Positions 1 to 64,000 of a stretch of 64,000 nt of DNA are shown piece by piece (positions within the stretch are counted from its first letter, which is position 1; each line of letters opens with the position of its first letter). A program made the position numbers and the translations under genes. The notes beneath the pieces are model-generated. The model searched no databases, was not told the DNA's origin, and saw only the letters and a program-made list of their open reading frames with translations. The stretch is from Opisthorchis felineus (Eukaryota; Platyhelminthes; Trematoda; Opisthorchiida; Opisthorchiidae). Location: contig SJOL01002760.1 of NCBI GenBank assembly GCA_004794785.1, forward strand, positions 190,843-254,842, read 5' to 3'.

Positions 1-265
1 ACTATTGGACAGGAAGGTTAAACTCTCATTTGCATGTTGTTTTTAAAAACGGAATATCCATCTTCTTCTCGAACGCGTCTTCTTGAACTCTTCTGGATAT
101 TCATTGACTATCGCACAATTGCAAGCAAAAACTGTAAAGTAGTTCCACAAATTCCGTAATAAATCCCACCTTCCATTAGATCAAGGCGAAGTTACGAGAA
201 CACACATACTACTCGCATGCGTCATCAGTAGTACCCACCGTTACACTGGTAATTCCCAACTTTTT
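1..265. repeat. Dispersed repeat, copy 1 (runs off the window start)
   Basis: This stretch aligns by eye with 57,695-57,960 in the same orientation. Shared landmarks are a 'ggacaggaa/cgacaggaa' start, a 'ttttta(a)aa' block, 'ttcattgact/ttcgttgact', 'agttccacaa..cccgta' and 'catcagtagta.cc..cgttac'. The copies differ by many substitutions and small gaps, so this is an old dispersed family. No coding frame is conserved between them. The true left end is probably outside the window. The family is not recognised. Confidence 0.7.
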
Positions 266-2760
266 GTGAACGATTTCCCGATTACTGCATCCGGCTAAAG
301 CGTCCAGGAAACTACTCGATTACCGCGTAATATGCATATCACTGGGTAGCATAATTCGCTCAAGCAACAACAATTCAAACACCACGCAGGTCATAGACAA
401 AATCCAAGACGTTTTGAGAAATCGCAGAGTGCTCGGCAAATTCCGGGGCTTCGTGCGATTACATGGACCTGTGAATAGGGTGAGTCTCTTGGTTCGCAAT
501 GATAAACATTTCTACTTACAATTGTTTAACTGTGAAAAATGCACTTTTAGAAGATATCAGCTGCGAATAATTGTATGATGCTTTGGGGCTCATTTTGAAC
601 TCAACCATCTATTACGCCAAAAATTGAGTAGCTTCTTAGGCATTCTTGTGAGAAGAATTTAAATGAATGGTTTCATTTGTTTCCCATATCCGTTTTTCTG
701 AATAAAATACCCATTGCAAATTCATGTGGGTATGCTGAAGCACATAATCCAACTACGAGTTCTCTGTGATGTATGTGAATTGTTTTTGTCATACTCGCTA
801 CATGCGAGGTACAAACGTGAAGCGGCGATCTACGAAGCCACTAGTTGACACCAGTATCCTGCCTCCTCCATGCTCATCTTGATTTTCTTTGGATCCCCTC
901 GTTTAGTTTGATTTCATTTCAGGGGGTCCATGTCATACAGTGACATTTTCGATGAACTGTATTCCATTAGAGTTCTTCCACTAAACCAAATAGACTGAAA
1001 TATATCTGACAGGAAAATGGATGATGGCGTTAAGGCACATTTTAATCGTCGCTTATACTGGAACTGTAATTGCCCTTGAAATTTTAGTCCTTTCTGATGG
1101 CGAGGCATCACTTTACCCCTGACTGTTTCACTAGTGAGTTAAGAAGCGTTTCCCCGGGGTAATATAGAAGCTGGCCAAAACTAGGATCTCATTCCATTTT
1201 CTTGTTTTATGGTGGCCTAAAGAACATTAGTATCCCTTTTCTAAAGGCATCAGGAACAGCAAAATGGTACACTATACAACCGAGGACAAAGCTGGTTTAT
1301 ACTCACTTGTCTTCAAGCAAACCTTGACCTGTTTTACGTCCAACTAACGCATTACTGTCATTTCTGAACCAAACAGTTAGGCAGTATGTAATGGTTAGAA
1401 ATATTGAATTCAAAAGCGTATTCGGACCATACAATAGTTGAGCATGCAACTGAGATCGGGCCATGATCCCTGTGGGGAAGGTGAATACCAATACGACTAT
1501 TACTACCATATCAGTACAAAGATGATACAAAAATGCTGCAGATATCTACGAAATCAAAAATTGTTTCGGTTATTCCGCCGTTCTTTTAATTTCAGCCATT
1601 TGATTTCAGTGTCGTTCATGCTGTTAGTTTCTATCCAGATTGTCTGACTGACTGAGTGTTGGAGGTGAGTTAGCACGGGTGTCTTCGGTAGGTTTGATAG
1701 GTCCTCCTTCGTGTTCTTTTTGTTCTCCTATCTGTTATAAGACTTTGTTGGAGTAAACTAGCTTGGTCGAAAGTCAGTGATGCCCGTTGTTCTCGTCCGT
1801 TTTTGCTTCCGTTAATACCAGTGTAATTTGAAACTGAGTTTACTTCCTCAGTGCGAAGAACTCGAACTAGTCTGGCCAACCATAGAACGCTGCTTTTCAC
1901 TGAGCTTATTCTTTCTCTACATCGACTACCTGGATTCTGGATAAAAGATCTGATTGGATAAGGTATTCGGAAGCCATTGACGTTGGAACAGCGTATTTGA
2001 CATGACCAACTCCCTATTCATTCAAACAGGATGTAAGCGGTGCATGCCAGTCGATGCATCAAATGGTAATACAGCTAAACCCATCCTAGTACACTGAGTC
2101 TGCGTATATGAAAAGATCAGAAAAATGCCACCTCCGTGAAATTTCATCTCATTTCAACCCGACTACTGTCAAAGATTGTTCATTACCTCAGGCGTATTCT
2201 GTGGAATAGGATGGTAATATTTTGTCCTGAAACCCAATATCGTCACGTTTTCTCATATGATGACTTTTCTTCATTTTTTCGGAGTCTCGCAAATGCCGTC
2301 GCTCCAACAGTATTTTCATTTTTGCATGCTCTGTACAACACACTGTTGAGTAGTGAATAACGATGTCATCAGATTTCCATTTTTGGTATCACACACATTC
2401 AAATCAGGTCTCCTTTCCACGAGTTACACTTCTCAATAATTTTCAATTTTTGCCACTCCCTAATTCTCCTTCATATTATTATCGTTTATTTTTGGAGAGC
2501 GTGTTCACAGACATAAAAGGTAAATGCAAGCGATGAATGTGAAAGGGACACAGGGGAATATGAGATAAAAGAGAGAAACGTCTCGAAGTCATGCCACCAA
2601 CAGTTCCAGTCAGATATGATCAATGTAAGAATTATGGTATGGAAACACACCGAATAAAAGGGCAAACAATGCTGAATGCTCTTTAAGGCGCGGTAAGCGC
2701 TACCACAGTCAAGACTCGCACATCAGGCACAAATTGTCCGTCAAACTGGGTCTGATGTGA
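266..2760. other. No gene recognised
   Basis: Only short open frames occur here (all under 80 codons), with no recognisable domain and no conserved splice context. The stretch lies downstream (3' side) of the minus-strand R2-like element. Its right edge may contain the element's 3' untranslated region, but I cannot place that end: I see no poly(A) tract or target-site duplication. Confidence 0.5.
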
Positions 2761-2783
2761 GATTCAATGGCAAGGATGTGCAC

Positions 2784-3137
2784 TCAACTCAAATTACCAC
2801 GCATAAAAGTGTCGTAAGTACGCAGGGAGCCCACAATTGTGAGCAAACACAAGTCACTGACTGTGAACTTAGGAAGGGCCAGTCCAATAGCAACCTTGGC
2901 GGATTGAGGAAGGCGGATCCCTCGATAAGAGATTATCATTGGCTGGTGGACCAAAAAGTCGACATCAAAATCGATTGCACATAGGGCTGAGATTATGGCG
3001 AGGGGATATTCATCAGCACCACAATTCTGCTTCTTCTCGTTCCACACAGTCACTACGCGCCCATCCAAGACTATGCTCACGTCCATAACAGTTGCCCGAC
3101 GCTCCCGAACAGCGATTAGGTCAGGCTTGATGAACAC
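2784..3137 (-). pseudogene. R2-like restriction-like endonuclease
   Basis: The frame reads KPDLIAVRERRATVMDVSI near its start, the PD...(D/E)-x-(K) arrangement of the R2 endonuclease that cuts the target before priming. It ends with a region rich in L and Y (SLRTYDTFMRG) and a TGA at 2,784-2,786. The order after the knuckle is as expected. It lies out of frame with the RT core. Confidence 0.78.
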
Positions 3138-3153
3138 GTCGAAGTAGGTGTTC

Positions 3154-3837
3154 TCAACTCCTCGAAGACGAGGTTGAGTCTCTCAGGCGACGGAGACGCT
3201 TTGCGAGTTCCCTTGCAACCCGAGTATGACGAGCACATCTGGCATCATGCGTGATCCAGCGGGACCGCAAAATATGCACCAAACTCTCCGGTTGGCCACA
3301 GTTTCCACGACATAAGATCATCTGGCCACCATGACCATGCCGAGCGCTTCTAACTCTGGTCCCGAGCAGGCTGCATCGGAGCTGGATACCGCGGATAAAT
3401 ATCCGAGGAAACACTCGTTCCGGAATTGCAAGTCATCGATTCGAAAGGGGTGAAGCGACCAACTCTCGTAAACCGCGACCGTCAACGCTGTTGTGCAGAC
3501 CATCACCACAAGCAGTCACCAGCTCTTCCTTCTTGTTAACGCGTGCACCATGGACTCGGATTGGAAGGCTGAGATCCCGAACAATCTTGCCAAATGCGGA
3601 ATCGTTGACCACATTGCGTAGTACTCGGCACTGAGTATAAAGGAGCTTTACCATACGCGCTCTACGCCGCATCGGGATTGTTGCACTCGGACTTGAGATA
3701 CCAAGTCCCCCATATTGTTTACCGGCGTGGATGTAGCTGGTCGGGGTGTCCCTCGGTAGACGTAGCCAGCTACGGATAGATTGCCTGATGTAGTTGTCCA
3801 ACCTTTTGAGCGTGTTTCGGTGGACTTGGCCGAGCAC
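3154..3837 (-). pseudogene. R2-like thumb region and Cys/His knuckle, two frames
   Basis: The segment 3,837-3,433 carries the post-RT region (LDNYIRQSIRSWLRLP, then YGGLGISSPSATIP), typical of R2/R4 proteins. The segment 3,414-3,154 carries CRGNCGQPESLVHI...H..RCARHTRVA, matching the C-x3-C...H...C/H knuckle between RT and endonuclease. In the usual CCHC pattern a Cys would stand near the Arg-Ser-Arg position, so the zinc site may be damaged. The two parts are in different frames. Confidence 0.82.
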
Positions 3838-3914
3838 GAGCGAATATGTCAGCCTCGCTATCAGGTGGTTCCTCGTGATCTACATTCTTTGATGCGGCTT
3901 CAACGGGGCACGCG

Positions 3915-4577
3915 TCACCTCGTTGAGCATTTGGAGCAGATGCTGTCGGTGGTTGAAGGCCCCTTCTCCTTGAATGTAAAGAAAATGCCCAAATATGTTA
4001 CGGTGTCTGGCGGACCCAGAGGAGTGAAGAGGTCCTCAGCGAAGCCAAATGGTTCGAATGAGACCGCTGTCGCCCGATGATTCCTGTCCCCACAAACCAT
4101 CATCACTTTCGTCTTTCGAGCGTTTATCTTCACACCAGCTCTTCCCAACTTGACCGCAACAGCTTCAAGCTTCTCTTCAAAGCGAGTCTGACTTCCGGCA
4201 CACACCACCCAGTCGTCAGCAAAGGCAAAACCATCAACTAGGTTGTCATGGGACTGATATCCTGGTTGCGGCATCGACAATCCAAGAACCTCATCCATTA
4301 CCATGATGAACAATAATGTGGAGAGTGGATCTCCTTGCCTCACACGTCTGTGGTAGTGAACCTCGGAATTGGGCGAAACTGCTACAGCATTCTCATAGGA
4401 CTGTGCGATGTATCTAACTAGAGGTGACGGTGCTCCAGACGCCTTGGCAGATCTGACGATTGTATCATGCGAAACCGAATCAAACGCTTTCGAGATATCA
4501 ACAAACGCCAAGCTGAGGTTAGAAGCAGTCGCTGAAGAGTGACGAAGCAGGGCATGTAACAGCGATGTAGCTTCCAA
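3915..4577 (-). pseudogene. R2-like reverse transcriptase core
   Basis: This is the longest intact piece (220 codons) and carries the catalytic palm motifs in order: DISKAFDSVSH (motif A Asp), RQGDPLS (motif B), FADDWVVCAG (motif C Asp-Asp) and GVKINARKTKVM (motif D region). Catalytic residues are intact in this fragment. Its upstream and downstream neighbours are in other frames, so the polymerase would not be made as one chain. Confidence 0.93.
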
Positions 4578-4586
4578 ACAACCTTC

Positions 4587-5389
4587 TCAATGTAGAAATG
4601 CAAACTGGAGTGAGGGAAGTTGCAATCTACGACTCCAGCCATCAGCAAGCACCTTATGAAAGCATCGGACAAGAATGGGTGACAGGGAGATCGGTCTCGG
4701 TTGACCCGGTGAAGTCGGATTTGGGACCTTCGGAACTAGCGTAATACGGGCACGACACGGATGTGGGGGACAACCTCCAGATAATGAGATTAAATTGAAA
4801 TACGCAGCGAGTGCGTTGGCATTGAACCGGCGGAGCATCCTGGGTGTGAGTTTGTCCAGGCGTTGGGACGAATTGCCCAATAAACGGATCGTACGGCCGA
4901 CTTCCTCTCCGGTAACTGGCTCGATCAAGCTCCAATCGGATGGTACTACTACGCGACTTGGCCGGCTATTCACGCGTTTTGGAGCTGAGAGCAGCTGTTT
5001 CCAATACTGCTCGGCATCCAAAGGTAGACCGCAGTTACCTTCGTATAGATCCTTCCATGACCCATCGAGCACAGAAGACGCTGCATCTTTCCGTCTTGGT
5101 GATATAGGGTCTGGATGACGGCGTAGTTGGCTAGGCGGATCTGCTTTCGGTTGACCGGCATTCGATGGGCTAACTGACGACGGCGTCGGGATTCAGTTTC
5201 CAGACGTGGGGAAATGTCCTGGAGGTGTGAAGGTCCAGAATCGACAGGACTGGCTCCGGTGTCATGATGCCAGAATGCAAATTTAGGCAAATGGCAGGAA
5301 GTCAACATTAGCAAGCGGAATGTCAGCATGGGATTCCAAGGGTGACACGGCGCAATCCACGGTTTGTTTAAACCAGACGCTATAGTCAT
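4587..5389 (-). pseudogene. R2-like linker and first reverse transcriptase motifs, two frames
   Basis: From 5,389 to about 5,080 a basic linker is readable (RLANYAVIQTLYHQDGK), which in R2 leads into the RT. The frame changes near 5,080 and continues as SWKDLYEGN..., ending with the N-terminal RT block RITLVPKVPNP...GQPRPISLSP (motifs 1-2 region). Two frames covering one continuous protein order indicate indel damage, not two genes. Confidence 0.82.
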
Positions 5390-6041
5390 CAGCTTCTGAC
5401 GAGTAGGCCGCTATTTGACCGATAGTTTTGTCAGGGCCACCAGATGATGATTCGTCCTGTTGTGCTTGCCAGTTAAGCACCCGTAACCTGGTTTTGATGA
5501 TGATAGCCGATCGACCAGTAAAATACTGCTCCAATCTCGCGAACAGCGCGGTTTGCGTGCCACAAGACGGATATAAATTGTTAGTCAGGCGCATGAGCGA
5601 TTGTGACTCTTGTTGGGACCAACGGGCTCTGGAATACTTCACTCGGCCAATCTTTTGTGCATTATGCTGGGTGGGGAGTGTGTGCCGGCGATGTTGATTC
5701 AGGCCAATGTTCGTCGGATAAAGCCGGGAACAATCAGCGCAGGCCAGTTGGGCGACCATGTTCGTACCAACACTTTCATTGTTATGAACTCGATGGTGGG
5801 CTACCAAGCCAGCTTTCGATTTGCAGCACTTGCCACATTCCTCACCCGTGAGCCCTACGAGTCTCTCCTGTGTACTGGTTGGAACTGGTGCGGAGGCGAC
5901 AGATGATTCGTAGTGTACATTGTCGAAAGCAACCAGCACATTGAAAGCAAACGGGGTGGTTAGCCCTGTCTGGAGTTGCTGAACTCTTAGCTCAGCCAGA
6001 CTGACGTCCGGGCTCCCGAGTCGGCACCACGAGGAAGTGGT
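5283..6041 (-). pseudogene. R2-like ORF N-terminus: two zinc fingers and a Myb domain
   Basis: The frame is open from just after a TGA at 6,042-6,044 down to 5,283. Two C2H2-type fingers are visible (CGKC...HHRVH and CADC...HRRH). They are followed by a basic Myb-like stretch with a conserved Trp and the end motif GRSAIIIKTRLRVLNW. In R2 proteins these modules bind the target DNA. No single initiator codon stands out; reading may begin upstream of the first Met. The frame is then lost and coding continues in another frame at 5,389-5,080. Confidence 0.85.
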
Positions 6042-6044
6042 TCA

Positions 6045-7178
6045 GCTCGCCGACCAATTCTCCTCCACTAACGAAGCGACTGGTTTAGGCCAGTATCCAC
6101 AAAGTTTCAGTAAATAGGTATACCACACCGTCATGCTTTGGAAGATCTGATATTCAGTGACGACAAATTGACGGTCAATTTTGACTCATTTGTTATTGAC
6201 GTGGAGTGACTAGTTTGGGAGTGGGTCGTGAAAAAAGGATTCCTTCCTGGCAAGTGTACATCGTTTAATTCTGTTGAGGTATTGGTCCGATGTGAGGACA
6301 CTTGGCAGTCATGTACTTCATTTCCCCAGACAATATCAGTGATATATAGTGCGTCTTTTCGGCTTAGATATTATCGAAAACAACTCTTCGGAATACCCGG
6401 TGTTATGCAGTGTTCACGATAAAATGAAAAATTCAGAAACTAGCACCTTCATTTGTACTGCTCGGATGAGGGAGCCGTGTTTAGTATTCTGAGTGTTTGA
6501 ATCCTAGGCTAGTCTGAAAGTATACAGATGAACTCATTCACAAACGTTTGACACGTATTAAGAGACACGTATGTAGCTAGAAAGCTAAGAATGCGGTCAC
6601 ATATTGATGGTAAAATACAAAAGCGGAATGTTGGTACCATTGAGTAAGAACGTTTTTTCGGAAAACAGATAAGTATTGGCAAACGATAACGTTCCGAAAT
6701 TTCACGTTTCAAAATAACACCTAGTTTGTGCCTTGTTTGAACGGGTTAGAATAAAATTTGATCACCCTTCGTAGGCAATGTGGAATTTCGTGTTTTCCCC
6801 GCTCACCACGTCAGAAGTGACAGTTGAACGCCTTTACAGAGGCGTTTATCCCGAAAATTAAATGTTATCTAAAACGGTCAAAGAAATTGAACAAACTAGG
6901 CAGATTCTTGAGTTTCACTTCAGACATGCAAAAATGTATTTTTTCAGAGTAATCACAATGATCGGAGTCCTCGTTACTTGCAGGATACACTCGTGTTCTT
7001 GTCTGAAGCTCTGAGTTATATCCTGACCACCTTAATTGTCATACTGCAAACTCCTCCGGATTAGAATGGACTGTGATTTTAAACACACTGCATTTTTGGT
7101 GGCAAAAACAACCCAACCTACATTCTCCGCAATTTTCTGACAAGCACTTGGAAAACGGTGAACTTTGCTGATTTTCAG
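6045..7178. other. No gene recognised; upstream of peptidase-like P1
   Basis: The left end may hold the R2-like element's 5' untranslated region. The remainder should contain the first (DTG-bearing) exon if P1 is a complete gene, but I found no matching exon on the plus strand. Confidence 0.4.
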
Positions 7179-7414
7179 GGGCATTTACGAAGTGAAAAAC
7201 GCAACAAAATTTATCCACCTGAATTTACTGAGCATAATATACGCCTTTCTTTGCATCAGTTTTGTCCAATAATTTTGTCGAAATGTGTCGATAGAGTATT
7301 AGGTCTTGCCTCTTCCGGAATGGGTACTTTCTGGGACCAAGGTGGATGCCGCCATTCACCCAGTAAATTCGCTCTTCCGCTCACAGTAGAATACACCGAT
7401 CATTCTAACGCTCC
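7179..7414 (+). pseudogene. Peptidase-like P1, exon with DRVLGLA segment (family A1)
   Basis: An acceptor ending ttgctgattttcag precedes the exon and a GTAAGC donor follows at 7,415. The exon enters in phase 0 and leaves with two bases (phase 2), as does the matching exon of P2. Its core DRVLGLASSGMGTFWDQGG aligns without gaps to DGSLGLAPSGLDTFWDQGG of P2, and the nucleotide match continues through 'cttccgctcacagtagaata'. In pepsin-like enzymes this is the conserved (F)DGILGLA strand after the flap. The usual Gly is Arg here. I call it a pseudogene or divergent homologue because no DTG exon is found upstream and the second site is altered. Confidence 0.72.
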
Positions 7415-7898
7415 GTAAGCTTGCCAACGAACTGACATTTTCCAAGAAGAACTTTGGCGGGAAGTGTGGTGCGGTACGTTACACCAGATGAAGCTGTCCC
7501 AGGCAATTCGAACTTATGGGAATTGTCAGTAGTTTGGGGAGATTTTGAAAATTCAACTGAGAATTTGTCCTATGGTTGAATCCAATCTATACTAAAAAGT
7601 CAAGTAGCGCTGTTATCGTTTGTGTATTTTCCAGGAGGGAGTGGGTTGGATTCAAATGTCGGCGTCAGGGGGCTGAGGAACAGGATTAGTGCTTTAGGGA
7701 ATTCTGGTTGGCATCTTTAATGCGTTGGTCAATTAGTTTAACAGGTGAGTTCAATTTCCGGGATATAATTTATCTTGCGATTGGTGTTCATGCCGCTTGT
7801 TCCACTGTTGGTAAAGACGCCACCGAAAGGAACGGGCGATTTATTGGTCTCAAGCATTGACACTCTGCCTGAGGGCATGAACACGAGGACGGGCACCA
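7415..7898. other. Probable intron of P1
   Basis: This lies between two plus-strand exons that align to consecutive parts of pepsin-like proteins. A middle exon (the counterpart of P2 14,344-14,459) would be expected here. A stretch near 7,480-7,560 is open and contains two Trp codons, but I cannot align it convincingly. Confidence 0.4.
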
Positions 7899-8087
7899 AT
7901 GCCGGATATTCCAACCCAAAGGAGATGGTGGGAAGATTTCCCAGTTGACCAAATTAAAGCATTGACTGGAACTCTTGTTATCCGCGGCTGTCCGCTATAT
8001 TCTACAAAGTTATTTAAAGTTATCCACAATAAACTGGAGAGATGTAGCATACCTGATTACTTGCCGTACGTCAGTCTGGAGTTATAA
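7899..8087 (+). pseudogene. Peptidase-like P1, second active-site region, Asp lost
   Basis: The frame reads IKALTGTLVIRGCPLYS, then a KLFKVIHNKL helix and YLPYVSLEL, ending at a TAA. Aligned to family A1, TGT...G.P matches (D)TGTSLI.GP, with the catalytic Asp replaced by Leu and a one-residue length change. The following helix and the LP..-L strand match P2 (PEMYSGIISLI, then ALPRYAALTV). Several short nucleotide blocks also match the P2 exon. The premature TAA and missing Asp make a working protease unlikely. Exon borders here are uncertain. Confidence 0.5.
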
Positions 8088-8156
8088 TTTAAATGAGTAG
8101 TGTGCGCAATGTTTGTCCCTTGGTTTGATTTGAGATATCGAGAAATTTGGAGATAT

Positions 8157-8396
8157 TTAATAAACCCTACCATAGAGAAAAACAGTTAGGTGAATTACAG
8201 TCGGGTCGCCCAGCAACGCAAACTCATTTAAAAAGGAGTATTTATCGCTCATCGTCAAATCAGCGTCCACGTACAAAATGGGCCATTTGGCATACTTGAA
8301 GTGTCTGACTTGCTGATCAATAAGTGTGAAGTACCTACTTTCACTCATGATTTTATAGCCTGGGGGGAGAATTGCGTCCCACAAGCAACGTTTCAC
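8157..8396 (-). other. Unassigned exon-like open frame
   Basis: On the minus strand a strong acceptor (attctccccccag, exon starting near 8,361) opens a frame that runs to about 8,166, where a GTAGGG could be a donor. It contains PILYVDADLTMSDKYS and GDPTVIHLTVFLYG. Two readings compete. One is a thioredoxin/PDI-like strand (VDAD...KY...PT). The other is a family A1 second-site region, since P-x4-LTV-x3-G-x-V matches the P2 exon at 13.7 kb without gaps. Neither is strong enough to name it. Confidence 0.3.
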
Positions 8397-8399
8397 CGG

Positions 8400-11300
8400 C
8401 GTTCTTTGACAGAGCCGGAACGTTCATCATGAACCACATTAATATCAATATGTTCCATGGGCAACAGCTGAGTTACTGGCCGCTGATTAAGTGGCTGTTA
8501 GACTATTCGCCGAACTTGTCAGACGGCTTTCAGGCTACATCACCACAAACTCTATGCTCGTGTGTGGCGCGGAGTGGCGCGTCTAGTTAACATGAGAATA
8601 AGGCAGGCTATCTACCAAACGCTTCAAACTAACGATTGGGACTCATGGTCGACTGATTAAATCACTTATAGAATGGCTTTGCCCAAAAAGCATATTACCT
8701 CCACTCCCAGGTTTGGTCTATAGATATAGTATCTAGTAAACAACGTCTTGGAATAATTAAGACCTTGAACGGGGTTGCCACTCACTGTTGGTGATCTAGC
8801 TTTTTTACTCGGCCCACACAAGAGTTCGCCTATAATGTGAGCATATTTCACAGATAACTAAAGTACTTCGGATGTTAGAGCAGGATCATCTTGCGTCCTT
8901 CCTGAAAATTAAGCTGTACTGAGTAGGAAACAATGGCAATTTAGTTTCACGTGGTTGAACACTGGTAACTGAAAAATTGTGAATTTCACTATCAGCTCTC
9001 AATTCTGAAGATATATGCTACCTAGTCGGCAGAAATCCGCGCAGCACTCTCCCTCACGACCATTACGCCTAATATTTGGTGTTGTTTTTCGAACCCGCGG
9101 TATAGGCTGAGAAGAAAAAAGTTTTTCGGGAAGATATGTATTCAGGGTTGTCCGAATGATTTAGTATTCTGGCATTCAAAAGTGGCCAGGTGATGTTTGG
9201 ATCTAATTTCCTATGTAGTAACCTAGAGGTTCACGTGCTCACTCAAAGGCATCTCTCAAGCGTAAGAGACTTAGACCTATAGGGTTTCTCCTGAATAAGT
9301 GAAGGTTTGGAAACATGTGTTTTATAATTAAAAAAACGGTCGTTTTTCTGCAGTCTTGTATCGATATTATTTAACTAGGCTTATCAAATCACCAAAACTC
9401 ATCAGTCCATAATTCCTCCTATCGTTTAGTTTAGTGTACTTTCTGAATTCACAAAATGACACAGTTCACTGCAGCTGTGTACAGATGTTTCAGTTTTACA
9501 CCACACGCATTTTTGTCACCAAAGCTTGGATGAGGTTCTTGGTTCTTCAGTTATTTACATTTTTTCGGATGAGTTTTCTACTCACGGCGCGTACCTTGAC
9601 ATGCAACGGAAACTGATGCCTACTACATTCAGCTCCACGCACTGGATCGTGATAAATAGAACGTCCAGATCCCCTTGATATTGTCAACCGGGTGCCCGTC
9701 CCCACTTATTGGACATCTGTATGTAAAAGATATCCACGCCAAACTACTAGTGTATTACTGAATGCTCAGCACTGCACTGATCACTGGTAGTCTTTCATCG
9801 TTGTTATTCATTGAACCGATCCCAAATGGGCACCATACGTTCTTTCAGGCTTGCGAGCCTTTGCCTAACAGAAAGAAGCAGTCGCTCCAAGGTGGAAGTT
9901 TGACCAGGTCCGAGAGCTGAACTTGTTTTTTTCTCTTTTTGCGGTATAAGGAATTGCAGTGATGATGTTGCCCTTGACAGCGGAGTTGATCTTGTTTGGT
10001 AGATTCATCACTCTGTGGTTAATGAGATTTGCAGCTGGAAATCCGAAACCACGATTACTTTGGCTTTCTTGTTTTGTTTTAATGCAGTAGATGTTATTAG
10101 CAGAACCGGTCTCTTTTGGCTTTTCTTGATTATTAAGTAGGATTTCATTAAGTACCGCTAGATGTGCGTGCAGCCCTTGCGTCCTTTTTCCTCAAGAGAC
10201 TTCCGCAATTCCGATCTATTTCCTCCACCCTTATCCTCACATTCAAGGTTCTAGGTCACAGAAAACGAGTCTTCCCTGTGATCACTGTACGCATCATGTG
10301 CAGGGACGTAAAGGTTTTCCACTGTTGCGCTTGAAAATATGCGTTTTTTGGGTACTCCTCGTCGAGGTTCTGGCTTCAGTGTCTGACCGAATGGAATGAA
10401 CCGGAGGCCCAGTAAGTCAGATGTGAACGCCTGATACTGCGCACAACAGATGTCTCCTGAGCACCCCCGGATCCTTGGTGCTCAAAAGTATTTCCAGGTG
10501 CGCAGAAGTTAGGACTAGTATCTTATAATCCCTCTTTATTTTTGGAAAACATTATTGCTGACTTCAAGAAATTTGAGAAACGCGCTGCCTGGAAGGAAAC
10601 ACTGCTGTTCTCACACACTTGCACAAGCAAGCTACACGGCTGATGAAAACTAACGCGAGTAAACTTGTCTGCGGTGTTTATCACATTGGTCTGGACTCAC
10701 TAGAATAATTGCTCCACGACAGGAGGAGACGTACGGTGTGAACGTGGATTCCACAAATCCCGCAACCAGCTAAAACCATGTATACAGTCCCTTTAGTTTA
10801 TAATCGCGTTGCAATACACTAACGGCTAACAAGGTTACCCAGTATCAAAGGAACTTTTGTTGTAGTTTTGCGGCATACGTCCCCACTTGGCCGGGTTCTT
10901 CTTTTCACTTCTACTAGACTTTGTGGAGGAAGATGATTCACTCTAAGGTACGACTTTCTTCGTAAAATGCAGTACATAGTGCTAAAAACCGCGATTCCTC
11001 TAGCTACCAAATCACGTTAACGCGTCAGCTTTTGACGTTAGTACACAACTCTCCCGTTCCATTTACAAATCACGATGTGATGTCTTATCTTATGATTGTG
11101 ATTTTGCATCTTCTTGTTTGATCCCTATTGTGTTCAGTTTCCAAAAGACGTGCAAATTGTTTGGTCTCATTCTAGTAGGACTGTCCTGCTACTCAGTTGA
11201 TAATAAACAACTATGTTTAAAGGCGAAGACTGGATGCTGATCAGGTAGCAGTTGGACTACTTTCCGAGCTCGTCTAACAAACGTTTCTTCGCGAATCGAA

Positions 11301-13189
11301 GCAAGGCCAGTAGTGCGCGTTTGGTCAGGTGTTTCCTAAAAGCCTACTTGCATTTGAATAGGCTTTAAAGAGCGGCATTTCTTTGGCTCGTTGAATTCCC
11401 TGACTGGACAGTGATGTATGCGGATGCAACTGATTACGCATGCGATGTATGGTACGTGGTCTAAACTTGTCGGACAAGGATATCGTGTGGTCACTCTGTG
11501 GTGTGGTGATGTATATGACCAGCCGGCGTTCTCGAATGCACTCAAAATTGGGAGCTAACAATTGGGGGGCGGCAACTGAAGCCACATTCCATGCTACTCA
11601 GGTAAAAAGGAGAAAAAAAACTGCAGCTGTGAACGTGTTCACGTGTCCCGCGAATAGGCTCGCGAGATGGATATACTCCAAACGAGCCCACTGAATTTAT
11701 TACGTCTTTTGTGAATGCGACAATGTCATTCAGTGTGGAACGTAATTACAAGCATGCCGAGACCACCATTTGCATACGGCGGGCCGGAGTCATTCACTTG
11801 ACCACGGTCAGGAGTATTCTGTTTCCGTTTTAATGTAGTTCACACCGACGAAATGACGCAATCAAATATCACGGATGATGATCTCTGTGTACAATTATCC
11901 ACGAGCAGTTTTGCGTTCGTCCGCTGGTCAGCTGCCGGATACTGAACTGCATCCCCATTGGATTTTGGCAGAACGTATTTTAAATTAAGCGGTGTGCTCA
12001 GTGAGCTTTACGAAGTTACCCAAACAGCAAGCCTAATCAACCAATTCGAAATTACTCTTCAAACTACAATCGCTCCTGTCGGATGGCATTAAGCCAACAT
12101 GTTGCCAGTATATCTGATGCTGATGAATCCAGTTTTTGTTTCACACCACCTGAAATCCTTAAATCTGGATGAAGTATGCCTAGGGATCCAGATGTTGAAA
12201 TCAATAACTTCGGTGATTTCGCAACCACATTAGTGCAAGGTATTTTGTAATTTATAAGTAGTATTTAGCGAGAGTAAATTTAGGCCACCTGAAGACCATC
12301 AAGCTTCGGAGTATTCAAGGTCTTTATACAGTTTGGAAAAACGCAGTTACTGAATCTTGTCTCAGTCCAACGTGGCTACCCCAGAGTGCGCCTAAAATCT
12401 ACGTGGTTCTGAAAGTGACATTTGTTGGTCAGATGAGTTTACCGTTCCGATATATTAACTCATAAAAAGCTAAAATTATTTTTCAAAATATACGTTTTTA
12501 GTTCCCCTCTACTGAGGGTGGGGGTTACACAGTGATTTACCCGTTACTAGGACACTGAAGTGGCACATCAACTATTCACTAACCGCCATGTGGAGGGACT
12601 TGGCATCACCATCGGGAAGGCATGGCAGGATGCAAATAAAGATGGGTCCACGTAATGATCACAACATGCGTCTCATTACCGGTTTCCAAGTCCTGTTTGA
12701 ACATGTGAAATCTCCATCTATCTCTGTGCTTTGTCACAGCGCTTTATAAAACGAGGATTAATTTGGCCATTTCACGTGTGCTGTCATTTTATTCATAACC
12801 AGTAGACGTTTTCGTTCTTATTTTCATCTATTTCTTTATCACTCAATTTTTGATTTCTTTGTTTACCGTTCTCTTTCAAAATATTGTTGGCCATCAAACG
12901 TAGTTGACAGACCGGAAGTTAGTTGTAAACCCACAATACTAACCTACTTGACCACCTAAGTCACGATTTTCGTAAACGATTCAGTGCAATTTTTACGGAA
13001 ACTAAACGCGACAAAATTTAAATAAATAGTCTGCCAAAGTGCATATAGAGCATTTATTTATCAATACGACACACGAAGATAACCAAAAGCCAGTGTGTTC
13101 TGTGAACTGAGGAAAAGGCAATTGCAAACGGAGGAATTTAATCGACACAAATGAAGTTCGCTATGTTTCCAAGACCTGGAATGCGGCAG
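8400..13189. other. Gene-poor stretch, nothing recognised
   Basis: No open frame above about 90 codons, no domain match and no repeat shared with other parts of the window were seen. A purine/pyrimidine-mixed, mildly AT-rich composition is kept throughout. It separates P1 from the 3' end of P2. Confidence 0.5.
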
Positions 13190-13351
13190 CTAGTCGAATC
13201 GCGGATTTTTGGCGATCTGCAGAAGTGCATTCGCACCGCGTTTCAATTGTAGGTTAATTCGGTGTAGAAAGTCGGTTCCCAGTGCAAAATAATTTTTGTC
13301 GTGAAATCGAATAGTGCTGAGAAGGAGTACGTCTCCAAATAGGGTTGTGTG
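13190..13351 (-). CDS. Peptidase-like P2, terminal exon (family A1)
   Basis: An acceptor (gttaatttggcag) at the right edge opens a phase-0 frame that ends with TAG at 13,190-13,192. It starts TLFGDVLLLSTIRFHDKN, which matches the C-terminal WILGDVFLR.YYTVFD..N block that closes pepsin-like proteins, with LFGD in place of LGD. A basic tail follows. The preceding exon ends after a whole codon, so the phases agree. The Cys-containing loop usually found before this block is absent, so either one small exon is missed or the loop is lost. Confidence 0.6.
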   Translation of the reverse strand, partial: HTTLFGDVLLLSTIRFHDKNYFALGTDFLHRINLQLKRGANALLQIAKNPRFD

Positions 13352-13643
13352 CTGCCAAATTAACAGTAAACATTATTTTATAGATGGGTAACAGGGATGG
13401 TTGGTATCCTGTGGTGATACGGGGGATTATTTGCTTTTGAAATAGCTTATGTACTGGAATGCAGATGTGGGGCCTACACAGTTCATATATCAACGGATGT
13501 AAGCTCACAATGTTGCAGACCACAATGTGTTATGACGAATAGCTTAGAAAGCAGCCCGACGACCAGAATGAGTTTCTCCCTATAAGTATCAATTTTACTG
13601 TTCTGACGTGAATATACCATAATCATCAGTGTAGTTTACTCAC

Positions 13644-13887
13644 ATTATAGACGTGCTCATGTGTTGGCCAGGTGAATACCAGACCCTCAACAGTGACTGT
13701 CAATGCGGCGTATCGTGGCAGTGCAGCCAGGTTAAGTGAATGTGCGTTCAACTCCCTTTGAAAATTAGCATTCCATATAAGGGAAATGATCCCGGAATAC
13801 ATCTCCGGGAAAAAGGCGTTCACCAGTCCCAATTCGAATGACACTTCACAATTTTCGTCACACAGCGTAACTCCTCCCATTGTAATA
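13644..13887 (-). CDS. Peptidase-like P2, second active-site exon with ELG for DTG
   Basis: The exon is bounded by a clear acceptor (ctgtttctttccattcag) and a GTGAGT donor at 13,643-13,638. It enters with one base (phase 2) and leaves in phase 0. The frame reads ITMGGVTL, then CDENCEVSFELGLVNAFFP. In family A1 the matching block is C-x3-C, then DTGTSL five residues after the second Cys, then Pro fourteen residues after it. Here both Cys and the Pro keep exact spacing, but the catalytic Asp-Thr-Gly is Glu-Leu-Gly. Helix YSGIISLI and strand LPRYAALTVTVEGLVF follow as expected. This predicts an inactive homologue. Confidence 0.75.
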
Positions 13888-14343
13888 CTGAATGGAAAGA
13901 AACAGTTTGAGTGGGTAATCGAACATGTGCACGAGTGCAAAAAATGATATTTATTCGAATGACATTCACGATATAGCATACAATATTTGAACGTACAAGA
14001 TTACTCATAAGATTTGTGACTGCAATCGATTTCGCCTTGATGTTGACTACCGTGAACGTGAGATATGACTAAATTTTGAATACTTTCGGGGAAAAAGCAA
14101 TTTTCTATGAAAGCAGAGTCTCTGGCTAATATTTTCAACAAATTTCAGCAACTACTTTTATTCGCACACGAATTTGGTTTTGACAGGAGCGTCCAATGAA
14201 TTAGGCTAAATTTCTAGTTCATGGTGGTCGGCTTTAGATCAACGTACAAAACCGGTGCTTGTCTGTCAAGGTATTTTCAGCAACCTTATGAGAAGTTTTC
14301 GAGGTCTGGACGACAGAGGATTTCGGTATTTTGAATATCATAC

Positions 14344-14459
14344 CAGATGAATGATAAGGTGGCCTGGCGCAATGGCGCCCGAATGGGACCATCGTAAGCG
14401 AGCAATTCGGTTGGGTCTTCCGCCAAAACAAAAGCGTTTTGCAAATGAGCATATTTGTC
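14344..14459 (-). CDS. Peptidase-like P2, middle exon
   Basis: The frame reads KYAHLQNAFVLAEDP, then ELLAYDGPIRAPL and SFI, ending two bases into a codon before a GTATGA donor at 14,343-14,338. It aligns with the minus-strand P4 exon at 56.8 kb (KYTHLYTSFVLTGGSP), including the donor position and the first intron bases (GTAYGATATTC). In pepsins this covers the F-S-V-Y-L strand to the Trp before the second site. The exit phase fits the exon at 13,644-13,887. The entry phase (0 after the TAG acceptor) does not fit the exon at 18,374-18,564 (exit phase 2), so either the acceptor is misplaced or the frame is broken. Confidence 0.62.
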
Positions 14460-17400
14460 CTATTTTGTGCAAATTTGGTTCAGGTAGTATGTAAAGTTGA
14501 CAGACATTCTAGAATTGCACCTATCTGATGAGCCCAAAGCATGGTGAAGCTGGCCATGGGCTGTCGAATAGTTTTCAGTAACTTTATGGGTCGTCTACAG
14601 CTCTTTTGTCATGGAATCAACAAGTGCTGTGTGAACATCTCAGTCTCACTGAAGTCAGCACGAACGATTCAAAGTTATGGTCAGCGAAAACAAGCTGAGA
14701 AATACACTTACTATGGAGACCCTGAACGCGTGAAATATTTGATTTCCGTATCCAAATGCTCGAATCTTATGGAGCCCGGTTTATTACTGTATACCGTGTT
14801 GCACACAGGTTGATCATGTTGGGTTTGTTCAAAATACCTACAGAGCGCCACTACAGAGAAATTTACATTTGAAAATCAACACCAATGCATCAACTTGCTA
14901 AATATAGGAAGATTGTGGAAAAACTCCGGTGGGAATGCTTATGTCCATACTATCAGACACAGGGTGACTAATAATGAGGTCATGTTGTTCCCGAAGAAAC
15001 ATTTGGAAGCATTTCGTATAACAATATGACTGATGGAATCCTAACCATTCAACTCACTTGGAAACAATAATTGACCAGCGGTTTTGAGATGCCAACGGAT
15101 ATGTTTCATAAACCTGATGTCCTTCTTCACCCCTCGAACGTTGACATTTGATTTCTACATTCCGTCTTCTAAAAAATGACAGACCGGTTTCTATGGTTGT
15201 GGCAACGTAGATGGTATAATGCAGGTCGTGAAAACTCCAAATTCACTGAGTAAGTAAATGTACTTTCAAACTGCAACATCGAGATATAATAGACGATAAT
15301 TTATATATATGTATATATAGATATATATCTGGGGCCGTAGTATACAAACAAAACTTCAAAAAACGCTTTGAGCAAACTGAATCTGACATTTATTTGTATG
15401 GTAAACGGGTCTCCCTAGATAACGCCGTCTGATTTTCATTGGCCGGAAATTATGTGAAACAGTTTAGGCATTGACTTCCTAGATCATACAATCTTTCGGT
15501 TGTTCAAACCGATTCCTCAAAATTCTCCAAACACAAACGAACTGAGGCAGACGTGGATTGTTTACTACCCGAGCACAGCGTACACAGGTCATTGCCTAAC
15601 AATTCAACAATTTCCTAAATTGTGAAGATGGATTTCACAAATGGCGGATGGCAGTATTAGCGATAGAGATTAAACTGAGAAGGTGATTGGACCACTTATG
15701 TTGCCATGTCTCCGGCAGATATAGGAAAACAATAAATTTCATTCACCGTTTCTAATTGCAATTGTTGGTTAATATTCCAGCAACGTTGTGGAGTTATGAT
15801 ACGTGTTCACAATAACCCATCATTGTGATTCCCGCCCTGAAAAAGACCACCTCTGAAAAAAAGACAAAGAGTGTGTCTCTTGACTGCTGGGTCGTACTCT
15901 TCACAGAAAAATAAACTCTATGAAGCAGGTGTTCGATTTGACTGACGCAGAGTCAGTGCATGCTTGTTATCTAAGCAATTTTTCTAGAGTATCCAGCATG
16001 GTAACCAGCATGTGTTTGTTCCAAGAATTGACGTGGGTATCGGATTATTGTATGTGATGACATCAAACTAAGTTGTCAAACAATACTTTCTCCCCTAGCT
16101 CAGAGAAGCGATCTTGTACGTGCTTATTCAAACGTGCCCCGGTGGGTGTTCCAAATAATTGGCCGATCTTCCGAATGTCCAAATGCGTGATGATGATGAT
16201 CCCAAAGCACAGCTGTAAAGCTTTTCACGGCTTCACATTGATTTTACATGCGAGATAAAATCACTTTATATCAAAATTTCCTATGAAGCATGAATAAGAC
16301 ACCATATATTGAGAAGGAAATAAAGTTTTGCAATTGAGATATGCCAGAGATCCGAGAATTCATCGTTCGAGACGCGACTTAGTGTCGAATAGCGTGATGT
16401 GAGCTTTGTGGTTATTGGCGGCCAGAATAATATAGGATATGTGCACCCTCTCCACTCGAGTCTGTAGGGTGTGACATGTGAAGAACTACGGACATAATCC
16501 TCCCCTCACCCGGACACAACACTCCGGTGCAACCGAGTTAGGCGATCATGAGTGTTCAGCGCATCCAACTGTTTTAGGGATATGAATTACACAGACCGGT
16601 TCAGCTGGGACGAGCAGAATGCTGATTTAGCGGTGAGCGCACATGGACAAGCACAACTGACGAAACGAATGCAAGCCCACCAGCCCAACGGCCGATCAAT
16701 ATTCCTTGCCTTGATGTCTAGTCTGGACGCAAGAGAAACCTGCAAACTTTCCCCATGGTATTGGCATAGGTTTCCATTTGAGAAAGCGAGCGTTCCTAAG
16801 TAAATTGAGTGAATATACATGGGTCAATTTAGACGAGTCAACTGCAGAACCAGAGAGAATTATGGAATGGGCAGCAGTAAATTTTATTGATACACTTAGG
16901 GGTAGCATCTTAGGCTCGTCCGGAAAACATAGTCTACGACTGAACAAATCTGAAAAACGATGGAGTTTGGAACAACCCCTGATTATCATGAGCAAAATTT
17001 GACCAGCATGTGACTACTTCCACTAGATTATAGCAGAGTTATCGTAATACAATTTGTCGAATGAAGTAAAATGTGGACAATCTGTTTTTAGCTCATTCGA
17101 CGATATCAAACACAGAACGTGGCCAAAGGGAAAATGTGAAGTGTTGACTGATCGATTGCAGCCACGCTTCTTCGAGTCAGGTCAATGAACGATTGACTGC
17201 TCTGCCATTATGAACTTCTATTGACCTTTCGAAATCTTCCCAGTTCCGCAATTTATGAGTAATTCGCTAGGCGAAGTCCCACAAGATGCGTGGCTTTTCC
17301 GAGGAGATGCGGAATTGACTGTTCAACACCTAATGAAAAACGAGGTGGCGAATGAGTAACCTGCTGCCCAAATATTTGCAAGGTTGGCTGTTTTACGCGT

Positions 17401-18373
17401 CTGGCCTGAGTTAGCACGAATAACAGCATGTGTAGATATCAACATAAAACTTCATGTCCGTTTTCTATCCAGCAAAAATGCGCCGGATCTGTGTCAAAAT
17501 TCCAGACAGCTTTCCGTAACCATATGAACTTAAAACTCGTGTCTATACACTCATCATAAATGCAAAGTTTATTCTCGTTTTTTAGGACCGAAATGACAAT
17601 GTGGCCTTTTCCTGTTTGGAGAATTATCTTCATTTGAACAGCAGCGTTTCCTTGTGTATCTTCCTGTAAATGACGTTATTTTGTCATATGGTTGCTAATA
17701 TTTGCAATTAACAGACCAAGTGAGAAACTCTGGATATCTTAACCAAACCTACTCCGTGGAATTTTCTATTTGAAACCATCAAGTTACAGTCGTTTGAATT
17801 AGAAGACGTTTGATTTCGAAATTGCACCGGTCTTGTCATACGGAACAATAAAGTCACACGATCTGTATTGCTAAAATATATATCAGAACAGTGTGGCTAT
17901 GTCACAACCCTGAAAGTTCCCATGCACACTGTTTGTTTTGCTTCCCATCAGACAATTTATCCCGCTGCACGATTCGTCCACAGCGAGAAAATACCTTGAT
18001 CGTGTGCACTTGATTTAGCAGCCCTGTTATAGTCCGGGTTAAAACGCCTCGATTCACAAAAAAATCACCACTTAAGACCAAGGTATTTTGAACACATATT
18101 TGCTTATTTTACGCGCTCGAGTTTGCCCAGATTTTCATAAAAATGGAAACTGTAGAACCAGTCAAGCCAAGTGGAGCAAAACAAGTTGCTGAGTTTAGGC
18201 CTAAACGTGGACACAAGTATGGATAGGTTTGGATACCGTTTTTATTTTGGTCTGACCATAACGCCGACAATCGGACAATTGTATAAACGTTTTTATGTCA
18301 GACGTGTCGGAATGCCATTGTGCAGAACTAACTTTGAGAAAATTCAAAAAGGCTACACTTTCATCATACTTAC
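14460..18373. other. Probable large intron of P2
   Basis: This 3.9-kb stretch separates the second and middle exons of P2. It holds an AT-dinucleotide patch at 15,300-15,330 and several open frames under 100 codons on both strands (for example around 16,550-17,000) that I cannot assign. One minus-strand frame at 17,663-17,451 resembles a pepsin middle segment only in spacing of Trp residues and is not called. Confidence 0.45.
15300..15330. repeat. AT-rich dinucleotide patch
   Basis: This is an imperfect (TA)n run interrupted by G and C residues, inside the presumed P2 intron. Confidence 0.85.
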
Positions 18374-18564
18374 GTGAGATATTCAACTGAGAGAGGAAGT
18401 CTTGATTTACTTGCTGGGCGAAAACAACCACCTTGATCCCAGAAAGTGTCCAGTCCTGAAGGCGCAAGTCCCAGTGATCCATCGAGATCATACATTGACT
18501 CCATAGCCGGCCTGACCGTTGTAACCGACATGAATCGATAAGGGTCAACAACAGCCCGACCAAG
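18374..18564 (-). CDS. Peptidase-like P2, DGSLGLA exon (family A1)
   Basis: The exon starts after a TAG acceptor (gcttttcgtgtag) and ends at a consensus GTAAGT donor (18,373-18,368). It reads in phase 0 and leaves two bases over. It encodes a strand region followed by DGSLGLAPSGLDTFWDQGG, the family A1 (F)DGILGLA element, and matches P1 7,179-7,414 closely at protein and nucleotide level. The intron separating it from the previous exon is only about 40 bp (18,604-18,565). Very short introns near gene 5' ends are known from schistosomes and related flukes. Confidence 0.8.
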
Positions 18565-18604
18565 CTACACGAAAAGCTCATTATTCAATAGGTCACGGAT
18601 ATAC

Positions 18605-18808
18605 CTGCAAACTAGTAGTGAAAATATTTCCGGTCAATTCGTGGTTCCTGTAAGTGCGACACACAACATCATGCTGTGGGTTTGTCGGCTGAAATCCTCC
18701 CTGTTTTACCAAAGGCGAAACTATCCAAGAGTAGCTAGAACCGGTATCAACTTTAATATTGCGAGGCAAAGGTTCACCAGCGATATGCATCTTCATAACA
18801 AGGAGTCC
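18605..18808 (-). CDS. Peptidase-like P2, first active-site exon with DTGSS
   Basis: An acceptor (ctaattatttcaag) opens a 68-codon exon that ends CAG before GTATAT. It encodes IAGEPLPRNIKV, then DTGSSYSWIVSP, an exact match to the family A1 first-site consensus DTGSS-x2-W, and later HELTGNIFTTSLQ, matching the YG(T)GS.sG.l..D.v flap-side block. Pepsin-like enzymes cleave peptide bonds with two Asp residues, one from each lobe. This lobe keeps its Asp; the C-terminal lobe at 13.8 kb does not. Exon borders coincide with those of P4 at 59.2 kb. The signal peptide and propeptide exons, expected upstream (above 18,809), were not found. Confidence 0.78.
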
Positions 18809-20087
18809 CTTGAAATAATTAGTTAAAAAATTAACAAAGTTACTTGGTGGTTTGGAGCCAACGTCGATTTAAATTCAAATCGTCGCGTCCTATTCAGCAA
18901 AACGTCATCCATAGAGGAAATATTTCCGGTCGTCCCTGCAGGTCGAAACTGAAGGTTCGAACTTTTAACTAGGTTAGTTTGGATTGGCCCAGTTTACCCA
19001 TTGTTCAACACACCATTCAGTTCGACAGCGCTCAACAGTAGTCCCACAAAACACCAAAACATCTTGATGCGCAATAATATTTTTCCGAGAGGTTTCTTAC
19101 TTAGTTAAGTATGATTGCTCATTAAACTGGTGCGTTGAGATTATTGGATGATCGAATGGACCAGTCAGTGCAATTGAAGTACTATGGATTAATACATTCG
19201 GGCAAACCATTCTCGCTCCAATGGTGAATGCTACACATGTGTGCATGCCCATGAAACCAGCATCCAAATGGGATGAAATTAGATACTGAAAGGACATTTT
19301 AGCCAGTTCATGTTGGGTGCAAAACCAAACATCCTAGATTATTATATGTTGATATTTCATTAGAACAGATTTCGCATTATTTCTATTAAATGATGCACAG
19401 ATTTTGTCACCATACGCTACCAGAAATTCCTTGTCACATTTTTCAGTCCATACACAAAATGAAAAATGCTATCCAAAGCTTGAAAAGGTGTTCTTGGTAC
19501 GTGAAAATCATTTCTGAGTAAGTGTGATGAAAAATCGTTTAAGCAACATTGACATCAGTAAACCTGTGCGCATACAAGCGCCGCTTTTTTGCAAAATCAT
19601 TTTTGTCACTTAGTGTAAACATGAAGTCAAGTGAAACGATTGCAAACAATCGCTTCACCAAAACACGAGAATGTTTATACCAAAAAACAGTAGTTCAGTT
19701 TTGTATTTGCCATCCAATTTTTCTAATTTTCTCCACTGGTAAGCCACTCAGTCAGGATCATATGGAGGATAACTGTAATCATTGCATACCAGTTTCTTTC
19801 GGGCAAAATAAGGTGGTGTGATTACCTGCCTGTGTTTTGATTTCTTGTTTGGTCCGCCCAAATTATGTCTCTCTCTCGTTTCTCTTCTCGGAGGAGCAGT
19901 GGAGAGTGCACAGAAGAACCTCGAGAAACCTCTTCATTGTAGAAGCAGGATACCGCTACTCTGGGTGACAAGCAGCAGTAAGTTTCACGTAGTTTACGCC
20001 ACATGTACAAATCTAATGTGGTGTCATTTCCGAACGTCTCCAACTGTACTGCAGTATTGCAATGCCTTCGGGGACGTGCAAATCAGA
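18809..20087. other. Upstream of P2; no exon recognised
   Basis: Signal-peptide or propeptide exons of P2 would be expected here on the minus strand. Short open frames exist but none shows a convincing hydrophobic leader with a donor. Confidence 0.4.
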
Positions 20088-20312
20088 TTATCTGAACACA
20101 TTCATCGCAGAGCCGCAATAGATGTCCACAGTAAAGATGCATCTTACGCCATACCAATGACTCGTGCGAACCTGAGAGAATGAAAATGTTGAATTTCTGT
20201 CAACATCGAGAACATGCAGGAAATTTTGTTTAATTTTAGGTCCCGCTGAGATTTCAACTAAAATTATCTTGCCCTGGATACAGAAACGTATACCAGCACA
20301 AACGACATTCAT
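20088..20312 (-). pseudogene. Possible peptidase-like fragment (P5), second-site region
   Basis: The minus strand reads FC, a short linker, then VEISAGPKIKQNFLHVL. The G-P pair stands 13-14 residues after the Cys, the spacing of the A1 second site, but no DTG remains. Good acceptors occur inside the frame (tttctgtatccag and cattttcattctctcag). A possible partner lies upstream at 22,340-22,515. The match is to spacing and general character only, so it may be chance. Confidence 0.28.
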
Positions 20313-22339
20313 GAAATACCCGAAAAATCAAAACATAAATGTGGGCCCCAAGCTGAAAGCTAATTTTACACCCTTTGTCCTAAAACCACTTTTAAAATAG
20401 TCCCCTGAATTTCGCACCAATTCTCAACTGTGCCGCAATCGCATTTTCCGGATAGAACCTAGTGATAGTATGGCGGGCGAACGGCTGTAAATAATATGCA
20501 AGTTGATGATATTTGGGGAAGTTCAAAAAAATCCTTCACATTAATATGACAAACGGGTAAAGGTGTGCAATAATTTAGCCTTTATTTCCTCAGATGCATT
20601 CAAAATTTTACCCAGTTATTACAATTCAAAAGGCGAATCACTTGTCGAAGTTAGTCGTGATGTGTGGAAACCAGTCATACGAATTTTCATACCACGGCAA
20701 TCTAACCGCGTGTCTCGGGGTCATCTATGCGTGAAAGCATGACCATGGCGGATCCTCCAGGTTCCCCCGTAGAGGGGTGGTGATAAAAATTTGACTTTTT
20801 AATGTGTCGGTCTTTCGGGGTAAGAGGCAGTCTGTTAAAAATCACTTAATGTTGAGTAGTCTTCAGATACTTATTCAACATTGGCAAGTCCTGTGGATGG
20901 TCTCACCCGACGATGTCCGATTCCAAGACAGATGGATGTGAGGTTTGCATCTCTTGGTCGTGCGTATTAGTTTCAGTCAAGAACGCCTTCTATCGTTTGT
21001 GTCTCGAAAATCTCGTGAGAAATCTGGAAGATTTGCAGACCTACGTCAACCCACATTGCAAGTCTTAGTATTTTCACGGTCGACTTACTTATTGTCTGAC
21101 CCGTTTAGCAGATCCTCTTTTGCCGTGTTACGTGGGTTTTTCGCAAGCCCGCAGAATATCCGAAACTTCTACCAGAATAGAAAATTGTTCGCAGAAATTA
21201 TGAATAACTACGTTTTGTCAAACTCATTCAATTTTTCTTGCATTCATGACCACTGATCCACAAAAATGCATGTTTATATTTTATGTTTCTAATACTTTCA
21301 ACAAGGGCGTGAATATTGAATGATTTCCAACAATGAACTTGAGATCATAATTTATCAGTTTGTGAACTTGGTGCCAATCGCCATCCTCGCTGGTGGCCAT
21401 TGGTTAGATCTGTGCAGTAAACATGTTAAATTTTTGTTCCTTCATGGCAAACATTATGGAGATTTTGAACAACTTTACAGGAAAAACCTTCCGATATTTC
21501 TCATTATAAATGATTCTACTTGGGAGAGAAAAAAACGCATCCCAATTCACTATGTCCCTTCGTCACGGGTGCTGTATGCACATGCGGAGATGTCCAGTGA
21601 AAATCAACGCAACCGTCTTCATATTACGTTAAGACAAATTGCCAGTGAGTAAATAGTAAACAAGTAGAATTTTTTGGGAATAAATCAGGGGAGTTTGCTT
21701 TGTGCGCAGAAAGAAACCAACCCCCTAACAACGTGACATTTGCGTTGTGTTCAATTTGCCATAATTAAAAGAAGATTAGGAGAAATGTTCGGGTAACCTT
21801 TCAACTATTGTTGGTCGTACACACGGCATACGTACATCCATCACTAAGATTGACAAAACATAATCCTGAGATTTGCCAACGAAAAAATTAAAAACCCTTT
21901 CTCCAACTTATCCAACATTATGAAAACTAAACAGTCAGTCACCGAAACATGTGACTCTACTGAGACGCGGAAGGTGGTGATTACAACATTAAGTAGGCAG
22001 CCCGGAATCAGCAATCTTTTATACATTTTATCCCAACTGAAGGCCATTCAGATTGCTCAGTATTCAGATTGAAAGTTTATGCCATCATCTCCGGAACCAT
22101 TGAAAGTCCGATTTCCTTCTTCTGACCGCGAGCATCCTTTCGTATGTTTTGACTAGTTACAATAGACTCTGTGGTCGTCACGAGGACCCATGTTCACGAA
22201 TATCAGGCGATTGATTCCGACAGTACCAAAACCCGACCACATCCTCCTCGTCCTTATGGATCGTGGGACAACAAGAACCTATTCTTGGGAAGATATCCGG
22301 TGCTCCCCGAGTCTGGTTTATTTCGTGAAATGTCTAGTT
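20313..22339. other. No gene recognised
   Basis: Open frames reach 110 codons (21,320-21,652, +), but I find no domain in them and no paralogous stretch elsewhere in the window. Confidence 0.4.
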
Positions 22340-22515
22340 CAACGTCCACCGAGTATATTAGATGCATGTGGACAAACAAGCAAATCAATGCACTTCCATG
22401 TGTCTTTCCCAGCTTTCAGGTCGGAACCTCTTTGAAAGTTAGGTTTCGCAGACTGCGATTTCAACACAACCGACAGGCTACCGGACTGGACCACACCCAC
22501 AAGGTAATTTTCAAC
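22340..22515 (-). pseudogene. Possible peptidase-like fragment (P5), middle region
   Basis: A strong acceptor (actgctcccgttgtccag) opens a phase-0 frame reading VENYLVGVVQSGSLSVV, then FQRGSDLKAGKDTWKCIDLL. The order Q-S-G-S, then G-S-x-L, then W-x3-D resembles the family A1 stretch QSGS.VIFGG...GSLNW....YW...D. There is no close match to the P2 or P4 middle exons, so it may be chance. The frame also overlaps an open plus-strand frame. Confidence 0.28.
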
Positions 22516-25500
22516 CTGGACAACGGGAGCAGTGAATCGTTTGTGTGAGAACAGATACGACTGATGGAAGCAACACTGATCATAAGGGCGTGGATAAATC
22601 TTCAATTGCGCTTTACTTCTCAGTTGTTTAACGAATTGCCCCGGTTGCACGTTCTAGTAATTTTGGATCGTTTCCGAGGATCGTGGCAAATCGCCAGCAG
22701 TCAGTTTGCTAATGAATATAAAATATTGGAAAAATCTCAAACATCAGTAGGCTTGTTCCTCCCATGCACACACAAATACGGCCAGCAGTTTGGGGCTACC
22801 GGTAAGTCGTTTCAGTCCCAGTATCAAGCGAATGTTCGTGGCAGTTTTCAATTGCTGATCACATGCCGGACAAAATGCGATGCGGAAAGTTACCAAAGGG
22901 TTAACCCAATGCAGTCAATCAGGCCACAGCACAGTTTGGATTCGAAACGACCAAGTCAGATGACATGCTACCGGAACTTCCAGCAACCAGTCAGGTTTGA
23001 GACAGATGATATGTCTTGAGGAACTATATAAACGCAAGTAGACCGAATGGGAATACTCACTTAGCTGCGCATTGATAATGTACGGCAAACTGAACGTTTG
23101 CAAACGAATTGGCAAGCTAGGCGAAAACATCACCTCTCACCTGATCATCAGCCACAGATGATATGAGATGCTTGCCGGGTCAAATCATTGAACGTATCAC
23201 GTTCTGTTCCTACTTCTGAGAACTTATGGGAACGTACCTGATGACTGTATGAATTTTCGGTTTAAGTGACGTTCGCAACTGGGTTGTCGGCCATCGCTTA
23301 TGTTTGCGTTTCTGAATGCGTAATTTCGACATGAATACCAGTCGACTTAATCCGTCACAACCTATTTGATGGGGCCAGCGTAGAACGGAACGGATCATCA
23401 AGCAGAAGATCAGCCAAAAATATTTCCAGTCAACATTTTAAAGGTAATTAATTTGCTGTATTTTGCCACAAACTTAAAGTAGGTTAGCTCTTATCGGACA
23501 TTGTTACGAATCTATAAACTTCGGCGATTTTATTCAAAGGCAACCCGAAGTGTTGTTGAAATTCGCACCAAAAGCGCTTGAAATTGTATGGGTGGAGTTA
23601 AAAATGTTACGGAAACTTTTTCACAACATGGCAATTGGCACTTTTCTACCTTTAGGTAGGTGTACTAGTCAACCGTCTGTTTAACCGATGGCTACTGTGG
23701 CGTTTCAGTGTACCTCAACTTGTCACTAGTCCGGAAGGCTTCAAAGCCAACGAAAACTTGTGAACAAAGCCTTCAATATTCTGGCTGATCATTTCAATCG
23801 GAAAGTAAAAGCTGCTGCACAGCTGCCCCCGAACCATGCTACCTGAGTAATTGTTTTCAACCAGCGTTGACATAGATCGATGGATTTATTAATGATCCGT
23901 TTATGATTTGTGATGCCTCCAGTAATATTTCTATCCTTTTATGAACGCCCATCATCCTTTGGCCTGACGGCATCACATCCAAACCATCACCAGTATTGCT
24001 TGTTCGGCCTTCGTAGCATACCTGATGCCTGTATCTCTAATCTGGGCTACGCTATCTCTCGACCCATTCCTACCGCCGAGGTGTCGACTGCCTTGTGCAC
24101 CCCAGGACAGAAGTGTACATCTCCCCTTCTAGTCGACACCATATTCAGCCACCTGTCTGCCACTCTAACGCGTATTCCATCCTATATCAGTCCATCCTTA
24201 CCACTCACTAATAACCCGCCTGACCAATCATGCACTGTTCACTATTAAGTCCAAACTCTATCCCTGATTATTGGTGGTCTCAAAGTTCTTGAAATTTTCT
24301 GGTCCCTGTATGAAAGTTCCATGCGCTTTTCATCTTTGCTAGCCCAATTCAATGTGAAAAACGGATCGCAACCCACTAGGTGACATGCACGCCGTCCTCA
24401 CACCCGGATATTGCCCTTGAAATAGGTTAAACATATGCATACAGGCGCTCAAAGTCGTATTGGAAAATACCGAACAATGACCAGACAACTTGGAGAAGCA
24501 GAACACAGGACAAACCGCAAAGAAGCTCTCCACCAGAATGCAGGAACACAGGTGCATCTCCGTACACAAATATCAGGTAGGACGCGAACACTCCATGAAC
24601 AACGTTCGCATACTGGCTCAAGCAAGAACTAAGAATGAACGTAAACGTATAGAATCATAGCACTTTACCACGGAAGCCATCAACAAACACATCAAAGTTG
24701 ATCCCTTCTACCAACCAAGTCAACGACCACCATGTCTTTCAAATAATAAGTCACGTCAAGGGTAAGCGGTGCTCTTTAAGTGCTATACAGCTGGACGCAG
24801 GCAATAAGTAATCACCTACCCTAGTGTTCATGGAATAAGTCTCGTCGTCTGATGGCGGACCGTCTACAAGTAAACTGCTCAGTTCAGAGAACTGATCAAC
24901 AGCCACATGCTCAACAACCACGAAGCACAATCAGGCTGGCAATAGCTCGGTGTACTGGCATTTGCCTCTCATAAATGATTTTTCCACGAACAGGCACGTT
25001 GCTATTCCGCTGGCCTCTACATGTGTACAAGCGCAATCGCAGCACTGATGTTCTCCTTTTTGTCGCATTCAGCCAGTTGCATTTCAAACAAAAAGGCTGA
25101 CCTAGAGCATGTGCTCTCCATGAAGCTACCGCAGTCTACCTTTTAAATGGTGATTATTTGGTCTGTGGAGCTACTGGGAGCATAGCAAGCCACGAGCGTT
25201 TTGTGGGAGATATTTTGGGCTGAAACTGAGATCACGGTTTTGCCTGCTGGTGTACAGAGGTTTAGTGAATGCTTCCATCTGCATTATTTAAGCGCTTTTA
25301 TGGAAGGCAGAGACAGGATCACCAGCTGGTGGCAGGCAGACGGCGTTCAACAAGATAAGATATACGTAAGGAAATGCGGAAACAAAAATGTGGTTGATCT
25401 TGTACACCAAAACCATTACACATCGCCAACTGTAACGGTAAAGAAACGCCAGGAAATGCGCTACTTTAAGCAGCTGTTTGACAATCCGCTGCAGGCGAGC

Positions 25501-25729
25501 AATTCCTCGTGTTTTCACACATCACTGGTATTGGGAGGATGCCTGCGAACTGACGTTCGGCCTTCCTTACCTACTTTTGAACAACCGCTTCGCAACTAAC
25601 GCATCTTGCACGTCACTGCTTCTCTGTTACTTCCCAAAATGCATCCTATAAACCGTCAGTCAAATTAGAGTAAAGCTTCGTGCACCCGTGTGGGAATTTT
25701 TAAACACATACGTTCACAAGTCTATTACT

Positions 25730-25760
<31 letters not shown>

Positions 25761-28700
25761 TACAAGCTAGAAAATTTGCACGAAATACCCACGAATGAAC
25801 ACGGGACACTGGAGTCGAAGAGAAAATGAACCAATTTAGGGGTCCAAGAATCAGAGAAATCGTTCGGCGCGGCGGGAGACATTTGCAGCCAGAGTGTATG
25901 ATGGAATGATGGACAGGAAAGAAACTGTCGGAGAATGTTCGTTGGGAGAAAGGAAAGCGGCGTTGATGTTTGTACGTTCCACTAATTCAACCAGAATATT
26001 TGTAGAAGTTCTACTTTAGAAAGGAAGGGCTTCTAATGATCTGACATTAAAGAAATAATATTTCTCAAGGTATCCCGGAAACGAAAAAACATTCGGCTGA
26101 AGTAAATACATGAATTTTAAAGTTTCCAATGGGACTAAAGGGGATCGGAAAGCGTCCTTATTCTCAGCGTAGAACGCTAGACTTTGAACTCTTACAAAGT
26201 AAGTTGAGATATAAGGTTAGCAGCTGATGTGCATGCTGAAAACGGATAATTGACAATGCATGATAGTTTGCAACGTGGTAGAGAAACGCGATGGCTGCAG
26301 CAGATAGGTACGTCCCAGATGAAAAGAACTAACACTGGGAAACGTAATTGTTAATCTCCCATAGAGAGGCGAATTAACGATTACTCTAGTAAATTGCCGG
26401 TGGTCTATAAAGTAATACAAAACCAGACTGACCGCGGTCTGCTCACCTCCTTCCTTGGGAAGATGCTGTATTGATTCACATCTATGAACTTGAGAGTATC
26501 AGTGCTCCGGTGACGAAGTGAATTGAGTGACAGATAACTTCTGCAGCAGGGCGAAACAAACGGTAAGCAAATTGGCGCGGGTTGCCTCAACTGGGTCTAG
26601 AATAGCCTCTTTTGGCAGTTCCCGAATGCCGGAGGTGCGGCTGAGTTGAATATCGCTGTTCTTTTCTTCTGTACTGGTTTTAACTTAGCTACTCAGTAAC
26701 TGTCAAGAACTTCTCCACCGAGGAGACAACCAGTAAAAATCAGCTTGTTGTTCATTAAGAATGCCAACAATTTCCCCAGATATTAAGAGCGACAAATATC
26801 CAGGGCCGACGGCTTTGTACGATACTGCTTGCACGGTTGCGTACTTACTTTTCAAAATGCCACGTTGTCAGTGACATTACTGTCTTTAGCGGCAAAAAAA
26901 GCGACCGTTAGGATTGTCGGTCAAGTCCAGGGCCCCAAGGCCCAAAATTCAGCCATACAATTACTTGCGGAATGTTTCAACTCTTAATACCGCACTGCCC
27001 TGTGTCGTGTTGAGACGGACGACTGATAGTTTGCGTGTTTACTACCAAGCCCACCAGATCTGATGTTAAAAAATCAGAGTTCTAACGTCTGCCGGCATCC
27101 GGTATAGTTGTTTTCAAACGCACAATGCAGATGACGTTAGTGTGGTCAGCAACTATCTGGAACACTCTTACTTGCCCTGGCCCCGGACCTAATGGGGTTC
27201 TTCTGGCAACCACTCTCCGCTTAGCTGGCTCCAGCACAATTGTCCTGCGGCCCGTTTCAGCGAATGCCTCTGTCTGCCCACATGTAACCTAATTTTTGCA
27301 TGTGAACTACATATAACAATTGGAACATGAATCTTTCTTCCAATGTACAAGTGAGCGCGCCAATTTAACCTGCTGCTCTTAGCCACCGGAAAGTTCCCCA
27401 TCCTCCTCAAAATTATGTGCCAAATCGGGGCTTATGGAGCCTGCATAATTGACTGGTATCGCATTGAAGGTCTCGCTTTTGACGCCGGGCATGTGAAGTC
27501 ACTTAGTATAGCTAAAAATCATGTACCATTTCATGTCTGTAAATCAATGCCATTCTCACACGGTACGCAGCGCATTTTCCCCAGATCCCAAAATGAAAAA
27601 GTACCGAATGCTCTTCAAGAAAAATTCACCATCGACCACCATTCTCTTTTAGTCCAAAGAAAATGTCACGCCGATACGTTCAGCCTCTATGAAAGCTACT
27701 AGGTTTCCGAAAATTTGGATTATTCTTAGCGGTCTCTAATGGTTTTTTCATCAATAACTGCCTTCCTGGAGGAACCTAAAACCACCATCCCTTTACCCCT
27801 AGAACATCTCATTAGAAAACCTAAGGATGCCGCAAATGCACAGTGGCCACTTGGGCTGTGTACATCCGGCCCGTACTGACAATCAAACTCGCAGCTTACA
27901 AACTTCATGTTCCCTAACCGATCTACTGCTCTCCTCTCTGGCATGCATATCCTCTTCACTGCAAACGTAACAAAGCCCCATCGCGTAATAAACTGTCCAC
28001 TTTTCGCTCTGAGTTATCTAAGTTCGATGAATCGACCAAGATAATCTTTCGTACCTTTGCAGTTTAAATGATTCCACAAATAATTCTAACGAATAGGAGA
28101 GAGTCATCTGGTCCGCTACAAATTTTTGTTGGTTTAAATTTGGCCACAACGGTGCGCAAACTGTTTGTTCTATCTTCCTTCATTGCGCCTTCCAGCTTTG
28201 TAACCCGAGGACCTTCACTGGTTTACTGTTTACACCAATACTTGTGCCATCAGCTCTCCTTCAAATACACTTGGCTTTTTTCCTACGGACTAGTTCGAAA
28301 TCTGGTCAGTCAGCTCCAATTTGTTCATCGGGACTTTGCTAACCAAAAATAAAAAATTCCAGCCACTCACAAATGATTACTGATGTTACACGCTGAGCAA
28401 CTGGAAGAACAGAGATAGCAAACAAAGTTTGTTTTCTGTGTTTTGCCTCTTGGCTAATACCTGTCAAAATTTACGAGATGCCAGGAACCACCTGCAAGGT
28501 ATGCTTGAAAATCACGGATTCATACTCTTTGAGGAAAGAAAAGACACAAGTGTCGATTTTTCACGGAATCAGGCCAGTTGCGCGAGTGCCAGGCAACCTT
28601 GTGGCGTCCTATTTTTCGCGGGATAGCTCAGCTTTTGTGGTCACACAATGTTAGTCAATTCGTGTTATCAGTAAATCCACTGCACCCCCAAACGTCAACG

Positions 28701-31399
28701 ACGTTTTACAAAGAAACTTTTCGGGGCCGCGAAACGCTTGCGGAAGAATGACTAAGTTCTTCCGTCCAAGAAAAACTGAGGCTCAGGAATTGTCCGGACG
28801 GATAAATCTGACTTTACAGACAAGATGAATAACGTCCTCCCCGATGAGCCCAAATTCAATAAAATAGAAACCGTCGGCTACAAATGATCATAAAGGAGTA
28901 CCCGATTGATGCCAACAGTTGTAGGGGTATTCGCCTCACTGGTATGAAAATTTTTTACCTGTATGGTCTCCCAAATGTGCATAAATCAGGTCGCCCACAG
29001 AGCAAACCCACCCACTATGGTTTAAAGGTGGTGAAACGATGCTGAAAAACATGAGCACTTCCGTTATTTTCACCTTGGGCTTGTAGAAGCCAAACATGGA
29101 AAGGAAGAGAAATTACTAGCTAGACAATAATCTGGCACACAGCCAAGCCGTCAGGCCGTGTGCTGCAATATTGCATCGTAAAAATCTGTTTTTTCAATCA
29201 CCTGATTTCGAATTCCTTGGCATAATCCTGTGCCGGAGCCAGTTTTCGGGTGGAGATGTGCTTTCGTTTCTCCATTCACATTGACCGCGCCCCGGAAACA
29301 TATAATCAGGCTCCATTACGGTTTGACAGTCACAACCCTGAAGGTGTCGTGATATACCTTTTGATACCAAAACGGATGCAAACTCGTAAAGGTTATTTCA
29401 CTACGGAAACGTGCTTAATCGTTATCCATAGGATTAGTGCACTTAGCTTTCTAAATGCTTGACTGTGGTGCACTGAGTTCATCTGCTAGATGTGATGTCC
29501 TTAACCCCTATGGCATTTCGAGTTCCCCACTATGGGTAAATATTTTGCCGATATGAGTTTCAAATCAACATTTTTGACGGAAGGGGCTTTTTAAATGAAC
29601 GAGTGACTTGCCGCCGTTCAGTACCTCGTTGTGAAAGCTCATTTAGAGGTAATTTATAACAGATACAGACTGATAGTAAAGACCTCTCACCCATCAACCA
29701 TTCTAGAACCGTTTGACTTTGGCATCCCTGATTATGAGTCACCTGCCCAAAGAGCGTTTATGAACATATATGAAGGTTTATGCTTCTAACCCTCTCCTAG
29801 GTTCAACTATAATCTCCCAGGTCGTTTACTGATTTCACTGTGGGTTCTTATGTACGTTGGAGCGCTTGTAGCGGTCACTCTCTTGTCCCTTGTACCAACA
29901 TTACGCAATTTGTTTAGCACATCTTCATAAGACCACGAGTCTCGTCTGTCCTAAAACACAAATCACGTGACGAAATCCCTTCCAGCTGTCACCTTCACCG
30001 ACAACAAATAAACTGCAATTTTCCATCCACTTTGATTACGCAGCAACCATCTATATCACCTTCACGCACATTAGATCAAGTTGCTTGAAAGCTGGTGTTA
30101 CAGTCAAACAGACGTTTCCCTCGTCTTTTCACACTGCGTACAGTAAATACGCACGAAACTCTACGCAACACACACGGAGTGGGAAGACGCCCAAATTCCA
30201 CAAGTCAGCGGACAATTTTGGAACATGTTAGCAGCGGCACTGCAGAGAAAACACGTCCCGCCTCGGAACATTCACTCAGGAAGTCTCACCGGCTGTTCTC
30301 AAACAATAATTCAACATTTGACTCGTTCCATTTTTCGCACTGTATTTATTTTATTTAGGGTATACATTGCGATCATTGTCAGTTCTAAAGCACAGACTTT
30401 GTTTGTTTTTGCCACCTGATTATGAGGTTCATTTCGTCACAATTAGAGGTATTCTGATATGAGGCGAATATCATCCGTGAATTGAGATATATGGTCCAGT
30501 TGGCGTAGTTTGCAAGGCAAATATTCGTCGGCTTTGACTTACGGAGGTGAATATTAAAGGTTTGTGCTCGGTGAAAACAAAAAGTATTCTGTCTTCACAA
30601 AAATGTCGAAAATGTCAAATGAACGTGTAAATAGAAACCAACACTCTACTGGGATTTTTCTGGGAAACAACCCAAGCTGTTGAAGTTCACCTTGAACCGA
30701 TTGTTGTAGGACTGCGCCTATGTTAGATGTCTATGTTAGATGCGTCCAAGCATCGTGACTATTGGGCTCTTGGCTGATTTCTTGAAGGACCAATTAAGCT
30801 CGGATTTAAGTGAACCAAATGCATAGGTCATGGTGCAAAAATAGTTGAAGTTGAACAGAGTCGGCGTTTATGTTGGGCATTCATGCGATTGAATTTAAGA
30901 GATTACCTTATGCTAGAGGATTTAACACGATATGGACGATTTGTCACCTCAGTCATGTCCGACTCACCGGTTATTAGTGCTCTAATTGTTACAAAATTAA
31001 CTTATTAAGCAGAACATGATAAGCACTAACAAAGTTTGTTTTTTTAGAATGTTGATGAATCCAATACGATGGTATTCCTCTTTTTGGTGAATTGCTTTCA
31101 CGGACACTACTTCCGTTTCATTTGACATTGAACTAGCGCCCTCACTGGTTGGCTATCTTCCGTGGTGTCATATTTATGTACACAAGCCTGCTTAGCAATA
31201 TACCTGTACATGGAACGACAGCAGCTGGCGTCGTCGATGTTGCAAATGTAAGCTTAGTTTGACTACTTACGATTATGAAGAAGCCAAGTACAGCGTTCCT
31301 GTATGACACCAATATGGCTTGTCGGCCAATTGAGCTTCCAAATTGGTTCAACGATCAAAGAGCCCATTGGTCCAGATTGACTAAGGCGGAGTTGATCAT
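22516..31399. other. Long gene-poor stretch
   Basis: No recognisable gene. It includes pyrimidine-rich plus-strand blocks (23.9-24.3, 27.4-28.4, 29.8-30.1 kb) and purine-rich ones (25.8-26.2 kb) that could be remains of strand-biased repeats, though I could not pair them with each other. A (TA)n microsatellite lies at 25,733-25,760. Open frames up to 151 codons (22,564-23,019, +) carry no motif I can name. Confidence 0.45.
25733..25760. repeat. (TA)n microsatellite
   Basis: An uninterrupted alternating AT/TA run of about 28 bases. Confidence 0.95.
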
Positions 31400-31693
31400 G
31401 TGCCTAAGTCAGACACAGTACTGGTAACTCTGGTGCTCCAAGGTGCAATACTTTTTTTGGAGGAAGCATCTCCGGGGCACACCAAAGTTTCTGATCGATT
31501 TGGTGTCCTCTCTTTGGAGGAGGGACTAATGACGTATGTCTCGCACGCTTCGTTTACTGGGTTGTTGAGTTTCCAGTTGTGTTCCATTGATTCAAACATA
31601 CATTGTGGCGTGCAATGGACTAAGTTTCCAAATCGTGCTTGGAGGTGCCAGACATTTGACACTTTGGTATATTTAGGTAAAGTGAACCAATGA
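31400..31693 (+). pseudogene. Peptidase-like P3, DGILGLA-region fragment
   Basis: The frame contains DRFGVLSLEEGLMTYVSH, which lines up with DRVLGLASSGMGTFWDQ of P1 with one extra residue. At nucleotide level 'tcgat..ttggtgtcctctcttt.ggaggga' parallels the P1 exon with small gaps. Farther on it reads LSFQLCSIDSN and VQWTKF...W, similar in order to the pepsin FGG.D...W...W region. A better-supported P3 segment follows in the correct order at 31,921-32,220. The match is diverged, and the exon edges are not fixed; a possible donor is GTATAT or GTAAAG near 31,670-31,680. Confidence 0.45.
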
Positions 31694-31920
31694 TCATGGT
31701 GGAGTTGTTTAGCGGACCCCACACAAAGTGTGGGATTTTTGCACCACCTAAATCAACTCAAATAAAGAGCCAAAGGGAGACTGTCTGCCACTAATGCGCA
31801 TCTTGATATGGTAGCAGCTGATAGCGTTAGCTCGACGAATAACCGTGAGTTACCCATTCCTATGCTGTGAGTTTGTTAACGCCAGTCCTCATTTCAAGTG
31901 TGACGTATCAGTAAGCGGTT

Positions 31921-32220
31921 TTGTGCACCTACCCTAAGGAGTCAAGAATGGTCCCTCTGACATACAGATACAGCTTGGCGGTGATACATTTTGTTATCAA
32001 ATGCTTAGCGCTACAGTCAACAATGACACAGAACATTCCGATTATGTTGCAATTTCCCTTAGGGAAGCATATCAGGAGTTCTGGAATAAACAACGTGCGG
32101 TTTCAAAGGGACTTATTCCCTCAGTGGAAAAATCTATGCCAAGAAGAATGTGAAGTGATTTCTCTTGGACGAGCTTCCCGTGTTTCCCTTAACACAACTG
32201 AAGCTTTTGTTCTTGGTTAG
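31921..32220 (+). pseudogene. Peptidase-like P3, middle plus second-site region without the intron
   Basis: One open frame runs through YRYSLAVIHFVIK, parallel to KYAHLQNAFVLAE of the P2 middle exon, and on to CQEECEVISLGRAS, parallel to CDENCEVSFELG of the P2 second-site exon. The nucleotide block 'ctatgcca.gaagaatgtgaagtg.ttc..cttggac' matches P2 (tgtgacgaaaattgtgaagtgtcattc..ttggac). The two parts are separate exons in P2 and P4 but one frame here, so the intron may be missing. The DTG site is gone. It ends at a TAG after FVLG. Confidence 0.52.
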
Positions 32221-35200
32221 CTTTACAGTGCATTGATCCCAAAACCACCCATTAGAAAACCAAGCCTTAATTGCAGCGGTCTTCTTCCTGGTCATGGGAC
32301 CTTTGTTTTCAGAATGATAAGGATAGATCGAAATCTATGCAGTCGGTTGGTTTGATCGGAACAAACCCCACCAGATTATGGCATTAGGGGCGAGAAAACT
32401 CGTTCGCACAAGGAACATAACAAAACCCCACTGGGTTTTTCAGTGCATGGTATACCAGTTCAGCCGTAATCGAAATTTCCGGTGAAAAATGCATCCGGGG
32501 AAGCCGTGAAGAAGCCAGTCTTCCTTGAACGTTTTTTCAGAACTTGGGACGTCAACAAAAGGAGAACGATAGTATCCCCTTGAGGCAAGTTCTTGCGGAG
32601 TTACACTAATGAGATATATCTACACTTCAACTCACTGTAATTGAATCGTCTTTCGTCACTTCCGCATTCCAAATATCAGTGTGAAGACATTTCATCGCAA
32701 GTTGACGGCTTAGCACCTCGTTGAGGAAGAAAAACACGGGAATAGATGGTGATCAAACACATGGAACAACAGACACCATGCAATTGCATAAGCTGTATAG
32801 AACAAAAGCAATTTCCTGCACAGCTGTGAGAGAATGTACAAGAGTCGTCGTCAGCTGTATGATTGATTACACCGACACGAGTAGTTTTAATGTTTTGAGC
32901 AAATCATCATGCCATTTGATCTACTCGCTTCAAATGATCACATTACTTTTGTATAATACGTTTTAGTGGTTGTATGGTGACGTAGGATCCAGTGGTTTGT
33001 CCAAGTGTACTTTTGGGAAGATAATCCAATAACAGACCATCCCATATAGGAGATCACTTTTTGTTGGTACTTTGGAGCCCCGAATTCAATATAGGACCCG
33101 CCCCGAAATAGGTAGCCTTTGTCCGTTATTTTTTATTTGGTCCCCGTAGGACGGTAGCCGCAATAATTAGAGATGAACATAACGGAATTGCGTCACTATT
33201 CATCTAGGTTGACTGTCATGCACTTACACAGGACCGTGCCTGGTACTGGCATGTAAGGTACGAGTTTCTTCCCGGTCCTTGTTGGGATGGTGAAATTGCG
33301 CCTTGGAGTAATTTATCCTAGTCCCAGGAACTGATAGTCTGTCAAAAACTATCGGTTCCAGGTTACATCCCACAGAATGGGACTGTTCTTAGTTTGGAAG
33401 GACTACTGCAACTAGACAGGCGTTCTCTTCGAGTTTGATCACTAGAAAAATACAGTCTTAATTTGGGAGTTAGGCCCAGTTTGAAAACCTTACCATCAAG
33501 GACGAAAGATTTTTGAATTCGATGAGAAAGTGGATAAGATCAAAGACAGGAATGTAAGCTCTATGTCTTCGTCGAACACAGTCCGTTTTTCTCATTTTGG
33601 ATTCACACCTAGAGGTGCCTCGCAAAGATCACCGCAAGATCAAACTGCCAGCTAGGCAATCCCGATTCAGCCATAATTTTAGATTAGATTTTCTAGACAA
33701 AACACCGCCTATGAATTACTTAAGAGCTTCTGGCAGCTCATTAATTGTTCTTGTTTTTCAGCAGATATGCAAAGTCCCGGAGTTTACATCGACCTTGAGA
33801 CTGTGACTGGTTCGTGGTAGTTCCTCACTCCAAGCTGGTTTATTCACACGGAGAAAGATTTCTCCATTAGAGTGTTACCTATTCTCTTACGAATTGTTGG
33901 GCTAATTTGGTCTTTCGAAAGTTGGAATCCGATAAAAACAGTTTGTGATTCTCACAAGAACACTCGGAGGTTTGTTGATACATTTACAAACATAGTACAA
34001 GCTGTGTGATGGCAATGATCACATGGGTTCGGATGTTCGGAAAAGTTGTTGCACATTTACGATTCTGTGAACGCTGACAAAAAGCACGTCTTTTGAAGTT
34101 GCAGTAAAGTAAATAGATCTATAAATACCGGAGCACTCCTTTGAGGAATTGTAATTTAATTTTAGTGGGGAGTGTTCTCAGTGGGGATCACCACCAGCCA
34201 CTAGGGGTTGGGCGACTTTAGAAATTTCCCAAGGAATGAAATGACAGTTACTTTGGAATAAATGCGCGTAGGCACTCTACAGGCGCAGAAAGCTGGGAGA
34301 CGCATAACCTACTTCTCAAGATGTAGACATGTTAAGTCTGTTGTAGTTTTATGACAACTATATTGCGGTATGGGGAACTAGAACGGTCGTTTAAACGAAC
34401 CGGGGTTTTGCTTGTAACACTCAACGTCACGAAACGGAGCAACACTTGTTTGGCTACAACGGTAACCCACCAGTTTGGATCAACGTATTTGGCAGACTCA
34501 TTCGGACAGTAGGAAAACATTCTGCGAATGCTATTCAACGATGCCAAACAATGCGTTCCCTATTTCAGATATTTACGTTAAACTAATTCGAATGCTATCA
34601 ATATAGTTTGTAGACGAAAACGCTCGAATGTGAGTATCCACCTGAATGCTGTGGTAGAATCTGGGCGCCGCATTTGTGAGCTAAAGTGCGCGTAGCTGCT
34701 CATTGATGCTTACCCAGCAAAGTTGGCATATCTTTTAGAACACTGGGCACTCTTAATCTACTTTCGTCAGAACAGCAGAAGAATAGGTCGTAACAGTCTT
34801 GGAAACATTGAAAACAGGCGCGGCATCAAACAGCAAAAAGAAAAGACAAACGTTCCAACGGACTGGTGATGCGGGATTGGGTTTAGTTCCATTAGGCTAT
34901 CGAATGTTACTCCAACCAGCGATCTTCGTTCACGGTCCTTGATTCAATACAGGGCACACAGCTGAGGGCCTCATCTACGTGTTCTTTCAACATGACTTCA
35001 AACATAACTGCATTTAGCTTTGCAACCGCGTCCAAAGAGAAGACTTTGACCAAACGATGTTCAATATGTGATGAATTCTTGCAAGCTTGATGGTTATTGA
35101 CCAGATGGTTGTTAACCTGCTTGCCCGGCTTGCGAATTAGCCATGCAAACGTGTGGTTAACAGTCGAGTAGGCACATTCAGTGCTCGGGTGGCTGAACTA

Positions 35201-35739
35201 CTGATTGTATCGAACGAGCGCTCCTGACTAGTAATGAAATTTTGCAGCCAGCTGTCAAGCGAGGCGAACAGATCTACAGTCACCTGATCTACAACCGGAA
35301 AATATGTTCACCAGCCCATCCTTTTTCTAATTCTGAATCCGAATTTTCGGCTTGGCCGTCTACGTAGTTCCATTATTTCACATAAACCTCTTCCTGATCA
35401 CTGAAACATCCAAACCTGTGCACTACTCCACGCAATAAATTTCATCAAATTTTCCTGACACGAAGCTGACTTTTGGAAACCGTCGCAGGTTTTTTTCGTT
35501 CCAGAGGTGTACGTTTTGCCCATCGTTACAGCTCTAACGAATTTATAAACGATGGACTGAACGTTCTTTCACACACAAACGTCACAACACACATAGAAGA
35601 ACAAACACGTCTATTCTGTGAGGCAGGCAGTGGTCAAGAATGGAGAATTGTGAAACCAGTAGCGAACAACTAAATATATGGGTTCAAGCAAGCACAGTGA
35701 GGACCCACATGGATATCGTACTTCCTGAACGATACTGGG
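32221..35739. other. No gene recognised
   Basis: A terminal LGD-type exon of P3 would be expected downstream on the plus strand, but I did not find one. Open frames are all under 90 codons. Confidence 0.45.
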
Positions 35740-37230
35740 AGTAAAGTCCTTGGAAGTGAGACAGCAGCCAGCTGGACGCCGTGGGCATCAGAATTTGGTA
35801 AATCTGCCCCGGTCTTCCTGATTCCAGAAGCAACCTCGTCTCCAGCTAGTCCGTTGGGAATTGCACAACTGCCCAGGAAGCGACTGTCACGCCAATCTAC
35901 AAAACTGGTGACCGACTATGGCCCGGCAGCTACAGGCCTATTAGCCTCACTAGCGTGCCGTGCAAGGTGATGGAACGCATTCTGAAGCGAGCCATCCTTG
36001 ATCATCTTACTTCCAACAACTTGATATCCCCAGTTCAACACGGATTCCCCTCAAACCATTCTTGCGTGATGAACACGCTCGTATTCATGGACAGCTGAAC
36101 CCAAGCCAAGGACGAGGGACTCAAATCGGATGCCATATTTTTCGACTTCCCAAAAGCATTCGATCGAGTCCCACACGTCCCGCTGCTCCATAAACTCGAT
36201 TCTTACAGGATTTAAGGGGAAATTCTGCACTGAATTAGGGTGTTCTTATCAGACAGAACATTCCGAGTGAAAAGAGGCTCAACATGCTCTTCTGTCGGCG
36301 CCGGCCTCCATTGGAGTTCCTCAAGGCTCCGTTCTGGGACCACTGCTGTTTCTGATATACGTCAACGACATTCCAGATGTTCTTGCAAGCCCATGTCCAT
36401 TTCTTACGGACGACTTGAAATCCTGGGGCTCCAATGCCAGTGCCCTCCAAATGGATGTAGGCGCTGCAAAGCAGTGGTCATTAGAGTGGCACCTTCCTGT
36501 GAATGACGAAAAGCGCGTCCATATCTCATTCGGAGGTAACTCAGCGAAAGCCTTTGTTGTGTATGGTGAGAACGGACCAGAAGGCATCACGAAGATAAAT
36601 GCCAAAAAGGGATTTGGGTATCTGGCTCTCTTCAAACATGTCTTTTTCACTGCATCAAGAAAATCGGCTTACAAGGCATTCGTCGCTCCATGTTTAATTC
36701 TACACACCTTCCACCGTTTTACTCACATGGACTTCCAGATAATCTATGATGCCTACGTGAGACCGCTTCTTGAATGTGCCAAACAAGTTGTCCACTGAGG
36801 ACGCAAGACGGAAGTAACCCTCAATGAGGGTATCCGGCAAGCTGCTACGAACATCTTTGCCTCCGACGCTGCTTGACCTCTTTCCCCTGGAGTATCCTCG
36901 CCTCCGAGGTGACCTAGTACTTACTTATGCACAGTATGAGCAAGGTTTATCAAGCAGGTTTCCATCGGTGACCCATCTTGCACACGGCAGTTACTTGTTA
37001 AGAAGATTTTCATGCTCAAAACGCACACCCTTATTAGGCAGCACATTTTCTCATTTCAAGTATTTGGCGCGTGGAATAAGCTTCCTCCGACGGTCATCCC
37101 CGCTGCACCCAGTACCCAGTTCAAAGCATTTTGAGGCCCTTTTGTTGAATCCTTGCACTGGCGTGCCTACTTTCTCGCGCTGAGGACCTTGAGAGAAGTG
37201 CTTCACCCTTTGTTGCTTTTGCTTTTTAGT
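35740..37230 (+). mobile_element. CR1-clade non-LTR retrotransposon, 5'-truncated and decayed
   Basis: The plus strand preserves the RT and C-terminal regions of a CR1/jockey-type element over several frames. Near 35.9 kb: TVTPIYKTGDR...GSYRPISLTS. Near 36.0-36.2 kb: LISPVQHGF and FFDFPKAFDRVPH. Near 36.3 kb: GVPQGSVLGPLLFLIYVNDIP followed by LTDDLKSWG, where the usual A/T-DD keeps both Asp residues. From 36.6-37.2 kb a diverged C-terminus reads YVRPLLECAKQVV, then [19 protein letters not shown]. In-frame stops and frame changes make it non-functional. The N-terminal endonuclease region is absent, as expected for truncated reverse transcription. No poly(A) or target duplication is evident. 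Confidence 0.9.
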
Positions 37231-40200
37231 TGAATGTACGTGGCTGAAGGACAACAACGCCCGAAAAGCCCCGAAAGTTTCCGTGTATCAGTCCGTGAAT
37301 CCGTGAAAATTATGCAGGATTGAAGGAGTTTGCCGTCAGCTGCGATCCGTCTTACTCTTCAGAAGATGATTTGAATCCTATTCCGGCTCAACTGTTCATG
37401 TTTCCCGTAAGACATAAGCAATGGTAACTCGAATGTTTCGAGATGATTTGCACTCCGAGGTGAGGTAGTTTTAGTTTTGTGGTCCTGTCAGATGGCTTGG
37501 GTAGTTCATTTTTTGTAGCGTCGAGATGTTTGGCCTAGTGTAATGTCATATAGGACTCCTCCGCGTTTACGTGCTACGCATCTCTTAAACCGTAGACCAA
37601 GCATTCTCTATCAGTCTGGCTTAAACGCTCTTACCCTTAACGCTGTGTTGGCGTTAAGAGCTGGCTGTGTCAGAGGCAGGGAAACTGGCGGTTCATAATC
37701 TGTGATCAACGAGGGCTCAGGGGAGAGTTTACGAATTTCCGCTGAGTCATACAGAGAGGCATGGGAGACCAGAAGGAGCACTGCAGTATTTCGACGGATG
37801 TCCACTCCTTTTGAAACACGAGCGGCACCGGTCTAAACATATTTAAAAACGCTCCACCTCACAGTTCAGTTGTGGATAATGTGGCGCGGTTGCAGTCATG
37901 CAGAGGGTTTCGGAAGCGGTAGGAAGTATTTCATTATCCATTATCTAAGAGGATGGTTCCCTACGGACCATGCTGGTTGAAGTTACGGGAAGGACTCACA
38001 GAGGGCTTGTTATGTGTGAGCAGGCACGGTTTCTTACCAATTAGAAAAGTTGATAATCAGAAGAGTTGCACCACATTATTACTATGGCTAACATGCATCC
38101 GAGACCGGGAAATTTGGGTTGCGTTCAGGCAGCAGCCAACAAACATAAAGGATTTTCTGCGACTGGTTGACACGAAAAACAGCGCACGTTATTGGTCATC
38201 GCGTGACTGTTCACGCTAAGAAATGTACTTTCACCTGGTTGCACCGATGAAATCCTGAATGCATCTACCTTAGGTCCCGAAGGCTCAATAAACTGTTACC
38301 ACTACACGGGGCCGCCACCAATAGTGAAAGGAGAATCCCGATGACGGAAGGGCGGTTGGATGTCGTCGTCCAACGACTTTGTCGTACAGCATTTACTGAG
38401 AGCTTAGGTCACATTTGGCAAACTCGCATCGACCGTTGCCTCACGCTTGGTATTCGCTATTATTCACTGATATGACGCAGATGGTTTTTGACATATGCTG
38501 CCCTGAGCAGTTGTCCATAGAAGTGTGGTCTGTGGGGAGATCCAACAGTATGTCAGTCTGGCCGAAGTCATCTGTGCCGTAAAATTAGGCATCCAAATCG
38601 GACCTATTAAGGGTGAGTGTCCAACGTAACAGGTGCTCCACAGAATTACCGGGCATCCAAATTTCGAACCAGCTTTGGGTTTGAAGTCATTCAGAAGGGT
38701 AAACCGGCAACCCTGTATCACCTCGCATAAAAAGTACCAGCATCCTTTGACAGTTCACACGTAGAGTTGACATGCTATGGTCAGCTACCAAGAAACGTGT
38801 GTGCGACCCTCCCTATCCTACCCTAATCACATGAAGAATGATGGTGGGATACACGTCAGGCGGGGAAGCGGGACAGTCACATAAATAATGGCAGTGTTCA
38901 GCACCAAAGAGGTCATGTGCAAATGAAACGTAGTGAATGTTGTGGAAAGAGGAACACAGCTAATGGTTTTCGCAGCCTGTAGGGAACATAAAAAACTAAA
39001 GTGCCGATCGGTACCCCCGAATGTAAACATTTTCTCAGAAACCACATGTTATGGACCACAGTATTCCTAATGAATTCTTACCACCGTGAGCCCACGTCTA
39101 GACGGTCGCTTGATAGCCTGATGCGCTTCGACAAACCAGAAAGTCAACGATCATGTGAATCAGCTGATCTATTGAACACTGACACGTGCAGGCGCGTCAG
39201 TTGCAGCCGAAAACGGGCTGCTTATAAAGCTTACGTGGAAAGTTCTAGGCGGGCCAAAAAGTGATAAGAAAAACAGAACTCATCTGTCAAGGGCAAGTGA
39301 AGGACAATCAATTAAATCTGTCCCAACAAAACCGGTTATTCCGTTGAAGTTGTGTAGACCAGTTAGGTTCAGACATGGTTCCTCCAATACTTCGATGATC
39401 TCAAGGTTACCACCTCACAGTTAAAATGTTCATGCGGAATAATTTTTTTTCAAATTCTCCATATGGTTGATTTAATTAATTGAGCGTATCATCAGGATCG
39501 ATAATTCCCCTGAATTGGAAATACCTTGTCTATGAAATAGGAAATCGCAACACGTGATATGGGGTGCCTCGCATACAAATAGCGAAAGTTGCAGGTTGTT
39601 CTGCAGTTCGTAGAAATTCATAGAGCCTACAGGGTACACGTAGACGGAGAACGTGTGGGAGTCCAAATCCTTTAAAAAATTGTTTTCTTCACTTCTTGAT
39701 ACCGCGATCTGTGCTCTCCGTAACCGAGAGATGGTATTCCGAGTAAACATCACTGTAGGTAAACATTAAATTCGGATAAGCCGTACGAAATGTGAAGGCT
39801 TATTGTAAGGCGTATTGTGCCTGGGGGTCACACTTTTTCGCTCACCTTTTTAGATCAGTCTGGAGTTATTTAGGTTCTGTTTACTAGTTGCATAGTCTCA
39901 AATGCAACTGGAGAGACTTAAAGGCAGTCCGTGGCCGGTATCAGGAAATGAAAATAGTTTCGGGGTGGAGATATAAGTGGTCAGCTGTTTAATATCAAGC
40001 CAAAAATTGACACGCACAGTAACAGCAAAGGAAGCGTGGAATGAGAAGTTGAAACATCCAAAAGAAGCTGCTGATTCTTCACGGATCAAAAACGAGAACC
40101 TAGAGAACGCACGTGGTTAACATCCGTCTGAGCGTACATGATGCCTAATAAACTAGCTGGATGTAAACTATGTCAGTCATAGCTAATAACTTATTTGAGC

Positions 40201-40498
40201 CCAGTCAACTGGCTAACACGCACCAATCCACCTAGACTTGGAAAACTCAGTGGGCCAAAATGGACGAGATGAACATTTGGGAGTTCTGATTATTCCATAT
40301 GTCCTGGCAGGAAGCGTATAACCTTTCTGGTGTGCAGTGATCATCGAGCAATTGACGCCCTGATACGGGAGGAAGACGTGAGCTATTTCATCAACATTTC
40401 ACCATCAATCATATTGTTGACAAACTGGCGCATTGCATGTTTACCGGCGGCAATCACGAAGAAACATGTTTAGGTGAAGTCATCCTCATTGGTTGGGC
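37231..40498. other. No gene recognised
   Basis: This stretch lies between the CR1-like fragment and the left arm of the inverted repeat. All open frames are under 95 codons with no nameable motif. Confidence 0.45.
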
Positions 40499-41401
40499 AC
40501 AATGCAGTTTTGAGTTTAATGGCGATACAGTTAGTGGACATAAAAATCCCGTTATTATATCCTGCTGTCTGTTTAATTTGCATCAGACACCAAATGCCTG
40601 TTCGCTGCCTGTTGCTGTGTAACCGGCGTAACATTTTCCCCAGACAACTTAGGCCTCGTTCTAGCCGCGTCCTTCCCCCGGATTACTCTGTCAACTCTGT
40701 CTAATCACGGGTGTCTATTTCGCCTTGCTCTGACTAACATAAACCAAAGTGATTTCAGAGCTTCTCATTCCAGGAGCGCGTATACGCCAGGAAGAAAAGA
40801 GTCTGCCTGATAATGCGCAATGAATAATTTTCTTGCAAAGCTCAACAACCCACTAAGCACACAAACGTAATATTGTGGTACGCCACCGCTTGATATGTAA
40901 GCTCACAAACACACTCCCTCGCTGTTCATCCATGTTGCACACGCTCTGAACATCTTTAATCTAGTCCCATTGTCCCAATGCTAGCTGCCGTTTCAGTTGC
41001 CTCCTCAGAGACCTGCCTGTTCCAGCGGTTGTTTGCCTGATTGAACTGACTGAGCCGTTCTACTCTCCTGGCTTTCCCCTGACCGGAAAAACTATCCGGT
41101 AGCTGGAATTCTTTATTAATGTACAGGCCGCAATTATGAATGCTTGTTGGCTTGCCATCTTGCAGATCTGGTTGCGTGCGCGAAGGATGAAAATCTCGTA
41201 TATTGGTCTGGTGCGTCCTGCAGGGCAGGTCGCCATGTTGCGTTGCACCATGGTTCGTTCGTAATCCCACCGTCCCTCCAGTGGCACGGGTGCACTGCCA
41301 CTCGTCTATGTTTCTGAAGCCGGCCTTTAACTCAGCAAGTCCATAAAATATCACTGTTGTTGTCTGTTTGTAGCCGATTATTTCGATTTCTCCTAGTTGT
41401 A
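40499..41401 (-). repeat. Left arm of a large inverted repeat (903 bp)
   Basis: Each base n here pairs with base 86,189 minus n in the right arm, with no gap over 903 bp. By eye I find about four mismatches, among them near 41,310-41,330 and at 41,399. The arm contains an open frame (40,956-41,432, minus) of 158 codons that runs past the arm's inner edge, and a second one at 41,060-41,287; both reappear in the right arm. The translated product is not recognised. The flanking three bases CCC appear on both sides of the arm as read on the minus strand, a possible short target duplication. Confidence 0.95.
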
Positions 41402-43539
41402 GGGTAGCAAAACGTGTTTCTGAACAATCCATTGCATAATGACGGCTGTGGGCTTAGTAAATTTTAGTGCCTGTATTCCATTCACCACGCAGTTAAGTTG
41501 TTCACATAAGCTATCAAAAGTTGATGCAGTAGGCCTGGGAATAAGTGCCCGGGGTATACCTTGCTTTGGTATGTTCTAATCAAACAAAGCATCCATGAAT
41601 ATTGCTATTAACCGTTTTGGAGCGGACTGATCCCATTATGCCGGTAATCAATATACACAAGGAAGCAACATTATCTGGCAGAAGGGGCACATGCATTTAC
41701 CATCACAGTCGTGGACAGTTATGAAGTCCTTGGATGTTTTTAAATGGAACTGTAATTCGAATAAAATAGATTTATCCCACGTGTTAGTTTTCAGAACGAC
41801 GGAATTGCGGCCTTGAAGATCGCGGCCCCAAGTGGCTTAAAACGAGGGAAGTTGCATACTCATTCATCCAACGGAGCATGTGTAGAGCTTTGCCCTCGGT
41901 GTGCAGGGTGCCTTTCAGTCATATTGGGTAAGTGTCGGAATAGCCCTATCTGCCATCCATGTGTGGTGACCGTCACCCGACTGCAACACAAGCACACCTT
42001 TGGACTCGCAAAGCCGGCCAGGACAGAAGGTGTTTCGCCGGTCACAACAAATCCCCACTATCCGTCACTTAACAAACAGAGCTAGTTGGCACTTCCATAG
42101 GTAGTTTTATACGCCAACACTTTCTCAGCAAAAATACCTGAAGCCATATCTGAAGCCACAGCACTACAGCTTTGATATTGAATGCGCGTGAAAAATTGGG
42201 AGAGGATATTAATTTAAGCAAATTCAAACAAACAAGCGCAAATGTCCCTTAAAAATTAGCGCGACTCGGTAAATTGTCTGACTGATCTCAGATATGAGTG
42301 TGGCAAAATTAGTAACTGCCAGTTTTTGTCTCTCACAAGGTCTCAGAATGCGTTGAACGATAGCATGTGTGATAATTATGTGGTGCGCACTTCAGGAAAA
42401 AATAGCCGGAGCTCTGCTTGGTGCACCAAAAATGCAGCAGGCGTCCGGCAAAACCATCCGAGTGTCGACGAATCCGAAGAAGCTAGTAGGTTGAGCGCAT
42501 TTGCTAATAACAAACGCTCACGAAGAATCGGCTGTGAAGTACGATTTGTTCTAAAGAAACAAGGGAACCATCTGACAGTATTTTATATTATCTTGAAATT
42601 ACTCATAAGGTTACAGATTTTTGTAGGATTGACTTCCTTTAAATCGCTGGCTAGCCGAAAAGGAGTTGGGAACCTGCATGGCCCTGATGAAATATGGAAC
42701 GCTATTGTGTAAAGTGTGATGGGTTTGTAGCCGATGAATTCGCAAGGTACTTACCACTCATGGCATATACATCTACTTTTGGTAGTGTCAACTAGCTCTG
42801 TTGAGTAAGTGACGAACAGTTGGGTTTTGCTGTGGCTGGTTAAATGGCTTTCGTCCTGGCTGAGCTACGCGTGTCCGAACGCGCGCTTGTATTGCATTGG
42901 TGTGGAGGTCACTACAGCCACATATGCCTCCCCAGATGGCAGCAGATAGCGGCGTTCCGACGCTTTCCAGACGTAGTAAAGGTCGATGATACACAAGCGA
43001 CCTACCAAATGGGTAAGCTTTCGAAGCCGCTAAGGTGTAGCCTGTAGATGAAAACTGTACGCATTCCTGATCACAGATGGTAAGCGTACCGAGCGTCCTG
43101 GTTTTTATGCCTTTGTGGAAACATTTAGCTGCTGTGCGCGAATTGTTTGGCTTGTTTGGGGACATGATGGGCGAAGCGTATCAAGTGAAAATGTGCCCAA
43201 CAGCCCTCTAGTGGCCGCCGACGGTCACCTTGGGAATAGAATACACCAATCAAATGCTCTCAAACAGATTAGCGAGTTTTGTTTCCGGCTATTGGGTGGT
43301 ATACCGTCAGGCATGATCATAATACTTCAGCCAGAACAGAAACATGACCGACGGGATTTATGGGTACTCAGAATTGCGCAAAAGCGGGCAGTCACGCAGA
43401 TAGTGGGCTTTACCCGAAATAGATGTGATCATGCCTAAACCTACACCATCAAAATGCTTTGGTCATTGAGTCCACACAAACCGCTATTAGGCGTTTACTC
43501 ATCTTTCAGGAAATAATCAAACTGAAGCAAGGTTAGGAC
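41402..43539. other. Left part of the inverted-repeat loop, no gene recognised
   Basis: This is single-copy sequence within the window. Open frames of up to 128 codons (42,326-42,712, +) and 125 codons (42,788-43,165, -) carry no motif I recognise; no transposase DDE/D signature was seen. Confidence 0.45.
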
Positions 43540-44168
43540 GTTCGAAATTGAAGAAAGCAGGCAGAAACACAACAAAGGAGGGCAAACATAGAGACACCCT
43601 GGCACGTGATAAGAAAACTACAAATTGCGGTTCAGCAAGAACCAGAACAATGGACCTGATGAAGCAGCAGAGTTGCTGTGATCCAACCGGTCAATTTGAA
43701 CTAAAAATTAAAAACCGTTACCGAGGCTCCGTGACCCTGGATATTTGGGTTTATGGTCAGGGTCGCAAAAAGCTTAAGCGGGACGATGGGATGCAGGGTG
43801 CAGTAAGACGGGTATATTTCACCTTGAATCTCAGAATCAGGATGTACAGTGAAACTGTACAGACTCACTGGCGTTCTCGTTGGAGTGGAGCCTGGTGTCA
43901 AAAATCTCTGGAAGATAGAGCTGGTGCTGACTCACAAGACAAAACGGGGACTGTACGAAAAATCGTTGACTTTGTAAGGAACAGAATCTTTAAGTCCACC
44001 GAGTTGGTTAGATCCAAACGGAAGGTTCGGAAAATTAGAATGAACTTGGACCAGCTGAACTGGATAACGGTCAAATATGGCGTACAAGCGGGTAGGCCGG
44101 AAGGTCGGAGCCTGGGAAGACGAGGGAATGGGGTGATATCAGTAAGGCCTGGTGGAGGCATCAGATAG
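43540..44168 (+). repeat. Unrecognised repeat with a 206-codon frame, copy 1
   Basis: An open frame from 43,548 to 44,168 is homologous to 49,855-50,480 in the same orientation. Conserved pieces in one frame include DPTGQFELKIK (DPVGQYELKLK in copy 2), LNLRIRMYSET (LNLKITVYSAT) and SQDKTGTVRKIVDFV (AQDGTRAVAKVIDFV). Most changes between the copies in these blocks are conservative, suggesting the common ancestor was coding on the plus strand. The product is highly basic overall. I do not recognise the family. A faint likeness of the FELKI block to the N-terminal domain of Notch ligands is not supported by the cysteine pattern. Confidence 0.7.
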
Positions 44169-44787
44169 AGTGGATTCCATTATTAGAAAAACTTTACGTT
44201 TACTACAACTAGGGCGGTGACAGTCAGTAACTAAATGAGACAGGATGTGGGCAGATTTGTACCTAGTATCCTATTATAGTTCAAGAGTGGGGGAAAATTA
44301 CAAGTATGCAGATAGGTGGTGTGATAAGGGACAGCAAACACACGAGTACTAACGGAGATAAGACCTCCAAAATGATCGACCTGTTTAGTTCGTAGGTGAG
44401 TTCGACAGCACAATGTGTGAGGGAAACTGAAAGTAAGATAAAGGACCACCAGTCCCCGGGACATTGCTATCAGCTTCAGTCAACAAATAGCCGATAGCCT
44501 TGAATGCTAGTGGAGGAGGATAAGGAATTTAATTACATTATTCATTTAAAAACTTATGTGACCACTGGTGAAAGCACTAGAGAGGAGCGTGTTTTATGTT
44601 TGGTTGACAACATGGAATTTGGTGCGGTGCAGCCCCAACAAAGACGAAGTTGACTGCATCCTCGCAATTCGATTTTGGCCACGGACGTCGCGGAGTATAT
44701 TTGAGCTATCTCATGTATAGTTAGTTTAATTTTCATAAGAGGTTGGTTTCACATCATCTGTAGTTTAAAGCGTAGCCACATAAATGG
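44169..44787. other. Right part of the inverted-repeat loop
   Basis: No gene recognised. The homology to 50.5-50.7 kb fades out in the first part of this stretch. Confidence 0.4.
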
Positions 44788-45690
44788 TATAACTAGAAGA
44801 AATCGAAATAATCGGCTACAAACAGACAACAACAGTGATATTTTATGGACTTGCTGAGTTAAAGGTCGGCTTCAGAAACATAGGCGAGTGGCAGTGCACC
44901 CGTGCCACTGGAGGGACGGTGGGATTACGAACGAACCATGGTGCAACGCAACATGGCGACCTGCCCTGCAGGACGCACCAGACCAATATACGAGATTTTC
45001 ATCCTTCGCGCACGCAACCAGATCTGCAAGATGGCAAGCCAACAAGCATTCATAATTGCGGCCTGTACATTAATAAAGAATTCCAGCTACCGGATAGTTT
45101 TTCCGGTCAGGGGAAAGCCAGGAGAGTAGAACGGCTCAGTCAGTTCAATCAGGCAAACAACCGCTGGAACAGGCAGGTCTCTGAGGAGGCAACTGAAACG
45201 GCAGCTAGCATTGGGACAATGGGACTAGATTAAAGATGTTCAGAGCGTGTGCAACATGGATGAACAGCGAGGGAGTGTGTTTGTGAGCTTACATATCAAG
45301 CGGTGGCGTACCACAATATTACGTTTGTGTGCTTAGTGGGTTGTTGAGCTTTGCAAGAAAATTATTCATTGCGCATTATCAGGCAGACTCTTTTCTTCCT
45401 GGCGTATACGCGCTCCTGGAATGAGAAGCTCTGAAATCACTTTGGTTTATGTTAGTCAGAGCAAGGCGAAATAGACACCCGTGATTAGACAGAGTTGACA
45501 GAGTAATCCGGGGGAAGGACGCGGCTAGAACGAGGCCTAAGTTGTCTGGGGAAAATGTTACGCCGGTTACACAGCAACAGGCAGCGAACAGGCATTTGGT
45601 GTCTGATGCAAATTAAACAGACAGCAGGATATAATAACGGGATTTTTATGTCCACTAACTGTATCGCCATTAAACTCAAAACTGCATTGT
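44788..45690 (+). repeat. Right arm of the large inverted repeat (903 bp)
   Basis: This is the reverse complement of 40,499-41,401 with only a handful of mismatches and no indels. Read on this strand the arm begins TATAACTAG and ends CTGCATTGT(A), whose complement starts TACAATGCAG. The two ends of one arm thus form a short imperfect inverted repeat, as expected if each arm were itself a small terminal-inverted-repeat element. A frame of 132 codons (44,835-45,233) repeats the left arm's frame. Because the arms are nearly identical, this says nothing about selection on the protein. Confidence 0.95.
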
Positions 45691-48600
45691 ACCCGGTTCG
45701 TAGTGTGGATTTGTTGAGTTAAGAATTGGGCAGGGCCACGGCAGCTTCACACATGATGGTGTGTGCTATTTCGAAGCTGTTCGGAGGGCTGTTTCGGATG
45801 TGTAGTTTAGTACGAGTTGAAGAACACACTAAGAATTTGCTGGAGTTACGGAAATTATCGTGAGGATATATCCTAACGCGCTTTCTTAAATTATTCCATC
45901 AGGGTTCGCCAATTTTCGCTATTTGTGTCCTTATAGATAGGTAGGATGTGAGTCACTGGAACGATGTCCTTACAATGCCAACGGTACTAAGTTTCTGCAG
46001 CAGAAGTTCATACGAGTCCTGGTCGATATTTTTACAGTGGAGTATCCGGTAGCCTAGGCTGGTGAGATGGTCTCAAAGAAGTGAAGCCAGTAGCCACTGT
46101 CGAAGTTCTAAGACAGGAAACCCTACTGCCTGTGATTTATGGAATTTCAACTAAAAGGAAACTGGTCATTAGGCCTTTGATGAGACTTCCAAGGGTAAGA
46201 GTATTTTGGTATCAAGGCTCTTAGTCACTTATCACAGCGATAGGTAACAAGATGAGAACCTTCTATGGGAAAAAGAAGGTAGAGAGCCGTCAGTAGGTTT
46301 TGGTAGACGATGTCACAGAATTACTGTGTGTTTGTAAAGAGACCACAGTCGCCTTAGTCCCTGGAAGCCGGCAAGGATGAAAAAGCTTGTACAATATCTG
46401 TAGAGAGGAAGTGAAAAGGGGAAGGACCTAGAAGGGCAGCTGGACCATAACGTTGCAAGAAACGACGCAGTTATCACTTCCTGGGAAGGGTGAACCAACC
46501 GCAGCTTCAGCCAGCTCACCATCGTTTGAGGCTATCAAGTCAAGTTTAAGTAAGCCCCCAGTGGGGCTACATACAATTTGGCACCTACCATCTACATTAA
46601 GTTGAGCAAGCAGCGAGGTTTACCCGGTAGGTTCTTAGTGAAAGAGCAGGAGATATCCAGCAGGTTGAAGTCACCCAGCAAAAATTTTGACGAACGATGT
46701 AGAGCAAGCATAGAGGAATTAAGATGGGACAGGCAAGCAACAGAAACAGCGAAGGGGGTGGTAGTAGTTGGAAGCAAACAACCGCTAAATGACGGTTCGT
46801 CTCTTCTTTAGATATACATATACCCTATAGAATCCGTTCCAGGTTAGAATATTCATTGGGGGTTGCACGAAATTCTATATAGATGGCCCGGCACGCTGGT
46901 TGGCTCACGCAGGAATAGGAGATGCACACATCATACCACTACGACTGAATGGAAACCCTGGAATGCGAGGCTACGTTTTAAACGTGGTGTGTCGAATAAA
47001 TAAACATGTATCTTCCATGATTTCGTGGGCTGCATTTCCGTCGTGATTGGCGCCGGTGAAATTTTCGCTTTATTGGGCATGCAATGCACCAGTTTGTCAG
47101 CAACATTGGTGAAAGTGGAATTTTGATGAAATAGCTCACGTCTTCCTCTCATTTCAGGACGTCAATAGCTCGATGAACATAGCGCACCATGAAGGTTATA
47201 CGCATCCTGCCAGGATGCCAGAACACCCTTATTTTTGTCTCGTCGAATTTGGTCTATTGAATGTTGCAAATCCTGATGGATTGCTGCGTGTTAGCCGGCT
47301 GATCGGCATCAAATAAACTGTCAGCTATGGTTGACGTAGTTTACGTCTGGCGAGTTCATTTGGATCATCTACCTTTTGTCGCATGTTATTCCTTCCGCCA
47401 GCTGTGTTCTTTTTTCTTCCTGCTATGATAGGTATGGATTATACGTTGCCAGTTTTGTAGTTGTTATGGTTTAATAGCCGAATGTTAATCGTTTGTGTCA
47501 GCTGAGTTCTCTTCGCTGTACTTTACAACCATTGCCATCCTCCATCACTTTGCTTGCGCTTCAATGATAGCCCTATCAACAGCCCTGTCGTCCCTAACAC
47601 GACTTGTAATCATCCCATACTCAACCGCAGTAGCATTCTCGCCAAATAGGGTCCTATTTCTGGGAACCGAACACAAGCTCCCTTACTTACGTTTTTAAAC
47701 TGACTCTTTTGTGATCTCTTTGCAAGCCGCTCTTTGTTTCAGGCTTTCCCAAAGCTCTTGTCCATGTCTGTCATCTGCAAAAGACGGCACAGTCGACAAC
47801 CCTCTTTACAGTTGCATGTCCTCTCCCCAAATACATTTTTAACCCAATGCTTAGCCTCACACCAGGCCTTCTGCAGTGGAGAAAATAGTGAGCTGACAGG
47901 AAAGCAGCTTTGTCGGACGCCTGTGCCCTAGCTTAAGCTTGCTATGGTTGTAGCATTTATCGCGGGCAATCTTCCTATGAATCCAAGGCATCATATGTAG
48001 CAAGGTAAAAAATGTTGTCTCTTACTAGCCAACAGTGGCTCACTTAAGTCACGGGATGTGATATCTGTGAGGCAATTTGTTTTGCAAACCCTCCAAGCTT
48101 TTACTTAGGCAGTAACTACGCCATGCTGGGGTCAGCTTATTGTTCAACTACGCAACACCAGCGCGTACCTCACTTTTATCTCCAATATCTGATTCCTGCA
48201 CTCGTCGAAAAACTCGTACTACTCGTACTCTACAGCTCCTTCACCAGCCTAGTGAATGACGGTTAATGAAGCCCTCTAAAAAGCTTTATGTGATGGCCTT
48301 CTAACACTCTTTCTCCCCTAGAACGCTTCAATACATAAAAATCACACATCCTCAAATGCCTACCGGCTAGCCAGGGCATTTCACACGAGCGGCCTACGAA
48401 ATAAAGTGAGCTTCAACATTAATTTATGGAAGCATTTACTCACATCCTCGCATTTTTCACCCAGTTTCGTAGGCGCTTAATAACTTGCTATGATCTTAGT
48501 TGCACGAAATGCAGCTAATGCAGGTCCCTTAAATTCACATAAGAATACATCCGTTCTAACCGACCACATACCACCAACCTATACTATCCCCGCCTGAAGG

Positions 48601-49854
48601 TTGATTATCGCTTTTAACATCGGGTATTGTCGCCCTACTGCGCTAGTTGGAGATTGTGACTGCTCCTAACTGCCTGCGATTGCGGGCCACAGTTCAACTT
48701 CTAACACAGTGCCCCTAGCAGATCTTTTGAATCTTTTCCATTTGATTCTCGCTTGAATGGCAGCAATGGAACACGCCGCGTCCTCAATGGATTCAAGAGC
48801 ATCCTTGATCCAAGCTGGTCATGATTTCCTCGATAATGCTAAGCACCCTAAAATGCCTGACCCCCCCCCCAAGAGATCCAAGTGCAAGGCAGTGCACCAA
48901 ACCAAGTACGGCATCGCGAAGACTGCACCGTGACTGCCAAACCCAGTCTGAAGACTTGCCCGTGGTACAACATCTCTACTGCTTCCCAAACACGCGTCTC
49001 AATCCACTGAATTTGTGCCAGAACTTCAAAGCCATGGCCAAACCGTTGTACTGTCTGCTCGTCCTGCCATAGACCCAATAATTTTTCTCAAGGCACTATC
49101 AAGGAGTCAGTAAACCGGTGAACATAAACCCTTGCGGTGCAGCTAATACAGCGTGTGCTGACTATCATAGAAAACCCGAGAAACTTACTGCCTGCGACCG
49201 GTTTTTCGGCTTTGTCTAGAGGGACACCTCTTGCAACGATAGGAAACTTTTCCGTACAGTTCGCAAATAGTTGCTTTGTTGTGAGTTTGCGAGCACGAAG
49301 ACAATGTTGTTATTGTTCCTGTATTCATTAGATTACTTCCAAAAGCTGCACAGGTGAATCCACGTGAAGAAACCAACTTTTTTGTGAACCGTTTTTACCC
49401 TCTTCATAGAGAACTTACGGTAGACCACAGGAAACAATCAAAAATATGAAGTATACAACCAAGATAGATTTTGAGTACAGTTGAAAAAATGTTTGTTGCA
49501 CTGCGACTGTCTGGGAAGTTCTTAGAATCTCGAATAACTAACATCAAATACTAAATTAATATGTGATATGTAAAAGTTCACTTCCTTCAGAATAATGTTT
49601 CCAAGAAATTTGTAGTGTGCGTCTGGGAATTAGCCGGACTCACAGCCTTGCAACCGAAAAACGAAATACGAATTATGAGGGATAATTGATTGAAAGAAAT
49701 TCCAACATAAGGATCACCGATCGATACAGATTTGAGTGTGCGCGCAAATAATGTAAACGCAATATTTTCACGCAGACATTTTTATTCGACGCGTGACGGT
49801 TTTTATGAAAATTGGATGTGCCTGACAAGAATGAATAACTGAAATGAGATCAGA
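45691..49854. other. No gene recognised
   Basis: A purine-rich plus strand to about 46.9 kb is followed by pyrimidine-rich plus strand from about 47.5 to 49.1 kb, including a run of ten C at 48,861-48,870. Open frames are under 85 codons. A short exon-like piece at 49,219-49,290, with a TAG acceptor and a GTGAGT donor, was examined and not called. Confidence 0.45.
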
Positions 49855-50480
49855 CCTTTTGAAGTTGAAGATGCCGGGAACAAGCACCAAGGCGGGAAGG
49901 CAATACTAAGGGAGCCTGCCTGGTACATGGTAAGCAAACTGCGAATTGCGTAAAATAGGGAAGCAGTTTAACGAATCTGGAATAAATTAAATGTTTTATT
50001 GATCCGGTCGGCCAGTATGAACTGAAATTAAAGATCATTGCTGAGGCCAAATGGTCGTAAACATTTGAGTTTATAGCCAATGCTACGAAAAGCCCATGTG
50101 GGGATGATGAATTATTGATAAATGGTAGCTTAAATCTCAAGATCACCGTGTATAGTGCAACTTGGTAGATTCATTGGTATTGCTGTTGGCCCGGAGTCGC
50201 CCCTAAACGTTCCTTTATAAAATCAGTTAGTGCTAACGCACAGGATGGAACGCGCGCTGTAGCGAAAGTCATTGACTTTGTGGGGAGGACAAACTGAAAG
50301 TACACGGAGATGGTTAAATCGGAGGGAGGGTAGAGTGGATTTGTAGGCACTAGTGCCGGATGCTGTTGAGGCCAGGTGAACAGTTTTTAGCAGTTGCAAG
50401 TAAAGGTCCCAGGGGGTGATAGTGAACGGTCGAGCTAGGAAGGGAATAGTTGTTGATGTGCGATCAGCCTGGGTAGCCAG
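49855..50480 (+). repeat. Unrecognised repeat, decayed copy 2
   Basis: It aligns along its length with 43,540-44,168, including 'ccaaggcgggaaggc', 'gatccggtcggccagtatgaactgaaattaaa', 'aatctcaagatcaccgtgtata' and 'ggatggaac..gctgtagcgaaagtcattgactttgt'. In-frame stops and indels interrupt the frame that is open in copy 1. The two copies lie 6.3 kb apart in the same orientation, one inside and one outside the inverted-repeat structure. Confidence 0.7.
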
Positions 50481-51528
50481 TGGTGTGCCATCATGGCACT
50501 GACATACCTCGATTTCTGGACAACCCCGCAACGGACCTCATATTTGAGGCTGTCGGATATTGGATGTGAAATTCTGTGGGTGGCGGGATCTTTTATGCCA
50601 AAGGGATCCACGCGGGTAGAACAAGGCTGATGAACGATCGCGCTTAATTTCTGTTCAGTTAGAGATCCACGTGGATGTGAATCAAATGCCAGGCGGGTTA
50701 GTGTACATATGCTCACTGTTAATCAGTACACGAGTGGCATAAATTTGGTGGCCTCTTTCCCTCTTCTAGGAGACTGCACCGATACCCCGGGTCAAGCAAC
50801 CATTGCGACGGAAGACATCTCCTTGACCATGGGCAGTTTGAGGGCAAGTTGCTGATTCCATTTTTATTCGGCAGGGTTCTAACTTCTTCTTGACACGATT
50901 TACACCCCAGCAGCGTCTCTCAAATTCGACCGAGCTGTGCCTTAGCCTAATTCATCAGTATGCCAGCTTTCTGAATACGCTTCAGTACAGTCTTCGGGTG
51001 AACAAATTTGTCTTTCTTCCGCATCGCGATGCATGACGTTATCGTCGGGGCACTGGATTTCGGATTTGGAAGTGATTTGCATGATGTAATCCGTGAAAAA
51101 CTCTGCGTGATCTGTATGAACTTTGCGCGGCTGACAAAATCATTGAGAACTGGTCGGGACACCTGTCAGACCCATTCGTTTCAACCAGTCAGGCATATGA
51201 ATTTCAGTCCCGTGAGTGTCAGATAACACGCGTCAACGAATGTCGTTCCCACGAAGAATACATAGCGTTTAAATTTATCGAAAGCCATATCTCGCCAACA
51301 CAGAGGAGGGGCACTTCTGAGGGCTGTCGGACTGAATGCTACTAAATATTGACTCCACTAAAAATTCGCTTGTACAGTGGCGATGTCCAAAGGGTCGTCC
51401 AGGTCTACGGCGGCCAGACTGTCATCAACTTGAACTGTAAGGAACCTGCGGCGACCATGACTATCGGGCTGAAAAGTTACTAATTATGTATAAAGCATTT
51501 GAGTGACAAGAAGAAGAAACATTGATGA
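50481..51528. other. No gene recognised
   Basis: The first 200 bases may be the weakly conserved tail of the preceding repeat. The rest shows nothing assignable. Confidence 0.4.
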
Positions 51529-51669
51529 GTCAGTGAGTGTGGGTGGGTGAGTGAGTGCGAGTGAGTTAGTGAGTGAGTGAGTGAGTGAGTGAGTGAGTGA
51601 GTGAGTGAGTGAGTGAGTGAGTGAGTGAGTGAGTGAGTCAGTCAGTCAGTCAGTCAGTCAGTCAGTGAG
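51529..51669. repeat. Compound (GTGA)n-(GTCA)n microsatellite
   Basis: About 105 bases of GTGA/GAGT repeat, with a few interruptions at the left end, pass directly into about 30 bases of GTCA/CAGT repeat. The sharp switch at 51,636-51,640 through a single base change per unit suggests that a variant unit arose and spread by slippage. Confidence 0.95.
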
Positions 51670-53048
51670 AGAAAATGGTGCCCAACTTTCGAAAACAATC
51701 TGAGGTGCCTACACCCCCAAGACCTCAGTCATAGAGTCCGGGACAAACTGATATCAGGAATGCCACCGACACCAATCAGCCGCCATTTCTCGCACTATAT
51801 ACAGCTTAGCGACGGGAAAGATGATGGAGACTCCATCCTAGAGGGCATGTCACATCATCACACAAAACCTTGATAATATGTCCGCGAACATCTCACAAGT
51901 CATGCGTTGCACATGATGTGGATTGGGCAACATGATGGAGGCAGGAAGAACAAAGCCTGTCTCGCTGGACGGTGTTTAGCCAAGCGCAGCTTACGGCCAA
52001 GCCGCTGATGTTGATGGTTCTGGTTGCCTACGATGGCTGAGGTGGCTTTTGGACAACCGAATACCCGTTTTCTAATAACTTCACTAGGAATCCGCAGACG
52101 CCGTCAAACACCAGCAACGCTTCTGAGGCATCACTGGTCAAAAGCCTGAGGACGCCTCACCTCATATGTCTGCAGGAGGCACGTCTGGAAGCTGTGAAAA
52201 ATACAGCCAAAGAAACCTATAAAATAACTTGATAAGCAGTTTGGAAGCAATACGGTTGGACGTAGTCCGGCAGCGGGGTCACTCAGCTGGGTAATTCTCC
52301 ATCAGCTGACGCCAATGCTCGCGAAGCGCTTCCAATGTTTGCGCGACACATTACGAGTGGGTCGAAGCCAACACCGTCGCCAAACCTTTTCGAGTCGATG
52401 ACGTGTCACCGTTATGCGGCATGTGAGAATAAGCGCAAAAATCCTTAGTGATATCGCAAGGATACCACTTATGGCGCAGAAGAAGAACAGACCTTCAGAG
52501 AACTTTTACTTGTTCGAGCACACCAAGGTACGGTGGATGCTATCGCAAGTATATGCAATTTGAATGACCCGGAAGAACGTGAAATACACTGGCGTATGAA
52601 CAGTATGACTATCCGACGGGTAAACACAGTCCCATTTGGACCTTAATGAGTGGTGATAAGGGCACTAGAAATTAAACTATAAAATTCCAGAATGGTAGCC
52701 TAACAAACCGAAATCCAAATAAGCCAGCCCGCGAAACCTACGTTCCGCATTGTAAAGCCATGCATCCATATTTACTAATGAATTTGTGGGGCGTAAAATG
52801 CTACAGCAAGACTGCGCCTTCTTCCCGTATTTGTTTATTTTTCAGGACTTCAGGCCCAGTACCGCGTGCGGATATGCAGTGTTGTCCATGAACTGGTCCA
52901 ACTAGAAAAGGCAGATATTCTCCGACAAACCAACTGCTCAGCTTGCGCCCCAGTAAACCTGATAGCAGAGAAGGTCAGAAGAACCGTCCGGAGACGTTTT
53001 CATTGCTGCAGTGCTGCACTGGCTGCCCAATGAAACAATCTGATTACA
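51670..53048. other. No gene recognised
   Basis: There is a short frame with PHLICLQEARLE near 52,145, faintly like the start of an apurinic-type retroelement endonuclease, and an open stretch without Met near 52,845-53,030. Neither is long enough to call. Confidence 0.4.
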
Positions 53049-53746
53049 ATGTGGACACTTTCTTCAAGTTACATTCAACCACGTGTCCCATTTGAACATA
53101 CAGTTTACGCAATTCGCGAAATTATTAATTTGATCTTGTGTGAAGATCGACTGCTTTGGTTGATGTCGGAGTTGGCTAGGAGATTTTGCCATTCCACAGG
53201 CACGTTCCCGGCAATTTCTTTCTCCATCGGCTGAAACATTTGTCTTTGGAAAGTGAAGTACAATACGTGCTGTCTGGTACATTGTGACAGGACAGTTTGA
53301 CTTGAGGTTCCATGTATCGTTCTGGATTTCCTTGGTGAACTTTATGAAGTCTATTCCGTATTTCCTTTCGATTTGGGAGGTACGAGCAATGTTGTGTGCT
53401 AAATTCGATCAGTCTGTAAAATAGGACTCACAAACCACTTGGTATAAGTGAACCGTGGTGCAGCTCACTTCTTTGTGCATTCGTGAATGGTGCATTTGTT
53501 TCGCGTTACTAGCAGGTAACCCAATGAATGGTAAGCTTTCTGTTTTTGCAGGTACAAAGTTTCAAAGGTTATATAAGAATGACCGGTAATCACATGAATT
53601 CTCGAGTTTACGGGCTGGTTGCTGGTTTACAGCCTGGTTTGCTGATGGCCAAAATGTGGCGTGACCGATTCCCCTACACATACTTGAGCAGACCCAACAA
53701 AGGCGAAAGTTTCCTTTTTCAGATGCGTGAACTTAAACGTAGAATT

Positions 53747-54039
53747 TTATGCTGACGAAAATTCGGGGACTGTGCCATACTGATGTGCATCAAGAAGGCC
53801 GAATGCCCTTGAAGAATTCTCAGCAAAATTGTATACGCTGTATTCCGTCAAGAAAGGGTACTGTGATATTTCGAAAATCGTCCAAACGGTAACTCGAGGT
53901 GACTTTCCTACGGCGAGTTCACTTGGGTAACAAGTTGGCTTTAAACCATCAAACAAATCTGTGGCTAGTTTGTGAAGAATCACCTTGATTTGGCTATCCA
54001 CGTTGTCAATGGGTCCCACGTCCATTGAGTTTGAGTTGG
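53747..54039 (-). pseudogene. Peptidase-like P4, second active-site region with DTG lost
   Basis: After an acceptor (tttccacccaacattatag) the frame reads NSNSMDVGPIDNVDS, then QIKVILHKL, SPRVTVWTIF and EYSVYN. In family A1 the matching block is DTGTSLIVGP followed by a helix and a LP.I.F strand; here VGP is kept, but the Asp-Thr-Gly positions are Asn-Ser-Asn. VYN sits where P2 also has VYN just before its donor, but no GT follows it here and the frame runs on to a TAA at 53,747. The entry phase does not match the P4 middle exon. This suggests a decayed gene or a misplaced acceptor. Confidence 0.55.
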
Positions 54040-56754
54040 CTATAATGTTGGGTGGAAATAAAAAGCTGTGAAGTTTGCTTCAAATCCTCTACTAAGCTTT
54101 TAACATTTGGCCTCTTAGGTTATTCGGACTTCGTTGAAGTTGGTAGTTTTTTCCAACTTCGGGATTTTCTGGTCTTGTTCAATTCCATGAAGACCAGTCG
54201 GGACCGACAAATTCAATCTCTTACTAGATTCGCCTCGCAACATCCTGGTTTTCATTCCTAATGCGACGCAGTACATGGTTCTCGAATGTAAATCTTATGC
54301 GATTTGTACTCGCAAACCTTCTTCTGGACTGCAACCGTACTCAGCTGGTAAGTGAGTAAGTTTTCAATGGAACTTGTCTTGTAAGTGAAATCAACTTATC
54401 CTATAGAGCAGAGAAGTTCTGTACAGCTGTTTCATTCCCATTGGGAATCATCAATAATGAAAATCTCAAGGATGCCAGAGAAATTCTAATTGCGAACTCA
54501 CGGTCAGTGGTTGAATGCTTAACACTTTGTTCAGGAGCTGTTTATCGGCATTCGGATTGGCTCCCAGTTGGACATGATGGGGCGCCACTCAACATTCACT
54601 CACGAGATTCGGTTAAAATGGTCCTGCTTTTACTAGATCTTCCAGTGAAATCTTCTCGCCTGGAAGTAACACCCAGTTTCGTTTTCCCTATGGCTGACTT
54701 TAATAGAAGATTTTCACTGGACAGCTTTGAACTGGGCATTGAATTGAACCTGTGCCCACCGGAGCTGGCCAGCAGACGGAGTTGAAAATCCACGCTGCTT
54801 TGACGAGCTTGAACCAAAGCGATTATCACACTTACTGTTCTGCATCATGGGGCCCTAGCAGAAGAAATCCTGGCAGGATAGGAAAACGACATAACTGGAG
54901 CTCGTTCAGCTAGATTCAGGAACATTCTTAAACTATTCAACGTACGTAGTTTACAATGGTTCCCGTGAGGTTTCAAAATATATCAGAATATACAGAATGC
55001 CCTTCGGTTTAGTCCCTGTCCATCTTAGCAAAGTTACGTACATTGTTTGACAAAAGGTAGTAGCTCTTTACAGCTTCTGTCACCCTGAACAGCTGGGTGG
55101 TGTGTCAGCCCAATTCGTAACGTATACAAATCAGAAACGCAAAATTCTTGGGTTAGTAAACATTGATGGCTCGAAAACACGAGGATGGTGTTATGCAAAA
55201 CACAACGAAGGTCATTGTATCAGAAAGTCATAGCGTTCTACTTGGCATATGAATATAGCCGATCTGGTTTGAATTACAAACCAACCTCTATGCGGAAAAG
55301 CTTTTGTTGACTATATTCTACACAGTCTCTTAGTAAACCATATACATTCGCCTTAGTTTTGGACCCTCTTCCGAAAACTTCCTACAACTGAATCATTTCG
55401 CTACCCCCAACACCATCATACTGAAGTCATCAGAGACTCTGGTCAATTTATTGTGGTCCGTTTGCGACTATTTCGACATTTATGTTGAAACGCGGTGTTC
55501 TAGTGACCGGACGCCTCCTTGATCAAGGGTGAATAATTGTAGACAAACCTTTAGGACAACGAAAGATGATCAAGCCAAATGGAACCTCCGTCATTGTTGA
55601 TCATTCATGTGCTGTTGGATCGTTTGAGGTCATGATAGACAACACCATGAATGGGGACACCCGTGGTTTGGGCTTCTTGGTATACTGACTAATAAATGTA
55701 GCTGACTCATGCCAACCGTTATCTTCGCCAACCCCTATAGGCCGATGACTGACTGGCATCCACCGAAGTGCATGAATGTAATGAAAATATAAGTGGTGTC
55801 TGTCCGCCAAAAAATGAAGAGAAATGACCGAGTCTCTGTAAATTTGGCAGTTGTTCAGGGTTTTCTGAGCTGAATAAATATTTTTCGAGGGATCTGCCGG
55901 GTAACTTGAGCATTGAATTTCTTGCGCACGATTTGTGCATTCAATTCTACGAATATGGTCTTCGTTATTGAAAGATCAGTTTCATGCTAGACATTGGACA
56001 CGGAAACACCCGTTTTGTGGCCGCAGATGATGACAGTTGTCATGAGCGTAATTTTCAGTCATTGATAAAATGACAGTGTAGATTCAAACCGATATTTTTA
56101 TAAACAAACGCAAGAGGAAATACGACCCCTTATGAAATCAGCATGTATTCTGATGTATAAGTCAAATGACTTGGAGCTTGTGACACAACATAATTCCGTC
56201 CGTTCTCTACCAGCATTGTATTTTACATGGGATTTTACCTGCATCTGCGGTGAATTTCTTTCAGGTCGACCGGTGGGAATCTCTTCTCATACCATTGAAG
56301 CATAACTGTTTTTGGCTGCCAGACACAAGAGCCGTATAAATGAACGACCGATTGACATCCGGCATCCCTATTTAGCGGAGTCATGTCATATATATATATA
56401 TTTTACATACATATATTTTACAGACCTCACTGATTACGAGCCTTAGTTTGTCTTCTTGGTCATGATCAAATTTGCTTAAACAGGTTTATAAGAGTAAGTG
56501 ATTTTCGACCATCAATTTACCTGGCATGAATTCGGCGGACGTAGGGAAGTGAACTCTATAGCGTACCACAAAGAGGTTGAAGCCAAAAAGAAACGACCAA
56601 ATAGAAGACGGAGATTGCAATATTGACTTCACGGATACAAATTTACAACGAAAATACAAAGCGAAACCGGCCTTGGCATGTCAAAGTGCTTTGAGCAACC
56701 TTATGAGTAGTGTATTGCGAATATACATGCATCGCGATATCTCGAATATCGTAC
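54040..56754. other. Probable intron of P4
   Basis: This lies between two minus-strand P4 segments. A plus-strand frame of 114 codons (54,441-54,785) has no motif I can name. An AT-rich patch lies at 56,388-56,423. Confidence 0.4.
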
Positions 56755-56881
56755 CAACTGAAATATGAGGCAGACTGATGCAACACATCCAGCTGTCTAA
56801 ACATCATAAATGAGAGATTCAGCTCAGTTCCAGGTGAGCCTCCCGTCAAAACAAAACTGGTATACAGATGAGTGTACTTCG
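56755..56881 (-). pseudogene. Peptidase-like P4, middle exon
   Basis: The frame reads KYTHLYTSFVLTGGSP, then TELNLSF and ASYFS, stopping two bases into a codon before GTACGA. It matches P2 14,344-14,459 (KYAHLQNAFVLAEDP ... SFI) in frame, donor position and the first bases of the intron. In pepsins it corresponds to FSVYL....GSEL.FGG up to the YW before the second site. GGS-x-GTEL is close to the pepsin consensus. The acceptor tatattag gives a phase that differs from the P2 copy by one base. Confidence 0.6.
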
Positions 56882-57260
56882 CTAATATAGTGCAATTTGG
56901 GTGCAAATAGAGCACAAGGTGGACTGAAATTCGAGAGTTGCTGCAGATTATAAGGCCTTCAAATGCATGTCATCCTTCTGCTGTCGCATCCAGGAAACTG
57001 TGATGACTATTATTTAGCGGTGTTTAAATTGACTCATTTTAATTCCTCCTATCCATCTTCCGGCGCTTTGCAGCGCTCTTGTTGCCCTCTTCAAATGAGC
57101 ATTTTAACAGCCTACAGCTCCCTACTAGGTCCCTTTGTTTTGGCCTACAGAATCTCGTGAAAATTACACAACCAAAACGCACTTCAGGAATTTCTATAAC
57201 AGTCTCACACACGAAAAATTTCTTGCAATCAGCCTAAACAACTACATGACTAGCTAAGTC

Positions 57261-57461
57261 TTAGCCCGAGGGCTCACCGTGGGGATGAGACAATAGGACT
57301 TGTTTGCATGAAGATGGAGACCAAAATGGAGTCCACTCCAAAATGATGGGGAAAATGTAACTGCAGGTACATAGCCTCTTGGAAATGTGTGAAATGAATT
57401 GGAGAAAAACAGGATGTAGACAGCTTTTACACATTACTACCGTCAGATTTACACAAAACAC
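57261..57461 (-). pseudogene. Possible P4 exon, DGILGLA-to-FW region
   Basis: The frame contains ILEWTPFWSPSSC, comparable to GLDTFWDQGGC of P2. At nucleotide level 'ggagtggactccattttgg' parallels 'ggactggacactttctgg'. It lies between the P4 first-site and middle exons on the correct strand. The (D)GILGLA motif itself is not preserved, so confidence is low. Confidence 0.33.
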
Positions 57462-57640
57462 GAGAAGCGGTCGAACATGATAAAGAGGGAATCTTTAAGG
57501 GGTAAGAATCTCTAAATATAGGCCAAGGGACGGGTTGCAGCACAGTTTGACCAGCGTGCACGCAAAATCACCGGCAATGATGGAATTCCACAGGTTTTTT
57601 CATAACTAACTTACATTTTTCCAAGGAAAAATGTTTCCAA
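57430..57640. repeat. Local duplication, unit 1
   Basis: It shares with 57,925-58,110 the order 'ccgtc', 'tt.acacaaaac.cgagaagcggt', 'aa.gagg.aa..ttaagg', 'cacaggttttttca' and 'tttttccaaggaaa'. The units are in direct orientation and diverged. Confidence 0.6.
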
Positions 57641-57659
57641 GAAAATGTAAGGAGGAAAG

Positions 57660-57960
57660 CCCTTCGCCTTGAAGTCGTTTATTGGCAAACACCAACTAAG
57701 CAGTTACAAACTACTCGACAGGAAAATAAACGTCTCATGTGCGCATAGTTTTTAAGAATGAACATCCTCACATGTCTTGTTGAACCTCCATGTGTATTCG
57801 TTGACTGCCACGCAACTGTAAACGAACACTGCAAAGCAGTTCCACAAGTCCCGTAGTAAACTTTACCTTCCATCATACGCGGGGCAGCAGTTCTAGAAAA
57901 CCACAGACTGCTCGCATCCCTCATCAGTAGTATCCGTCGTTACGCTCGGATATTTGCACA
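57660..57960. repeat. Dispersed repeat, copy 2
   Basis: Its counterpart at the window start (1-265) is in the same orientation and similar along its length, with many substitutions. The right end passes straight into unit 2 of the local duplication (57,925-58,110), so the family's full unit may be longer than the shared 265 bases. Confidence 0.7.
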
Positions 57961-58110
57961 AAACGGGAGAAGCGGTAAAATACAATACCAAGGGAACGAT
58001 TAAGGAGAACGAGGCGACCATCATGCAAGCAAACTCATCGAAATTACGGATGCTAAAATATGAATGTCGCAGGTTTTTCACAGCCGAATTGAATTTTTCC
58101 AAGGAAAGAC
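57925..58110. repeat. Local duplication, unit 2
   Basis: A diverged direct repeat of 57,430-57,640, about 0.5 kb away. Together with the dispersed repeat between them, this looks like part of a larger old element present at least one and a half times. Confidence 0.6.
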
Positions 58111-59113
58111 TTGATTACAATCAATCATACAAAGATTCGTCTTCTAAACTTAATCCGATAACCGAAATGTAGGTCGTGTCGAATGCATGCGACTGTAAGT
58201 GGAACAATATTTAACGAGTTACAGTTTCCATAATTACCTCTCGAGTATAGTCATTAGAAAATTAAAATCGACCATAATTCGTCCCTTCCTGTCAACTCAT
58301 CTCCGCTTGAAAGGATTACCCTCAAATTCGGACATCCGCTAACATTCAGATTCAACGCTGCCATTATTTGATGCTCGTATAGGAAATTTGAAGTGATTGA
58401 GGGAGTGCGAATCGGCTGTGGATTAAAAAATCTTACATGCTTTGATCATTACTACTGTGTATTACCTTTGTGTGTGAATTCCGTACATTAGATTATTTTC
58501 GGCCATATACGCCACTGAGACGTATCTTACAAGTCAAAGGGGAAGAGATCATCGGACAGATTAGTCGAGTTTAGGAAATCCGATATATTTTTCACGGTTT
58601 GTAGCTTGCGAAACCGTTAAGATTAGATTATCCATTTGGCTTTAGGTAACAAAATCTCAAATTTGTTTCCACTCTTTGTTACACCGCCAAAGGTGGGTAG
58701 GACATAGGAATGTATGAGGTGGCCGGGAGAAATACTTGAATAGTTTGCGAAAAGTGGATTCGTTTTGATCTGATGAGAGAGAACGTGAGGTGCCCGATCA
58801 ATATGAACGTAAACCCACCTTGTCTTTACTTTTCTGGTTTTAATTGACCCAAGAATATTGGACCGGACAGTAGGTCAAACCAGAACGGGATGCGGTTAAC
58901 GGACGAATGGCCAAAAAAGGCAAGTCACAAAATTTTGACAGATGGACGGTAAACTCAAGTTTGGGTTGCCATCCACTCCGGAAGTAAAGGTTTACGCGTC
59001 ATAAGCTAATCTTACGCAAGAATCGGACAAAGTTGTTTTTGACCGGGACCAGGGTAACAACGTTTCCTATCATCTGGGACCAGCTTACTCTAAGTCATAT
59101 GTTGGACCTTCGT
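58111..59113. other. Probable intron of P4
   Basis: This lies between the P4 first-site exon and the next candidate exon. No coding segment is convincing on either strand. Confidence 0.4.
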
Positions 59114-59119
59114 TTACAC

Positions 59120-59299
59120 AAAGTTAGTATCAAAAAGAACAGATAAACTACCTTCATCACCTTCAATAAGTTTAAAGGAGAATTTGGTCTTCAGTAAACT
59201 GGCTTTCGTTGTGGGCCTCCACAAATCAGTTGATTCTCCTAGGTCAAAATTGCAGTTTGATTGAAATTGAGCGAAGGAGCTGAGTAGCCCCATCCATGC
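59120..59299 (-). pseudogene. Peptidase-like P4, first active-site exon with FDLG
   Basis: The acceptor (caccgggatggttcag) and donor (GTGTAA at 59,119-59,114) enclose 60 codons in phase 0 on both sides, the same phases as the P2 first-site exon. It reads GLLSSFAQFQSNCNFD with FDLGESTDLWRP, parallel to YGTISIGTPPQ.FKVIFDTGSSNLWVP of pepsins, then KFSFKLIEG and GSLSVLFDTNF, parallel to FSI.YGTGS.SG.L..DTV. The catalytic Asp is kept, but Thr is Leu and one residue is inserted (GES for GSS). Exon length, phases and end point agree with P2, so the two are paralogues. Confidence 0.7.
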
Positions 59300-62200
59300 C
59301 TGAACCATCCCGGTGACTGGAATTACGTGCAGCGGCAAACCTGACCATCATCAAAGCCGGAGAAAAAAGGAAGGCGAAACAGCGGTTTCCTAAAAATTAT
59401 TATGGTATATCAGTCGCATGTGAGAAGTCAGGTTGTTACACCGCCCAAAGCATGCATACTTGCTAGTGTCCTTCATACGGACTACGATCCGACCCATTCG
59501 CTGAGTTAACCACACCTCAGACGGCTGCTCTGTTGTCCACACCTTCCCTTATCACAGCGCAAATTTATGCGTAGGTTCAACTATATGCGAGGTTGGCGCA
59601 TTTGCGGTGAACGACTTCTGCATGATAATCCGTCAGTGTTACATGCTGACAACAACATAACTTGCGTAGGCACTGTGCCCACGGAATCATTTGTTCTCAG
59701 TCCCGCTGGAATTCAGCAAACCAGTTTGTCAACACGAAATAAAGATGAACCGACTCTCAGTTTCCAAGTTGCAACTCAGTGAGATAACAGTGAAAATTTG
59801 GAGTGAATAATCTTTAAGGGACTGCGAATGCATCCACCAGGGCAGGCAAGCAACCAGCCTCGAAAATCAAATTTTCTAGCGTTCAGCATTTAACTGGGGC
59901 CTACTGGAACATTGCATCCAACTGTGACATGCATGTCGCTGATATTCTCCAGCATGCATAACAAACAACCTTTGAGATTGACGGATCTTCACAACAAAGT
60001 GGTCGTACTTGCATCGTAACGTCTGAGTGGAGGGCTGGACAGCAGGAAGGTTAAACGGATGAATTGCAGTCCTGGTTGATTCAGGCCAACGAAGCATGTG
60101 TTTGTTTTTCGGGTTACGATTTTCTTACATCGCTATACAGTCTTATGTTAGGGAAACACGCGACATAGTCTTCAAGCACTCTCACATCAGTGGTGAGATC
60201 AAACAACGAATGTGATCCGTGCGCATATGCGGTGTATCTCAGACAGCCTTATTAGATTCTCGCTAAGTTTTGTCTTCCAAAACTGTGGTTTGCATGAGGT
60301 TGATCTTTGTAGTACGCCAGCGCATTTGTAGCGTGCAGCCCAATTTCATCAATTCTGTGTATGAACACATTTTGTTGATGACAAATCATCCCGTTTCCTA
60401 ATATCATCCAAGTCTATTTTAATGGTTTGGTGAAGAAATACAGCTTTTTGAAATACAAGGTATCCGTAATCAAGCACAGCATGCTTGTCCCTTCCAGTCA
60501 GACTAACAAGCAACTCTGTCGACGGATTTCAGTTATGTCTCACCATAATCTTGCAAAATGTGATCTGTAAATGCCATGAATTATGAACTAAAAATGTGAG
60601 GTTCTGTTATTTGAAACCGAATGAACAACCTAATTTTAACCGCATTGCACTCTAGACATCGTAATTATTTACACTGGATTGCTTTAATTAGACTGGTATC
60701 TCAGCTGTTGTTTGTAAGTTACGTCTTCAAAATATGTATGTGGCCTGAAATAATCTAAAGTACACACAAAGGCATAGTTCGGAAAAGTAAAATTTTGATC
60801 GCAGTTGATTCGCATTCCCTCAATTACACTTTTAAGTCGGAATTATTACAGGTATGTGGGAATCTTTGTAGTATTGGATGTGGTCAAGTTTTTTGGCAAA
60901 ATGCAATTTAGTTGTGGAAACACCGTATTATCCATATTTCAACCTTCTTTGTTAGTTGTTTTCACGTTTACGGTGGGCACACTGCTGCAATTTGTCCTGT
61001 GGCGTACCAGGTAGTACCTCATAGTCTCTGAGGTTTCCTTGTTTGTGGAATTCATTCCACCTTGCAGATAGTTTATTGCGCCTTTGTAGTGCCGATCTAA
61101 TGCGCACTGTTTTAAACCTCTCCGCATTCGGCAAGTCTGGGTGTCGAATCATTCACTAAGCCCCCTTATCTGCCGTCTAGTCATAGGTTTTGCTCACTAC
61201 CATTGTGGTTTCGCCAAAATTTACTCAAGTTAATTGACAGCCATATTGATATAAATGAGACATGCACTAATATATACGAAAGCCATCCAGGAAGTATTTG
61301 TTTCTTTAGAAAACCTTAGTTACTTTCTGAGGGCGCAGTTCATTAGTAGTGGGATATAAAATTGACTCTCCTTTTCAAAACAGACAGGCTGACCTCTTGA
61401 AATTCCAAATGCCTAATATAGCCATAGAATTTCTACCAAGTTGGAAAAGTTAGGATGCGGTAGTCCTCGCTCTTAAGTGACCATTTTGACGAGTGACTGC
61501 GCTATGATATAGCTCAAACGCTTTAATAATCACTACTCAAGATAGGTGTTGCTTTCCGGTGTTAAAATTCAGCTGACAAATTTCAGGTACTTTTCAGAAT
61601 GTTTAATCCATGACCTCACAAGAACTAGGTGCCTTAACTTCCCATTATCTAATCGAGTGCTTTTGCAAGACGCATTCTAATTCCATGTAGAATCCTTCCT
61701 TGTTAGTCATCTAACAACAAGCATGAATACTCCGAGAGGGGGATTCCTATCACAGTGAAAAATCAAACTTCTGTGCACATGATGCCAGCTCCTTTCAGCA
61801 GTTTTATTCTTGTCGAACAAAGTGTCACCTGGAGTGTTTCAACGGACCGCTGTTCGGTGTGTGTCCGTTTCGTAATGATGTAAAACCTGTGAATATACTC
61901 ACCGAGTAACTGGAAATAATCCTCCCAAAGTAAGATCCTACGCTAATTGTCTCCGTGCAGAAACAAGAGCTATAATTTGTCGCTTTACATGCGAACAATC
62001 GAAATCTGTTGGTAATGCTATTTGTACATTGTGCACTGACAGATTTTGGAATGCCTGAGCCGCATTCTATTTTTTCACAAGCCTCCTCTTCTCAGCAAAA
62101 CATTTCAATGTTCTTATCGGAGATAATATATAGCAAGTTACCTTTGCCCGCTTGGACTTTTCTGTTTATAAAGGGTTCAATTAGTATATTATGAAGGTTT

Positions 62201-64000
62201 TTCTAAACCATCCAACCGAAATTAACATGGGGTGTTTAGGGCGTTTGAGTGATGGAGCAACAGTTTTCAACTTTTTCCGCGGACAATCAGGTAACTTTGC
62301 AGTTGTGATATGGAGTTTTCCAAGACGGTGTCCTTTCAAATAGGCACTCAAACTCCTGCCAGCCTCATCAAAAAAGGTCCTAATATGGGGCTTTATAAGC
62401 CCCCCGATTTATTGTAATATTTATTTTTGTGGAATGTCTGAATTAATCAACACTGACCTTCAACTGCCAGTAAAGTGTAATATTTTTCCCCTTGAATTTG
62501 CATCCTCTCTATGTAAACCCATGGCCAGCTTGAGATCTGTCCTCCTGAAAATCGTTCTCTCATTCGAATTAGGTAGTTGATCCTGAGTAATTCGTCTGTT
62601 ATATGTTGCTTTTTGGAGTCCGCTCTCTGTTTGGATCCTTGTGCTTGGGATTTTAAGAAAGCACTTCCGACGGACATACGAGAACTAGATATTACGTTGT
62701 TTTAGATTTCAGGTGGTTGACTCTTTAGTAAACCCATAAACCGAGGCTAAGACACTGGTTGGCAAGCAGTAAGTCTTAGTAAACGTTCTTAATGTCTACT
62801 CCATAAAAGTCGACCACTGAAAATAACGATTGCGATTCCCCTGTGTCAGACGTCCGATGTTCAACCTTCGTCGCCGCTAAAGATGTGAACTGCTGATGAA
62901 TTCTAATGAAACTCGAGTCCGCTGATTTAAATGTTCGGTGTAAGTTCTCCAGAATAACTAAGCCAGGACAGAAAGCGTAGTTTTCAAGCTAGAGTGACGT
63001 GAATGTAAATTCTACAGAACACAGGACTACCGAGGACTGTTTTGTTCAAAACCGCGCATGGATGAAAAACACTTGTGAGACGTTGACATTTAGTCTGATG
63101 GCTTCAGTCCTAGGGCATTGAATAACTGGGAAGCGGGTCACCGTATCAAAATTGAGTCCCAATGGTTTAATACAATGTAACTTAAGTGAGATTTTCGTCC
63201 TCTATATAGACTTTTGTTTGTGAAACAAAACAACTATACGGATAGCCACAACTTACCGATAAATACCTTATTCGTGTTTACGTTGAATGTGGTGCACGAT
63301 GTGCACCTTGGATTTAATCGGGTTTTCATGTTCAGTGGGATAGCATCGTACGCAAATATGCTGGCTCAGGACCTGGTCCACTAGTTTTTCTTGGTGTTCT
63401 CCGTGTTACTGCTCCGAAAACAAAGCTGGTCCGTGTTTGACCTGGCTATAAAGTTTGGTCTCATATATCAAGGAGTCCCTGTCCTAAGCCACGTACGAAC
63501 TAGTGCAATAAATGGGCAACAGACAAATCAGTTGGTCTACACTAATGCTGTTCGACAACGGTCTCTTTGGTAGCATGAATCATGAAGCGGCGGCGGTATA
63601 AACCCGCGTGACTGGAGGATTTGTTTTCTGATTGATATGATCAGTTACTTGGCAGCTTTTGAAGTGCAAATATACCTAAGCAGCTAAATTTTTACATTCC
63701 TTCGGTGTAGGTTTTCATAGAAATTAAATATTTGACTGAATAAACCATGTAGATGACCGCTTAATAAACATGAGGCGGTACACAAGCGGTACAATGTCAA
63801 CCCGAGACAAAGTTCCTACGCTACCCTCAACTCTACCCATGCACATTCACGCGATTTACAAATGCATTTCGGCTCGCCTTTATAGAAAGTACTCTCAAGA
63901 AATTGCTCCAATGTTATTCTACAGCATTCCGGTTTTAACGAGTCCACATTGGCTGGTTACTGATTCCCATTTTCTTGCTACACATCAATCAGTTACAAAA
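59300..64000. other. No gene recognised; upstream of P4
   Basis: Leader and propeptide exons of P4 would be expected here on the minus strand, but none is evident. Open frames are all under 80 codons and show no domain. Confidence 0.4.

What the first reader, a model, noticed from the sequence alone, without database searches (positions are those of the whole stretch)
7179..59299. A dispersed family of pepsin-like genes in which every readable second active site is broken
Seen: at least four loci on both strands (P1 7.2-8.1, P2 18.8-13.2, P3 31.4-32.2, P4 59.3-53.7 kb) carry homologous exons in pepsin order. P2 keeps DTGSS and P4 keeps FDLG at the first site. The second site reads ELG (P2), LTG (P1), an SLG-like remnant (P3) and NSN (P4), while surrounding Cys, Gly, Pro or helix positions are often kept. 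Family A1 catalysis needs both Asp residues. Inference: either a family of non-peptidase homologues that keep the fold (perhaps for ligand or inhibitor binding), or a graveyard of pseudogenes.
Basis: partly seen in the sequence, partly recalled or inferred. Interest (0 to 1): 0.8.

Follow-up and report, generated by a model that had tools for sequence, protein, structure and literature searches.

The report
Inactive-looking pepsin relative in flukes

Summary
The P2 locus is real and better than described. Seven exons on the minus strand (19062-13190) join in phase at AG/GT borders into a 350-aa protein with a signal-peptide-like start. It passes the Pfam cut-off for PF00026 (25.0 bits, cut-off 19.9). 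The only relatives found in 5.77 billion proteins are one each from Opisthorchis felineus (63%) and Clonorchis sinensis (55% up to where its frame departs). All three read ELG where pepsin has the second catalytic DTG, and NCEVSFELGLV around it is the only 11-residue run identical in all three. So the 'broken' site is an old, shared state. P1 is a decayed tail-to-tail duplicate (pieces of E4, M and C1, doubtfully C2); its second-site region is not recognisable. P1/P2 codons show dN/dS about 0.22 (47 codons). P3 and P4 show only chance-level matches; DLG, NSN and SLG are common strings. Best reading: one maintained, secreted, catalytically dead A1 homologue of opisthorchiid-type flukes, acting by binding, plus one pseudogene. 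Transcription and the window's own genome could not be tested.

The parts
19014..19062 (-). P2 exon E1: start ATG and signal-peptide-like MFWCFVGLLLSAVELN
   Evidence: donor GT, phase fits E2; C. sinensis relative starts MFWFLVGLLLSAIELNG; mean Kyte-Doolittle above 2 over the first 11-residue windows
18844..18935 (-). P2 exon E2: N-terminal segment, propeptide-like (inferred)
   Evidence: AG/GT borders, phase fits; aligned in the C. sinensis relative
18605..18808 (-). P2 exon E3: first active-site motif DTGSS (DTSS in both relatives) and flap-type Tyr
   Evidence: aligned to the pepsin D32 and Y75 regions
18374..18564 (-). P2 exon E4: DGSLGLAPSG (pepsin DGILGL region) and DTFW.QGGC
15058..15168 (-). 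P2 exon M: middle exon, RRNVEIKCQRS...RWSIIVS
   Evidence: listed by the splice scan, recognised through both relatives; its inclusion raises PF00026 from 17.3 to 25.0 bits
13644..13887 (-). P2 exon C1: NCEVSFELGLV, second site with Glu for Asp; then ALTVTVEGLVFTWPTHEHVYN
13190..13351 (-). P2 exon C2: YFALGTDFLHRI (pepsin ILGD region), stop codon
13053..13058 (-). AATAAA, possible poly(A) signal about 130 nt past the P2 stop
   Evidence: could be chance (an ATTAAA also lies at 13142-13137)
7283..7393 (+). P1 remnant of the 3' part of exon E4
   Evidence: 64% over 36 aa, E 1e-11; DNA z 19.0; codon pattern; the first 73 nt of E4 have no match upstream
7635..7739 (+). P1 remnant of exon M, with a stop in the matching frame; donor GTGAGTT kept
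   Evidence: DNA z 9.9, 0 of 100 shuffles; read
8775..8836 (+). P1 remnant of the 3' quarter of exon C1, frame broken; donor GTGAGC kept; second-site part absent
   Evidence: DNA z 8.1, 0 of 100 shuffles
10865..10972 (+). P1 possible remnant of exon C2, with a stop and no AG at the expected acceptor
   Evidence: tblastn E 0.021 with the O. felineus protein, 0.29 with P2; DNA 3 of 100 shuffles as good; marginal

Best explanation
P2 encodes one secreted, bilobed pepsin-fold (family A1) protein that can no longer work by the usual two-aspartate mechanism, because the second catalytic Asp became Glu, most simply before the window species, O. felineus and C. sinensis parted. It is kept by selection on its fold. 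It most likely works by binding a peptide, protein or small ligand in the old substrate cleft, or by occupying a peptidase or its inhibitor, outside the cell. P1 is a dead, tail-to-tail duplicate. Shown: gene anatomy, A1 sequence relationship, the shared ELG, decay of P1. Inferred: fold, secretion, expression, loss of activity, binding role.
For: Seven exons, all with AG/GT borders and agreeing phases, give 350 open codons. PF00026 at 25.0 bits, above the cut-off, in 2 stretches, the best at 201-336; without exon M the best lay at 64-149, so both halves of the protein match. With the three-sequence profile, 9 of 9 listed PDB sequences are A1 peptidases (renin, pepsins, endothiapepsin, penicillopepsin, chymosin), and the printed renin and pepsin alignments put ELG on the second DTG. 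O. felineus 182 of 287 and C. sinensis 131 of 237 identical; NCEVSFELGLV is the only invariant one of 165 eleven-column windows; shuffles of the 175 columns reach such a run in 3.5% (only columns before the C. sinensis frame loss, test chosen after seeing the data). The flap-type Tyr, Trp after site 1 and the Cys pair before site 2 are kept in all three. P1/P2: dN 0.24, dS 1.07 over 47 codons of E4 and the C1 tail, Fisher p 1.7e-4 on rounded counts; the two wrong frames of E4 give dN slightly above dS.
Against: Each PDB match alone is weak (best E 0.053), exons E3 and E4 alone find no A1 chain, and only 1 of 5 P2 pieces touched an aspartic-protease-type Pfam model, below cut-off. Both relatives score below the PF00026 cut-off (15.1 and 11.9 bits). 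The AlphaFold model of the O. felineus protein is unusable (pLDDT 30.3), so the fold is not shown. The annotated C. sinensis protein leaves the frame just after ELGLVHAF, so that copy may be broken or misassembled. The annotated O. felineus protein lacks the signal-peptide exons. dN/dS rests on 47 codons and a dead copy; exons M and C2 were left out. No transcript was seen. The binding role has no direct evidence.
Confidence: 0.68

Rival explanations
1. P2 is itself a recently silenced gene: the frame is still open by recency, and the locus is a pair of pseudogenes.
For: P1 is decayed; the C. sinensis model loses frame after the second site; identity among the three is only 55-63%; no transcript evidence available.
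Against: 350 open codons with intact splice sites; the O. felineus protein stays in frame to the matching C-terminus; the second-site stretch is the longest invariant run; synonymous-biased change against P1.
Confidence: 0.17
2. It is still a peptidase, with an unusual Asp/Glu pair in place of Asp/Asp.
For: First Asp and flap-type Tyr kept in all three; Glu at site 2 invariant inside the longest invariant run.
Against: The Thr and the residues after the Gly of the second motif are also replaced (ELGL for DTGT/S); both relatives have DTS, not DTG, at site 1; the first hydrophobic-hydrophobic-Gly motif reads SLG, and PMC2761423 (passages) says two such motifs are conserved in all A1 members known or predicted to be active, and that members without the active-site Asp residues cannot be peptidases.
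Confidence: 0.07
3. A dispersed family of four or more loci, P1 to P4.
For: P1 and P2 are homologous.
Against: P3 and P4: 0 of 14 exon-by-locus DNA comparisons beat all 100 shuffles, no profile hit, tblastn matches only at E 1.8 to 7.7, motif strings common in the window.
Confidence: 0.03

Closest known systems
Opisthorchis felineus CRM22_001537 and Clonorchis sinensis CSKR_200224 (UniRef: Peptidase A1 domain-containing)
   Same: 63% and 55% identical; same ELG at site 2
   Different: DTSS at site 1 where the window has DTGSS; the O. felineus model lacks the first exons; the C. sinensis model leaves the frame after the second site. Their exon borders could not be compared (proteins only).
Pregnancy-associated glycoproteins and the plant xylanase inhibitor (family A1 members said not to be peptidases, PMC2761423, passages)
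   Same: pepsin-family sequence with a lost active-site Asp
   Different: no close sequence relation found (TAXi_N matched exon E3 at E 0.055, below cut-off); [quoted passage not shown]
Bla g 2, Per a 2 and Lma-p54 of cockroaches (PMC9541408, passages)
   Same: invertebrate inactive aspartic protease homologues; Bla g 2 and Per a 2 of unknown function, a binding function suggested for Lma-p54
   Different: not returned by the searches here; different lineage; residue changes differ as far as I recall
Fluke cathepsin D (found in O. felineus proteomes, PMC11732047, one passage)
   Same: same family A1 (recalled), same kind of animal
   Different: annotated there as having aspartic-type endopeptidase activity; P2 is too divergent to be its orthologue (inference from the weak A1 scores)

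Membership tests
Peptidase family A1 (PF00026), as a homologue | profile match above the curated cut-off | tested here: met
   350-aa model 25.0 bits against 19.9, E 1.5e-5; the two relatives match PF00026 best or second but below cut-off, 15.1 and 11.9 bits
Peptidase family A1 (PF00026), as a homologue | bilobed fold with two psi-loops | tested here: inconclusive
   AlphaFold2 model of P0001, 7-row alignment, pLDDT 30.3, pTM 0.20; no fold search run on it
Active A1 peptidase | first catalytic motif hydrophobic-hydrophobic-Asp-S/T-Gly-S/T | tested here: inconclusive
   window KVDTGS (Lys at the first place); relatives LVDTSS, Gly lost. Definition from PMC2761423 (passages)
Active A1 peptidase | second catalytic motif with Asp | tested here: not met
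   SFELGL in all three; aligned to the second DTG of pepsin and renin
Active A1 peptidase | flap Tyr75 | tested here: met
   Y100 invariant, aligned to the pepsin flap Tyr in the printed alignment
Active A1 peptidase | two hydrophobic-hydrophobic-Gly motifs | tested here: not met
   first reads SLG in all three; second reads ALG in the window and O. felineus, not readable in the C. sinensis model
A1 non-peptidase homologue (as PAGs, xylanase inhibitor, Bla g 2) | A1 sequence with at least one catalytic Asp lost | tested here: met
A1 non-peptidase homologue (as PAGs, xylanase inhibitor, Bla g 2) | expressed protein without peptidase activity | not testable with these tools
   no transcripts or assays

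The most novel reading that the evidence does not exclude
The fixed Glu is functional: an opisthorchiid-type secreted A1 protein in which the second active-site loop was rebuilt around Glu, either as a specific ligand or peptide binding site or as an Asp/Glu catalytic pair, and which evolves fast in most places but not there.
Probability: 0.15. Interest if true: 0.65.

Novelty: new member of a known kind. Interest (0 to 1): 0.4.

Why it matters
Dead relatives of digestive enzymes can become binding proteins. Here a probably secreted one, found so far only in flukes, keeps its altered catalytic loop better than the rest of its compared sequence across three species, while a duplicate rots beside it. 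If expressed, it would be a distinct kind of secreted fluke protein and would change the annotation 'Peptidase A1 domain-containing' to a non-peptidase one. Inactive A1 homologues themselves are a known kind, so the surprise is moderate.

Tried and rejected
P3 and P4 as family members: rejected. The piece at 14.29-14.46 kb (reads ...LAYDGPIRAPLRQ...WYDIQ) looked like the missing middle exon; rejected, because it belongs to a dispersed repeat shared with 56.64-56.99 kb (z 35.9). 'LTG' of P1 as a second site: rejected. A direct join E4-C1 is in phase but lacks the 37 residues of exon M; replaced by the model with exon M. Structure prediction failed, so no fold search was made. Literature: CRM22_001537 and CSKR_200224 have 0 occurrences in the 10 listed of 39 papers that held at least one of four terms; 'pseudoprotease' + 'aspartic' + 'trematode' gave 0 papers. 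Searches were read as listings with abstract starts; passages were read of four papers (PMC11732047, PMC9541408, PMC2761423, PMC9209485). One F. hepatica peptidase survey removed MEROPS non-peptidase homologues from its annotation (PMC9209485, passage), so absence from such surveys says little. No claim is made that this protein is absent from print beyond these searches.

Full report
What was claimed. Four dispersed pepsin-like loci, each with a broken second active site. I tested each locus on its own, against relatives and against shuffled or reversed controls.

P2 is a real gene model. On the minus strand, seven exons (19062-19014, 18935-18844, 18808-18605, 18564-18374, 15168-15058, 13887-13644, 13351-13190) have AG/GT borders and agreeing phases and give 350 codons ending in a stop. 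The first three introns are 78, 35 and 40 nt long (from the coordinates). The start is hydrophobic and signal-peptide-like, much like that of the C. sinensis relative. An AATAAA lies about 130 nt past the stop.

It is related to pepsin. Without exon M the model scored 17.3 bits with PF00026; with it, 25.0 against a cut-off of 19.9, E 1.5e-5. Exon M was found by the splice scan and the two relatives, not from Pfam, so the rise is an independent check. A profile of the three sequences lists 9 PDB sequences at E up to 10, all A1 peptidases, best E 0.053; the P2 sequence without exon M lists 2, of which 1 is A1 (penicillopepsin, E 0.29). Exon E3 alone finds none and exon E4 alone finds 5, none of them A1. 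Of 10 pieces first scanned with Pfam (5 of P2, 1 of P1, 2 of P3, 2 of P4), only the E3 piece touched aspartic-protease-type models, below cut-off; the other 9 listed nothing. The two relatives score 15.1 and 11.9 bits, below cut-off. The relation is thus real but remote.

Relatives. Three searches of 5.77 billion proteins gave 2, 2 and 1 hits (the last being the query itself): only O. felineus CRM22_001537 and C. sinensis CSKR_200224. The method needs shared 5-residue words, and only the 7995 candidates sharing most words were scored, so distant relatives may exist. Identities are 182 of 287 and 131 of 237; between the two relatives 107 of 175 (C. sinensis counted only up to its frame loss). 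The window is therefore probably from an opisthorchiid or a near relative (inference). UniRef names both 'Peptidase A1 domain-containing'.

The second site. In the printed alignments, ELG stands where renin and pepsin have the second DTG. All three flukes read NCEVSFELGLV, the only invariant one of 165 eleven-column windows; 88 of 175 compared columns are invariant, and shuffles give a run that long in 3.5% (test chosen after seeing the data, and columns after the C. sinensis frame loss not included). Windows around the first site have 6 or 7 of 11 invariant. At the first site the window has DTGSS, both relatives DTSS. The flap-type Tyr is kept; the first hydrophobic-hydrophobic-Gly motif reads SLG. 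PMC2761423 (passages) gives these as features of active members and names PAGs and a xylanase inhibitor as A1 proteins that cannot be peptidases.

P1 is a decayed copy. E4, M and the last quarter of C1 match in order on the plus strand (z 19.0, 9.9 and 8.1; 0 of 100 shuffles each), C2 marginally (3 of 100); E1 to E3 do not match. By profile score alone only the E4 piece stands out (E 4.2e-11); the other P1 pieces (E 4.1, 9.1 and 18) are at background, so they rest on the DNA matches and their order. Donors of M and C1 are kept, so this was a duplication with introns; P1 and P2 lie tail to tail. P1 has a stop in the matching frame of M and of the possible C2, and a frameshift in C1. The part of C1 that would hold its second site matches no better than shuffles. 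Over 47 alignable codons (36 of E4, 11 of C1; M and C2 left out) dN is 0.24 and dS 1.07; synonymous against non-synonymous change differs at p 1.7e-4, while the two wrong frames of E4 (33 and 32 codons, stop codons dropped) give dN 0.38 and 0.40 against dS 0.33 and 0.34. Selection on protein therefore acted on at least one of the two lineages after the duplication.

P3 and P4 are not recognisable relatives. The profile lists no piece of either at E up to 20 among all stop-free pieces of 12 aa or more; outside P1 and P2 it lists 6 pieces (best E 5.2), and on the reversed window also 6 (best E 4.5). tblastn at E up to 10 lists one match in P4 (E 7.7, with P2) and two in P3 (E 1.8 and 6.5, with the relatives), among many elsewhere at similar E. 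In DNA, 0 of 7 exons at each locus beat all 100 shuffles; the nearest were E1 at P3 (3 of 100 as good) and C2 at P4 (4 of 100). A whole-window scan with P2 masked (30 shuffles per exon and strand) found nothing above control outside P1, with one tie (E1 at 51.3 kb). Part of P4 (56.64-56.99 kb) is a dispersed repeat.

Results against my reading. The C. sinensis model leaves the frame right after the second site (its tail matches the window in another frame, 57% over 30 residues), so that copy may be broken or misassembled. The structure model is useless. There is no expression evidence, and the window's own genome could not be searched.

Verdict. One probably maintained, secreted, catalytically dead family A1 homologue and one pseudogene copy: a new member of a known kind, with an unusually conserved 'dead' site.

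Noticed in passing
40495-41401 and 44788-45694: Inverted repeat with 907-nt arms, 99% complementary, 3.4 kb apart; an outer pair at 40302-40439 and 47078-47215 is 84% alike. Looks like a recent inverted duplication or mobile element; not identified (one frame inside had no Pfam hit).
   Followed up: partly
3918-6041 minus: Broken retrotransposon: reverse transcriptase PF00078 at 3918-4586 (E 5.9e-23) with a C2H2 zinc finger piece upstream at 5286-6041 (E 2.2e-4, below cut-off).
   Followed up: partly
36271-36795 plus: Second reverse-transcriptase fragment, PF00078 E 4.7e-7.
   Followed up: partly
56642-56989 and 14233-14569 minus: Dispersed repeat of about 350 nt (z 35.9) whose reading frames mimic pepsin-like text (WYDI...); a trap for exon reading by eye.
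   Followed up: partly
77-163 and 57774-57860: Shorter repeat, 76% over 88 nt.
   Followed up: no
P0002, after ELGLVHAF (window 13813-13724 in another frame): The annotated C. sinensis protein runs out of frame relative to the window and O. felineus: real frameshift or assembly error.
   Followed up: partly
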